Of a stretch of DNA of 64,000 nucleotides, positions 1 to 64,000 are shown piece after piece (the first letter of the stretch is position 1; every line of letters starts with the position of its first letter). Source of the stretch: Owenia fusiformis (lineage: Eukaryota; Annelida; Polychaeta; Sabellida; Oweniidae); assembly GCA_903813345.2 (NCBI GenBank), contig CAIIXF020000007.1:17034714-17098713 (forward strand), read 5' to 3'. The notes beneath the pieces are model-generated. The model was not told the origin of the DNA. It worked only from the letters and a program-made list of their open reading frames with translations, and made no database searches. A program made the translations under genes and the position numbers.

Positions 1-264
1 GATTTCATATAAGCTGCCTTTAAATTCCTGCATTTACAATATTCATATCATATGTATTATTATGTTAACAGAAAATGAGATTTAGTTCTGAAAAAGAAAT
101 TTTAGATTTTTTTAAAAATGTTGAAAAACTAATCTCAAATAACAATTTTCTGTTATAAAAAGTTGCATAAGTAATTTATCACAGGCTGTTTCTTCAGGAT
201 TTTTTAAAATTACCATGTAGTATAGTAACTTCTGATTCTTTTACTCATCCTTTTTTGTTAAAAG

Positions 265-303
265 GACAACACATTTGGTTATGGAATTTTAAAACAGAGT
301 CAG
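265..303 (+). CDS. SF3B1: Candidate short N-terminal SF3B1 exon
   Basis: A 39-nt segment lies between a pyrimidine-rich tract ending in AAAG and a consensus donor GTAAGT. It reads [13 protein letters not shown] and joins the next exon (DDEDTSS) in phase 0. At this place vertebrate SF3B1 has FAGYVTSI followed by an acidic run, so the F-GY-I pattern fits loosely. Splice sites and frame support it, but similarity is weak and transcript data would be needed. Confidence 0.5.
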
Positions 304-3300
304 GTAAGTTTGAAATGGCAACCCAGTACTATAATAAAATAAAATGAACGTGTTTTTGATTCACTATAATGTGTGTTGTTTAGGATGATGAGGACACGTC
401 TTCCCTACAACAACTGGGGAAAGGAAGGAATCCTTACACAGCCCCCCTCAACATACTTAACGATATGCAGACAGATAAGGTAAGTAATCATATTAACCAG
501 TTACTTTTCTGAGGCAATATTGTTCACAATATTTAAACCCTCAGATTATTGATTTCAAAATGTTCATTATAAGCTTAAAATCATAAGCATAATGACATAT
601 GTCAAAATAAATTTTTGTCTCATATTACAGGACTATGATCCATTTGCTGAGCACAGGGTTCCGAAAATTGCAGATCGAGAGGACGAGTACAGAGCTAGAA
701 GGCGAAATATGATCATATCTCCTGAACGTCACGACCCATTTGCCATAGGTACACTATTATTTTCTGTCATTTTCTTATTTTAATTAACTGTGACTAACAA
801 ATGACAACTTGCCATGTTTCAAGGAACAACACGTGTGGACGCCATTTTGAACTCTTCATTTGAATGTGTGTATGACACGTGTCGTTCATTGTTGATATTT
901 CTTTGTATTCACATTACATATGTATTGATAATGACATTTATGTAAATGACTTGAGTGTGAGGACTGAATGTATGCTGATACTGAATCATACATAAGCATA
1001 GAAGTTAGTAACCAAATATTCTTGTACCATTCGCAACTAAATTCATGTTTAACAGAGTCATTTAAGAAATGCAACTTTAGGTTACCTGTCATCAGGATAA
1101 ATGCTTATCTTTGCCATGTTAAAACACATTTTTTGTGTAATATTGAACTGAACTTTTATGCTACTTATATTAGAAAGTACCACGTCTATGATGGGTCGGT
1201 CCTGAGAAAGGTAGAGTGAGTGTAAATGTAGTGTGCCTGTGAAACCACCAATATTCAACTTCACAACTTTCAGTTTCTCGACAAGTAACGTAAAACAATA
1301 TCTTATAGATATGATGCTTCAAAATGAAGATAATGGGAAATTTATGCAGTTTGTTATAAGAAATTGAGAGTTTGTGAAGGATTAAACATCAAATCAAAAT
1401 GCTGTTAAATAGCATTGCCTCTAAAGCAAATGTGTTTGATGTTTATCATACAAATGAGATTCATTGTGACATACATGACATACATGCCCAAAATAACAAG
1501 TTCAAAACCGAGACTAATCGAGATTCTTTTTCATTCTTAGCGCTGATGTGCAACGCCTGGCCACAAATAGAGGAATAGGTTTCTTTATTAAATCAAGGGG
1601 CTTGTCATCAATTTTTTTTAAGTATTCCAATTTAAATCAATTTCTAAAATTAAGATTTTGTTACAAAATCACAATAGATAAAGAAAAGTAAGAAAAAATT
1701 TGCATGTGACAATTAATGAAGATTTTTCAAAATAAAGATCAAATAAAACCATTTAGTTCACCAGTAACTGTGTATATCTACCTTAAAAAGTTCCAACTCT
1801 TCACGTTTTAAACAAGCCCCTATAGTTTCTACACATTAGCTAATCAATTCAGCTTGAGAAAATGAGAGTTAAAACTGATAAAAATGTTAAATATGAATTT
1901 GTTATAATAATTTGAACACATAAAGTAAACTTTAAAACTGGATAAGCTGGATTGATTTGTTCATTCAATCTTAATAGAACTACACAAACTTTGAGATTGA
2001 TTGTAGGCAGGCACAGTGTTGTTCATAGCGTCGCAATGACGTTAAGGCTCCTTGATGATGTCACATTGACAACAAGATTGCTACCATGGGAACAGTACGT
2101 ATAACAAAAAATGAGTGAAATCAGGCAGTTTTTTTCCTTTATACATTTGTCTCATTCTTTGCAAAGTAATGAAATGAAAATAGGACCTCGATGCAAAACT
2201 AATGGGGTAAATATACTGTTTATTTATGTTCTTACTATGATGTACATGAACTGTGACTTATTACTTATTCGCACCCTTAATTATGGGGAAAGATTTTTAC
2301 TTTTAGTTTTGCATATTAACCCTTTATCACGTTATGCAGGTTCACTGTCTTAAGAGGCATTACAGAAGTTCCTGAATGCTTAACATCAAGATTTTGACCT
2401 GTCACAGAGGCAAAGGGTTAATTAGAGGAATTGAAAAACTAAGCATCAAAACTAGAAATATGTATTATTTTAAGATTCAATACTAATGGTTTTCTTCATT
2501 GCGTTGCGACTCTGTCGTGACGCTTTTGCTTTTGTGCTTTTAGGTGGTAAAACTCCAGATCCCCGTTCTCAAGTACGTACCTATGCTGACGTCATGGCAG
2601 AACAACATCTGTCTAAAGATCAGGTTAGTTGCATGACAAATTGTGTTTCACAAGTATATACAATTAATACATTAAGATCTAACATTTAAATCTTTAATCC
2701 CCTATTGCAGACTAAGAAAGTGTACATTAAGATTATCTCCGATGTTTTCCAGATTGGCCTACGTCAACAGATGACAGAGAAAGCTAAAGCTGGTGACCTG
2801 AAGGCAACCAATGGTACAGCAGAGGCCCCAAAGAAACGTCGACGTTGGGATCAAGCAGCAGATGATGCAACACCTGTTAAGCAGAAGAAATCCAGTTGGG
2901 ATGCAGCAGAAGGTAGCACAACACCTTCAAACACTAGATGGGATGAGACCCCAGGTAGACGCAAGGGAGATGAGACACCAGGGTCGGGTGCCACCCCCAG
3001 TGTTCGCCAGTGGGCTGAGACACCTGGGCATGCCACCCCTGGGGCAGCTACACCTGGACGAGATACCCCAGGAAGCATGACCCCAGGGCACCAGTCTAGC
3101 ACCCCTAGTGCACGACGTAATAGATGGGATGAAACACCCCATACTGAAAGAGGTGAGTCCTATGGTAGAAACAATACATACTGTTTAAATTCAATATCTG
3201 CAGCTATCCGTATTCTTATTCTCTCAGTGATATTTATTATCAACTGATAAAATTATGTTCAAAATAATAGCAACAGATGTACATATCCACAAGTGAACTG

Positions 3301-6300
3301 TGAGTTATCAGTGAGTTGTTTGATCAAAATTTTACATTCAAGATATTTATCTCAGGTACACCTGGGCATGGTAGTGGATGGGCTGAGACCCCACGTACAG
3401 ACAGAGCATCTGAGGACTTAATCCAAGAGACCCCTACCCCAGGGGCAAGTAAACGACGCTCCAGATGGGACGAGACTCCTCAAGTTGCCACCCCAGGAGG
3501 TATGACACCTTCTATGACCCCTGGGGGAGCCACTCCCAGTCAAACTCCTGGAGGATTTACACCTAGTGGTGCCACACCAGGAGGGTTTACTCCTAGTGGT
3601 GTGACTCCCTCTGGGGCTAAAGCTATGGCAATGGCTACCCCCACACCTGGTCATCTGATGTCTATGACTCCTGAGCAGATGCAAGCGTACACCTGGCAGA
3701 GAGAGATAGATGAGAGGAACAGACCACTGGCTGATGAGGAGTTGGAAGCTATGTTCCCACCTGGTTACAAGGTCAGTCAGTATAATCATACCTCGGGGAA
3801 AATACACAGGATTTTCTAAAGTAATTTCATAGGTCTTTTTGGGGTGGCATTTAAAAATTGTTTAAAGTGAGAAACTGACATTAGGTACAAAATCCACATA
3901 TTTTTACAGTGAAATCACTTGTTATCGTGGTTGCCATAACTTCACTTGTTTTATTTCATTATCAAGTAAAAGATCCAATAAATATTTTATGTTTGCCATT
4001 TGATTTATTATGTATATATAGCTATAAAAGATAAAAGCAGACAGAGTTCCTTTCATTTTTGTGCTCTATGAAATGTTGATTATTCATAACATTTTGTATG
4101 CTATATATTGCAGGTGCTTAACCCCCCTGCTGGGTATATCCCTATCCGCACCCCAGCAAGGAAGTTGGTAGCCACCCCCACCCCAATGGCTGGCACCCCA
4201 ATGGGATTCCGCATGCAGACACCAGATAATAAGGTAACATGTTTAAGGCAAAGTTTGTTATTCTCACTTTCTCACGTATAATTATGTAGATATCTGAACC
4301 TATGATTATTCATAAAGGCAGCAAATGCATTCACAATCAGCAGAGATTTTGTCAACCAGTGGCCTTTACATAATTTACCAGTTTTTCTCTCAAAATTTTT
4401 CCCCTGTACAAAATTCTCATATTCACTATTCTGATCGAGGTTAGCAAAATATGCACATCTTTCACCTTTCTCATTATTAAAAGAGTGTAAAATTTGAAAA
4501 TCTCAACTTGCTTTAATAATGAGGAGATCATTCCTTATGTATGCTCAAAAACCCAGCACTTCTGCTGTATATTACCACAACCCCTACAATTATGTCTTGT
4601 AGGTTCAGATGGTTGACATGCAACCCAAGGGCAATTTGCCAATGATGAAACCAGATGACATCCAGTACTTTGACAAGCTGCTTGTAGATGTGGATGAGGA
4701 GACACTATCACCAGAGGAACAGAAGGAGAGGAAGATAATGAAGTTCCTCCTCAAGATCAAGAATGGAACGCCTCCCATGAGAAAAGTAAGAGATTAACAA
4801 TAGAGAAATAATTATTCCATTTTAGAGAAGGGGTCGGTCAGGTTAAAGATGGTCAAAAACACAAACTTTTATTAAGCTCTTTCAAAATTTATTTGTCAGC
4901 AACTTAAATACATAAAACAGACACAAATTCTCATCAATGAGGAAAAAACGTAAAAATATTAACAAATAGTAACAAAAATAATTATAGGTAATTCTTTGAA
5001 TAAATAGTGACAGTGACTAAGAGTGATAATTACATTGTGATTCACACTTAATTCTTTAATAACATCAAATCACTACAATTATGCATTTAAATTTATTACA
5101 TATGTCTGTTACTATCAGGAATTCATAACTACACTTTTTATAACGTATTTGAGTCAAAATCTCAAAAACATTTTTACTCTACGACAGTAATCTTCATATA
5201 TTTTAAAATAATCTCGAACCTCTACATCAACCATTGAAGAAAACAGTCATACAGGGTGTGCATAACATCTCACTACACTTTACACAGTAAATACTTTGTA
5301 TTGCAAATTATTTAAAAGACTATGAACACCCTGTATATATGTATATCTGAAGCTCCTAATCTTGTCAGTCATAATACCTGACATAATGTTTAGGTTGTCT
5401 AGGTAGACATTGCATGATGCTCACTGCATCTATTTGAATGCTTTTACAAAGGTTCATTAAACTTTTGTTAGTTTCTGTTTCTTTCTCCAAATCTGAGTTT
5501 GCCATTTTATGAACTTCATCTTCAAATGATAGTGATTCTGTCTTGATGAGAAAGTCAAATGTTGGAATTGCTTCATAGGATGACTTTGGTGAATTCTGCT
5601 TGTTGGTGGCATCTATCAAAGGTGTAAATAGACGGTCATTTCTGTACCTATTCTGCTTCATTTTCGTTAATTGTGTATCAAGGGATTTTCTACGCTCCTC
5701 TTTCCTTGGAACCTGTAAGTCATTTGAGCATCTAGGCCAGTCAAGGCTTCCCTTGCGGAACAAAGCATCTTCTTTATCATTAATGTTTAGCATTGAAGAG
5801 GTGGCTGGGATAGTTTCATATGAGGAGGCCCATATGCTTTTATAGAGGGCGCTGGAGGGGAGGGATGCTTTTCTTGGGGAAATTGAACTGTATGAACTGA
5901 AGTCTGAGCAGTTATAAGAACTGGAGTCACTAACACTGCTACCTAGATCATCTTCAATGCCTATCATATTTATTTTCACTTCGCTAACTTCTGGATCTTT
6001 TGGCTTCTTCGAGATCAATGATAAAATTTGGCGTAGTTTTGATTTCGGCTTTGGTGGTTGTATGTTTGAAAGCCTCTGTTGCTCTATTGTTTTTTTCAGT
6101 GGAAACATACACCCAATGAGTTGTAGGATTTTTTCAAAAATGTCAATAACATTAATATTATCTCTAGCAGATACCTCTAGATGCGCCATCTCCATATCTA
6201 TCTCAACAGTGGTTTGTGAGATCACACGATTCATCAAAGTTATTTCGTCATCCCATTCATCCCATAGGTCGCTTTTGTTGGCCACAAACACAATTGGTAT

Positions 6301-9300
6301 GTGTACCCCAGGCTTAGATTTTCGTTGCTTGCAGATTTCGTTATAGATGTTAATTGCTTCATCAAATGAATCTGGATCGTCCAGGGCATACACCAGTATG
6401 AATGCTTGGCTATCAGCTATTGGAAACTTCCTCATGGTTGTTGGGTAATAACACGAGTCAGTCGTATCCAGTATATCAAATGAGATACTTTTATCACCAT
6501 TCTGAATGTTAAATGAATGTATGTTCTCTGAAGCTTTCTGATTTGTGGTCCGACAGTTGTGCATGAATTGGTTGACAATGGATGACTTGCCACATCCTCT
6601 CGATCCCATTACAGAAATGTTGAACTTCTTAGGCAGTCCATATGTGCAGCGCTTGTTGCTCCAAAATGTCATTTTGTTGATAATTATATTTCGGTGCTAG
6701 TTAATAGAAAGTTTAGTCAAAGTTTAGTTTATGAGATTCTGAGATTATGCTTAGCGATTCAAGTTTTTATGGTTTATATACCATATTCTGCAATTATTTG
6801 AGTGAGTCACTGACACGCCATCACATGTATATTTACATACATCTTTTGAGTGAGTCACACGCCATTGCATTTATGTTTGCATATATCGCCTACAGGTGTA
6901 ATTATTACATATTCTACGTTCTTGAATTGCGTTGATGAATGACGTTGCTGAATTGCGTCTTTACAATGATAAATAATTCCTGTGCTGATTCTAGTACTCT
7001 ATGCTTTTACTAGGTATTAATTATGGAAACATTTTTTTAGCAATGATGTTCCCATTGTAAAGGAAGCATATAATTTTGTGTCTAATAGTAGAAAGCAGTG
7101 TAATCATTTAAACGTATTAAATTGATATGGTTTGTGGAGGTTTATATGTACTAAAATGTTTAGATTTTAGTCTCATTTGTTCCTTGTTCTTTCGCAACTC
7201 AAAATATCTCAAGAAGGTTTTCAAGAATATTCTTGGATAGAATAGAAAACTAATGCTTTTGGATTTACATTAATATCTGAGAGGCCATCAGAAACATGAA
7301 TGATCAAGTTTGTGGAAATAAAAATCCCAGTACTCTAAAAGTCAATTTGTGCTGAAACAAAAAAATTTTGAAATATTTTTCCTTTGCAATCAGTAGCAAA
7401 TCACATTTTAGTATGGACTGGCTACTTTTGGTCTGGACTGGTGAACTCTTCCAACTTGTCAGTCCGTTGGTCCTGTGACTAATTTTTTTGCCTTAAGGAG
7501 AGCACTGGTCATGTGATTTGTTTTACTTTTGACCAAGTATTGATAAATTGTGTTGTTATGATGAAATTCATTGACGTAATAGAGTTTACGTGGCTGTATC
7601 CTGAGTATTGATGATGTTCATATTCAATAGTTCTTATTCTTTTAGAATACTATGGGATGGGTGTAATATTAATTGAACATCTGTTTCTTACGTAGTATAC
7701 ATTTGTCTTAAGAACTGATTGATAAATTATGTTGTTATGATGTAATGCATTGATGTAAGGGAATCAGCGTGGATGTCTCCCAAGTGTTTGATGATGCTTA
7801 TTTTAATAGTTCTTATTTTAGAATACTATGGGATGGGTGTAATATTAATTGAACATCTGTTTCTTACGTAGTATACATTTGTGTTAAGAACTGATTGATA
7901 AATTATGTTGTTATGATGAAATGCATTGACGTAAGGGAATCAGCGTGGATGTCTCCCAAGTGTTTGATGATGCTTACGTTTAATAGTTCTTATTTTAGAA
8001 TGCCATGAGATTGGTGGTATTGTCCTTATTATTAACAGAATACTTAGCTGTATCTGGTTTTGATTATAGTTTGTAGCATTGTCTATAGCTTCATAAGAAC
8101 TAAAATGCTTAATTGCTGTCACAAAATCAACATATTTTCCTACTCTTTCCAGACAAATGAAAACTAACCAGTTATATGAACTAATGCTCATATCTAATTT
8201 ACAGTGTCCATACTGGTCACATACACCATTGGTCTTGGCTCCTGCTTTTGAAGAAATTGGTTTTCTGTTCTTGCATAATGTGTCATAGCGACATAGATTT
8301 TTAGGCTGTAGCACTGATGTGCCTAGCTATTTGATTGTATTATATAAATATACTGCAAAGGAAGTGAGTCTAAGAATTATGACCTATATTGCCAAAGTAA
8401 CTGTCTGTTTTATGTAATTTAATCAATATTGATACACTGTATTTTTAAATTGATTAGGAATTCTCTATTCAATGGTATCTGGTATGTAAATTTTAGAAAG
8501 ATTGACCTTAAGTCAACTGCAGACCTAGACTAATAACTCTTCTACGTGATCCCTTAATAAGGGAGAAACTGATTTTTGAATACATATTTTTATCTCTTAA
8601 TGGTAAAGGGAGACAATTGGCACCTCTATGGCCAGGGTATCACTTGCAGCATCATGTGGCTAATACAAAAATATTTACCAAGAACAAGGTTTTGACAAAT
8701 CAATTCATTTTGCAGTATCATGTGGCTAATTCAAAAATATTTACCAAGAACAAGGTTTTGACAAATCAATTGATTTTATTTCCTCAAAAATTTCAAATAT
8801 AGATACATGTACTCATCATCCGACCCATCTTTCACGTTTTTTAAAATGTGGTTCTATTTTCACTGTGTTTGATTTTGACGTCAATTATTTCTCTGTATAA
8901 ACATGCAACAATTATCATGACGCATCTTATACATCATTAGAAATCATGGCCTACAATTAGCTTCTTTCTAGTTGAAGAATATGCCCAGGGGTTTCATTAG
9001 CAGCAGGCAACAGGAGATTTTCACCCGTTGTTTTTTGGGACTTTACAAATTTTCTATGTTAAATTTATGATTTCCATTAATTTTGCCTGTTGTTATTTTC
9101 ATTTAATTACACTGTTTTGAAATTTTAGTGAAACCCCTGATGTCATTTTACTTGATATAATTTTAACTATTTAAGGACACATAATGATGTCACTTACTTT
9201 GATAATCATCAGTTCTCTGGATTTAATCATGTTTGTTTTTCTGTCATTCAGTTGTCAATTCTGTCAGTCATTTCTAAGGTCCACATGTTTCAAAGGTCCA

Positions 9301-12300
9301 CATGTTTCTAAGGTCCACATGTTTCAAAGGTCCACATGTTTTGCATTATATTATATTATTTTGAGTTAGCTATTTGAAGAATATAATATCCCATATTCTA
9401 CTCAGAATTTCTAGCAATAAAACTACAGTGTATGTAGATTTCACTGAACACTGATTATTACTGACTTCAACGCTTTATGATTTATAATACCTATTATTAT
9501 GCATTTTATAGATATAGCTTTGAGATGGGCTTTACATATATTTTTCAATAGGGGTTAACAAAAATAACTTTCTCATCTTATTTTAACCAAATTGCAGCTA
9601 AATGCCAAGTGAAATAGTACATTTCTCCAACTATGAACTAATTCCTTTGAATAATATTCTCAAATACTGTATAAGCCGTAATTTGGCGCCCATGTCCCCA
9701 TTAGCGCAACTCCCCCCAGACTTTTGGAGGCCTGTGGGTGAGTCCCTGGGTGGAGACTCAACGATCAGTAGGGTCAAACGTAAGAAATCCAGTTGGGGAT
9801 AATAGAGTACTTGCTGGTTAAGTTACTTTTTATTGTACCTAACAAGAGGTACGATATTGTAGTCAGCTTGACGGGCGGCGTGCGGCGGGCGGGCGGCGTC
9901 TCACTTTTCAGCTTGTCTACAGGTTTCCAGCCAAACCATTTGAGGGATTCATCTGAAATTTTCAGGGATGTTTCTACATATCAAAGTCAAGAACTGATTA
10001 GTTTTTGGGCATTCTGGGTAAACTTTAAGGTGGCCATTTTGGATTTTCCGTCCTAAAATCTTCACTTTCAAGACTTGTCTACAGGTTTTCAGCCAAACCA
10101 TTTGAGGGATTCATCTGAAATTTTCAGGGATGTTTCTACATATCAACGTCAAGAACTGATTAGTTTTTGGGCATTCTGGGTAAATTTTAAGGTGGCCATT
10201 TTGGATTTTCCGTCCTAAAATCTTTACTTTCAAGACTTGTCTACAGGTTTCCAGCCAAACCTTTTGAGGGATTCATCTGAAATTTTCAGGGATGTTTCTA
10301 CATATCAACGTCAAGAACTGATTAGTTTTTGGGCATTCTGGGTAAATTTTAAGGTGGCCATTTTGGATTTTCCGTCCTAAAATCTTTACTTTCAAGACTT
10401 GTCTACAGGTTTCCAGCCAACCTTTTGAGGGATTTATCTGAAATTTTCAGGGATGTTTCTACATATCAACGTCAAGAACTGATTAGTTTTTGGGCATTCT
10501 GGTAAAATTTTAAGGTGGCCATTTTGAATTTTCTGTCCTAAAATCTTCACTTTCAAGACTTGTCTACAGATTTTCAGCCAAACCATTTGAGGGATTCATT
10601 CGGAATTTTCAGGGATGTTTCTACATATCAACGTCAAGAACTGATTGGTTTTTGGGCATTCTGGGTAAATTTTAAGGTGGCCATTTTGGATTTTCCGTCC
10701 TAAAATCTTCACTTTCAAGACTTGTCTACAGGTTTCCAGCCAAACCATTTGAGGGATTCATCTGAAATTTTCAGGGATGTTTCTACATATCAACGTCAAG
10801 AACTGATTAGTTTTTGGGCATTCTGGGTAAATGTTAAGGCTGCCATTTTAGATTTTCCGTCCTAAAATCTTGTCTATCGAGGCTTGTCTACAGGTTTCCA
10901 GCCAAACCGTTCAAATTTTTACATATGTTACACAGTGATAAGTTCTAGAGCTGATTAACTTTTCTGCGGCCATCTTGCTTTCTTGGTCAACAAGACCACA
11001 ATGCTGTGTTTTAGGTACGATATTGTTCACGTCTGTGCCTTGTTGCAGTTTTCAATAGGTATTCCAGCTTGAATATGTCACTCTTTTCACCATAAGTTGT
11101 ATATAATGTTGGTAATTCAAGTCCATATCCATTATTTTGACGTCTACCAGTGATTTTTCCTGTAATCTAGCTATCTTGTCAGTGCCGATATGCAATCCAA
11201 AATGAGGCTGAGAAGAAATTCAGTAGTTTTAAATCGATTTCCTATTGACTTGTCGATTAAAATACTTTTTTCAATTTTTTTCTGAACTGAAAGTGAAACT
11301 CCGGCATTTTTTCTCAGTCAGGACTAACATGGGCGCTAATAAGGACAAACTTTACTTTAAGCGCCCTGGCTCCAATCATGGCTAATACGGTATATGAAAA
11401 TTATTATGTCTACAAAGATGATTATGTAAGTTGGAATTTCAGAAATAGTACTCACTATACCAACCAAACACAATACCAACATTGCTCAACAAAATATATT
11501 GGATTTAAGTGGAAAATATTTCTTTTCTTTAGGCTGCCTTGCGACAGATTACAGACAAATCTCGTGAGATTGGAGCAGGTGCATTGTTCAACCAGATTCT
11601 GCCGCTACTCATGTCTCCCACACTTGAGGACCAGGAGAGACATCTATTGGTGAAGGTTATAGACAGGATCCTATATAAGCTTGATGATCTTGTGCGTCCA
11701 TATGTGCATAAAATCTTGGTGGTCATAGAGCCCCTTTTGATTGATGAGGATTACTATGCCAGAGTGGAGGGCAGAGAGATCATCTCTAACTTGGCTAAGG
11801 TAAGACCTAACTAATTTTTTTATTATGTCACCAAAATCATAAGTGGTAACATACATGTATTGTTATAGTCTGCAACTTTTGGTTGGTTTTAGGCGTCCTG
11901 TCTATATTAAATGTGAGTTGGTGACATTTTGCATGTTAATGCCTTGTTATTAGTTACAGCTGCTTTACAGTATATGATTTTGAATTGGCCAAAAGTTCAC
12001 TCACCCTAGGATTCAAATTGAAGATTAAATTTACTATGTAAATTTATAGCTGAGTTCGCATTTGGCATCTTAAGTTGAATGTGGATGATCTTCAGTATTT
12101 AGATTAAAAATGTATTCAAATTTTTTGTATTTGTACTGTAGGCCTAAATGATTTATTATTAAAAATTCACAGTACTTTCTCCAAAGGAATATTTTATCAG
12201 TTTAGCCGAGAAATCTCAATACAATACATTAGTATTTTGTTACCTATCTGCACTCTATGCAAGAAAAAATCTCAACTCTTGTTCCATATTGTTCCAGGCT

Positions 12301-15300
12301 GCAGGTCTAGCCACTATGATCTCCACAATGAGGCCAGATATTGACAACATGGATGAGTATGTACGTAATACAACAGCACGTGCCTTTGCTGTAGTGGCTT
12401 CTGCCTTGGGCATTCCAAGTCTCCTCCCCTTCTTGAAGGCTGTCTGTAGGAGTAAGAAATCCTGGCAGGCAAGACATACTGGAATAAAGATTGTACAGCA
12501 GATTGCTATCCTTATGGGTTGTGCTATATTACCACATTTGAAGAATTTGGTGGAAATCATTGAACATGGTAAGTGCCGTATTGCTTCATGATGTATTGAA
12601 TTGGATAATCTGTGATCTGATATTTAGTTACATGGGAAATGCTAATGTTTTTTCTGTTATGATATACTGAAATTACCTTAATATTTATATCTATTGTTCA
12701 TACACCCCTAACCTCTATTCATACCCATCTATCCTCCCCTTTTCTAGGCTTGGTAGATGAACAGCAGAAAGTTCGAACAATCACTGCTCTGGCCCTGGCT
12801 GCACTTGCTGAGGCTGCTACACCTTATGGTATTGAATCATTTGACAGTGTTCTGAAGCCCCTATGGAAAGGTATCAGGCAGCACAGAGGCAAGGGTCTAG
12901 CTGCGTTCTTGAAAGCAATTGGCTACCTGATCCCCCTCATGGATGCTGAGTATGCTAATTACTACACAAGGGAAGTGATGTTGATCCTGGTGAGAGAGTT
13001 TCAGTCTCCTGATGAGGAGATGAAGAAAATTGTACTAAAGGTAATAATTACATATTTTTTATATTTTTATTTTTATGTGTCAAGCCAAGGACCTCAATTG
13101 CCTTTATTAGAAAAGACACTTTAGAAATTGATCAATGTACTAGAGTATTTACAAATATTAAGATAATTCAAGCTGTCTAGGTACATCATTGTAAACTAAA
13201 AAAATATATATCAATAGCTAGATAATCTATTTTGTAATGTGACTCACTCTGATTCTGTCATCTTCATTCCATAACCCCCATAAAAATAGAGCAATCTCAT
13301 CCCAAAAGTCACATATGTAAGATGAAAGACACCAGTTGTTATAAAGGACAACAAAATTGCAATATTCACTCATGTTTTGAGTACACACACTTCTACAGAA
13401 TAGAGCTATGTTGCTTTGTGCATCTAATTCTACAAGTGATTTTATCTCTAATAACAGGTAGTCAAGCAGTGTTGTGCTACAGATGGTGTTGAGCCCCAGT
13501 ACATCAAGGATGAGATCCTACCTCCATTCTTTAAACACTTCTGGAATCAGAGAATGGCCCTAGACAGACGCAACTATAGACAGGTTCGTTCAGTTATTGA
13601 CATAATATTAACCAACAGGTATATCACTACACAAGTGGTGACATATTGTTATATTCTCCAACTATTTTGTGGATGGTGTAAGTCTGGCGTCAGTTTAAAG
13701 TTGGTGTCTGTAACAAATGTCAGGTGGTGACATTTTGCTCCATGATAGCTTTTTGTCATTAATTCCTGTAAAGAAATCCACTTAGTATTCTGTTTTATTA
13801 TTTACCCAATATGTAACACTAATCCTGATTGGTCATAATTGCCTAATTTCGAGCAATAGTGTAAATGATTTCCCCTTAGGAATATCCTCTAAAATGTGGC
13901 ATTCCCTCAGCCTACTGCTTCGGGAATAGTACATTTTAGAGGATATTCCCAAAGGGAAATAATTTTCACTATTGCTCTCAATGGCAGTCACCGTTTGTAT
14001 AATATCTCATTTTGTCATCATATATGTAGTTCATTGTTCAACTTTGTTGTTGTTTAATGGTCATAACAAATTCCCTGCTTTCAGTTGGTGGACACTACAG
14101 TTGAGATTGCCAACAAGGTTGGAGCTGCAGAGATTGTTGGACGTGTGGTTGATGACCTGAAGGATGAAGCTGAGCAGTACCGTAAGATGGTCATGGAAAC
14201 TATAGAGAAGATCATGGCCAACCTGGGAGCAGCAGACATTGACTCTAGACTAGAGGAACAGCTTATTGATGGTATACTGTATGCCTTCCAGGAACAGACA
14301 ACTGAGGTATGGCAATCAATTATTTGAAACTTAATCATGACCACATCTATCTCTAATAGTGAGTTATTGTAAATTCTAACTTTGAAAATTTTCTGCCTCA
14401 TCATCATTTGTGGTTTATATGGAAATCAGTGTTTTTGACATATATTGTCTCTTCGTAATATTGCTACTGAGTCAATATGAAAGTAGGTACTATAAGGTTT
14501 CCAGCAGTACCAAATCTTGACAACCATCCTATAATGCATTACTATCAACTTTCAGATTTGCTAAATGTTGCTATGATGTCAATCTTTGATTGAATCTTTA
14601 TAATGCATAACTACTATCAACTTTCAGATTTGCTAAATGTTGCTATGATGTTAATCTTTGATTGAATCTTTATAATGCATAACTATTATCAACTTTCAGA
14701 TTTGCTAAATGTTGCTATGATGTCAATCTTTGATTGAAAATATCATAATTTGTTATTATATCAATCTATTCTAGGATGTGGTTATGTTGAATGGGTTTGG
14801 TCAGGTAGTGAACTCTCTCAGTAAGCGAGTAAAGCCCTACCTGCCCCAGATATGTGGTACGATTCTGTGGCGTCTCAACAACAAGTCAGCCAAGGTACGA
14901 CAGCAGGCAGCAGATCTCATCTCCAGGATTGCTGTTGTCATGAAGACATGTCAGGAGGTAAGATGATTCTTTTGGTCAGGAGTATTTTAGAAAGAGTTTT
15001 GTATACAGTTTTTCTTTGTGAGCATAATTTTGTCCATTGTATGTAAAAAGGATGTTCAACCCATACTGTTACTAATTAGATGTATAGTCTACATGTAATT
15101 GTATTTATTTGATACATAATGTGGATTATACAGTCCTAATAGCTGAAAATCTTAATTGAAGTTCATTCCTATGTTATTTCCAGGAGAAGCTGATGGGTCA
15201 CTTGGGAGTGGTGCTCTATGAGTATCTGGGAGAGGAGTACCCAGAGGTCTTAGGTAGCATCCTTGGTGCACTCAAGGCAATCGTCAACGTCATAGGAATG

Positions 15301-18300
15301 ACTAAGATGACGCCACCTATCAAAGATCTATTACCACGTCTGACACCTATTTTGAAGAACAGGTATTTCATTAATTTTAACATATATTTTTTTAAATATT
15401 ATCTGATACAATGTTTGTGGAAAGGTGCTATATTGTTATCATCTTGTGCTGCTGGGCAGGTGCCACATTAATTGTGTCATCAAAATTCAAGAAAAAACAC
15501 TTATCCATTCAAACTTGAAATTTTTAAAGATGCAGGACTAGACTTGTGCCAAGATCTGATCAAGTCTTGGGCATGCTGGGTAGATTGTCTGGCAGTCATT
15601 TTGCTTCTCAGAGTGGGACATTTATCACTGTTTGTCTTGTTTAATTCATTGAATCCATAAAGCAATCAAATACTGAGCATGATACTTTATCAAAATAAGT
15701 ACAGTTCTGTTGATGTTACCAACCATTTAGTATATCTTAAAGCTTTTGTTTACCTCCAGACACGAGAAAGTCCAAGAGAACTGCATTGATCTGGTTGGTA
15801 GAATAGCAGACAGGGGATCAGAGTTTGTGTCCGCCAGAGAGTGGATGAGGATTTGTTTTGAGCTACTTGAACTACTGAAGGCTCACAAGAAGGCTATCAG
15901 GAGGGCTACTGTCAACACATTTGGTTATATTGCCAAGGCAATTGGGTGAGTGAAAATAACATGAATTCTGTTTTTGCGTTATTTTGTGAATAAAAACTCT
16001 TATATTTGTAGATATGCATGTTCACTCATATTTTTTATATCAGTATGAATAAATTGAGATTATATAGCCCAGATTATGCTATCAATACTCATATTATCAT
16101 CAAATGAAAACCTAAGATAAAATTTTGCTTCTAATAAAATTCTACACAAAACTGGGTCTTTAAAAGCCCCAAACCCTGAATGTAAATTATGCAAAATAAA
16201 CATGAAATAAGCTATATGAATGAATTTATGTTTTCAGTCCACATGATGTCTTGGCCACTTTACTAAATAACTTAAAAGTGCAGGAAAGACAGAACCGTGT
16301 GTGTACCACCGTTGCTATAGCTATCGTTGCAGAGACGTGCTCTCCATTCACAGTGCTGCCCGGCCTTATGAATGAATACAGAGTGCCGGAGTTGAATGTC
16401 CAGAATGGTGTCCTGAAATCCCTTTCATTCATGTTTGAGTATATAGGAGAAATGGGCAAGGATTATATCTATGCAGTGTCCCCATTGTTGGAAGATGCTC
16501 TCATGGATAGGTAAGATTCCATGGTTTTTGTTTTTTATGGGCTCACATGGTGAGATTGCAATCACTCACTTTGACTTGTCCATCTGCTCAAAAATAGCAT
16601 GTTTTATAATTTCTGTAAATATGATTCCAGTTTTAAGTTATTTTAGTTAATTTTTTTGATATGAAAAGCCCATAAATTATGACTGTTCGAAAGTTGTTTT
16701 TTTTTCAAATCATTGCTTCAGTTTGCAGTACAACTTACAAATGTTTTTTATATGTCATACAGATAAGTCTTGGACAAGACGTATGAAGAACATTTTTTTG
16801 GGTAAATTTAAAAAGGTTGCCGCCATTATCCCAAAAGATCATACAATCACTTAATCCTGATTCGAAATTTATTGTTTGTTGCTTAGATTTCCATTAAAAA
16901 TCTTCAGTTTTATGTTCAGTTTATAATCATTTCTCAAGGTTTGAAAGAAAAATTTAAATCACTTCACAGTACACGTGAGCTTAGAACTCATACCCTTTTG
17001 TTTATATGACTCACAGTATATTCATATTTTAACGCCTTGTTAGTGGACTATCAAGCGTAGTTAATATGGTTGTGGCGCATGTAATCAATTGATCAACATA
17101 CGTGCGTTACTGATCAATTATCAACCTACCTACGTTTATGTTTTCCAGGGACCTTGTTCATAGACAGACCAGTATGTCAGCCATTGGTCACATAGCTCTG
17201 GGCGTATTTGGCTTTGGCTGTGAAGATGCTCTCACTCATTTACTCAATCATGTGTGGCCCAATGTTTTTGAGTCATCCCCTCACGTGGTCCAAGCTTTCA
17301 TGTCATCTATAGAGGGCATGAGAGTAGGACTGGGCCCTTCCAGAGTGTTGCAATATGCCCTACAGGTAAGCTAACAATATGCCCTGTTGTTGTTAAATCC
17401 TAGAATATTGGCAACTTTTTATGTCCCTACCACATATTGTCGGCCTAGACGCGTCCATCTGTCTGTCTGTCCATACGTACATACGTAAAGGTAAATAATG
17501 GTGCAAATGAAAGTTCTTTTGGTAGAAAATTACACACAGAATTCAAATATCCATCAGATAGAAGAAAATGTTAGTCTTTAATCAGGGGGTGAGATTTCCC
17601 AAATATGACCTGTCGTATTCGGCACGTTCAATGACCAATTTTATAAACAGGCCTCATTTGCCATTGAAATGGATCTCACAGTGTTCGCAGTTGTCTTATG
17701 AGTATTCTCTACAAGTTTGGATCGAGTAACTTCAATAGTATTACCGTAGTTTTGAAATGATGATGCTGAAATGATGTTTAACTGAAATAAACGCCATTCC
17801 ACGATTTCAAATTTTACTTAACGCATGCGCAGCACTGAATAAGCATGGGCTCATGATTGTTCACGTGATAACATCCTGCAATATGATCGGACGTCGTATA
17901 ATGGGGAATCCCCAAATACGATAGAATATGAAAGAATTGTGGGAAATACTCACTTCTTCTGGTCTTTAATGGTTATAAATGCAGAGCTCCTAACGAGATT
18001 TCAAAGCTATATAGAAAAGAGGACCATTGTAGAAACTATCTTGGAACAGAGTCCTTTAGTTTTAAATTACCATTCTCATGTTCGTTTGTAACTGATTCAG
18101 TATATTCTGTACATAGGGACATGTGTCTTCTGTAAGTTATTGAAATGATATGAAATCAAGAAATATCTAACAAAAGCATCAAAAGAATTGAATGTAATGA
18201 TTTTGTGTTGTGTGTTCCAGGGATTGTTCCACCCAGCTAGGAAAGTGCGAGACGTCTACTGGAAGGTGTATAACACAGTCTATATAGGAGCCCAGGACTC

Positions 18301-18379
18301 CATGATACCAGCATACCCTCGTGTTTATAATGACGACAAAAACAATTATCTCAGATATGAACTGGATTACATGTTGTAG
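265..18379 (+). CDS. SF3B1: SF3B1, splicing factor 3b subunit 1 (5' end outside window)
   Basis: SF3B1 is the HEAT-repeat scaffold of SF3b in U2 snRNP, which clamps the branch-point helix in the nucleus. Exons: 265-303 (tentative), 384-479, 631-748, 2544-2623, 2753-3152, 3356-3771, 4114-4233, 4603-4785, 11533-11799, 12298-12568, 12748-13040, 13458-13583, 14085-14306, 14775-14957, 15184-15362, 15760-15945, 16238-16510, 17149-17365, 18221-18379. All junctions are AG/GT and phases agree, giving 1275 residues plus stop. The human protein has about 1304, so roughly the first 50-60 residues are missing to the left. The N-terminal half has [20 protein letters not shown] and WDETPG/TPG repeats. The C-terminal half is nearly identical to human from LRQITDK to RYELDYML. 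Identification is certain; only the first tentative exon is open to doubt. Confidence 0.97.
384..4785 (+). CDS. SF3B1: SF3B1 N-terminal regulatory half (exons 2-8 of window)
   Basis: These seven exons encode the disordered region that recruits U2AF-homology-motif proteins and is phosphorylated on TP sites in active spliceosomes (known for the family). Visible tryptophan ligand motifs are [30 protein letters not shown] and RSRWDETPQ. Between them run many TPG/TPS units, some in a local expansion ([22 protein letters not shown], split here as [10 protein letters not shown] then [12 protein letters not shown]) at 3540-3620. The segment ends with [19 protein letters not shown] and [11 protein letters not shown], the p14-interacting and pre-HEAT region. 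The residue after DPFA is Ile where human has Asp. Confidence 0.93.
749..2543 (+). other. SF3B1 intron, no gene seen
   Basis: This 1.8 kb intron is AT-rich, with only short chance reading frames. I see no conserved domain, RNA gene or clear repeat in it. The adjoining exons fix its ends by GT at 749 and AG at 2542-2543. Confidence 0.7.
3772..4602 (+). other. Two short SF3B1 introns around exon 4114-4233
   Basis: Introns 3772-4113 and 4234-4602 are ordinary AT-rich sequence with clear GT/AG ends. Nothing else is recognised in them. Confidence 0.7.
5092..5097 (-). terminator. Possible polyadenylation signal of nested GTPase gene
   Basis: AATAAA on the minus strand lies about 270 nt past the stop codon at 5365. 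A second candidate is at 4868-4873. AT-rich sequence makes chance matches common. Confidence 0.35.
5365..6672 (-). CDS. Ras-like small GTPase (RASD/Dexras-like), intronless, nested in SF3B1 intron
   Basis: A single 435-codon frame runs antisense inside SF3B1 intron 4786-11532. The P-loop is GSRGCGKS (residues 23-30), G4 is NKSD (132-135) and G5 is EVSARDN (166-172). FDILDTTD (65-72) and [17 protein letters not shown] (90-106) resemble the RASD/Ras-dva type of atypical Ras. The G3 motif reads DTTD instead of DxxG, so the invariant glycine is Asp72 and the residue after it is Ser. Residues 205-435 form a basic and serine-rich tail (for example [19 protein letters not shown]) ending in HYVRYYD, with no CAAX box for prenylation. 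The ATG has A at -3. AATAAA signals on this strand (5092-5097, 4868-4873) follow the stop. It could be an old retrogene. Subfamily placement is uncertain. Confidence 0.8.
   Translation of the reverse strand: MTFWSNKRCTYGLPKKFNISVMGSRGCGKSSIVNQFMHNCRTTNQKASENIHSFNIQNGDKSISFDILDTTDSCYYPTTMRKFPIADSQAFILVYALDDPDSFDEAINIYNEICKQRKSKPGVHIPIVFVANKSDLWDEWDDEITLMNRVISQTTVEIDMEMAHLEVSARDNINVIDIFEKILQLIGCMFPLKKTIEQQRLSNIQPPKPKSKLRQILSLISKKPKDPEVSEVKINMIGIEDDLGSSVSDSSSYNCSDFSSYSSISPRKASLPSSALYKSIWASSYETIPATSSMLNINDKEDALFRKGSLDWPRCSNDLQVPRKEERRKSLDTQLTKMKQNRYRNDRLFTPLIDATNKQNSPKSSYEAIPTFDFLIKTESLSFEDEVHKMANSDLEKETETNKSLMNLCKSIQIDAVSIMQCLPRQPKHYVRYYD
6673..7540 (+). other. SF3B1 intron segment upstream of the nested GTPase
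   Basis: This should contain the GTPase promoter and 5' leader on the minus strand. I see no TATA box or other distinct element that I can defend, and no further gene. Confidence 0.5.
7541..8005 (+). repeat. Tandem repeat, about 177-bp unit, 2.6 copies
   Basis: Units start at about 7541, 7720 and 7896, each with TGATAAATT(G/A)TGTTGTTATGA. Units two and three are nearly identical through TTCTTACGTAGTATACATTTG; unit one is more diverged. The third unit stops near 8005 after CTTATTTTAGAATG. Confidence 0.85.
8647..8775 (+). repeat. Tandem duplication, 66-bp unit
   Basis: CAGCATCATGTGGCTAAT at 8647 recurs as CAGTATCATGTGGCTAAT at 8713. Both are followed by the same stretch containing TTTACCAAGAACAAGG and GACAAATCAATT. 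Confidence 0.9.
9273..9341 (+). repeat. Minisatellite, 17-18-bp unit, 4 copies
   Basis: Four consecutive copies of AAGGTCCACATGTTTC with small variations. It lies in SF3B1 intron 4786-11532. Confidence 0.9.
9665..11400 (+). mobile_element. Composite repeat element carrying a 162-bp tandem array
   Basis: The left edge holds TAAGCCGTAATTTGGCGCCC followed by CCCATTAGCGC. The right edge holds ATGGGCGCTAATAAGGACA and then GGCTAATACGGTATAT, partly inverted relative to the left. AGGTACGATATTG occurs on both sides of the array (9846 and about 11014) in the same orientation. A GC-rich patch of GGCGG units is at 9872-9899. No transposase frame is present. I infer a non-autonomous element, or two nested ones; the boundaries are approximate. 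Confidence 0.45.
9912..10920 (+). repeat. Tandem array, 161-162-bp unit, six full copies plus a partial
   Basis: Units start with CTTGTCTACAG at 9912, 10074, 10236, 10398, 10559 and 10721, and a diverged partial starts at 10883. Each contains GGGATTCATCTGAAATTTTC, CAAGAACTGATTAG and GGTGGCCATTTTGGATTTTC. Differences between units are scattered single bases and one- to two-base indels, so the array looks young. Confidence 0.95.
11533..18379 (+). CDS. SF3B1: SF3B1 HEAT-repeat half (last 11 exons)
   Basis: These exons encode the HEAT superhelix. The sites mutated in human cancers are unaltered: [12 protein letters not shown] (E622/R625 region), QARHTGIK (H662/K666) and DEQQKVRT (K700). The pladienolide-contact segment [14 protein letters not shown] is also conserved. 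The most divergent exon is 17149-17365 ([23 protein letters not shown]). The stop is TAG at 18377-18379. Exons start and end in phases 0, 1 and 2 that agree throughout. Confidence 0.97.
11829..11945 (+). repeat. Dispersed repeat, copy 1 (GGTGACATTTTGC family)
   Basis: Shares the order AAGTGGT-ACA, TATTGTTATA, TCT-CAACT, GGCGTC and GGTGACATTTTGC with the copy at 13618-13760. Its end (GCATGTTAATGCCTTGTT) matches an inverted piece at 20400-20470. It lies in an SF3B1 intron. Confidence 0.6.
13618..13760 (+). repeat. Dispersed repeat, copy 2 (GGTGACATTTTGC family)
   Basis: Same layout as 11829-11945. The part GGTGTCTGTAACAAATG is also found, inverted, at 20430-20460 in OXNAD1 intron sequence. Confidence 0.6.
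13848..13980 (+). repeat. Hairpin element (short inverted repeat, MITE-like)
   Basis: Left arm 13850-13905 (AGCAATAGTG...TTCCCCTTAGGAATATCC) pairs with right arm 13921-13978 (GGATATTCCCAAAGGG...CACTATTGCT) around a 15-nt loop. Mismatches are few. It lies in the SF3B1 intron between exons 13458-13583 and 14085-14306. Confidence 0.8.
14531..14740 (+). repeat. Tandem repeat, about 70-bp unit, 3 copies
   Basis: Units start with ATAATGCAT at about 14531, 14600 and 14672. Each contains ATCAACTTTCAGATTTGC and TGTTGCTATGATGT. The array ends about 35 bp before exon 14775-14957 and repeats a TTTCAG acceptor-like motif in each unit. Confidence 0.9.
15363..15759 (+). other. SF3B1 intron, no gene seen
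   Basis: Ordinary AT-rich intron; nothing recognised beyond the splice sites (GT at 15363, AG at 15758-15759). Confidence 0.6.
16538..16860 (+). repeat. Dispersed repeat, related to 29811-30215
   Basis: GCTCACATGGTGAGATTGCAATCACTCAC and a following GATTCCAGTTTTAAGTTATTTT stretch are matched by the element at 29811-30215 (long strings abbreviated: key pieces are GCAATCACTCAC and TTTTAAGTTATTTT). No coding capacity is seen. It lies in SF3B1 intron 16511-17148. Confidence 0.55.
17366..18220 (+). other. Last SF3B1 intron
   Basis: This 855-bp intron contains a short CTGT/TACG-rich patch at 17455-17490 and otherwise no recognisable feature. Confidence 0.6.
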
Positions 18380-19635
18380 TACATAGTCGGATTTGAAACA
18401 ATGAAACATTTTAGACATTGTAAATATAATAGACTCAATGTGTGCACTAAGATGTACATTTGGTAATGAACACTTTTAAATATGATATATTTTCTATGTA
18501 CTCTAATGTTGTTCATCTTGGTTTCCTAAAACTACACAATGGGCAGAGTCTAGTTCTAAACTACATGTAGGGTATAACTTCACCTTTGGTAGAGAAGTAC
18601 ATACATGTACTATTAGTGTTGAGACAATTCTATTGGCATGCAGCAGTCTTGTTTACTTGGGTAAAACAATGTGTAACCCCTAAATTTAAAATACTTTCAT
18701 ATAGTTTGTAGGTACAATGAACTTACATCAAAGTCCTGTTGTGTGTAAAAGTAAAGGCGAAGGGATAAAAAAAATATTAAAACTCCAAAAACAAAACAGT
18801 TCTAATTCAGACAAATTCAGTTATGAAATGATTAGAATAACCCTGTATATCATGAAGGTGATTTGAAAATTAACAAGGCTTTTGAAAAATATGAATTGTT
18901 ATTGATGAACGATACCTGGTTGCTATAATATTTAAGGATGAACCGTCAATATCCAAATTTCTTATGTCAACTGATATTGAGCTAATTAAAATGCTGTGGA
19001 AAAGGCTCCATTGAACTTTTACAAGCGTATCACTTTTGTGCACCTAACAAATGAATATTTTTGTTAGAAGTATATCATCTATGTGAACAGAAAAACTTTT
19101 AATTTGGAATGTTCATTTTTTTAAAAATATTATTTTGACCTGTATATCATCTATGTCAACAAAATATCTTTGAATTTGGAATGTTCATTTTTTAAAAAAA
19201 TATTATTTTGACCCCGTATTTAATCCTCATCACAAATCATGGTAAAATTATTGTATTTTGAAAATGTATTTCCCAGACTTAAAAAAATAAATACTAGATT
19301 TTGTAAAGAACTCTTATTGTTTATTTCTTGCAAAACAACTGTGCTACATCACAAACATATATATATATATAAATAACAAATGAGTATTTTATTTTTGAAC
19401 TGGTCTCAACTCTTGAAGAGGTGAATAAACTAAGTGTTGGGCTAAATATTTATGCTCATCCCAGGGACAATTCCCACTGATTTCATGACCACTTCTGCCA
19501 TATTATTGGAAAATTCAGGTGGATATTTAATATTAATATAATATATATATTTAATACATGTAATATTTCATCTTTGCCCTCCATAATTCCTTTAAATTAT
19601 CGATCTTCATCCAGCATGTCTATTATCACTTATCA
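18380..19635 (+). other. Convergent 3' UTR region of SF3B1 and OXNAD1
   Basis: Contains the SF3B1 3' UTR with AATAAA at 19286-19291. On the minus strand AATAAA sites at 19320-19325 and 19388-19393 suit OXNAD1. A near-duplicate pair (GGAATGTTCATTTTTT...TATTATTTTGACC) occurs at 19107-19140 and 19178-19212. A short (AT)n run is at about 19361-19371. Confidence 0.6.
19286..19291 (+). terminator. SF3B1: Probable SF3B1 polyadenylation signal
   Basis: AATAAA about 900 nt beyond the SF3B1 stop, followed within about 30 nt by a T/G-rich stretch (CTCTTATTGTTTATTTC). It lies just before the opposite-strand OXNAD1 signals. Confidence 0.5.
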
Positions 19636-22600
19636 CTACCACCACTTTTCATACATGATCCTATCTTCACTGACTCCTAGTTCAACTAATGTTCTCTCCA
19701 TATCTTGTAACATTGATAATGGGCCACAGATGTAACACAACACTTTATTTCTGTCCAAACTTTCTAAACTGTTCGCTAAAGTTGATTTATTGATTCTGCT
19801 ATCTGAAAAGAAAAATGAAGTTGGTATACATGATGCTATTCATTCAGTATAGAATATATAAAACAGTTTTTCTTAAAAATTCTGTGAATGTTTTTAAATA
19901 GTTTCGATAAGCTTCCCGTATAAAAACAACATGGCGTCTCCATGCGAGTCAACTGGATCAGTCCATTTTGAAGAAAAAGGGGGAGTTTTGCAAAATCCAG
20001 TTTATTGAAATTGTCTTGAAGACAAAGTAATCCGTTTATAAAGATTCTGAAAACATTATTCAGAGAGTGATTGTTCAAATTGATTGATTGTCCCTTTTAT
20101 AAATGTGTGACGATCTATAATATATTTATGTTATATAACAGTTAGAGGTGTTGACACAACGACATCGAGCCTGTGAACCCTTGAGTATTATTCCGGGATC
20201 AGGCCTTTTATACTAAACGGTGAACAACACCAGAAACGAGCGTTCGATTTGCTAAACGATGCATCACCCTTTAAAGCATATGGCTCCTTTGTCAAAAACT
20301 CCCATATGAAAACTGTGATACTTATTTTTCATGAGTGCAGATTTCAGATCAGATGCATGCGAGTTGACAAAAGAACCATTTGGTCTGAAAACATTAGAAA
20401 CAAGGCATTAACATTCAAAATGTCACCACCTGCCATTTGTTACAGACACCAGATGCCAAACACTGAACATCATTGAAGAAGAATAGGTTCATTGTTAAAA
20501 CGCTACTGATTCAAAATTTAGTGACAAACATCGGCCAAGATAGTATATCTGTAGTGTGAATCAATGTAATGTTCCCGTGAACGTTACTTGCATTTCTAGT
20601 GCCCATGCTCTCCAAAGAATACACCTTACTTGTTAAGTCCTTTGTAGCTTGAGTATTTTCCTTGGTCACAAAGTATTGTCTGTTAAAGTTGGTGCATTCC
20701 TTACATATGCTGTCAATGTTTTTCTGAAAAACATAAAAGTTGAAGATCCAATGAAATATTTTAGGTTTGCATATGTTTTAAAACAATGCTGATGGTTAAT
20801 TCAAGTAATATTTTAATGAAAAAGTGAATATTTCATGAAACAAAATAAAGGCTAAAAAGTTCAAACACATTCTTTTAATTAGTTAACAGTTTTCATATTA
20901 TATAGTTTAGTTTATATAGTTTATTATAGTGTCACAGGTTCATACATATACAATAAAATACAATACTAAAATACATTAATAAAAAACCTCTAGTCGATGC
21001 CGGCTTATGAGACACTTATATGAATTCATAAATAGCATCAATATTACAATGTTATTGCAAACGTTCAAGATTAAATGCCCTCTTTTGAAACATTTTATAT
21101 AAAGAAGAAGCAATTTTCCTTTGACTAGATTTACATGTCATTATAGAGTGGAGTGTAATATTATCAACACTAAAATTATTAAATGAATCTCTTAAATATG
21201 AAAATAGATCATTTCTAATATCTATATAATGTGTACAGTCTAACAGAAAATGTTTTTCATCTTCTACTTGGTCACTATCACATAAAAGACATTTTCTGTT
21301 GTGTAATGGAATGTTATTAAAGCGACCTGTCTCTATGGCTAGCTTCAAAGTACCAGATCTAAATTCTGCCAGTATTTTTCGATGGTGTCTTGGCAGGTTT
21401 TCTTTTATAAACTGTTCAGTGCACACACCGAATTTAAATTCCCTATATGTTCTTAATTTATTTCCATTTATAAGATTTCCCTTGTCATTCCATATGTTAT
21501 TTAAGAATGGGTCTTGACTTTGGAAGTGTAGTTGAACATTTTGGACTGTTTGCTTGATATTGATTGGTTGTTCCATTTCTAAAATATGGCCCTGGTTTAC
21601 TTTTTGAATAATATTGAGCACTTTATTGTCCCAACTATACTGATTGGAGCATACCAAATGAAGTTTTTTATGGCCTATTGAGGGTTTCATAATTTTTAAC
21701 GCTCTCAAGAGTCCTTGTTCAGCATGGATTATGAGTGCCCTTAATTAAAGTGTTTGATTACAGATATTGTCATCATGGAATTCTCTACTAGGATACATCA
21801 AATTTGAGGTTTTCAACTGATGATCATCAAAAGGGTATTTCCTATCATGATGGGAAGCCACACTTAAATCAATAAACAGATAAGAGTCTAATATATATGT
21901 TTCAAAATTATCAGGAAATACATGATATATCACTTCCTGGTCAACTCAACCCAAGTCATCTTAACCCAAGTGGTTAATGTGAAATGTGATGCAAATACAT
22001 ATGAAAATTAAAATACATTACTGTTTATTAAATGTAATTGTTAGGTAGAATGTATAAAATAGGAATTGAATTGTCTCATAAAATCATTCATGACAGATCG
22101 ACACAATGCGTTTCATTTCAAATTACATGGAAATAATCTTTGACATAGGATTTTTTCTCTCGTGGACTGGTCTCAGTTTAGTGGACTCTGCTTCAGCCAT
22201 CATTTAGACATTATGTGATCAGGTGATTGAAATGACTTACATATGGCCCCATATAAAGCCACAGTTTAGGTATTTTGGCAGAAGAATGACTAAAAAGAGT
22301 CCACTTTTTCGCAATTCCCTCCCTTAATATCTAAAAGATGGCACAATTGTGGAGTCCAGTCCACCTTTTAGATAAATCTTAAAACAATGAGCTTTATTTT
22401 TTCATTGGTTAAGGTACAGCTGGAAAGTAACATTTTGGTAAAAAATTGCTATACCTGCACATGTTATTTTCTGGTACAAAATTAAGTATGAAGGTATGTG
22501 TGTATTTTTTTTGCTTTTTTCAGTAACGTATCATTACACTGTCTACTTTTAGTAAACCTGGAAATAGGTCAATGGTAGCTCCTGTGTTGTCTGGAAACTT

Positions 22601-25600
22601 TGAAAGAAAATTTGGAAAAATAGAAAGTGTGACATATCAAAATTTCCTGGAATTCCCATTGAACACCTACCAGATATTCTAAAAGAAGATGAAAGGATAC
22701 TTTCCTGAAAAAAGCAGGGAAATTTGTGTTCCTGACACGTTTTGGCATCCTGGTATGACAACGTCTACCCAAAATATGCATGCCATATTGATGTAATTTA
22801 TAACTGAAATCAGGAAAACAAAAAGGCGTGATATTCTTTCAGAATTGCTTCTAATAACTATTTATAAAAATGGTCCCGAGACACAAATCCACTTATGTAA
22901 GGGTTTGTTTTAAATTTGAACATGACTGTTTTCACACCTTCTATAAACTGTGAACAAAGTCAACATTTCACCCGGGGTATATTCGCAAACAATACCCCTG
23001 GAAATGTGACGTCATAACAGCGGGTTGTTGTAATGGCGAACCATAATGAATATTCGAAATATCATTTTGGGGAGTTTTCATGTTTGAATCGTAACATAGA
23101 CCTTAGAGCAGGTGTAATATAGTCGAATACACCCCTTAGGGTTAGGCACGAATGCTTTCGAACCATGCAATGGTTTACGTTCATTCAAACTGTAATATAG
23201 AACCTTTTCAATATGGCATTTGCTTCTGTGTGATGTATACCCCTCTACCTGCTTAATAAGGCAATTTATCTTCAAATGAAACCTTAGCAAGTAGATTAGA
23301 GTCTCTGGAACACATTTGTAAATAGTTTTTACAAGAAATTTTGTTTGTGTATCTCAAATTTTGTCTCCCCGATTTTAGTCATGAATCATGTCAATATAGA
23401 CTAGAGTGTCTACTTTGGGTAGACGTTGTCATTCCCAGATGCCCAAACGTGTGTCAGGAACACATAGATACTCAAATGATCATCTTGTATACAACTTTAA
23501 ACACAGAGAGATTTAAAATATGATTTGAAACAACACAAAGATACTATTTGAAACTATCGTGTCTAGTTAAACCTCTCATGTTACCTTACACATTTTGTTA
23601 TTATACTTGTAGCATGTGAAACTGATATTAAGTAGTTTTATAGTATGTTGACAATGATAACTTCCTCTTAATTCCTATTTGTTAATTTGTGGTTGAGCTG
23701 ACTTAAGGTTGAGATGACCAGCACATTGGGAGTTCACACCCATGAAATTGTGTGTATCTATTAAGTTTAACATGCAACATTCATTATGATAAGATTAGGA
23801 AATGATAGGACAATTATTGACCCCAGCCAAAAACACCTACTGTAGAAGCCCAAATATTAGCCGACCAAAATTTTTGCGCTGAAGTAACCATAAATGAAAA
23901 AGTTGCCAATAATGTAATTAGAGCCTGGACCCTCCCTACCAATAAATGAAAATTTTAATTTGCAATAAAGAAAAATGACCTATATATAAAAAGAACTAAT
24001 TACATTAGATTTAAGGGAGGAATGGGGTTTTAAGATAAAAAACGAACGAGCCTATCTTAAAATATGTGAAAACTCACCTTGAAAACGAGTTCATCAGAGG
24101 TTGAAGCACTATACAGCAGATTAACCCTTGCACCTGTTGATGCAGCTTGTTCTGAACAATGTAGGAATATGGAGTAGAGAGGGTTAATCCCAACACCTCC
24201 TGCTATGAGGAGGAGATCTGTTGAGGGTGAGGATAAAGGGTCAAAGTGAAAGTCACCACCCACTCGCACTGCTACCTTTGTGTCCATTTTACACTACAAT
24301 GAATATGATAAAATACAAATAAAATTCTTTAATCTAATATGTAACATAACATATGTGTACAGTTATTGTGTGATGGAAGCTACATGTCTTAGACAGTTAA
24401 AGGCCAGCTTTCGCTGGACATGAATGTGCTATAAACGAGAGGGGGTGCATTCCAACTAAATGAAAAATGAAACATCAAACTATTTTGATTTCTATCAGAC
24501 CATGCACTAGAAGAAATACCCAACACACACAAAATAATTTGGTGGATGAGTTGTAAATTTCCCTACCATCATATTTGATCAATATTATATATGCACAAGC
24601 ACGTGGTTCTTTATTGTTTTGAAACTCAGAAACTGACTGTTTGCACCCAGTTATTTAACTCTAAAGGTTGTCAGGAGTCACAATATAGGTCGGACGTCTC
24701 TACCAAGGACTGGTGAGTATGGACATGTTGGTGTCTAGTTATCTGAATAGAATGTTAGTGGCATATTGTGAGGACAACAACCATCAAGTTTATCAAGTTG
24801 AATCACCTAATATCACTTGGCATTAAATAAGAACAATTTTCTGAATTACCTTTTACTATGACACTAAAATTCACCACATCCTCTCACTTTTAAGAAAATT
24901 CTATTAATGATGCAGGTTAAAGGTCATTACAATCTTTGCAAACTTTGTGGTATTTTAATGGTTGAGACACTTTAGAGATCTTCACTTGTATTTATACACC
25001 ATGTATCATAACAATGACCTGATCATAAGAATCACCTGAGTGTGGACCCATTTTGCTGGGGGATGTTCACTGTACTTTACTGCAAGATCTAAAGTGCCAT
25101 CTTTTATGAGCTTAGTAGGTGAGGAACACATGGAATAACCCCCAACTTTTTCCAAACCAGGAATGAAGAAATCAACCCTGTAAATAGATGAACATGTTTA
25201 ATCAAAGTACAAATAAAGACTAAAGATATGTACACGTATATTAGTAATTGTTGATAACAGTAACTTTCAGAATTTCATTTTCTAAATGACTAAACAGAAA
25301 ATTAAAGACTGAAAATGAGTTTTAAAAAATAATTCTATCATTCCTTCACACCTGTATTTCAAAATCCCTGAAATTCATGTTTACATCTTGGAATTTTATT
25401 GATTTTAATGATTTGCATTTATTTCTTAATAAATATGGCAAGCAACATAAACACATGTACCAGTATTTTGCAGAATTAAGATACATATTCATCATAACAG
25501 AATCATTGTTAAGATTATGGGAACACATGGAATAGCTTGGGCACAACATATCAGTTAATAAACAATGGTCATTCACAGAAACTTCATAGTTAGAAATTAT

Positions 25601-27258
25601 CTAAATCCATTGTTCTCTTACTACGTATATTGATGCCATCATATCCATGGTTACAACAATTAATTTAGGAATTCTTATCCTTACAAAGTCTGTTAATGAC
25701 CCCCCCCCCAACCCATATTATTTACATTCAAGAAATATTAATGTGGGTGATGTACACATTTTGAAAAAAACAACATCACACCATGAACTTACCATTGTCC
25801 GGCTTTGAACTTCACTCGTGGATTTATTAACTTTAGTGATAAGAGTTTAACAGTCTGAGAAACATCTTGTACTGAACTCACAATCGCTTGTGACATTACC
25901 TACAAAATAAGGAAAATAGTACATACATGTATCACATACATGTAAGCATGGTTGTGGGAAGTCCTATCAGTATCATTAGCTGATTATGTTTACTAGGTTA
26001 TGAAGATGAAATTCCCCTTTCATATCTTAATGGCTATTGCGCATACATCTCGTATTTTTTGCGCAATCTGATTGGTCGAATTGCTATAAGGCACTCCACT
26101 TCTTGAAAACGAAGTTTACGATGGTCTTACATGTGCAATATTATCTGGCCAGAATAACCAGACCTTATGGAGAGTGCATTTGTCAAAATGAGAAAATGGG
26201 CCATGCGCGAAATGAAGACACATGCTAGCCTTTCTATTGCAAGACTTATGCCTGGCACAACCATCACCATGTTATTAAGTGTTTTTAAGTTTCGCAAGGA
26301 TCCTGCCATGACTGGTAGTGTCATCGTGAAAGCCTGGTATAACCGTGACAATGCTATATTTTATTTCAAGGCCTGTCATGACCATGGTGGTGTTAAAGCC
26401 TGATATGACCGTGACAATGGTGGCAAGGCCTGTTCTATCCGTGGTAATGTTAAAGTCTGATATGACCGTGACAATGATTGCAAGGCCTGTCACGACTGTG
26501 GTAATGTTAAAGCACGTTAAATATTTAAATCACATTACCACGGTCATGACAGGCCTTGCAACCATTGCCACGGTCATGACAGGCTTTGCAACCATTGTCA
26601 CAGTCATATCAGGCGCTTTTCAACCATTGTCACGGTCATATCAGGCTTTAACATTACCATGGTCATGACAGGGCTTACAATATAATATAGCATTGTCACG
26701 GTTATACCAAGCTTTCACGATAAAACTACCACGGTCATGGCAGGATCCTTGCGCAACTTAAAAACACTAATAACATGGTGACAGTTGTGCCAGGCATAAG
26801 TCTTGCAACAGATGAAAGGGTCTCAATGAAGAGTATCAGATCAGAACTATTAGTTCACTCTTTTTTGACAATTGGCATCAGACTTACATTTTCACGAGTA
26901 TTTTCTGAAGTTCTGGATAAATGATCATTATCATGTCCCCCAACACTGCTCATATTTCTTGTAACAAGTCCAACAGCCCTAAAACATAAATCAATCAAAG
27001 ATAGACTATGACTGATCATAATGAGCTCAAGCACTGACTCCAGCGTCCAGTGAACAACCATAATTAGTAATCGACAACACAGATTGAGATATTGTACAAG
27101 ATGTAACTAGACTAAGGAGTCAGTGATATAAACAAGTCAGTTGAACACTAAGCAGCCCCACCCCGGGGCACTAAGCTAAATCAACATGTCAAACTGACAT
27201 TCATGTCTTACCTTTGGCAACTCTTTTGCAGTTTCACAACATGTCGCAATATAGTCAT
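19636..27258 (-). CDS. OXNAD1: OXNAD1, oxidoreductase NAD-binding domain-containing protein 1, complete
   Basis: Seven minus-strand exons join in frame: 27258-27212, 26978-26888, 25899-25793, 25177-25036, 24293-24078, 20723-20630, 19802-19636. The product has 287 residues (human about 312). It belongs to the ferredoxin reductase-like flavoprotein family and is presumed mitochondrial. The start [16 protein letters not shown] looks like a basic presequence. FKAGQWVDFFIPG and YSMCSSP (96-102) form the flavin side, GGVGINPL (161-168) is the NAD(P) loop, CGP is at 258-260, and the end is MYEKWW as in other OXNAD1 proteins. An in-frame read-through from 27061 into exon 2 was considered as an alternative start, but the spliced start at 27258 has a better presequence and a consensus donor. 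Confidence 0.93.
19803..20629 (-). other. OXNAD1 last intron
   Basis: Holds an inverted fragment of the GGTGACATTTTGC dispersed repeat at about 20400-20470. No gene is seen. Confidence 0.55.
20935..21740 (-). mobile_element. 5'-truncated non-LTR retrotransposon (LINE), 3' ORF2 fragment
   Basis: A minus-strand frame at 21052-21708 (218 codons) has the C-terminal part of LINE ORF2: [20 protein letters not shown] (about residues 103-122), then the zinc-ribbon-like [19 protein letters not shown] and [10 protein letters not shown]. The reverse transcriptase catalytic domain is missing, so the copy is 5'-truncated and inactive. The tail below 21052 is AT-rich with AATAAA-like motifs. It sits in an OXNAD1 intron in the same orientation as that gene. 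Confidence 0.8.
22725..23463. mobile_element. Inverted-repeat element, arms about 50 bp
   Basis: Left arm 22725-22773 (GTGTTCCTGACACGT, ATGACAACGTCTACCCAAA) is inverted at 23414-23463 (TTTGGGTAGACGTTGTCAT, GTGTGTCAGGAACAC). The 640-bp interior has no transposase. Probably a degraded DNA transposon or foldback element in an OXNAD1 intron. Confidence 0.65.
23464..24077. other. OXNAD1 intron segment, no gene seen
   Basis: AT-rich sequence between the inverted-repeat element and exon 24078-24293. Nothing is recognised. Confidence 0.6.
24294..25792 (-). other. OXNAD1 introns either side of exon 25036-25177
   Basis: Introns 24294-25035 and 25178-25792 hold no recognised gene or clear repeat, apart from a poly-C run of nine at about 25701-25709. 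Confidence 0.6.
26236..26808. repeat. 573-bp palindrome with internal short repeats
   Basis: Left arm 26236-26520 begins TTGCAAGACTTATGCCTGGC. The right arm 26526-26808 ends GCCAGGCATAAGTCTTGCAA. The centre is TAAATATTTAAAT near 26519-26531. Each arm contains several copies of a motif of the form GA(C/T)CGTGACAATGG, AAGGCCTGTCATGACC and TAATGTTAAAGCC. It lies in the OXNAD1 intron between exons 25793-25899 and 26888-26978. Reading frames within it are chance. Confidence 0.85.
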
Positions 27259-27887
27259 TTGAATGTGTTTTTGAGACAGTCCAATGTACGAAGGTCCAAT
27301 GGTTTTGTAATAGTCTAAATAGCAGACGATGCAAATTTGAAAAATCATAAATTTCAAATGTGCTTCAAATGCACGTCAATTTCATTATTCTGGGACAAGA
27401 AACTCCTTGTTTTTTCGCTTAAAACAATCAAATTATATCTTATCTTTATTGGGACATCAATAATGAAGCAAAAACGGAGTAAATATAGACAAAATCCGGC
27501 AAAACTCAATCAAATTTTTAGAAAATCCAATTTTTTCAACCGACTGACTGACGATAGAGTCTGATGACCTTTGTTTTAATGTCGTAATTTTCAATCAAAT
27601 GCAAGATAATTGCTCTTTTTATTGAGTTATTTGAGCTGTATATTTTAATAATACAGATCAGTTTACAAAATATTTTTTGGATGGGCAAATAACCCACATT
27701 CTAATTATTCATCGATTAGTTTACGACAAACTTCCGTTTCAACTTATCTTTCCAGAAGTTGAGAATCGCGTTGGTGTTCAGTATAACATATAATTACAGC
27801 TCTCGCTGTCATTGATATAAAATATCTTGGAAATAGCTGGACTAGTATCCGAGGAACATATCGATACCATATTCGTAACTTTTCAAG
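27259..27887. promoter_or_regulatory. Head-to-head intergenic region, OXNAD1 and repeat gene
   Basis: The two start codons diverge from a 629-bp spacer, which must hold both 5' leaders and core promoters unless noncoding exons exist. An ETS-like ACTTCCGTT is at 27730-27738, and a TATA-like motif faces the repeat gene (27816-27825). Confidence 0.5.
27816..27825 (+). promoter_or_regulatory. TATA-like element of the repeat gene
   Basis: TATAAAATAT lies 63 bp before the ATG at 27888, which leaves room for a short leader of about 35-45 nt. In AT-rich DNA this could be chance. Confidence 0.4.
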
Positions 27888-27942
27888 ATGTACAAAATAC
27901 TTATTTTCAGTGTTTTGCTGGTGGTCTCATATTCAGCTCCAG
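27888..27942 (+). CDS. Repeat gene exon 1, signal peptide
   Basis: ATG with purine at -3 (AAGATG). Encodes MYKILIFSVLLVVSYSAP: one basic residue, a hydrophobic core LIFSVLLVV, and a small-residue cleavage site near S14-Y-S16. It ends phase 1 at GTAAGT. Confidence 0.85.
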
Positions 27943-30900
27943 GTAAGTTCAAAGTTTGTAAAACTTTTGAAAACTTTTGATACAGCCACTTGTCTGAAAT
28001 ACATCAGTATATTTTGTTAGTTTTGTAATGTGACTTTGGTGTACTTTAAAGGTATTTGAGCACTTGAGCTCTATAACTTGTACATATTTTACCCCGGGTA
28101 TTTGACATGGACTTGGGACTACTCAATATTTAGTTTCAAAAGTTATTCATCGGTCACTGTAATGTCCATTATTACCACCTTGCCGGGCCAGTTCTAGGGG
28201 TTTTAGTGCTAGTTTAAAAGGCATTCATTTTACTATATCGACCTGAGAAATGTGTGACGTCATAGTGGTGGTCCATATGGACCGGTCTAGAATATATTCT
28301 GGACCGGCAATTTTCCCCGGGAAATTAGATATCGTTCAATGCGTAAGATTTTCTTGCTGTTTCAGTCCTGGTTGTTAACGGTGGTAATAATACTAATAAC
28401 GTCATTTCTGCGAGCAATATAGTGAAATATTGGACCGGGGGCAATGCAACGCCCTCGGTCCAATATTTCACTATATTGCCCTTAGAAATGACGTTATTGT
28501 ACTATTCTGGTTCAGCTTTATGGAATATGTATATTTTAATGAAATATATATGGTAGACAGGGGTTGTTGCTTTTTATGGACTCTATAGGCTTTTTTGCTT
28601 GAAGATTTTTAACTGGGTCCAGGGCTTCTTCATGCCAGCTAAATAAGATTTCATTTTATGGTCTACTATGTACATTTTATACAATATGGTTCACTCTGTG
28701 TTTTTCTTTGTTTTCCTTATGTTTCACATGTGTTGTGAATGTGGGTATTACAATGTTTAGCTCAAGTTAAAGACAGTTGAACAGGGGAAAGATTGTCAAT
28801 CCAGAGACATGTAAAACAGTTTTATGTCTCTGGTCAATCCAAATGATCGTTTCAGGAAAAGACTATAGTTAAAGAGGTGATGGACTTACATTTCTGTTTT
28901 GGTGTTAAAATAATGTAAAAAGTATATGTTCAGATCAGCTCATCCATGGTATTCAAACTCTGCAGAATGATTTATTTTGGCTAATTTTTCACCATACATG
29001 TATGTGAAAATTCCATACTTTGTCATCTAAATAATTTTGAAAAATAAGGGTTTATTGAATTTTATGTAATTTTGATTGTACTTAATAAAATATGTGAATG
29101 ATGCCAAATTTCAGAATTTTTATCAGTTTGATTTTGACTCGTAGAATGAAGAAAGAATCCTAGATTTTGACCATGATTTGCAGTGGCCACTCCCTACCCT
29201 ATTTGTTACTATTGACCAGTCTCTATGGGGGATTTTTATTGATGCATGATTCACCAAGTGTTATAGCCTGATTAAAAGCCCCCTCAAATTCCCCAGTTGC
29301 TATTTGACAAGTTTATCTAGTCATCAAATTATGTACAGTATATATAAATTAAATAGAATTATATTATTCTTATGTCGCTTAATATCTAATATGTAATGTA
29401 TCTCATAACCTATAATATGTCTCTCATGTATTATGTGTCCTATGTGAAGCGTTTATCATGTGTTTTCAAAAAATGTGTATCTTACTCCTAGAGTCTCATT
29501 CAGAGTTTGCCATATGTGTAATATGTTATAATGTGTAATCTTTTTCATATTTTGTATATTCGTTCATCTTCAACAAAGTATGTATCATTCTGTAAGAAAC
29601 TCTTAAAGCATATTTTACATTAAGCTATAACATAATGTAAAATTATTATTTCGATTGTCTTGGTAATTTTTATGATTTTCTACTTTCAGTTCCAAATGTA
29701 GAATCTGCTCAAAAGGTAAGCGTATGAAAACTACTAATTTTAAAAAGAATAAACTGAATGATAAGTTAGTTGTCAATGTTAGTTGATCAATGTTTTTTAG
29801 CTCCATGTTTAGCTATTGCAATCACTCACTTGTCCATCTGTCTGTCTGTCCATCCATCTGTCTGTCCATCTGTCTGTCTGTCAACAATTGGCCTGTTATA
29901 AAACCTCTGTCAATAGGATTCCCGTTTTAAGTTATTTTTGTTCAACATCAATATAGAAAACCCCCTAATGACTCCTGGTTCAAAAGCTCGCCTATTTTCA
30001 AAATGGCCGCCATTTTTGTCTTGCGAAATTCACTTTTGGCCCATTTCCTATCTTTTGAAATAATTCAGGTGTCCTGAATTGTAAAAAGCCATGTCACTGT
30101 AAAGAGTAGTTGTATGAAATTTTGTTTCAAAAAATGGGCATAAGTTATATCATTTTTTTTTTATTTTTTGCCATTTTAGCCATCATTCACTTTTGAGCAA
30201 CACCATGTGAGCCCAGTACCCATGGTACTATTTTATTAAATTGTATTGTCTACTCTGTCCTAAAACTTATTTGTGTACATATACATGAAACTGCTATGTT
30301 GGTTTATCCGCGTCATGTCTAAAATGAAATACCACAGTCAAGTGGTGATCATACTTACGCTTGTTAAACAAAGACATAATAAAATAAGTTGGTATATTCA
30401 TGTTAACTAAAACATCATAAATGTCTCACATGTTACTGTTAAGTACATAAAAAAGCTGGTAAATAATTTATTTTGTTAAATCATTCTGTTTTGAAATGAT
30501 GAAGAAATTGAGAAATTTTGCTATTTTGTAAAACATAACTTACTGATTAAAGTGACCCAATTATATTATGCCAAAATAAAGTCACAGTTACAGGAAGTAG
30601 AAGAATTTTTTTAGAGAAAATATTACTGTATTTAAAAATCAAGCAAAATAATTTTGAAAAAATGTAAAAATTTGATAATGCATCAGTTTAAAAGTAGGCA
30701 GTTTAGGAGTTCTTAGAATGATTTTGTAAGTTCACTTTACTTGTAACTTACTTATACTTTATAATTAGACTATAATTGACATTGTAAAGTCATTTCTAGA
30801 GTAATTGATTTTAAGTTTGCAGATTTTTTTCAATCTAGCATTAATGTTGCATGTTCACAAAATCTATAATATATTATGATGATCCTTATAAATAAAAATT

Positions 30901-33900
30901 ATAAGTGATTTTTTGAAATTGTTATATTATTGTACAGTAAAGTGTTCATTATTACTAAACCATATTAATCATCTCTATACTCATAATATTACACAAACAC
31001 AAACTGTTCTGTCATTCAATTTGTAGAAAGTTCCATCCTTCTATACCCTGTGTGAACAGTCTAATAAGAAGATGAAGCTCTCTTTTGAGAATTGAAGTCG
31101 AACGAATGCAAAGCGTGATCCCTCTTCATTTCTGAAGTCACACATTTGTCGTGTATATAACTTTTAGTACTCTGCTATATTGAGCTGAATTTGAAATATT
31201 TAAAGTAGTCTTGTCGTAGACATATGGCCCCACAAGGTCTCACGAAGTCTGCATAGTTGGCTGTATAGTTGTCATAGTTTGCTGTTACCATAAGAGCGGC
31301 CTCTAATTACATACATATTTGGGGTTTACCACCCTTCTTGTTGTTTGAAAAGTTTTTGAAAAAAATATCGGAAAGTAAACATGAATATTAACTAAATGAA
31401 ACAATGAGGTAATGTGTTCAAAATTATATTTTGGAATGATTTCAAACTCATTATCAGCAGGAATTTGATTGAAATGCATTTATGTACTTAGGAAATATAA
31501 AGCATTTAAAAAATGTGTTTCCCATTTTGTCTAAACAACAAGTGGCTAGATCTCACAGAGCTGTCAATTATGATCTATGGAGTACAGCAATTCCACATTT
31601 GCCACTTCACTGTGTTAAGAATAGAAATTATTTTTCCTAAAATAAAATATTAAGGACCTATTTCCCACAGAAATAATCAACTGAAACTAAGGTTAATTGC
31701 TTTGTAAATGAAACTGCTTGTTTTACAAGAATTTAGATGATAAAAGAAATTATTTTTGGACAGTTTTCAATTTGCGGTTAATGATATCAACAATAGACAT
31801 GGTTCCAGGTTCTCTGGCTCTTTGGTAATATATCGTGACCACAAACATATTTCAAAGAGTTTTCATCAAAATATTTATTTTTAGAATTTATCTTCTTTAT
31901 TCTCGCATATTTTTTAGTGTTTTGGATGCATTCTCATATTCTCTTTTTAAAAATCTGACATTTAGTCAAATAGGACAGTCAACATTTACTGTTAATATGT
32001 TACACATTTTGCCATTTATGCTTCAATGAAATCATTTCAAAACAAAATACTGGAATAAGTTTACTTAAGTGATCACTTCTTATTGAATATAAACAGAACA
32101 ATATGACTGTAAATCCTGCCTCTTGAGATTAGTATGGTTAGCATTTTTCTGTGTGGTATCATCAGTAGACCACCATAACAAACTTTAGGGGCATATGAAA
32201 TACCAGTATATGATCTGATGATGAAATTAATTTATGTGTTCTCATCTTACCCTCTGTTGAAATTATGATGAAATTCAAGATTTCTTAATATATTACCAAA
32301 TAAGGTGTTACATTTTGGGTTTGGAAATGTTCTCAAACAATGTTATCAAAATCTAGTTAATTGCAAGACAAGATGAATATATTAATGATTTACCTTGTGA
32401 ACTCCCCAGTCAATGAGTACACACCAGCAGTCATATTATGTCTCAAGCTCTGCATCATATATCATTAGCTTTCTAGAGAAGGTCCAAGTATTATTTAATG
32501 TATAAACCATGAATACTTGCTGCTAGGAGAAACAATGGCCGAGGGCCGTATGCCTGAGACCATTATTTCTTTTAACAGCCAGTATAAATGGTTTATAAAT
32601 ACTTAAAACCCACACTTACTCTTATGAAAGATAAATGATCATTTGAACAAAATTCATGAAAATGAATGTACTTTTGTTACAACCAAACATTCTTTGAAAT
32701 AAAATCATTTCATTCTATTTTGTTGCTACCTAAGTGGGTTTTAAATCAGCTTGATTTACATGAAATGAAAATGAAATAAAAACAGGATCTACTTTTTGCT
32801 AATTTTGGGAAACCTTCTCAGGGTTTTTGATTGTAAATGTTGCTTTATACAATCTGTGGTATCTTGATTCCAACCAATATATCTTAGTTTATTTTGTGCA
32901 GTCTCAGGGTGTTTTAGAGTGATCTATTGAAATGGTTAAACACATAACACTTTTTGATAATGTAGATGATTCCTATAAATGAAAGTATGTTAGTATATAA
33001 TTTGCAAAATATTTCAGGTGGTAGGTATTGAATTAACATGTTCAAAGATCACTTTATTAAGCACATTTTGACTTATATTTCATTTTAGAAAGTTAAATGT
33101 TGAGGTAAGGTGGATAATTTATGTCACTTTGGCATATCAGATCTGTCCTTCTACCTCAAGTTATTGTGACCTGCCCACGGCCAGGCCAGACCAAATTTTG
33201 CATTTGGGTATAGTTACCATAATAGTGGGGCAAAATTGGCATAATGGGTGATTCAATGAATAATTTATTATATTATATATTTGATGTTCCAATCGGCAAG
33301 CTTAAAAGTCATAAAAACACACAAAATAGTGTTTAATTTCTCATCTTGCTCACCCAATACATTTTCCTTAGCTTGTTATATTGATATCTTATTCTTTGTC
33401 TAAGAGGTAGGGTTAATTGTCACACTTAAGGTAGCTTATACATATGTTTTAAAGTGTATATGCTCAATCGAACAGTTCATAAATCATCATAAACTATAGA
33501 TAGACCGAGAGGTCAATGACATATTAATAAGGCAATAGCACAATCATCATTACATAGCAAATTTAAGGTATAAATATTCCAGATTATCTTCAAATGTTGA
33601 ATGAAAATTGGTCAAAATCACATGCACGTAGTTATCACAGATTTTGTTTGTTCTAATCTTCAATTTTGCCAAGCACTTTAAAATCTCAGGTTGAATATTG
33701 AATATATAGTACTATGTATGTCATCATCTTGAACATCATTTCAACATTCCTGCTCACTCTAAAGCTTTTTATTTTTATAATACATTAATACAGTGCAGTA
33801 GTGATTATAGATATAAGAAAAATATCAAATCGATGAAGTCAGGAGGGGGGTGATTATTCCCAATAGTGGGGCCCCTCAGCCTATTTTGTAGTCTCTGTTG

Positions 33901-36900
33901 GTTTAGACTAAATATTGTATGAGCAATTTGGAGAAACATTCTAATAGGAGAGGGTGTGCCAGAAGGGCTTAAATGCTTACCTGAGAACTTTTACCAGTTC
34001 AGGATCACAGTCAGTGACTTCTGGACGCTTTCAAGTGTTTTAATCGATAGAATCAATTTAAAGAAATTCAGAATTTTTTCAATCAATTCCTTCTTAGGGG
34101 AGAAAGGGGGCAGTTTAGGAAAATACTTCCCTAGAAATTTTATAATTTTAAGATGCTATTTGGTGCTTTCTGGGCACTTGAAAAATGTATGAGTCAATAA
34201 AAAAAATATGTAAAAATCACAATTTTTTCACTTCTTTTTTTTGGGGGGGGGGGGGGGGTGTCCAAGGAGGGGAGAGGGTGCAAGAGGGGGAGGTGGGGTG
34301 AGGATGCCAAAGGGGGAGCAAGTGTTAGTACCCCAGAAAGACTATATCAGAGAGCTTTTCTTCAAATTTTTTTCAGGGGGGTTTCAAAGGGGGATGCGGT
34401 TGCACCCATCGCACCCCCACCCCCCCCCCCCCCCCCCCAGCTGACAGCCCTGTATTCACACTCTCATAGATTATTAACTGATTTTATCTTGTATATTTTC
34501 AGATAGACGATCTGAAATCCAAGGTATGTAGTAATATTTTATTGTTACAATCACAAAACATTAATTTCAGGCTTTAAAGTATAGGGTGGGGGGGGGCTGG
34601 GCCACATTTCAAGTCTAAAAAAGGTTAAAATCAAAAATTGGAATATTTAAGGTCTATTTTCTTGGCAATTTGGCTTAAAACTTTAAAAAGCTTCTGAAAG
34701 GTCAAGTAATGCCCAAAAAGGCCAACTAATTACTCTAAGGCCCTAAAATCTTTTGGTCTCAGACCATGCTGTCCCAGACACTTTTTAAAGCTATTTTTCT
34801 GGGCCCGTTCCAGGGGGGGGGGCAGCCCAAAATTAATTTCTTGCAACATGTTTGTTGCACCTTAGACAGGAAAACCTCTGAAAATATCAAAGGTTGAAAA
34901 AGTAAAGAAAGCAGAATAAAGTTCAAGAATCTTCATGAGCATCTTTTGAAGCTTCGAAAATAATGAATAGAAGGTTTTAGTGCTGCATTCAAACTTGGAA
35001 GAATGCTCAGAGCAAAATTGCAATGGTTTATATGAAGGGCTAGTTTGTATTGGTGTAAGTCTGTTGATAGTACATATTACAGATTCTTATGATCTTTTTT
35101 AATCTTTTTTAATCTGAATTTTTTGAATTTTAAGATCAAGTCAGAGGAAGAACCATTTTAAATGATAATTTAAAATGGCTCTTGATTTATTTCCTTACAA
35201 TTTTTGAAAATGATTTCTACTTAATTCTATAAGACATGTTTATATGAGGAGTACATACATATTATGATATTACATAATCTTACATCTTATATTCTGTTCT
35301 CATAGATCAAATGTTATCTTAATGATTCATGATTCTATATTCTACCTCCCTTATGATACAGAAGAAGGTTGGTTGATAGATGCTGTAGTGTTATATGATA
35401 TAAAACAGCTTATGTTGGGTGTTGCACGACTACAAACATATTGTTTCTTACTATAATACATCCCATCCTTGGTAAAACCATCTAATTGGTGTCTGGTGTC
35501 AAAAGTATTCAGGCCTGGGAAGACATTTATTTTTTAACCCTTAACTTTGAATTTAGCATGAGAGAAAATCGTTTGCAACAGTTCAAACCAAGTTTTAGTC
35601 CAATTGTAAAAGAGGAAGCGCTCTGCAAATACAAATAAATTTTAGAAAAAGATAAATGTTTTTACTTTCAAAGATTGAAATCCTAGTGACTGTAATCAAA
35701 ATAATTTCTGTGTAAAAGTTTATTTTATTGAAGTACTGAACACAAATACACTACCACCAACGATCACTGTAAAATTGTAATTTAATTTAACTTTAATATA
35801 CCAGTATGTATTTGTATGATCAATTTATGGTCCAAATAAAGAAACGTAAACATAAATATTTTTATAACTGATCATCTTGACTTTGAATATACATTGTAAA
35901 GAATAAAAGAAATTATTTTGAGTGAAGTTAAGTGTTTTTTGTTTCTGTATTATAAGTAGAACTTTGCCCTTGTTCTTGTTAAGTCAATGACATATTTAGA
36001 AGATATTTTTATCACTAGGTGCTGTTGTAATCCAGTGAATTATACTACATATACTACTTTAGATCAATGGTTTTGGGAGTAATTATGACTCTAACATGTC
36101 TAGCAGTAGTCTTGCTTTTTGTTTGATAAGCACTGAAATACCATTTACCATTGCTTCTAAAAGAACAATTTAGAAATGGTCCATTCACAACTTTATGCAT
36201 TTGTATCTTATTTCTAACTTGTGTGTAATCAATTTACAAATGTCATTAGACATATGAATTGAGAATGGTACAAGAATGGGCCCCCATATGGTAACAGAAA
36301 ATACAGTTCATAAAAATGAAAAATGCGATATGAGAGTAAACTTTTATGCCATTTATCTTAATCCTATATCGATCATAATATTTCTCTAATGTATGACATC
36401 AAATCAGATATAAAACTCTAGAGATGTTCAATGATTTCAATTTAATGGGGAATGGTTGCACATTGTGGGAGTAAAATAAACCCCCTTCCTTTTATAGTAA
36501 ATTATTTATGAAAGTTTCTATCTGTAGTTTACCTGTGGATTGTTAGATCCCTTAGATCAAAATTAAAAGGTTGCGATGTCCCAATTCATACCAAAATATA
36601 ATTATAGTGTTGATAAAGTTTATATTGAAGTTATGGCATTTGCCTAATGTGTTTTTAATTGGACCGTACTCACGGGATGTCATCGCCTGATTTGGTCAAT
36701 GTTAGGGAGCAGGTCGTTTTTACAATAAATTTCAATATTTTCACACAAAATATTTTTTTACTGAAAAACTGCTCATTCGCAGAGAAAATGTACTAGCACA
36801 TGCAATGACAATGTCAATCACGCTTCTGTACTAAATTCGGCGGAAGTCTTTTATAATCTAATACGAAGTTACTAAAAAAGGCGCGAACGCCCTACACTCA

Positions 36901-39900
36901 AAATGATCGTTTTTCCATTATAACTTTTTAACGTAATTTAACGAAGGCTTCTAATTATTATCCAAGATAGTCTAAATACCGATTAAAATATTTCTTACTT
37001 CAAACAGATACGCCGTCTTTTATTCAATTTTTTAAAAAATAATAAAAAATAACTCTTGTCAATGTTAGGGAGCAGTCAATGTTAGGGAGCAAAATGATTT
37101 TATCAGAATATTAAAAATGTAGCAAATGGCCATTTAAAATATGTATGGCATTTATAAACTAAACAATATTGTTTGAATGATTATTTTAAACCCCTTGCCT
37201 TAACAAAATTTAACAAAATCGATAAAAAAAATTGTTTTGCATTTTTGTTATCTTCAGAAAATGGACTCTCAAAGATTTTTGACGAAGGAAAGTTAATTAT
37301 TATCATGGATAATCTCAGTACATATTGAAATATTTCTTACTTCAAACAGGTACACCTTTCTTTAATTTTTTTTAAATAATAAAAAATAAGTATGATCAAT
37401 GTGGCGGAGCAAACAATGCAGTGGGGCGAAATGGTTTTATCAGAATATCAGAGTAATTGGCCTTTACAAACATGTATGTCATTTATAAACTAGACAAGAT
37501 TGTATGATTGTTTTATACCCCTTGGTATAAACCTTACAAGCATACAGTATTGCTCAGCACAATATACACAATTTAACCAGATACAATAATTACATGACAT
37601 CTCCCTTTATTCATGATATTGTATTTAAATAAATGAGCTCATCTTTGTATATAAATTATTGTTTTGAAATAGACCGGTAACACTTAAAGAAAGTCTAAAA
37701 CTTCCCATCCTGCCCCATCGAATCCCATCGAGTCTAACGTGGGACCTCATGGGACTCGATGGGGCAAGATTATATGCAAGTTGGGGCAAAATCCGACGGA
37801 GTCCCATTGATTCCCACGGACTTCATGGGGCAAAATCCCAAAAGGTCCCACTAGGTCCCACGCCATGTTAAGTCTATGGAGGTCCCAACTTGTCCCATTG
37901 GTGTATACCGGGCTTTAGAGTATCATTAGCAAGTGGTACACATATAACAGAGATCGGTTATATACTGCATTGTCTGAGTATTGACAAATTGAAGTATACG
38001 TGTAAAAATCTACTATCATACATGTAACTGCGCAATGAGCCCTTCATAGCGTTTGTGCCAGCTATCAGGTGATACCCGGTCGTAAAGATAAGTGCGAGAC
38101 TAACTCTCTTACTTTAATACTAGGAAAATATCAAATCATAGAACTGAAGGATGTCGGAGATTTCTCAAGCCTATATGTCAGTTCAGATAATTTATCATCC
38201 ACAATTTAGGATTGTGAACTGATGACATCATCAAAAAGTGTATATAACGATACATCCATTCATTTACAGTTAGAGGTCAACGAATAAAGAAGGAATGGTT
38301 CGCATCTAAATATTTCTAAAACGAACGTAAACAGGATTTAGCTGAAAATAAAAAATGCAAAATAACCTTTTCAATGATTTTCTTACAATTTTAACGCTTT
38401 CCTCCCCAAAGGATATCAAATAATCATACAAACAAAATTGTTCAGTTTATAAATGCCATACATATTTTAAATGGCCATTTGCTACATTTTTAATATTCTG
38501 ATAAAATCATTTTGCTCCCTAACATTGACTGCTCCCTAACATTGACAAGAGTTATTTTTTATTATTTTTTAAAAAATTGAATAAAAGACGGCGTATCTGT
38601 TTGAAGTAAGAAATATTTTAATCGGTATTTAGACTATCTTGGATAATAATTAGAAGCCTTCGTTAAATTACGTTAAAAAGTTATAATGGAAAAACGATCA
38701 TTTTGAGTGTAGGGCGTTCGCGCCTTTTTTAGTAACTTCGTATTAGATTATAAAAGACTTCCGCCGAATTTCGTACAGAAGCGTGATTGACATTGTCATT
38801 GCATGTGCTAGTACATTTTCTCTGCGAATGAGCAGTTTTTCAGTAAAAAAATATTTTGTGTGAAAATATTGAAATTTATTGTAAAAACGACCTGCTCCCT
38901 AACATTGACCAAATCAGGCGATGACATCCCGTGGTACTAGAGGTTTAAGGTCATAACTGCGTCTTTTGGGTTTATGTTATTTTCCCAATAGGTTCCAATT
39001 AATTTGAATTATACGCTACTCACGTTTTTTCTGGGATTATGTATTCCAGAGAAATTGGGATCACCAAGTGTATTCCATTGATGATTGTAATTGTATAAAG
39101 AACATCTATAATTAGTATGATATCACATCCTGGATAGCTCTGTATTAAACTCACTTTTGATTAATTACTTGAAAGTGTAAATATCAATGGACCGATACAA
39201 TAGATACAATAAAAAAAAATTGGGTAAAGTTTCATAAGGTGCTCGTTAGATGTTCTAATCAAAAAGTGAAATTAATGAGATTGTGTTATGAGATGTGGTG
39301 ATAAATATTAGATGATCAAGGATTTGCATTGACAAAGGCGTAGGTCTGTCGACAACATCCTAGTTTCCCATATCCTGGAAATACAACTCTTGTGTTGCAG
39401 TTTTCTCTAATGAGCTGTATTCAGGCAATCATTCTAAGTAGAATATCTATTTTCACATTTATTGAAACAATTGTGTTATGTTGAATAATATGTTGAAACC
39501 TTAGTGCATTTAGATATTGTATAATTGAACAACTTTTTTGCATTCTATTTGTATCAATGGCAATATTTTTTAGGTATCCTACAGATACAAGTCTAAAAAC
39601 TGAAAATGAAAATTTTTTTAACAATACTTTTTGTGTTTTACTCTTATTTCCTGAAGTTTTTCAAATTTAAAATATATTTTACAATGCCACATCAGGTGTA
39701 TTTAAATATGCCATATCAGTTGTATTTAATAATCCCATATCGGTTGTATTTTATAATGTCATGTCAATTTGATTTGAAATTTCAGTAATTTTTAGCAAAA
39801 AAGAGTCATTTTTCCAGCCGCCAGAGGACTGCCCAATTTAGGCAAGTGGTCAGGCTATAATTGACAGTGGCACTGACTATAATTGACCAGACTCTCTCAG

Positions 39901-42900
39901 AATCATAATGGAGTTCATGAATGGAGTTTGGGTGAATGCACTTACTACAGGGTGATAGTCCCAGTGGTTGGATAAGCAAGGTTGAACAGTTAATTGCTAC
40001 TGTTTAAGAAAACAATAAGACAGTTAACATAGTCAAACATTTGGCACCAACTCTTACCATCTAATTTTTCATTGTTTAACTCCTTGAGATTATCTTGGCT
40101 AAGAGACATATTTCATGAAGCTAGTGAAAGTATTATATAGTTGATGCATTCTTAAACATAGGCTGTATTGCTCAGTTCATCTGGCTTAACTGGCAGATCT
40201 TGGGGTCTCATATTTAAATAGAAATGGATCTCTTTAGAAAAAGAAACCTCAAACTTAGTTCAGTTGTCACAAAGTAATCTAAACTTATAAAGGGCAATTT
40301 CTAGATTCTTCCACTGATTAGAACCTGAAAGCAAAATCTTCATTGCAGTATGTTCTGCACATCCTTTTCATTGATCAACAATTATTCAAGGGTTTGTAGA
40401 AAAAACCGGGTACCAGGTAGTAAATCCTCCATGCTGGGTTCAAACTTGGTACCCGGTACCCGGTCGAAAAAACCGGGTACCCAAAAAAACGAAAAATACG
40501 TTTATAGAGGAAGAAAAGAGCCTTAAAATGCTTTTCATTTGAAGCTTCTGGCTCAATTTTGAGGGAAGTTACATACATTTTTGTATATTCAAAACAAATC
40601 TTACACGTTTTCTAATGATCTAATTAGTTGTATATGTTATATATTTTTCGTTTTTTGGGTACCCGGTTTTTTTGACCGGGTACCGGGTACCAAGTAGTAT
40701 ATATCCAACAGACTGACTAGAAGTCAGTCTGTTATGATGTACTACTTTCCTGTGGAAATTGCAGTGAAATATTTTGCACAAAGTTATCAATTGCAGGAAC
40801 CATTTCTTCAATAAAATAAACATTAAAAATTTTCAATTAAATAGTAAGGCACAATTAAATGCAATAAAAAGTAACACAGCATATTGTCAAGTTGAAATAA
40901 AGCTAGTTGAAGAAACAAATGTGCAAATTAATTTTACCCAATCGGCCATTTTGAATAGCACTTCCTATGTAAACAAATATTTAGAATTACCAAACTTTAA
41001 CATAGGTGCCTTATAGTCTGAATATAATTCAGACTAAATAGGATATAGTCTAGGGTACCAAGTATGAACCCAGCATGGAGGATTTACTACCCGGTACCCG
41101 GTACCCGATTTTTTTCTACAAACCCATTATTCAAAGGATAATCATGGTAAAAACTGTATACACATTTTGTTTTTGAATATTTCTTGGAGTGCTTATACTT
41201 TGAGGAATTGATAGCAAATATTTCCATTTCTTGCTGTTTCAGTCAATTGGCTGAATTTGACCTTATTTCAGTGTCTGGAAAATGTTGATTAGACAATTAA
41301 GGATTTCATTTCATCAAGTTTGTTCATCAAGTGAAACCTGTATATTTGAACACCTCTCTAATGAACACCTAGCAACTTTTTCTCGTTCTGAAAATTATTT
41401 TCTCATTGATTTACATGTTTCTAAAACCTACGAATCTGAACACTTTTGGCCAGTCCCAGAGACATTCTGGTTTTAGTGCAGTATCTACAATGTCAGTGTC
41501 ATATCAGTGTTAGAGGAATGTTGAGATGAATGAAACAACTGCATTGTCCATATATACAAACTTGTCTCATAAAGAAGAACCCAGCAGGTTCCTGACCTTG
41601 TACTTTAGTTTATGTACTACAAGTTATACACTATTGTACTAGATTATTGCAAAACTTGTAGAATCTGTTTCTGTAGAAGCAGTCTGATAATAAGCAGCCC
41701 TGATGCCAGCATATTACAAACTTCTTTCAGAATTCAGTACTGCAGATGTGTACATGGAGAAAGGAGGTCAAAGTTGAATATATCTCCTCTTTAGTTCCCT
41801 GGAAAGAACAAGCTCTCAATGAAACATAATCTTGTACTATAGGGTTTTGGAGAAAGCATTGTGCATTTCTTTTTTTCTATGCTATATGCATATGATTCTG
41901 ATAATTGATAAAAAAAGAATTTATACATTTAGAGAAATATGAAAAGTTTAGCTAGAATTTTAATATTTCATGAAAGAAGCAATAATAAGATAAGTTGGCT
42001 TTAAAAGTATAGGCCAGCTTTCATATGGTAGCTTTTTATATTGAAAGAGCGTGATATATTTGCAAGGTAAGATTGATGTTAAATGTGACATGCACAAACA
42101 AATAACAATCCCATTATCGCATCTGTCAGTGTGTTCATTCTTTGGGCTTTTCGTTTAACAATGCCATGAGATATTAAAATGCATAAATTCCCATGTTGAA
42201 GGCATTTTACTAATGGCACTAATGGAAAGAAACATTGCAAATTATATACCTGCCTCCTACTCATAAAATGCTAAAAGAGAGGTTGGGGGAAGTGAGTAGT
42301 GGAGTGGGGGGGGGGGGGGGTATTGTATGAAATTAACACAATCCTGCAAAGCCAGACCGAATATAACTTTTGCACTTCATTTTTTCTTCATTCCTCATTA
42401 GAACCATTAGATATATGTTTCAGTAGATATGTATGTTTTACATTTAGCAGTGGAAGCCTGTCAAGATAACTTCTGAATTGCTTCCACTTAACATGATATA
42501 CCCCAACACCTTCATTTCTGATACCATATACCTCTAACAGCTAACGTTATTTAATAATTAATGAATTTCGTATTTGAGTACTAATCATAATGAAGAGCTC
42601 TCAGCCTAGTGAATTATTATTCAATTGACAAAGAACATGAAATAATCAAATTGAAATAACTATCATAACCTCGTTAGGAAGACAAAGATGTATTTTCGAT
42701 CGTGTCTCGTCTTAATTAATAAACGCATTAAACAATTCTGGTTGTTGTAAGATAGTAGGAAATTATGACAATGTTGTGTTAAAGGAATCATCCAATCACT
42801 AAGGGCCCATAATAGGTGGACAAGGATCAGGGAATTCTAATGTAATATCTCCCAGGGGGATAACTTTGTCTAAACTTGTATCCATTGGGGAATTTCAACC

Positions 42901-45900
42901 CTCACATTTTACAGTTTTTTCCTTACAGGCAACAATTAAAACTGAATCATTTTTCTATGCTAAACAGTCATAAGACGGGGAGGGTTGTTCTTTATTTTAA
43001 CAATACAAATAATCCAATTAATTTTTATTATCTATCGCAAAAACATACATCATGTTATGCTATTTCAAGGATGCTTCTTTGAAGATGTTTCTTATATCTC
43101 TGTGCTGCAGATTTCATATTAATTGTACCCAAAATTGAATATATGTATTGAGGACCAATTACCGGATCTCTGTATAAAGACTATAGATACATTTGATTGC
43201 CTGTCAGTGTTCTCCACATGATTTTTTCTCAAGTGGGTATAAAATTCTAATTTTCACAATTCAGACTGAAATTGCGCATTTTTCATAATTTTTCTCATTT
43301 TCAAGAATGGGTGCAAATGAATATTCCCAGGTGGCTGCTGCACCTACTTGCTTATGCTGGGATCGAGATCACAGACTGTTTTGACAAGTTTTCTGTATTA
43401 TCAACAAGCCATATACATGATGCGTCATAATTGATTTTTAGCCATTTTATACTTGAAGTTAAATTTGATTTTTGTTAAATGTTAAACGTTTGTTGTTTTT
43501 AAAAATGTAATGTGTTACTCATGACTTTTGTTTGTCTTTCATGATTAATATAAACTTTCTCAGTTTTAATTTACACAAATGTATATTTATAGAATTTGAA
43601 GTGAGCCCAAGAAATGTTTCGTTTTCCTAATATGGAAAGTCTCAATTTCTGAAAAGGACTGAACTTTACAATGAAGGGATGGGATATTGTAATTTGGCAC
43701 AGAAGCCAGCATGAAAGGTCATGGAGCAATTGTTGTTTTAAGAGTGTTACATAATAACAATATACAAACATGAACTCTCTCCTACTGGTGCCAGTAAATC
43801 AGATCTTTCAAGTTCCCAGTGATGATATGGGGCTTTTTCAGAAAGACACAGGAGAAAATTGTATTTCTACTCTTAAAGTTGAGATTATTCTATGCGTGCC
43901 CAATGTTCTTGTCAGCCCAGAGAAATATTATATCATTTTAATATTTTTATTTTATTGATGATGGAGACAGTTATACAATATATTGCCTATCGATTTGAAG
44001 ATAAGTTCTTCTTGAACACAATTCACAAATTTGATCATATAATTATGCAAACAACCATCTATGAAATCATATTCTGTACGCTTTCTATGATTTCTTGTTT
44101 TTTTCCTGCTCTTATTAATGTTGAACTCTTTCAAAGCTTTAACTCTTGCAAAGGTTGAGCTCTTGATGCAAAGGTAGAGCTCTTTCAAAAGTTGAGCTCT
44201 TGCAAATGTTGAGCTCTTGCAAATGTTGAGCTCTTTCAAAGGTTGAGCTCTTGCAAAGGTTGAGCTCTTGCAAAGGTTGAGCTCTTTCAAATGTTGAGCT
44301 CTTGCAAAGGTTGAGCTCTTTCAAAGGTTGAGCTTTTGTAAAGGTTAAGCTCTTTCAAAGGTTGAGCTATTGTAAAGGTTAAGCTCTTGCAAAGGGCAAC
44401 CATTCAAGTGCAGCACTAAGCTCCATCAAACCATTGGAAAGGGAAGTAAGAAGTGGGAGGGGTATTACTATAATGTCTAGGGGGATATAGGAAACATTCT
44501 GTGGTTTGCTTAAGTAGGCAGAAGTATACACATCTGCTTTATGAAGAATGTTATGGGATATTGAGACTGATACAATTACAATAAGTTCCGGTAAAAAATT
44601 GTCATTTAATTTCATCATCATAATTCAATCAAATTAGGGGTTTGTCATTATGTCACTCTTGAACAAACTCACACTGTTTTGTCATGAAATGTAATTCTTA
44701 TTAATGTTATTCTTCTCATAATTTAATCTTGTTGAAAGGTAAAACATATTATCCCTGAACTTCTGTTACCATGTGCATCAGTGTGATGTCATAATCAACC
44801 TGACCAGGTCAAATCAAGTGCAAACATTTGGTCGGAAAAGCTACCGTTTTACATTCACACTTGTTTCACCTTTTTACTGTTTTTGATATGGCTCAGTTTC
44901 CATGAGTAAGCTCGTAAATTGCGTGGTTGTAGGTTCAGGTAGAAAATGTTGGAACCATTCTATCATCTGTTAGTTAATACAAAGCTCATCAAATATATTT
45001 TCAAAATCTAGTTTTTTTGTTTGTTCTGCTGCTTTATACGTCAGCGAAGTGCCAGCATTAAAGACTAGGAAGTGTTCAATGTTGGAATCAGTCATTTCTG
45101 CATCAAAAGTACCGATGTTTCTCTTTAACCCTTATATTTTATTATCTGAAAAAGAGATATCTGATCAAATATTGAAGTTATTGAAGATTTGATTCACATA
45201 AATGTACAAATTGTTACAATTGGAAAGATGTCTACTTTTTAAAAAATTTTACCAGATAATCAAAGGATAATCCTGAAATAATCAAAACTGATGGATTTTT
45301 AAAAACATGTATGACATAAAAGTCTTTGTTGCTCCTCGAAAGATAACTAATTTACAGGAACATAATACATAAATAGTAAATACACATATGATTTTACGCC
45401 TCATATGTTAATAATATACAGATTTATGTTATTTTTTCTCAATGCTCACATTTTTTGCCTTGTGATTGAACAAATATATGAATAGTAAAGAACTTGATTA
45501 AAAGAAAAAATCTTATACCATTCCTTCTTTGCTAATGAATTAGTTGAAAGCAAAATTAAGATGACTTCAGTAGATGAAAAAGTCAGTTTATGTAATGAAA
45601 TGTCTTGTTGAGTAAGATTATGATTACAATAAACTGCCATAGGGAACATTATAGCTTTCATTTATTTATTCTTCTAGTAGCATTTTTACGAGGCATTAAG
45701 CTTGTCTGATCATCAGAATGTAACAATGATTATAAAGATCAAATTGGTAAAGCAATCCAGCAAACTACCAGTAACTGGATTGCATCAGGTTTATCCAGCG
45801 TGTTTAGTTACTTACATGTATATCTCATTAAGGAAGATACATCCTATTACAGGTGTATTTCACACATTACACGCTAGTATTATTGTTTACATATGTTGCG

Positions 45901-48900
45901 AAATAGCATCTTCTTAAGTAAAAGGTCAATTCTGTTGGGTACTTGTATATAGATGTGAGAACTTTCTTACCTGAGGTTTTGTAAAGATAAGGCACATTCC
46001 ACCTGGGAATGATTACCATTTGATTAACTCTCTAGCCAGTGAATATGTCAATTAATCACGCCCCTAATTAACAGTAACTTTACCAATCTTGTAGAAACTA
46101 TGGTTAACTATATAATATACTCCTTTCCCCCTCCTCCTGTCACTACCCCCTCCCCTCTGTGATTTTATATTTCCTTTGACATGTGGAGAGTTTGTTTGAA
46201 GGGGAAGGTGGGGAACTACTTGTAGAACTACATAGCTCTACATTGCGGCTCTAGGCATTAGTTCTAAAATTTTGCATTATGAACTGTATTCAAAGTATAA
46301 TTGTTATCTTCTAATAGCACCATCAGAAAACATTAAAGGAGGCTTTATGATTTGTTTGGAATAGATGAATAATTAAGTTGGTTATAAATCTACTGAATAC
46401 TTTTTAATCTGAAAGGAAGGGTTTAACTTCCGGTCTCAGTTATGTTTCAATGGAAGATGTGACTTTTGAAATGCATGGAGATAAGTATATGTTTGTAGTG
46501 GGCTGTTGTACGTCATTGGTGGATTAGTACGTTTGTGGTGATTCAGACCACTTCTGAACTAAATATGAAACATGGGGAATCACACACTTTTGGGTGCTCC
46601 TTATGTTTTCTTGCATCATAATTAGTGGGTGGATGATAGGTTCCTGATTGCCATTTTAATTAGAAAGGAACTCCATTGACCCTCTATATGTGGATGTTCA
46701 TGATAAAGTTTTGCCACTTTGTCATATTATGCTCTTATAACACTTACTTTTGTTATACCTACTCAACACATACCAACCCCTATAAACCAACACAAATATT
46801 GTAAAAGGTCTGAACCCATTGTGTTGAGACATTTTCCCATTTGCAGATTGTAATTTCCAAGTTCATTCACTCTGATAACATTAATGCCAATTTAGTAGAG
46901 ATAACTCTTGCACTTGTGCAACTATTCTGGGAATAGTCTTCATTCCTAAAGCTATAACATGGAAACTACATTTGTATGTATTATTCCACTCAAACTTCAA
47001 GTGGAGATGCTGGGATTAGCTCAATGATTACAGTGGAAAGTTTATCTAAGATATATCTGTCTTCTTCATCTGTCTCTATGAAGAGCTATCCTCAATTTGA
47101 GGTGGAATGTCAAGGGAACTTGGCCAAGTAGCTCTTCATTTTGTCCAGGGGTATTTCACTTTATGGTAGCAGCAATGCTCCAACGGTAAATGATCTGGCC
47201 CTTAGGCCGGTTGCCAGATTTTGCCAAGGGGGTTCACTTTTCAAAAAACTTCTAGGGGGGTTCACAACTTTGGCTCAAAGTTACTTGAAAAATGCTCAGA
47301 ATGGTGAAAAACTGCATGATTTTGAAAGAATTTTTGTTGTCCTGCCATTGTAGCTTGTATGTGAGAAGAGCTTCAAGTATAATGACTGACAAACTAAATG
47401 TACATGTTTTATATGCTTATATATTTTACATGTTTTTATTCTATTTTCAGCTTGCCAGGCTACAAGAAGTGGTGAGTTAACTTGTTTAAATTCTAAGTAG
47501 ATAATGAAAAGCAGGAAGTCTGGCTTCAAGCTGAAAAGTAGAGGTCTTGACTCTTGGGTTCAAACCCAGGTCACAGCACTTCTTGTGATTTGTCTTTGAC
47601 CTATGACTGCTGACCTATACCGGCGATTACTAGAGTGCTGCTAACTCGATAAAAGGCTGGCGCTGGCTAGAATTGGCTATGGTTCTAGCCAGGATAAAGA
47701 TACCAGTTCTTCAACTCGACAATGGGAAGAACTGCTCTACCTAAGTGACTAATATGTCATGATATGACATCTAAAGAGTCGATAAAAGATATAATAAAAG
47801 TCATAAATTATTTAAATTTTAAATTATTATTGAATACTTCATATTTTGAGTTCCGCCGTAATCATAGTTTGTGGTGACGACATCTGCACATCCTTCTTCA
47901 AAGGACTTCATTTATGCTTAAATTCAGAATATATACATACTTGTAAAATACCCTTGCAGCAAGGATGACATCTGCAACACAAGGCTATCTTATCTTAAAT
48001 TGTATAGGGATGTTACAGCAAGTGAAAAAAAATCAGTGAAATTAATCCAAAATAATTATAATCTGAAAAGTCTGAATGAACCTAGTCTACTATTGTATAT
48101 CTTTATAAGAAAGGCCCACACAAGAACTGTATTTTCATTAATTTATAACTTAAACAACCTTCTATATGACCTTGGTGGATTGGTGGAAGTATCACTTGAG
48201 ATTGGCACCAATGTTTCCTGTGTTGTGTTAATGAATTGTTTCATATGTGTAGTGCATTAATCCTCCTACGAATTGGACTCATAGCTTTGTTAATGGGACT
48301 TGTATGGTCACTTAAACCACTCAAACCACAAAATTCCCTTTTATCAATGTTTATAAGTCAATTAAGTGGATTTTGTAATGTCAATATATAAGTAACAATA
48401 TGGATTAAGAATTATTAAAGAGACTGTCTTGCTTTTTGAACCAATATATTTTTGTGAAAACATATAACTCTATATTACACATATCATCTATAAAATGTTT
48501 TCAGTTAAGAGATCTCAATGTTCAAGAAAAGCCAACTACCCCAACTCCTAAGTTATCTCCCAGTGAAGAGAAGATCCAAGAAATTGCAGCTCTATTATCG
48601 CCCAGTGAAGTTGAACTTTTACGGGTAAATTATATTTCGCATTATCAAGATTGTCAAGGTTGTCTTTTTCTTAATTGTTCTAAAATACGATTAAATGTTA
48701 TTGTACACTTGATTAAAATGAATGAGTGGAGATTTGGCATCCTCCGTATCGCAGGGTTACAGAAACATACAAAAAGTTCCTTCCTTCGACTTTGTGTATG
48801 AATCTGTAACCCTGCTATACAGAGGATAGTTGAAACAGTGTAAAACAAGATGGTCAAACGGTCTCGTTTTTTTATCATTTTTTTATACTTTTCTATTTCA

Positions 48901-51900
48901 GAGTGTGAAAGCAAAATTAGCAGCTGAGAAACAAAAGGGTAAGGAACTGTCAGATCTTTTGTTTAAAAAACAATACAATTCCATCATCATCAGAACAGGA
49001 ACATCTTTACCATCCAACTGTTTATACATCAACCTATCCTAAAATTGGCAATTTGGTAGTGCTTTATGAATAAAGTTGAAGTTGACAAAGGCAACATTTT
49101 GAATATTTATACATGTATGTTTGTGTTTCTTTATTTCCACCTTTAAGATACTTATAATTATGTAGTACCAATAGAAACTTATTTAATTTTCTAGAGGCAT
49201 TTGATCAGGGTCATTTTGAAGAAAAGGCGATAATCAACCTCAGAGGATCTCAAGATACCAATGCCCAACAAGGTAGTTAGTTAATTATTTACTAAATTTA
49301 AAACTTTAACGATTGCAATGAATTGCATTTATATATGTCAAAGTAAACAAAATCTCTCAGATGTGAACAGCAAATGAGAGATTTTGTTTAACATGTTCCC
49401 TGTGTGTAGGGGTATACTTAAGTGGGGCTTAGATAAGAGTTGTATGTAAACCTTTCAAATAAACACCTGATACAAACACATATATGAATATAGACAATCT
49501 GAATAAGTATGACCCTGCTTGTAAATCACTATATTTAAAACCATGTTAGCTGAATTAGTTCCTCAATTTCCACCATTCTTTTTGCATTTATTGCACTTAC
49601 AGATTCATAACCTCAGTTGTATTAACTTAATTTTCACATTTTAAAACTTTTAGGTACAATTGTTTTTCAGATGAAATAGGAATACTTGTCAACATAGAAT
49701 CAAGTAGAACTACATTGCATCTTGTAATAAATGCATTTATGAACTACATCTTCTGTTTCTTAAGCCTCCAAGAAAACCCAAAGAATGTTATCCTCTTTGA
49801 AGTGACAGATCTGTGATTGTAGTATTCTGTCAACCCATCCTTATTTGCTTTAATTGAGTACAATCAAATATATGATTCATAAATTAAATAATTGTGTGTG
49901 CTCTTAACCATTTAGGAGCAGACACTAGTAACTAAACACATACACCTGGCATCAGGAGTGTCAGACAACAAACAAAGTACTTTTCCTGTTTCCTTGGTAG
50001 TGGCGGTAGTACTTTTCCTGTTTCCTTGGTACCGACTGTTTAGTGTTCACACAAAGATTTTATTCGTTTTTAATATAATAAATTCAGATAAAAAAGTTTT
50101 AGGTTAAGCTGAACTGAGTGTGTCCTGAGCAAATATTTGTCAGTGTTTTTATTTTGTTTTGATGAATTTTTTTGTTTTATAGGTGAAATAGGTTACATAA
50201 TGGACATGACGTTTTCTTTACATTACACCATACATTGAATATGCTACAATGATCACAATCATTTTAGATTCAATATGTTTTCTATAAACATAAAGGATTG
50301 GTATCGATATGGTGAACTTAATTCAACAATGTTTTTCTCTAAAATCAATTATTGAAAACATTATGTAAAAAAAGACAGTCCTTATGTAAAGTTGACTGAT
50401 TGACAACAATTTAATGCAAAAATAATTTATATATATTTTATATAACTGTTTTTGTTTACATTTTTTGTTTTTTAGTGCAATTGTTTTTGCTCCTTTCTAT
50501 CAATTCTTGAGAATGAAATAAAATATCTTTCCGAAGCTAGTTTGAACAAAATACATATACAACATTTCCCAATATTATAGTTGTATAAAGGAAATTTTGG
50601 TTGATTTAACAAAAAGTATTCAAAAAATTAAAACAAAAACCCCCGAAATAGATAAAAATGAAGACAAACCTTTAATTTAATTAACAAGATACTTTTTTAA
50701 GTCAACCAAACTTTCCTTTGTATAATTACAATATTGAGAGACATAAACACGTTGTGTTTATGTCATTTTGTTCCAATGAGATTTGGATAAATGTTTCATT
50801 TCATTCCGAAGATATGATACCAATGTGTTTTCTAAAACAATATAGAGAAAAGTATATATCTATTTCAAATTATATAGTTACCATCAAAAGATGACCATTG
50901 AATTGACAATGTGTAAAATTTTCAGAATTTTTAGATGACTGGTTTAAGAGAAACGTGTGTTCAAAAAGTTCGCCATATCGATACCACTCCTTTGAAGTTG
51001 AACAGTTGTGGAACAGTTACTTTCATTAGGGGTGGGGGTGAATGATGATTCAATTTTTAAAGATGTTGTTACATAGCCGAGGGACAGGGTTGATTAAGCA
51101 ATTAATTAAGAAAATTAACTTCAGTTTCCGGTGCTATTACCATTTGGACATCATCCCTAATGGTCCTTCAAAAACAATATATTATAAAATGAATCACAAA
51201 ATTGCTCCTAAGTTTGCTTTTGGCACATTAAAAAAAATTACGCCCACTAGATTGATGGTTGACATGCATTAGACTTGAAATATGAAATGTGTTTTACTTG
51301 TATTTTGTATTAATTTCGTGTAATGGCATTTTGCTGTTGTACACTCTTATTTTAGCCGAGAAAAAAGCTGTGATTCACATTAGAAATTATGAAGATCCTC
51401 TAAAAAAAGCAATAATAAATCTGAGACAAGAGCGTGAGAAAAAAGCAGTTATACATATTCGGGCCCAGCCTATGGATAGTGAGTTGGAGAAACCTGTATA
51501 TGTTGATGGAATCTTGCTCATGTTGTACTTCACTTTATGCAGCAATGCTCAAAGAACATAGCCTCAAACCTCAACATTTTTCTAGTAAAAAAAACTTATA
51601 GGCCAAGAAAAATAAATTTTGTTTCTGCTCACCAGGTTTTAAAATTTGAGACCCATCCACTAGGTCATTTTTGAATTTTTTTTCTTGTGTATCCATCCAG
51701 TGGCCAGAAACACAATTATTTCTACTGGCCTTATTTATGATGTATCTATAAACTTATAGATATCACCTCTACATGTATTATTCAAAAGGTTCAGCTCACA
51801 ACTTTCAGTCCATTATTACTGCTCTGTATATCCCTGGACATGAAGTTATATAATGCTGACATCTTTTATCCAGCTTGCCATATATTTGATGCAATGTCTT

Positions 51901-54900
51901 TGAGTAATGCTGATTTCTGTTTTAGCACAAAGCTTCATTTGGTGTTGTATGGTGTCTTTCACAGTTGCTTGGTGCTGACCAGGTACTTCGCCTGTCAATG
52001 TTGTATGGTGTTTTTCACAGCTGGCTGGTACTTCAATAGCCTGTGGTTGTTGTATGGTATCAAACACAGCTGCTTGGCACTTCAATAGCCTGTGGATTTG
52101 ATGCACAGTTATTTATACTGTATGTTTCTAACATATCACCTGACTATGATATTTTTGCATTATAGGACCGTTTAGCATCATTTTGCACTGCGGCTCTTTT
52201 GTTTAACTTCATTTTATCTTTGATGCATTTGTTTTATGTTATGTTTATTTGTTATATTTGTGTTTTATAATTTTTAGTGGACAGAAAATCGGTAATACAT
52301 GTGAGAAATGAAAATCCAGGTATATACCTAATCTTTCATACACCATCATGAAATATCTTTCATTCAGTCCTTAGAAAAAGAAATAAATTCAGAATTTCAT
52401 CTTTGTCAAACTATATTGATTACGATAATGTTATATTTGAATAATGAGTTAAATGATGCAATTTAATTCAATGATTTCTTTTTAATTTTGTTTATGATTT
52501 TTACTTGAAAAGTCAGCGATGCTGCAAAATGAAATTTTAAGTATTATTAATTAAATTCAGCAGAATAAAAAAGTTAATGTCATACTTAGAATACATATAA
52601 ATATACAGTTTATAATAGATACTTTGTCATAATTTTTATAATTTTAGTTGAAAAGTCAGTAATACATGTGCGGAATGAAGATCCAGGTATTATTTTCTGA
52701 TCTAACTTAAGTATAATCAGATAAAGTGTATAAGATACCAGCATAAAAATATTTTGACATACCTTTCCTTTAAATTCTGTCATACTTATCAATCCACAAA
52801 AAAAAACACTTTTACACCAACTTACGCAATGCAGAAATCCATTCTTAAAAATAAAATAGTAGAAGTCAGTATTTGATATAATGTAACATTATCCTAAATC
52901 ATAAAATCATCATTTTACTCCTAAATCACAAATTTAAACATGAAATGTGTTTATTGTTTTAGTTGAAAAGTCTGTAATTCACGTCAGAAATGAAAATGCA
53001 GGTACAGAAATAAATTTCAATATAATTTACTAATTTTTGGTTACTGAACCAAAAAACTAATTCAAAGTTTGAAGCTCGCGGTCTAGTGAGAGAACTGATT
53101 TAATCTGAAATATGCATGCGGAAAACAAGCTTTCTAACAAAGAACATGAATTCAGATTAGAAAATATATAAAATCTGTCAAAAATACATTATATTTAGCT
53201 TTTGCATGTTGTGATGCAATTAGAATATTCAATTTAATTCGGTATACTTTGTAATGTCATCTGTGTTGTGATGTCATATGTTGTAAATTGTGATGTCATG
53301 TGTATGTATGTTTGTATTCAGTTGAGAGAAAAGATGCAGTTATTCACGTCAATGGTGAAAGTCGATCAGGTATAAAGTTTCACTAAGTTGGAATGAAATC
53401 CAGGAATAATGTCATTAATCAAAATAAAGCATGTATATTTTCTAAAACTTTGATCCCTACATATATGTTTATTGGCATGATTAAACTTTGAAAAAGGTTC
53501 GAGGGAATTTTCACAATATATTGTTGATTATTGTTGTATTGGCAAGTGTTTTATTTTGTTCTTTCATCTTTGTTTTTGTCTCCTCTCTAGTTGATAAAAA
53601 AGATGCTGTCATACATGTGAATGGTGATAGTCGCTCAGGTACAATGTTAAATTTTATTCTAAGTATTTTCAATTTCCCTTTTTTATTTAAGAATTCTTTT
53701 TAAGAGAAGCTTAAAACCAACATGACTCTCGATTTAGAAAATGCCAAAAACAAAAACTTTGAAAACTCACAAAATCAATTTTCGTAAACAACATACCTAA
53801 GTCATGGGAAATCAAAATACATGTTGTTGGTATGTCAGTTTTACTGTTTTGTTTGCAACTTGAATATGAAATTGCATTAAAATGCATAATGGCTGATTTG
53901 TACACAAAGAAAACTTGGACTGATAACTAATATTCTGTTTGTACCATTTACTAACATTTCACATATGTGTGTATTGTCTTCTAGTGGAGAAAAAGGATGC
54001 AGTGATACATGTTCGCTCGGGAGCCCCAGGTAACGGTAGCGTCATCTATAGCATGCGGCATGAGATATCTGCATATAACTGACTAACATGGATATTGTTG
54101 TACGTGTAAAGCATGAGTTGACATTTATTGATATTTTACATTTTTAGTATACAATGTAGTTTGTACATAGGACAAATATTTACAGAGAATTTAATTGATT
54201 CATATTACTTTTTTTGTTGGAATGGACCTTTCCAATAAACCCTGGTTCCATCTTTTGCAACACCAAAAATAATTTTCTAACCTTTTTTCAAAGTTATCAG
54301 TAAGTTAATTTAATATTTGCTACCTAACCCATTATGAACCTAATGAATATATCATTGTTACATTGATGTAGCAAATTTGGTTTGAGGAGTTTATGGAAAT
54401 GGTCTATTATATTTATTTATTTCTCTATTTACATGTATCTATATAAAATATACTGTTGATATTTAATGTACATGTACTTCAGAAATGTATTTCAAGATAT
54501 ATATTGTGACAAAACAAAAAGTATTTATATTTGATTGTATATTCTACAATTTAGGTAGTATTATTCTTATCTTTTGTAGATTTAAACTTTATTATTTCTT
54601 TTTATGTTACATTAACATTCATACGTGTACAGGTATATCTATATTTGCAGAATTTGTTTGATGCTTCATTTGCAGTTATGCATGCGCTTTTATGTTCAGA
54701 GCTCAATATGTTTTAGTCACTTACCATAGACAACATTGGAGTTGTCCTGTCTGTTTTGCTGACTTCAATATGTTAAAAACCATGTGCTTCTCACACTGTA
54801 TCCTCATGCTTTCTTATCCTTGATTTTGAATGGATCATCATTCGACATTTCACTCTGAAAAAAGTGCTGTGTGATTGGTGATTAATGGATTCAATGAAGC

Positions 54901-57900
54901 AATGAATTAATTCAGCTGTGACAGGTTTTGAGACAAGAAGGCACTTGTCCTTGTGGCATGTTTTACTCCATTAAATCCTTACTTATATTTTGTGTTTTCT
55001 TTAGATTTAGATAAAAAAGCTGTTATACACGTAAGAGGAAACCAACAAGGAACATTTTATGATTCCTCACTTGATCTAGAAAATTTAGGAAAAGCATTTG
55101 GTAGGTTGTAATGGTGATATAGAAAGCACCATCTAGTGAGGGAGTAGAAATAGATGGTGCTTGTGTTTGGTTGACTGCATTTAGGAATAGCCAGAGGAGG
55201 GTGTGTATCCAGAATTCCCAGTACCCAGAATTCCCACTCACAGTTAACAAGTAAAGATCTGGGATCCATAGCACCATCTTGAACAATTATAGTTTCATAT
55301 AGAAACTGTTCACTGATCAGTGCGGGTTATTTCTGAAGTCTCTTTGCATTAGTTTCTACTTTCTAATACAGAAATGTATATGGGATTACATAGGAGGTGA
55401 AGGAAATAAGTTCAATATGGAAATGCTTAAAAAGTATGGTGGTTTGGGTGATCAGATTTTACTTTTGCATATACTAATGGAGTGTTTTATTTTAGGAATG
55501 GAGTTGTTACCAGTACCTCATATTATAAAACAGTTATGTTCATTCACCATCAAACCTTTATTTTCCCTGTCCCATCTTTGTATTTCTGCATGTGCTTTAT
55601 AAATTCTTAGCAATCTGGATCATTTTGCAAGATTTGCACCTGGTCTGCCATTGTTCAATATTATAGTGAGTCAAAGGTTGTGTTCATTTGATGAGATTTA
55701 CTGACCAGCAAATGCTAAGAGTGAACTAAATGTATTTACAAAATATGTCCATCCAACAAAGCATGTATAACTAATAATTTACCATACCTCGTTAAAGATA
55801 ACTTTACTTTGTTTCCTTGCCCTGTTTACTATTTAGATTTAATGCATGTACATGCCTTGGTCCTGTGTTACAGTTGACAAGAAAACAGTTATCAACCTTA
55901 AGAAGAAGGCTCCAAGTGTTATAAACCTCAGAGGAGGTCAGAACATACAAGGTGAAGGTCGTGGTAGATTTCTTGATCTACCTCTACCTGACAACAAGCT
56001 TGGTGCTGTATTTCTGGGTGTGTTTTTATAGGCTAGTTTCTTTGCATTTGACTTAGTGTGGCTTGCTTTGTCAGTATCATGTACCCTCTTGATCAAATGA
56101 ACTTACAGGGTGTCCTAAAAAAATTGAACTGAGATGAAGATGGAAAAATTCTGTAAGTGATGAAGGAATATTCTTTGGTCATCTGAAAAACAATTATCAT
56201 AAACATCTGATAGTTTCATCAGGTAACTTTATTCAGTTTTAGAGAAAAGCTTGTTTTAGTACCATCGCCCATATTTCAATTTTGCACTGAAACAAACATG
56301 TTATGAAAGTTTCATTATGTAACTCTATTTAGTTTAAGATAAAAACTTGCTTTAGAACCATCACAGATTTTTCAATTACATTCATTTCTACATCGATCAT
56401 GACGGAGGACATTTAGAACTTGTTTTCTAAAATGTAAAATTTCTCAGAAAGGAATTGAAAATGTCTATGAATTCTTAATTGCTAAATGAGAAATGAGTTT
56501 CCCTTATGGGAAAAATTCAGCTTTTTTCGATTAAGGAAGAGTATTTCTGTAAGTTTTTGGGACACCCTGTATTTATCAATATTAATATAAGGCCATTTAC
56601 TTTTCTTGGAACAAATATGGAGTAATATTTGAAAGTTCAGAAGATGTTTGTTTGAATTATTTTCTATCTAGATTAAAAACCTTGAGTGATGAACGTTCAC
56701 AAACGAATATTTATGTCTGACGACTGCAAGACAATAAAATAGTCACTGCTGATTTATGTTTTGAATCATACATTTACACTGCACAGATTGAGAGGGAATT
56801 ATTGACATGCTTGATGTCAGGAGTAATGCTTCTAGAATCTTTTTGATGAAAGGTTGTATACCATGTCATCCTCCTGTCCTGTCCTGTTTTTTTAATAATC
56901 GCCTTTGCACATTTTGAATATATTCAGCACAACTGTCAACAGAATATGTGACTGAAAATTGGCTGTTATTATTATATTGAAATGAATAATAGAATGAATG
57001 TGATTGGTTACTTTACTGCACACATGAATATGTAATGGCTTTTCGTTTGCTTGAACACAACACTGGAACATCAAAACTGCTTCATATCTTGATTATGCAA
57101 TTTAGATGTGTGTTTGTGTGTAATGTTGTATCTCATCTCTTTCTGTCTTTTTGTATGCACTCTTGACTGTTGGAAAACTTAGGAAATGAATGTCAATTTT
57201 AAGAAATATGTGTATTGCTCGTGGCGACTAAACTTTAGGCTAGATGTGGCACTCGATAATCTAATCTCTAGTTCCTGGCTTTACAAACTTGCAAGTTAAC
57301 TCATGTGAATTTGTTAAGTTTTAGCTTGCAAGTTAACTAGCGAGTTGAAATAGCTTATGAGTTCTAGAGGAAAACTTGAGGCCTCATTTCAGCAGCTCTG
57401 ACGAGCTCTTGATTTATTTTCAAATTAGCGATAGTATCTCAGTGAAGGCACCTGTCCCTGTGGCTGTCTTACTCCATTTAATAGTTATATTTTCTGTTTT
57501 CTTTAGATTTAGATAAAAAAGCAGTTATACACGTAAGAGGAAACCCACAAGGAACATTTTATGATTCCTCACTTGATCTAGAAAATTTAGGAAAAGCATT
57601 TGGTAGGTTGTAATGGTGATATAGAAAGCACCATCTAGTGAGGGGGTAGAAATAGATGGTGCTTGTGTTTGGTTGACTGCATTTAGGAATAGCCAGAGGA
57701 GGGTGTGTATCCAGAATTCCCAGTACCCAGAGTTCCCACTCACAGTCAACAAGTAAAGATCTTGGATCCTTAGCATCATCTTGAACAATCATAATTGTAG
57801 TAGTTCTATCGAATCTCTTTGTAAAGGGTGAAAATGGAAATGCTTAAAAAGTATGGTGGTTTGGGTGATCAGATTTTACTTTTATAAATACTAATAGAGT

Positions 57901-60900
57901 GTTTTATTTTAGGAATGGAGTTGTTTTATTACCAGTACCTCATAATATAAAACAATTATGTTCATTCACCATCAAACCTTTATTTTCCAATAGTTCTGTC
58001 TTTGTATTTCTGCATGTGCCTAATAAATTCTTAACAATCTCGATCATTTTGCAAGCTTTGTACACGTGCCATTGTTCAATAGTATAGTGTTCTTGTTATT
58101 AGAGTCAGAGGTTGTGCTCATTTGATGAAACTGCTAAGAGTGAACTCAATGCATTTATAAAATATGTCCATCCAACCAAGCAAAGCATGTATAAGTAAAA
58201 CCATACCATACCTCTTTGAATGTAGCTTTACTTTGTTTCCCTGCCCTGTTTACTATTTTGATTTAATGCATGTGCATGCCTTGGTCCTGTGTTACAGTTG
58301 ACAAGAAAACAGTTATCAACCTTAAAAGCTTGAAGAAAACAAAGGAAGCTCCAGACCCAAGTGTTATAAACCTCAGAGGTGGTCAGAACATACAAGGTGA
58401 AGGTTATGGTCGATTTTTTGAACTACCTCTTGTTGACAACAAGCTTGGTGCTGTATCTCTGGGTGTGTTTTATAGGCTAGTTTCTTTGCACTTGACTTCC
58501 TGTGGCTTGCTTTGTCGGTATCACATACACCTTTTTGATCAAATGGACATATTTGTCAATATTAAAATACACGGCCATTCAGTTTTCTCCGAAAAGAAAT
58601 AATATTTGGAAGTTCAGACAATTTTTGTTCAGAAAAAATAAATCATTTTCTATCTAAATTTTAAAAAAACTGATTAATGGAAATTCACAAAATGATATTA
58701 TTTTATGTCAGATTACTTTTTGAGAGGGTAATGTTGACAAGTTTGGAGGCAGGATTTATCCTTACATCGTTCATTTTATTGTAAAGTGTGTTAACGCTTT
58801 TGACATACTGTTCTTCAGCATTTAAACAGTTTAATAGAAGAGAGTTTGACTTGTAGTGTGGGTGTTTGTGAAAGGTTGTATACCACATCATCCTCCTTTG
58901 TGCAACCTCATCTCCATTCCAACCTTTCTTGTACTTTTTCCTTCTCCCTCTTCTCTATGCAACTATGAGTTTGTGATTGCATTTCTTACACTTCTCTCTC
59001 AACTTAAAACTGCAAAATAAAAATAATCTTCGCACACTTTGAAATTATATTGCTGCCTTGGACACAATTGCATCACTTCCTTTCAACAGCGTACATTATA
59101 AATGACTGTGAGAATTTGAATGTTATTATATTCAAATGAATAGTAGAATAAATGTGATTGGTTACTTTACTGCACACATGTATATGTAATGCCTTTTTGG
59201 TTGCTTGAACACAACACCGGAATTTCAAAACTGCCTGTTTCATATCTTGATTATGCAATTTAGATTGTGTTATGTTGTATCTAATACCAAATGTATTTCT
59301 TTCATCTTAGCTATACATGTTCTTTGTTTTTCTCGAAATCTTACTAACTTAATTTAATCCAATTCATAGTTTCATTTGTTTATGTTATGTTGTTTGTGTT
59401 ATGTGATGTGATGTTTATTTATTTTTCTGTCTCTTGTTATCATCATACATGTTCATCTCTCCAATGTCTTGTTGCCACCAAACATGTATACAGTAATGTT
59501 GTTTTGTTGTAAAGCTGTTGTAAATTGGAATGTTTTGTTGTTTTAAGGTGATGACGAGGGCTACTTTGATAGGTTCCAAAGTGAATGTAAGTCAGATGTA
59601 ACATTGTACAAAGCTTCTCATTTAATATTTATTTATCTATTGAGTGTCTGAATACTTTCATATTTCAATAATTCAGTTTTCTTCATCATGAACAAAAATC
59701 TGTCGATAGATAAGATTAGATCAGATATGGCCTTAATTTGAATATTAATCAAATGTTTGGGTAAAGTTTCCTTCCATTTGTCCAGTTATCTCAAGTGCAT
59801 GGAGAATTTATCACTCATACACTTCCATTTCCACAATCACCCTGTTTGGCCCTAGTATTTGACCTTGCTTGACTCTCGTATTTGACCTTGTTTGACACTT
59901 GCATTTGACCTTGTATTTTATGCTACATTTAGTATTGGAAGAGGCTGAGAGAAGACTACTTGCTGACCTGAGATATGCCAAAGACCACAATATCAGTATA
60001 CAAAGCATCATCAAAGACATCGAAGCTAAAATGGGTAAGAGATATATGTTAGTTATGTTACATCATTCAAGAACATCAATGAACATATGCCTCAATGGAA
60101 AGTCTATTTTCTGAATGTCTTTGAAAAGTCTTCTGAAAGTTCCTGGCTGTAGTATGTATATTAGATTCATAGCAGGTACATGTATATTGTAAATGATGTG
60201 TTGTCCATTTTTGCCTTCCAATCCAGGCTATAGAGACTACTATGATTATCAATAAAGGTACATATAAGCTCATTTTGTGGCATGTTATTTAAGAAAATAT
60301 AGCCAAAATAATTTGCCATGATGTTGACAGACTTAAGTTTTATCAATTAGAGTAAATATCTGCATGTTCAAATTAAAATACACTTTCTAATCACATTTCT
60401 GTTTTAGACCTCATGAAATGTTTTATGACAGAAGTAGTTTTATTTTTTGTTTGTGTCCTTTTAGTGACTCCTTAGTTAAGCCTGATTCCATTAGTATAAG
60501 ATAGCAATGTCATTCTTAGTTTTTTACCAATGAATGAATCCATATGGTCCTGAATCATATCATAAGTTAAGTTTAGACAGAACTATATTTTTTAATAAGT
60601 TATATACAAATACATATTATTTTTGATGGATAGACCGATTATTTCAAAATACTTTCAAATCTCTAATATTTTCATTTGTGTCTATGTTCTTGTGTAAATA
60701 TTGTCTATCTGCTTAATTAGAACTCTTATGGCTTGCTTTGTTGACTGAGATATGGTTTTATGTATTATTTTACATTTCTCTCTCATTGTGTCATTTAAAA
60801 GTGTTTTATATTCATATGTAGGCCACATATCCAGTAGTTCATATATTATTCATATTGTTTGATATATGTGATTTATAGGGTTATGTTATTTTGTTAATTA

Positions 60901-61285
60901 GATATTGCCCATGCTTCACTCTCATGATCAGTAAATTAAATAGATACCTTCTCTTGTGCCAAGCACAGAATAACTGACCAACATATATGGCAGTTTATAT
61001 TGGTTCTACAAATATCTACATCAATAACAACAGCCCTTAGTGGTAGATTCTTAAAAATACCAGTCTGGTACTAGTCTGCATGGTTATACAATGCTAATTA
61101 ATTCTAAACAATGAAGGACAAATTAATCGTTCAATTAAAAAATCATTCTAATCCAAAATGAGAGGCTGTTATTTGCTTATATTTCTGTCTAATTATTACA
61201 TTTGGTGCTACCTTATGTTTCAGAGGCAGCAAACAAGCTTTCACAGGATGAAGAACAGCTTAATAAACTCAGACTCCGAGATTAA
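27888..61285 (+). CDS. Unrecognised secreted coiled-coil and beta-motif repeat protein, 21 exons, 481 residues
   Basis: Exons: 27888-27942, 29690-29715, 34503-34523, 47451-47471, 48505-48624, 48902-48938, 49195-49272, 51356-51478, 52278-52319, 52648-52686, 52963-53001, 53322-53369, 53591-53638, 53985-54029, 55005-55100, 55874-56017, 57507-57602, 58298-58462, 59548-59586, 59933-60034, 61224-61285. Lengths sum to 1446 nt with one open frame and every junction AG/GT. Domains: signal peptide (1-16), coiled coil (about 22-48 and 60-93), sixteen copies of a strand-like motif such as KKAVIHVRG or SVINLRG (104-387), an acidic aromatic linker GYFDRF (about 419-424) and a charged helical tail (428-481). 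Exons 7-20 are all phase 1-1, so they can be added or skipped without frameshift. I do not recognise the family. A secreted, self-assembling structural role is inferred from architecture only. Confidence 0.85.
27943..29689 (+). other. Repeat gene intron 1
   Basis: Contains the palindrome at 28395-28499 and a small hairpin CCAGAGACAT/ATGTCTCTGG at 28801-28832. No gene is seen. Confidence 0.6.
28395..28499. repeat. Near-perfect palindrome, 47-bp arms (MITE-like)
   Basis: ATAACGTCATTTCT and GCAATATAGTGAAATATTGG on the left mirror CCAATATTTCACTATATTGC and AGAAATGACGTTAT on the right around a short centre. Only a few mismatches, so it is probably a recent insertion. Confidence 0.85.
29690..29715 (+). 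CDS. Repeat gene exon 2
   Basis: A 26-nt exon encoding VPNVESAQK (first codon split). It links the signal peptide to the coiled coil and sets phase 0 for the next exons. Flanked by TTTCAG and GTAAGC. Confidence 0.75.
29811..30215 (+). repeat. Dispersed repeat with CTGT microsatellite
   Basis: GCAATCACTCAC, TGTCCATCTGTC units (29838-29882), TTTTAAGTTATTTT and a GTGAGCCCAG end are shared in part with 16538-16860. No coding capacity. Confidence 0.6.
34241..34440. repeat. Low-complexity poly-G / poly-C patch
   Basis: A run of G at 34242-34258, a GGGA/GGGG-rich middle, and a run of C ending near 34438. It lies 60 bp before microexon 3. The frames here are compositional artefacts. Confidence 0.8.
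34503..34523 (+). CDS. Repeat gene exon 3, 21-nt microexon, one heptad
   Basis: IDDLKSK, phase 0-0, between TATTTTCAG and GTATGT. Ile28 and Leu31 occupy a/d positions that continue into exon 4. Confidence 0.7.
36671..38934. repeat. Large inverted repeat, arms about 500-580 bp
   Basis: Left arm from 36671 (CACGGGATGTCATCGCCTGA) to about 37255 is inverted at about 38345-38934 (ending TCAGGCGATGACATCCCGTG). The outer 500 bp are nearly identical and the inner 80 bp are diverged. CAATGTTAGGGAGCA occurs three times in each arm. A second, more diverged direct copy of part of the left arm follows at about 37255-37530. The spacer holds the hairpin at 37711-37766. No transposase is visible. Confidence 0.85.
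37711..37766. repeat. GC-rich hairpin in inverted-repeat spacer
   Basis: TGCCCCATCGAATCCCA pairs with TGGGACTCGATGGGGCA. The following 150 bp repeat GTCCCA and GGGGCAAAATCC in both orientations, unlike the AT-rich surroundings. Confidence 0.7.
40378..41135. mobile_element. Foldback element with about 90-bp TIRs rich in GGTACC
   Basis: Left terminus (TTCAAGGGTTTGTAGAAAAA, GTAAATCCTCCATGCTGGGT) is inverted at 41050-41135. An inner inverted pair (40462-40500 and 40645-40695) repeats GGGTACCCGG. No transposase, so non-autonomous. Confidence 0.75.
44119..44395 (+). repeat. Minisatellite, 17-bp unit, about 16 copies
   Basis: Consecutive variants of GTTGAGCTCTTGCAAAG and GTTGAGCTCTTTCAAAG. It produces long chance frames on the minus strand (KELNLCKSST repeats) that I do not treat as genes. 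Confidence 0.92.
47451..47471 (+). CDS. Repeat gene exon 4, 21-nt microexon, one heptad
   Basis: LARLQEV, phase 0-0, between TATTTTCAG and GTGAGT. Leu35 and Leu38 continue the 3-4 hydrophobic spacing from exon 3, and Leu42/Leu45 of exon 5 carry it on. Confidence 0.72.
47472..48504 (+). other. Repeat gene intron 4
   Basis: No gene or clear repeat. A tRNA B-box-like GGGTTCAAACCCAGG at 47557-47571 has no matching tRNA body. Confidence 0.55.
48505..48624 (+). CDS. Repeat gene exon 5
   Basis: A 40-codon exon in phase 0. LRDLNVQEK ends the first coil, then a Pro/Thr hinge KPTTPTPK, then two LSPSE caps each starting a helix (EEKIQEIAALL and EVELLR). Clean TTTCAG and GTAAAT ends. Confidence 0.82.
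48738..48828. repeat. Hairpin element, about 35-bp arms
   Basis: GCAGGGTTACAGAAACATAC is inverted as GTATGAATCTGTAACCCTGC around a 20-nt loop. It lies in the 277-bp intron between exons 5 and 6. Confidence 0.8.
48902..48938 (+). CDS. Repeat gene exon 6
   Basis: Encodes SVKAKLAAEKQK and shifts the phase from 0 to 1, the phase kept by every following junction. Ends at GTAAGG. Confidence 0.75.
49195..49272 (+). CDS. Repeat gene exon 7, first strand motif
   Basis: Encodes EAFDQGHFEEKAIINLRG and a Gln/Asn-rich end (SQDTNAQQ). It carries the first repeat motif, KAIINLRG (104-111). Phase 1-1. Confidence 0.8.
49273..51355 (+). other. Repeat gene intron 7 (2.1 kb)
   Basis: Contains a tandem duplication of AGTACTTTTCCTGTTTCCTT (49977-50031) and an imperfect inverted repeat (50569-50609 with 50697-50736). 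No exon keeps phase 1. Confidence 0.55.
51356..51478 (+). CDS. Repeat gene exon 8, three strand motifs
   Basis: Three motifs in one exon: KKAVIHIR (122-129), KKAIINLR (136-143) and KKAVIHIR (148-155), spaced 14 and 12 residues. Phase 1-1; acceptor TTATTTTAG, donor GTGAGT. Confidence 0.88.
51479..52277 (+). other. Repeat gene intron 8
   Basis: A loosely repeated motif around TTGTATGGTGT(C/T)TTTCACAG appears at about 51945 and 52002, with a weaker relative near 52050. No gene is seen. Confidence 0.5.
52278..54029 (+). CDS. Repeat gene exons 9-14, six single-motif exons
   Basis: Exons 52278-52319, 52648-52686, 52963-53001, 53322-53369, 53591-53638 and 53985-54029 (42, 39, 39, 48, 48, 45 nt) each encode one unit: DRKSVIHVRNENP, VEKSVIHVRNEDP, VEKSVIHVRNENA, VERKDAVIHVNGESRS, VDKKDAVIHVNGDSRS, VEKKDAVIHVRSGAP. 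A split Gly or Val codon joins them. The first three and the next two are the closest relatives, which suggests serial exon duplication. Confidence 0.88.
54030..55004 (+). other. Repeat gene intron 14
   Basis: AT-rich; the last 70 bp match the sequence before exon 17 because they belong to the duplicated block. No gene is seen. Confidence 0.55.
55005..56017 (+). CDS. Repeat gene exons 15-16
   Basis: Exon 15 is 96 nt and exon 16 is 144 nt, both phase 1-1. Together they carry three strand motifs (AVIHVRG, TVINLK, SVINLRGG). They also add a longer Asp/Leu-rich segment and a Gly-rich segment (GGQNIQGEGRGRF) not present in the short units. Confidence 0.87.
56106..56569. mobile_element. 464-bp MITE with Tc1/mariner-type ends and TA target duplication
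   Basis: Starts CAGGGTGTCCTAAAAA and ends TTTTTGGGACACCCTG, so the 16-bp TIRs have one mismatch. TA flanks both sides (56104-56105, 56570-56571). The homologous point in copy B (about 58546-58552) has one TA and no insert. No transposase frame inside. Confidence 0.88.
57430..59275 (+). repeat. Duplicated block, copy B (exons 17-18)
   Basis: Direct, same-strand copy of 54930-57115. Similarity is visible from GAAGGCACCTGTCCCTGTGG to ATCTTGATTATGCAATTTAG, interrupted by indels, and it lacks the 464-bp element. Confidence 0.9.
57507..58462 (+). CDS. Repeat gene exons 17-18
   Basis: Exon 57507-57602 repeats exon 15 with Gln to Pro in GNPQG. Exon 58298-58462 repeats exon 16 but has a 21-nt in-frame expansion (KSLKKTKEAPDP) between its two motifs, and GYGRFFELPL in place of GRGRFLDLPL. 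Confidence 0.87.
59548..61285 (+). CDS. Repeat gene exons 19-21, acidic linker and helical C-terminus
   Basis: Exon 59548-59586 encodes GDDEGYFDRFQSE. Exon 59933-60034 encodes the amphipathic LLEEAERRLLADLRYAKDH and SIQSIIKDIEAKM. Exon 61224-61285 encodes EAANKLSQDEEQLNKLRLRD and TAA at 61283-61285. The tail is strongly charged with Leu/Ile at 3-4 spacing, consistent with a second coiled coil. Confidence 0.83.
60227..60257 (+). other. Possible alternative terminal or stop-containing exon
   Basis: Between exons 20 and 21 a segment follows CCAATCCAG and precedes GTACAT. Read in phase from exon 20 it gives GYRDYYDYQ and then TAA, with AATAAA overlapping the stop. It could be an alternative C-terminus lacking the last helix, or chance. 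Confidence 0.3.
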
Positions 61286-64000
61286 AGACTTCTACCCAGA
61301 AAACATAAAATGTGGAGGAATTTGGTGAAGCTTCTGTCAATCACAAACCCCTGGACCAAAAATCAGTGATATCTGTACAGTGTAGAATTGATAGATTGGG
61401 AGTGTAAAGTACTGTAATTTGCACCATGCAGTCATTGACCAATGAATGGTTAAAATACAGAGTCATAATTAACAAGATTCACTCTGCAATATTTTAATGA
61501 TGACAAAATTATTAGATACATTCACAACTGGTGCTGAACTAAAAACTGAAATTATTTTATGCAAGTTAAAAGATACTTAAGATTATGTTGGCCAGTTGTT
61601 AGTTGCCTGTATATTAGTAGAGATTTCTATCTTCGTTCATAAATCATGTATATGTCATAATTGAAGGTATCTGTATGCTTAATTGTTGGAAATATCAATC
61701 GTCATAATGTCAATGATTTAAAATAGAAATCAACAAATGATGATTTGGATAATACATGGATAATATGAGAAGCATATTTTTACCTGAATTTTATTTGAAT
61801 AATCCTGAACAGAGCAATGTTTATTTTTTATTTTGGCCATTGATATTTTGAGCAAAATGTAAAGTAGGTTTTTGTACATTCCACTTATAAGTGTTATTTC
61901 ATTTTTCGCAATCATCTGCCTGCATTTAGTGTCCTGACTTGTTAAAGGTTGAATAGCTCATTATTAAAGGTTGAACTGTTAATTATCAAAAATTGAACAT
62001 ATTAATATAGCATGTATTAGGGTCCCACTATCCTAATATTTGGAAACGTTTTAACATGTGACACAATAATCTTGCCACATTATGTTTGCATCTATATTTT
62101 GTTGAATGCTTTCATATGATAGTGCTTTCCTGTCATTGATTGTATAAAATGACACAAATTTATTCTCTAAAATTATGAGGACATGGTCCAATGTTATAAT
62201 TCAATCATGTCCCTTTATGTTGCATTCACCCGCTTATTTTCATCTTCATTTCTGAATGCTCCCTTCATATAGGAGAAAACCTCTACTACAACTAATGTAA
62301 TATATAATAAACATTATGCAACTAATGTTATAATATATAATAAATATTATAGTAGTTTATGCCATAAGATGTACAGGAGTGGGCGTGTAATATGAGTTAT
62401 TGTGTATCTCGTTAACATTTCCATATATAGTTAAAACAGAGATCCGGTGCCCTGTGCTTGCTTAGCCTTCTACAATGTACCTTCTAGTGGTGTTTATGAT
62501 GTGACCTTTTTGGAGGTGTCAGCATCATATATGTCTATTGTCTATCCATTGTATACTATGGCTTATTAGAAAACAGCTAGTTAAATATGATTTATGCATT
62601 ATTATGTATGTTTTATGATTTTCAATATAATTGTGCCAAATAAGTATATACAATTTAGAATGATGCCAATGATAAGTAGGTGCCAATTTGATAGGTAAAC
62701 CAACAAAATATTTCATGGTTGTTATCTTTTTAAAGTAAAATGGATTGATTAAAAAATTAAAAAGGAATGTACCCAAGATTTTGTAAACCACATTGCATTA
62801 GCATTTTTATGTGGGTGGTAATATTTTCTTAAAATTTGATTGTTGATTTTTCTCCCAGAAAGCCATGACTTTCGTGAAATATCTTGTTTGGCTCTGTCAT
62901 GATAGTTGCAATATATATGACATGTTATTTTAGTTTACATAGTTTATGATATACTGATTTTACTTATACAACCATCAGTTCATACATTTATAAATCAACT
63001 ACGCAATTGTTACTATCATGTATATTCAAACAGTTTTTAAAAATTTCTTTAGTTAGTCCATGAAAAGGAAAAAAACATTTTCCATTCATCGGTTTTAAAT
63101 GAATATACATACTTAAAAAGTGTACTACTTTTTCTGGACTAAGAAATGCTTTAAAGCAGTAGTATGCAATCATCTGAACACATATTTTTATTGTTTGTAG
63201 TCTTCTCATATGTGTATACATATTATGTAGTGATATAATGGAATATTTACTCCAACAGTCTGATTCTTCAGCAAACAAATATTTTGAACATTGTTGTTTC
63301 AATGTGAATAATAAAGTTAATATTCCAACATTCTTAATCTAGGAATTTGTTAGTTTTATCATTGTATGTATGTATTATAATTAGCTAAAAACTTTTGAGT
63401 AAAGATATTTTGTGCGGCCAGATCGTGAAAATTATCTCGATGATTCTCAATCCCTTTCTTGAGTTAGGAACCTGTCTTAAGCACTCGTTACTACTTTAAT
63501 GTATATGGATAGTCCAATGAACAATTTTTCTACATCCCTAAAGATTTTTACTCATTGATTGGGATTATTAAATGTGAGTGTTTACACTAAAAACCCCAGA
63601 AAATCAAAACAATTTCTCGAGGATCTTCAGTTAGGTGGGATAAGTGGAAGGCCAATCTGACAAGATAAATCATTTAAATATGGCCAGCAGCCCTTCAAAT
63701 GTTCATGACTGAGCAATTCATTCGAGTAAATATATCGGATGCAGTAAAAATTCCAAAGGTTCATAATCATTTCTTCCTGTGTCGAGAAAACATAAGAAGT
63801 ACAGTTTTAATATAAAAATCATTTATTCTCTTTAATTCATCAATATTTGTTATATGTACAATAATGTGTCTATAATACATACTATTATATAATATTAAAT
63901 TCTATTATATAATAGTACATACTTTTATATAAACCTGTACCACATATACACCTGAACCTTTGAAGCTTCAATGCCTCATATAACTACAGGGTGACCACAA
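61286..64000 (+). other. Probable 3' UTR of the repeat gene and downstream sequence
   Basis: AT-rich with several AATAAA or ATTAAA motifs (for example 63310-63315). A duplicated AACTAATGT...ATATAATAAA(C/T)ATTAT pair is at 62292-62350. No gene is seen. The last bases (63985-64000) resemble one end of a CAGGGTG transposon. Confidence 0.5.
63310..63315 (+). terminator. Candidate polyadenylation signal of the repeat gene
   Basis: AATAAA about 2 kb past the stop. Earlier candidates exist, and this one is chosen only because T-rich sequence follows. Confidence 0.25.

Follow-up and report, generated by a model that had tools for sequence, protein, structure and literature searches.

A candidate secreted repeat protein gene with many tiny exons in the annelid Owenia fusiformis

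A predicted gene of 21 small exons

The window analyzed here, a 64,000-nt stretch of the O. fusiformis genome, contains what looks like a real animal gene for a secreted-type repeat protein with many tiny exons. As assembled from the sequence of the window, the gene lies on the + strand at positions 27888-61285, from an ATG at 27888 to a stop codon that ends at 61285, and its 21 exons (Table 1) join into 1446 nt encoding 481 amino acids with a predicted mass of ~52 kDa. All exon borders conform to AG/GT with compatible phases, and the reading frame is free of frameshifts and stops. Introns 2-5 are of phase 0, and introns 6-20 are all of phase 1. The protein is high in K, R, D, and E and has neither Cys nor Trp. 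Upstream, further TATAA strings are present at 27782 and 27789, near the candidate promoter. Rfam and tRNA searches across the window gave no match, nor did a search for mitochondrial COX1.

Table 1. Features of the predicted gene and its surroundings (window positions)
Feature	Position	Strand	Basis or remark
TATA-like box TATAAAAT, candidate promoter	27816..27823	+	72 nt 5' of ATG; sequence match only
Exon 1: start codon and signal-peptide-like MYKILIFSVLLVVSYS, then AP	27888..27942	+	Cleavage site before AP judged by eye
Exon 2, 26 nt	29690..29715	+	Splice rank 1 of 921
Exon 3, 21 nt: a single complete heptad, IDDLKSK	34503..34523	+	Splice rank 4 of 2369; 3/3 better have stops
Exon 4, 21 nt: a single complete heptad, LARLQEV	47451..47471	+	Splice rank 4 of 1882; 3/3 better have stops
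Exon 5: start of third heptad, P/T linker, helix-prone LSPSEEKIQEIAALLSPSEVELLR	48505..48624	+	Recovered whole by genome search
Exon 6: helix-prone SVKAKLAAEKQK	48902..48938	+	Gene model, splice ranking
Exon 7: motif 1 AIINLR	49195..49272	+	Gene model
Exon 8: motifs 2-4 AVIHIR, AIINLR, AVIHIR	51356..51478	+	Gene model; single-exon model helical, low confidence
Exon 9: motif 5 SVIHVR	52278..52319	+	Gene model, repeat comparison
Exon 10: motif 6 SVIHVR	52648..52686	+	Gene model, whole-exon comparison
Exon 11: motif 7 SVIHVR	52963..53001	+	Gene model, whole-exon comparison
Exon 12: motif 8 AVIHVN	53322..53369	+	Gene model, whole-exon comparison
Exon 13: motif 9 AVIHVN	53591..53638	+	Gene model, whole-exon comparison
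Exon 14: motif 10 AVIHVR	53985..54029	+	Splice rank 5 of 148; 3/4 better rivals without stop
Exon 15: motif 11 and second element GTFYDSSLDLENLGKAF	55005..55100	+	Gene model
Exon 16: motifs 12-13 and second element GRFLDLPLPDNKLGAVF	55874..56017	+	Gene model
Exon 17: duplicated recently from exon 15, carries motif 14	57507..57602	+	94/96 nt identical
Exon 18: duplicated recently from exon 16, carries motifs 15-16 and 7 extra in-frame codons	58298..58462	+	Copy alignment
Exon 19: acidic/aromatic DDEGYFDRFQSE	59548..59586	+	Splice rank 4 of 164; 1/3 better rivals without stop (9 nt)
Exon 20: helix-prone tail LLEEAERRLLADLRYAKDHNISIQSIIKDIEAKM	59933..60034	+	Splice rank 1 of 230
Exon 21: tail end and stop codon	61224..61285	+	Gene model
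Tandem segmental duplication, first copy, with exons 15-16	54980..57107	+	Repeat families D1-D5, D8-D12
Tandem segmental duplication, second copy	about 57482-59265	+	Repeat families D1-D5, D8-D12

The placement of 12 of the 19 internal exons (2-4, 6, 9-14, 19, and 20) was assessed with leave-one-out splice matrices against all AG..GT stretches of up to 150 nt in the same interval whose length was equal modulo 3. The named exon ranked first in six cases, second in two, fourth in three, and fifth in one, and against candidates of equal length it was first in 12 of 12 (nine of these comparisons offering just 1 to 7 candidates). Fifteen rival placements scored higher. An in-frame stop occurs in 11 of them, among which are all six competitors of exons 3 and 4; the four without a stop lie near exon 14 (three) and exon 19 (one). 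A rival to exon 2 at 33089-33207 scores lower than the named exon. The re-assembled model and this ranking bear out the original prediction of 21 exons with consistent ends and phases encoding 481 residues. Its introns of up to 13 kb also hold, the longest measuring 12,927 nt, and its count of 13 exons of 55 nt or shorter is corrected to 12. The absence of Cys and Trp and the tandem duplication had both escaped mention.

Repeat motifs and exon copies

The + strand of 49195-58462 (9.3 kb) carries 16 copies of the strict motif [ASTI]-[VI]-I-[HN]-[VIL]-[RKN]; none lies on the - strand of this region or on either strand elsewhere in the window. The predicted count of sixteen was therefore reproduced, and it is far above the chance expectation from 300 first-order Markov simulations of the region (mean 0.07, maximum 1). 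These six-residue motifs are mostly carried on small phase-1/1 exons and are separated by charged linkers with abundant N, G, D, E, and P, at successive spacings of 19, 14, 12, 15, 13, 13, 15, 16, 16, 15, 31, 10, 39, 31, and 17 residues. A KK or RK pair is located directly upstream of 11 of the 16 motifs, or upstream after one intervening D, and 11 of the 15 dibasic positions in the protein (counted with overlap) fall there.

The description of the motifs as beta-strand-like stands in part. By Chou-Fasman analysis, the motifs are strand-prone (1.19-1.27 versus 0.96-1.10), and linkers and ends are helix-prone. Beta exceeds alpha propensity in 16 of 16 motifs, which is expected almost by definition for a V/I-rich pattern. 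Structure prediction, which had been proposed as a check, was applied to single-exon monomers and, at low confidence, points the other way: the two AlphaFold models have a mean pLDDT of 53 and 68, neither that of exon 18 nor that of exon 8 contains a strand of at least three residues, and the latter forms a 16-residue helix.

Older whole-exon copies are conserved at the protein level, and this conservation is lost outside the predicted frame. In exon pairs 10/11 and 12/13 pooled, differences are mostly silent, with 12 silent changes over 17.3 sites (pS 0.69) and 5 replacement changes over 63.7 sites (pN 0.08). The two off-frame controls on the same pairs gave pS 0.15 with pN 0.21, and pS 0.00 with pN 0.27. 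Across the motif copies pN/pS is 0.19, a partly circular value because these copies were chosen with a V/I-rich pattern, which also builds in part of their strand propensity.

Exons 17-18 are a recent duplicate of exons 15-16. The array may have grown by exon and segment duplication, and its symmetric phase-1 exons would permit copying without a frameshift. Exons 16 and 18 are identical at 133 of 144 aligned sites, compared with 616 of 662 in intron 15, and they differ by 6 replacement codons, 4 silent codons, and a length change of 7 whole codons.

The similar divergence of these exons and their introns, together with the excess of replacement over silent codons, could indicate that the gene is decaying or unexpressed, or that the model has exons wrongly joined or omitted. 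The four better-scoring, stop-free splice rivals near exons 14 and 19 would agree with this, as would a codon-usage score that fails to separate frame 0 (0.135) from frame 1 (0.127). However, that score is far above the maximum of -0.039 among 2000 intron stretches, and 481 codons have been kept without a frameshift or stop. Moreover, the length change between exons 16 and 18 preserves the frame, exons 15 and 17 are almost identical, and the older exon copies show frame-specific conservation. We consider decay or a faulty model very improbable.

Candidate forms of the encoded protein

The ends of the protein differ in character from its repeats. The original prediction of a signal peptide agrees with the signal-like N terminus, as judged by eye from MYKILIFSVLLVVSYSAP. 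Its heptad coil corresponds to residues 26-45, where heptad character is stronger than in any other 20-residue stretch of the mature protein and where the single-heptad exons lie. Here, three consecutive heptad-like units occur, two of them being single 21-nt exons, and residues 28-45 place I or L at positions a and d over about 2.5 heptads. The statistics temper this assignment, in that the heptad signal has p 0.010 for the stretch picked by eye and p 0.135 after the whole mature protein is searched. The helix following this coil has no heptad signal (p 0.43). The tail, originally described as helical, is helix-prone, with a heptad signal that is marginal (p 0.04, uncorrected).

We tentatively favor, as a real possibility, a secreted, cysteine-free structural protein of ~52 kDa whose chains are joined in register to form a rod or filament. 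The N-terminal heptads would gather identical chains in register, and each VIHVR/VINLR motif would then act as a short strand and pair with its counterpart in neighboring chains. The product would be a rod or filament with charged linkers on its outside, residing in extracellular matrix, mucus, or tube. Irregular motif spacing would be compatible with pairing between identical chains but not with stacking within one chain. The spacing of 10-39 residues thus argues against the regular rungs of a beta-solenoid, one of the forms originally suggested.

The secreted oligomer or fiber, which we infer, keeps part of its original basis. The gene model, its phases, the motif count relative to chance, and the frame-specific exon conservation are in its favor, as are the signal-like start, the heptad-like residues 26-45, the strand-prone motifs, the helix-prone ends, the lack of Cys and Trp, and the recent duplication. 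Against it are the coil statistics for all three helical segments and the strandless single-exon models. The dibasic pairs before most motifs also fit a precursor that is cleaved.

Such a precursor would be cut at the KK and RK sites in the manner of multi-copy, nonamidated neuropeptide precursors, releasing many small, related secreted peptides of mostly about 10-14 residues (for example, the candidate fragment DAVIHVNGDSRSVE). The signal-like start and the small, exon-borne units suit this arrangement, as does the location of most dibasic positions. However, motifs 1, 6, 7, 13, and 16 have no dibasic site upstream, and so not every unit is bordered by one. KR sites are also absent from the protein, Gly never stands before a dibasic pair (it precedes a single K or R five times), and the conserved portion would be the start of each peptide. 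Furthermore, since the exons arose as copies, their dibasic pairs do not count as independent sites, and helical ends are unusual in multi-copy neuropeptide precursors. We judge this reading unlikely.

An intrinsically disordered matrix or mucus protein is another explanation, which we rate as somewhat unlikely. In that case, the VIHVR/VINLR sequences would be short motifs that bind by avidity to a sugar, a mineral, a metal (via His), or a partner protein, and the helical ends would serve only to dimerize or anchor the chain. Irregular spacing, the charged linkers described above, and a high content of charged residues are all expected of such a protein, and the AlphaFold models without a confident fold and the weak coil statistics are in accord with it. 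Yet the conserved core (V-I-x-V) is hydrophobic and strand-prone and resembles a packed strand more than an exposed ligand. Conservation between exon copies is compatible with a disordered as well as a structural protein.

Relatives, known systems, and significance

The original remark that no family with this plan was known is supported, in that no credible match was found in Pfam, NCBIfam, or PDB sequences. No Pfam family exceeded its curated cut-off (best 15.4 bits versus 27) among six matches listed up to E 10, a listing that may miss matches weaker than about E 0.1. The sole NCBIfam match up to E 1 likewise fell below its cut-off (18.8 versus 30). Weak matches to RPC3_helical (E 0.025), aroma_sacti_dom (E 0.0015), a cellulase (E 1.9), and a butyrate kinase (E 1.3) were taken as chance, being under curated cut-offs or not significant.

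No second gene copy was found in the genome by protein, composite, or pattern searches. The whole protein gave 13 matches, 11 of them at its own locus. The other two, on C11, are weak (E 4.1 and 9.4) and come from the chance translation (QLNDVSSALTYKDAIP-like) of an unrelated DNA tandem repeat. With a shorter composite of the repeats, all six matches fell within the locus. A loose DNA pattern for the motif matched 213 times (111 in the reversed control), with the first places listed lying on C1 to C6. A tight pattern matched 18 times (12 in the control), with 4 matches in the gene and 14 scattered, several of the latter mutually identical. Because the tight pattern recovers only 4 of the 16 motifs in the gene itself and weak matches can escape the genome search, a diverged second copy may exist. 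Beyond this genome, no relative was found in phages, and none of 33 pattern stretches in viral contigs or 117 in prokaryote contigs was confirmed. The strings AVIHVR, SVIHVR, AVIHIR, SVINLRG, and TVINLK were not found in the literature main texts searched, and a literature search for an Owenia secreted tube protein gave no match.

Several known systems, described here from general knowledge, share parts of this plan. The shafts of reovirus sigma-1 and adenovirus fibers consist of coiled coil and/or triple beta-spiral, the latter with a consensus in which each repeat of ~15 residues has a Gly/Pro turn and two alternating hydrophobic segments. As in the worm protein, with its heptad-like units, heptads are followed by repeats of mostly 12-16 residues that have short alternating hydrophobic segments with turn-forming residues between them, and the proposed in-register assembly would work alike. 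In contrast, the worm protein has, by eye, one such segment per repeat, its spacing is irregular, no head domain was seen, and it is encoded by an animal gene with introns. The six Pfam matches listed up to E 10 include no triple beta-spiral shaft family. It is an improbable proposal that coil-registered chains stack sixteen VIHVR strands into a cysteine-free extracellular rod, a new animal protein assembly that would be a counterpart of viral fiber shafts, of separate origin and grown by duplication of one-strand exons.

Curli-type and other beta-solenoid proteins are secreted and built of tandem strand-turn repeats, as the worm protein may be, but the latter has variable spacing and one short strand candidate per repeat, and no beta-solenoid repeat family is among the Pfam matches listed. 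Precursors of the pedal peptide/orcokinin type share a signal-like start, many units of ~14 residues, dibasic pairs, and a lack of amidation. They differ from the worm protein in its restriction to KK and RK, sites missing before 5 of 16 motifs, and helical ends; the units depart by eye from the peptide consensus, and Pfam gave no family match. Fibrillar collagens and elastin are alike in gene plan only, being secreted structural repeat proteins with many small exons of compatible phase that allow in-frame gain or skipping. The worm protein has no Gly-X-Y or elastin-like repeats and is a different protein altogether.

The functions considered here are conjectural, and the protein matches none of the families checked. 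A peptide precursor would represent a peptide family without a match among the known ones in our searches. The locus also exemplifies how a gene made largely of microexons and extending over 33 kb may be overlooked or split by ordinary gene prediction. If the proposed assembly is true, the protein would be a natural extracellular rod of compact design, each strand or heptad of which corresponds to a single small exon, and the gene would directly record the growth of a repeat protein.

The repeat motif and its gene

Across the 9,268-base repeat region, the + strand carries 16 copies of the strand-like unit [ASTI]-[VI]-I-[HN]-[VIL]-[RKN], as originally predicted. A pattern search found no copies on the - strand of this region and none on either strand in the rest of the 64-kb window, and 300 Markov simulations of the region gave a mean of 0.07 motifs and a maximum of 1. 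A looser pattern added one + strand match (see table) and nothing on the - strand.

Exons were placed by their splice borders on a reading of 27500-64000 and joined by script. This reproduced the 21-exon, 481-residue + strand gene of the original prediction with consistent phases, wherein intron 1 is in phase 1, introns 2-5 are in phase 0, and introns 6-20 are in phase 1. Introns range from 221 to 12,927 nt, and a recount gave 12 exons of 55 nt or shorter rather than 13. Of the 19 internal exons, 12 were scored with leave-one-out splice matrices; the modelled exon ranked first in six, second in two, fourth in three, and fifth in one. It was top among equal-length stretches in all 12, in nine of which there were only 1 to 7 such stretches. 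In-frame stops interrupt 11 of the 15 higher-scoring rival placements, including all six rivals of the 21-nt exons 3 and 4; the stop-free placements are three near exon 14 and a 9-nt one near exon 19.

GC contents at codon positions 1, 2, and 3 are 0.568, 0.307, and 0.286. A codon-usage score, for which three ORFs of the window (741 codons) served as the training set, is far higher for the gene than for introns, and fails to separate frames 0 and 1. The gene model is sound, and the original observation is real and was well described.

Coordinates of the gene and of other features (window positions unless stated)
Feature	Position	Strand	Description
Repeat gene	27888-61285	+	1446 nt spliced; 481 residues plus stop
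Tandem copy (~2.5 kb, repeat families)	54980-57107 to 57482-59265		Carries two exons and introns
Stop-free rivals, exon 14	54148-54162; 54483-54632; 54555-54632
Looser motif match	39295	+	Stop after it
Possible alternative last exon	60227-60255		Downstream of exon 20; has a polypyrimidine tract and AG; reads GYRDYYDYQ-stop (by eye); AATAAA overlaps stop
Inverted-arm element, intron 3	36671-38933		Arms 527 nt, 98% complementary, 1209 nt apart
Nested inverted repeats, intron 3	40405-41102		On GGTACCCGGT; arms 50-52 nt, 92-96% complementary
Tandem repeat, intron 3	44120-44395		GTTGAGCTCTTGCAAAG, 17-nt unit, 16 copies
Ras-like ORF	5365-6696	-	443 residues stop to stop, apparently intronless; Ras GTPase domain (PF00071, E 8e-22), long serine-rich tail
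Upstream ORFs	2690-3819	+	Rich in RWDETPG-like repeats
DNA tandem repeat in L005 (C11:2989500-2994500, same genome, outside window)	1760-2781 of L005		QLNDVSSALTYKDAIP-like; open in several frames, mimics a repeat protein

Duplication and selection

Exons 17 and 18 are recent copies of exons 15 and 16, and among exons 9-11 DNA-level likeness still spans the exon and its acceptor site. Exons 7-20 are all in phase 1/1, so gain, loss, or skipping of any one of them would leave the reading frame intact. Alternative splicing of these exons is possible.

The older copy pairs 10/11 and 12/13, which are of equal length within each pair, were compared whole. Pooled, they carry silent differences at 12 of 17.3 sites (pS 0.69) and replacement differences at 5 of 63.7 sites (pN 0.08), and the same differences read in the two other frames give pS 0.15 with pN 0.21 and pS 0.00 with pN 0.27. 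Exon 9, with one codon omitted, gives a similar result against exons 10 and 11 (pN 0.07, pS 0.52-0.68). Because the low pN and high pS are lost off frame, exons 9-13 were evidently kept for the protein in the predicted frame. The 16 motif cores together give pS 0.84 and pN 0.16, a partly circular figure because the copies were chosen by their amino-acid pattern.

As evidence of selection, the recent duplication is more ambiguous. Exons 15 and 17 are identical at 94 of 96 positions, compared with 616 of 662 for intron 15. Exons 16 and 18 match at 133 of 144 positions, with four silent and six replacement codon changes and seven codons inserted in frame, a divergence in which little constraint is visible beyond the intact frame.

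Protein anatomy and possible function

The protein begins with a hydrophobic, putative signal peptide (MYKILIFSVLLVVSYS, followed by AP; by eye) and has a short coil-like stretch of pattern I-xx-L-xxx-L-xx-L-xxx-L-xx-L, within which exons 3 and 4 supply one heptad apiece. This stretch, originally claimed as a heptad coil, is the most heptad-like 20 residues of the mature protein (periodicity p 0.010 for the stretch picked by eye), but in 13.5% of shuffled proteins the best stretch does as well. A Pro/Thr linker follows, and then a helix-prone stretch in which a periodicity test found no heptad signal (p 0.43).

Motifs 1-10 lie on exons 7-14, with three on exon 8, and exons 15-18 carry one or two motifs each and then a second element, GTFYDSSLDLENLGKAF or GRFLDLPLPDNKLGAVF. 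These two stretches, picked by eye, are alike (shuffle p 0.0046); the exon 18 version has a weaker likeness (p 0.06), and exon 19 has none to the element (shuffle p 0.74). An acidic-aromatic exon precedes the tail, which is helix-prone as predicted, with marginal heptad periodicity (p 0.04, uncorrected). The fourth motif position is His in ten motifs and Asn in six. Cys and Trp are absent from the 481 residues, and the mature protein has a computed pI of 8.6 and mass of 52 kDa.

We tentatively favor a secreted structural protein, a possible rather than probable reading, in which the N-terminal heptads would set identical chains in register and like motifs of neighboring chains would pair as strands. 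It is preferred because strand propensity is confined to the motifs (a feature partly built into their definition), because there are single-heptad exons, and because motif spacing is irregular. The original prediction had offered a fibre or beta-solenoid; a solenoid within one chain is disfavored because of this irregular spacing, which identical chains in register would tolerate. The weak coil statistics weigh against the structural reading, and so do two single-exon structure models (pLDDT 53 and 68), which contain no strands and of which one has a helix; these are alignment-free and weak either way. Of the two main rivals, a disordered matrix protein that carries multiple binding motifs is only slightly less likely than the structural reading. 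The other, a precursor of small peptides, is less likely again: in its favor, a KK or RK pair precedes 11 of the 16 motifs, but five motifs lack such a pair, KR sites and Gly-dibasic amidation signals number zero, and conservation would fall at the start of each peptide.

Neighboring elements and relatives

The inverted-arm element has the look of a recent, abundant DNA element bearing long terminal inverted repeats. All 40 scored matches to a 430-nt arm piece, from 520 genome-wide candidates, are full-length and listed at 100%; two are its own arms, and many form opposed pairs a few kb apart. The nested inverted repeats look like another foldback element. The repeats of the upstream ORFs resemble those of splicing factor SF3B1; for the first ORF, a Pfam SF3b1 match scores 18.2 bits, below the cut-off of 25.1.

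The Owenia fusiformis assembly is described as 505.8 Mb in 12 chromosome-scale scaffolds (PMC9977687). Our search of 498 Mb in 525 contigs found no second copy of the gene, although a diverged copy could escape it. The genome also holds three above-cut-off matches to the erythrocruorin linker C-terminal family (PF16915), which we take to be annelid-specific; the lack of a match in 14 control genomes says little, since those named are prokaryotes. Phages, viral contigs, and prokaryote contigs yielded no relative. Pfam, NCBIfam, and PDB sequences gave no credible match, in line with the claim of no known family, and novelty is limited to the predicted protein fitting no curated family among these. 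Secreted repeat proteins confined to one lineage are not rare, and annotated but unnamed relatives may well exist in other worms.
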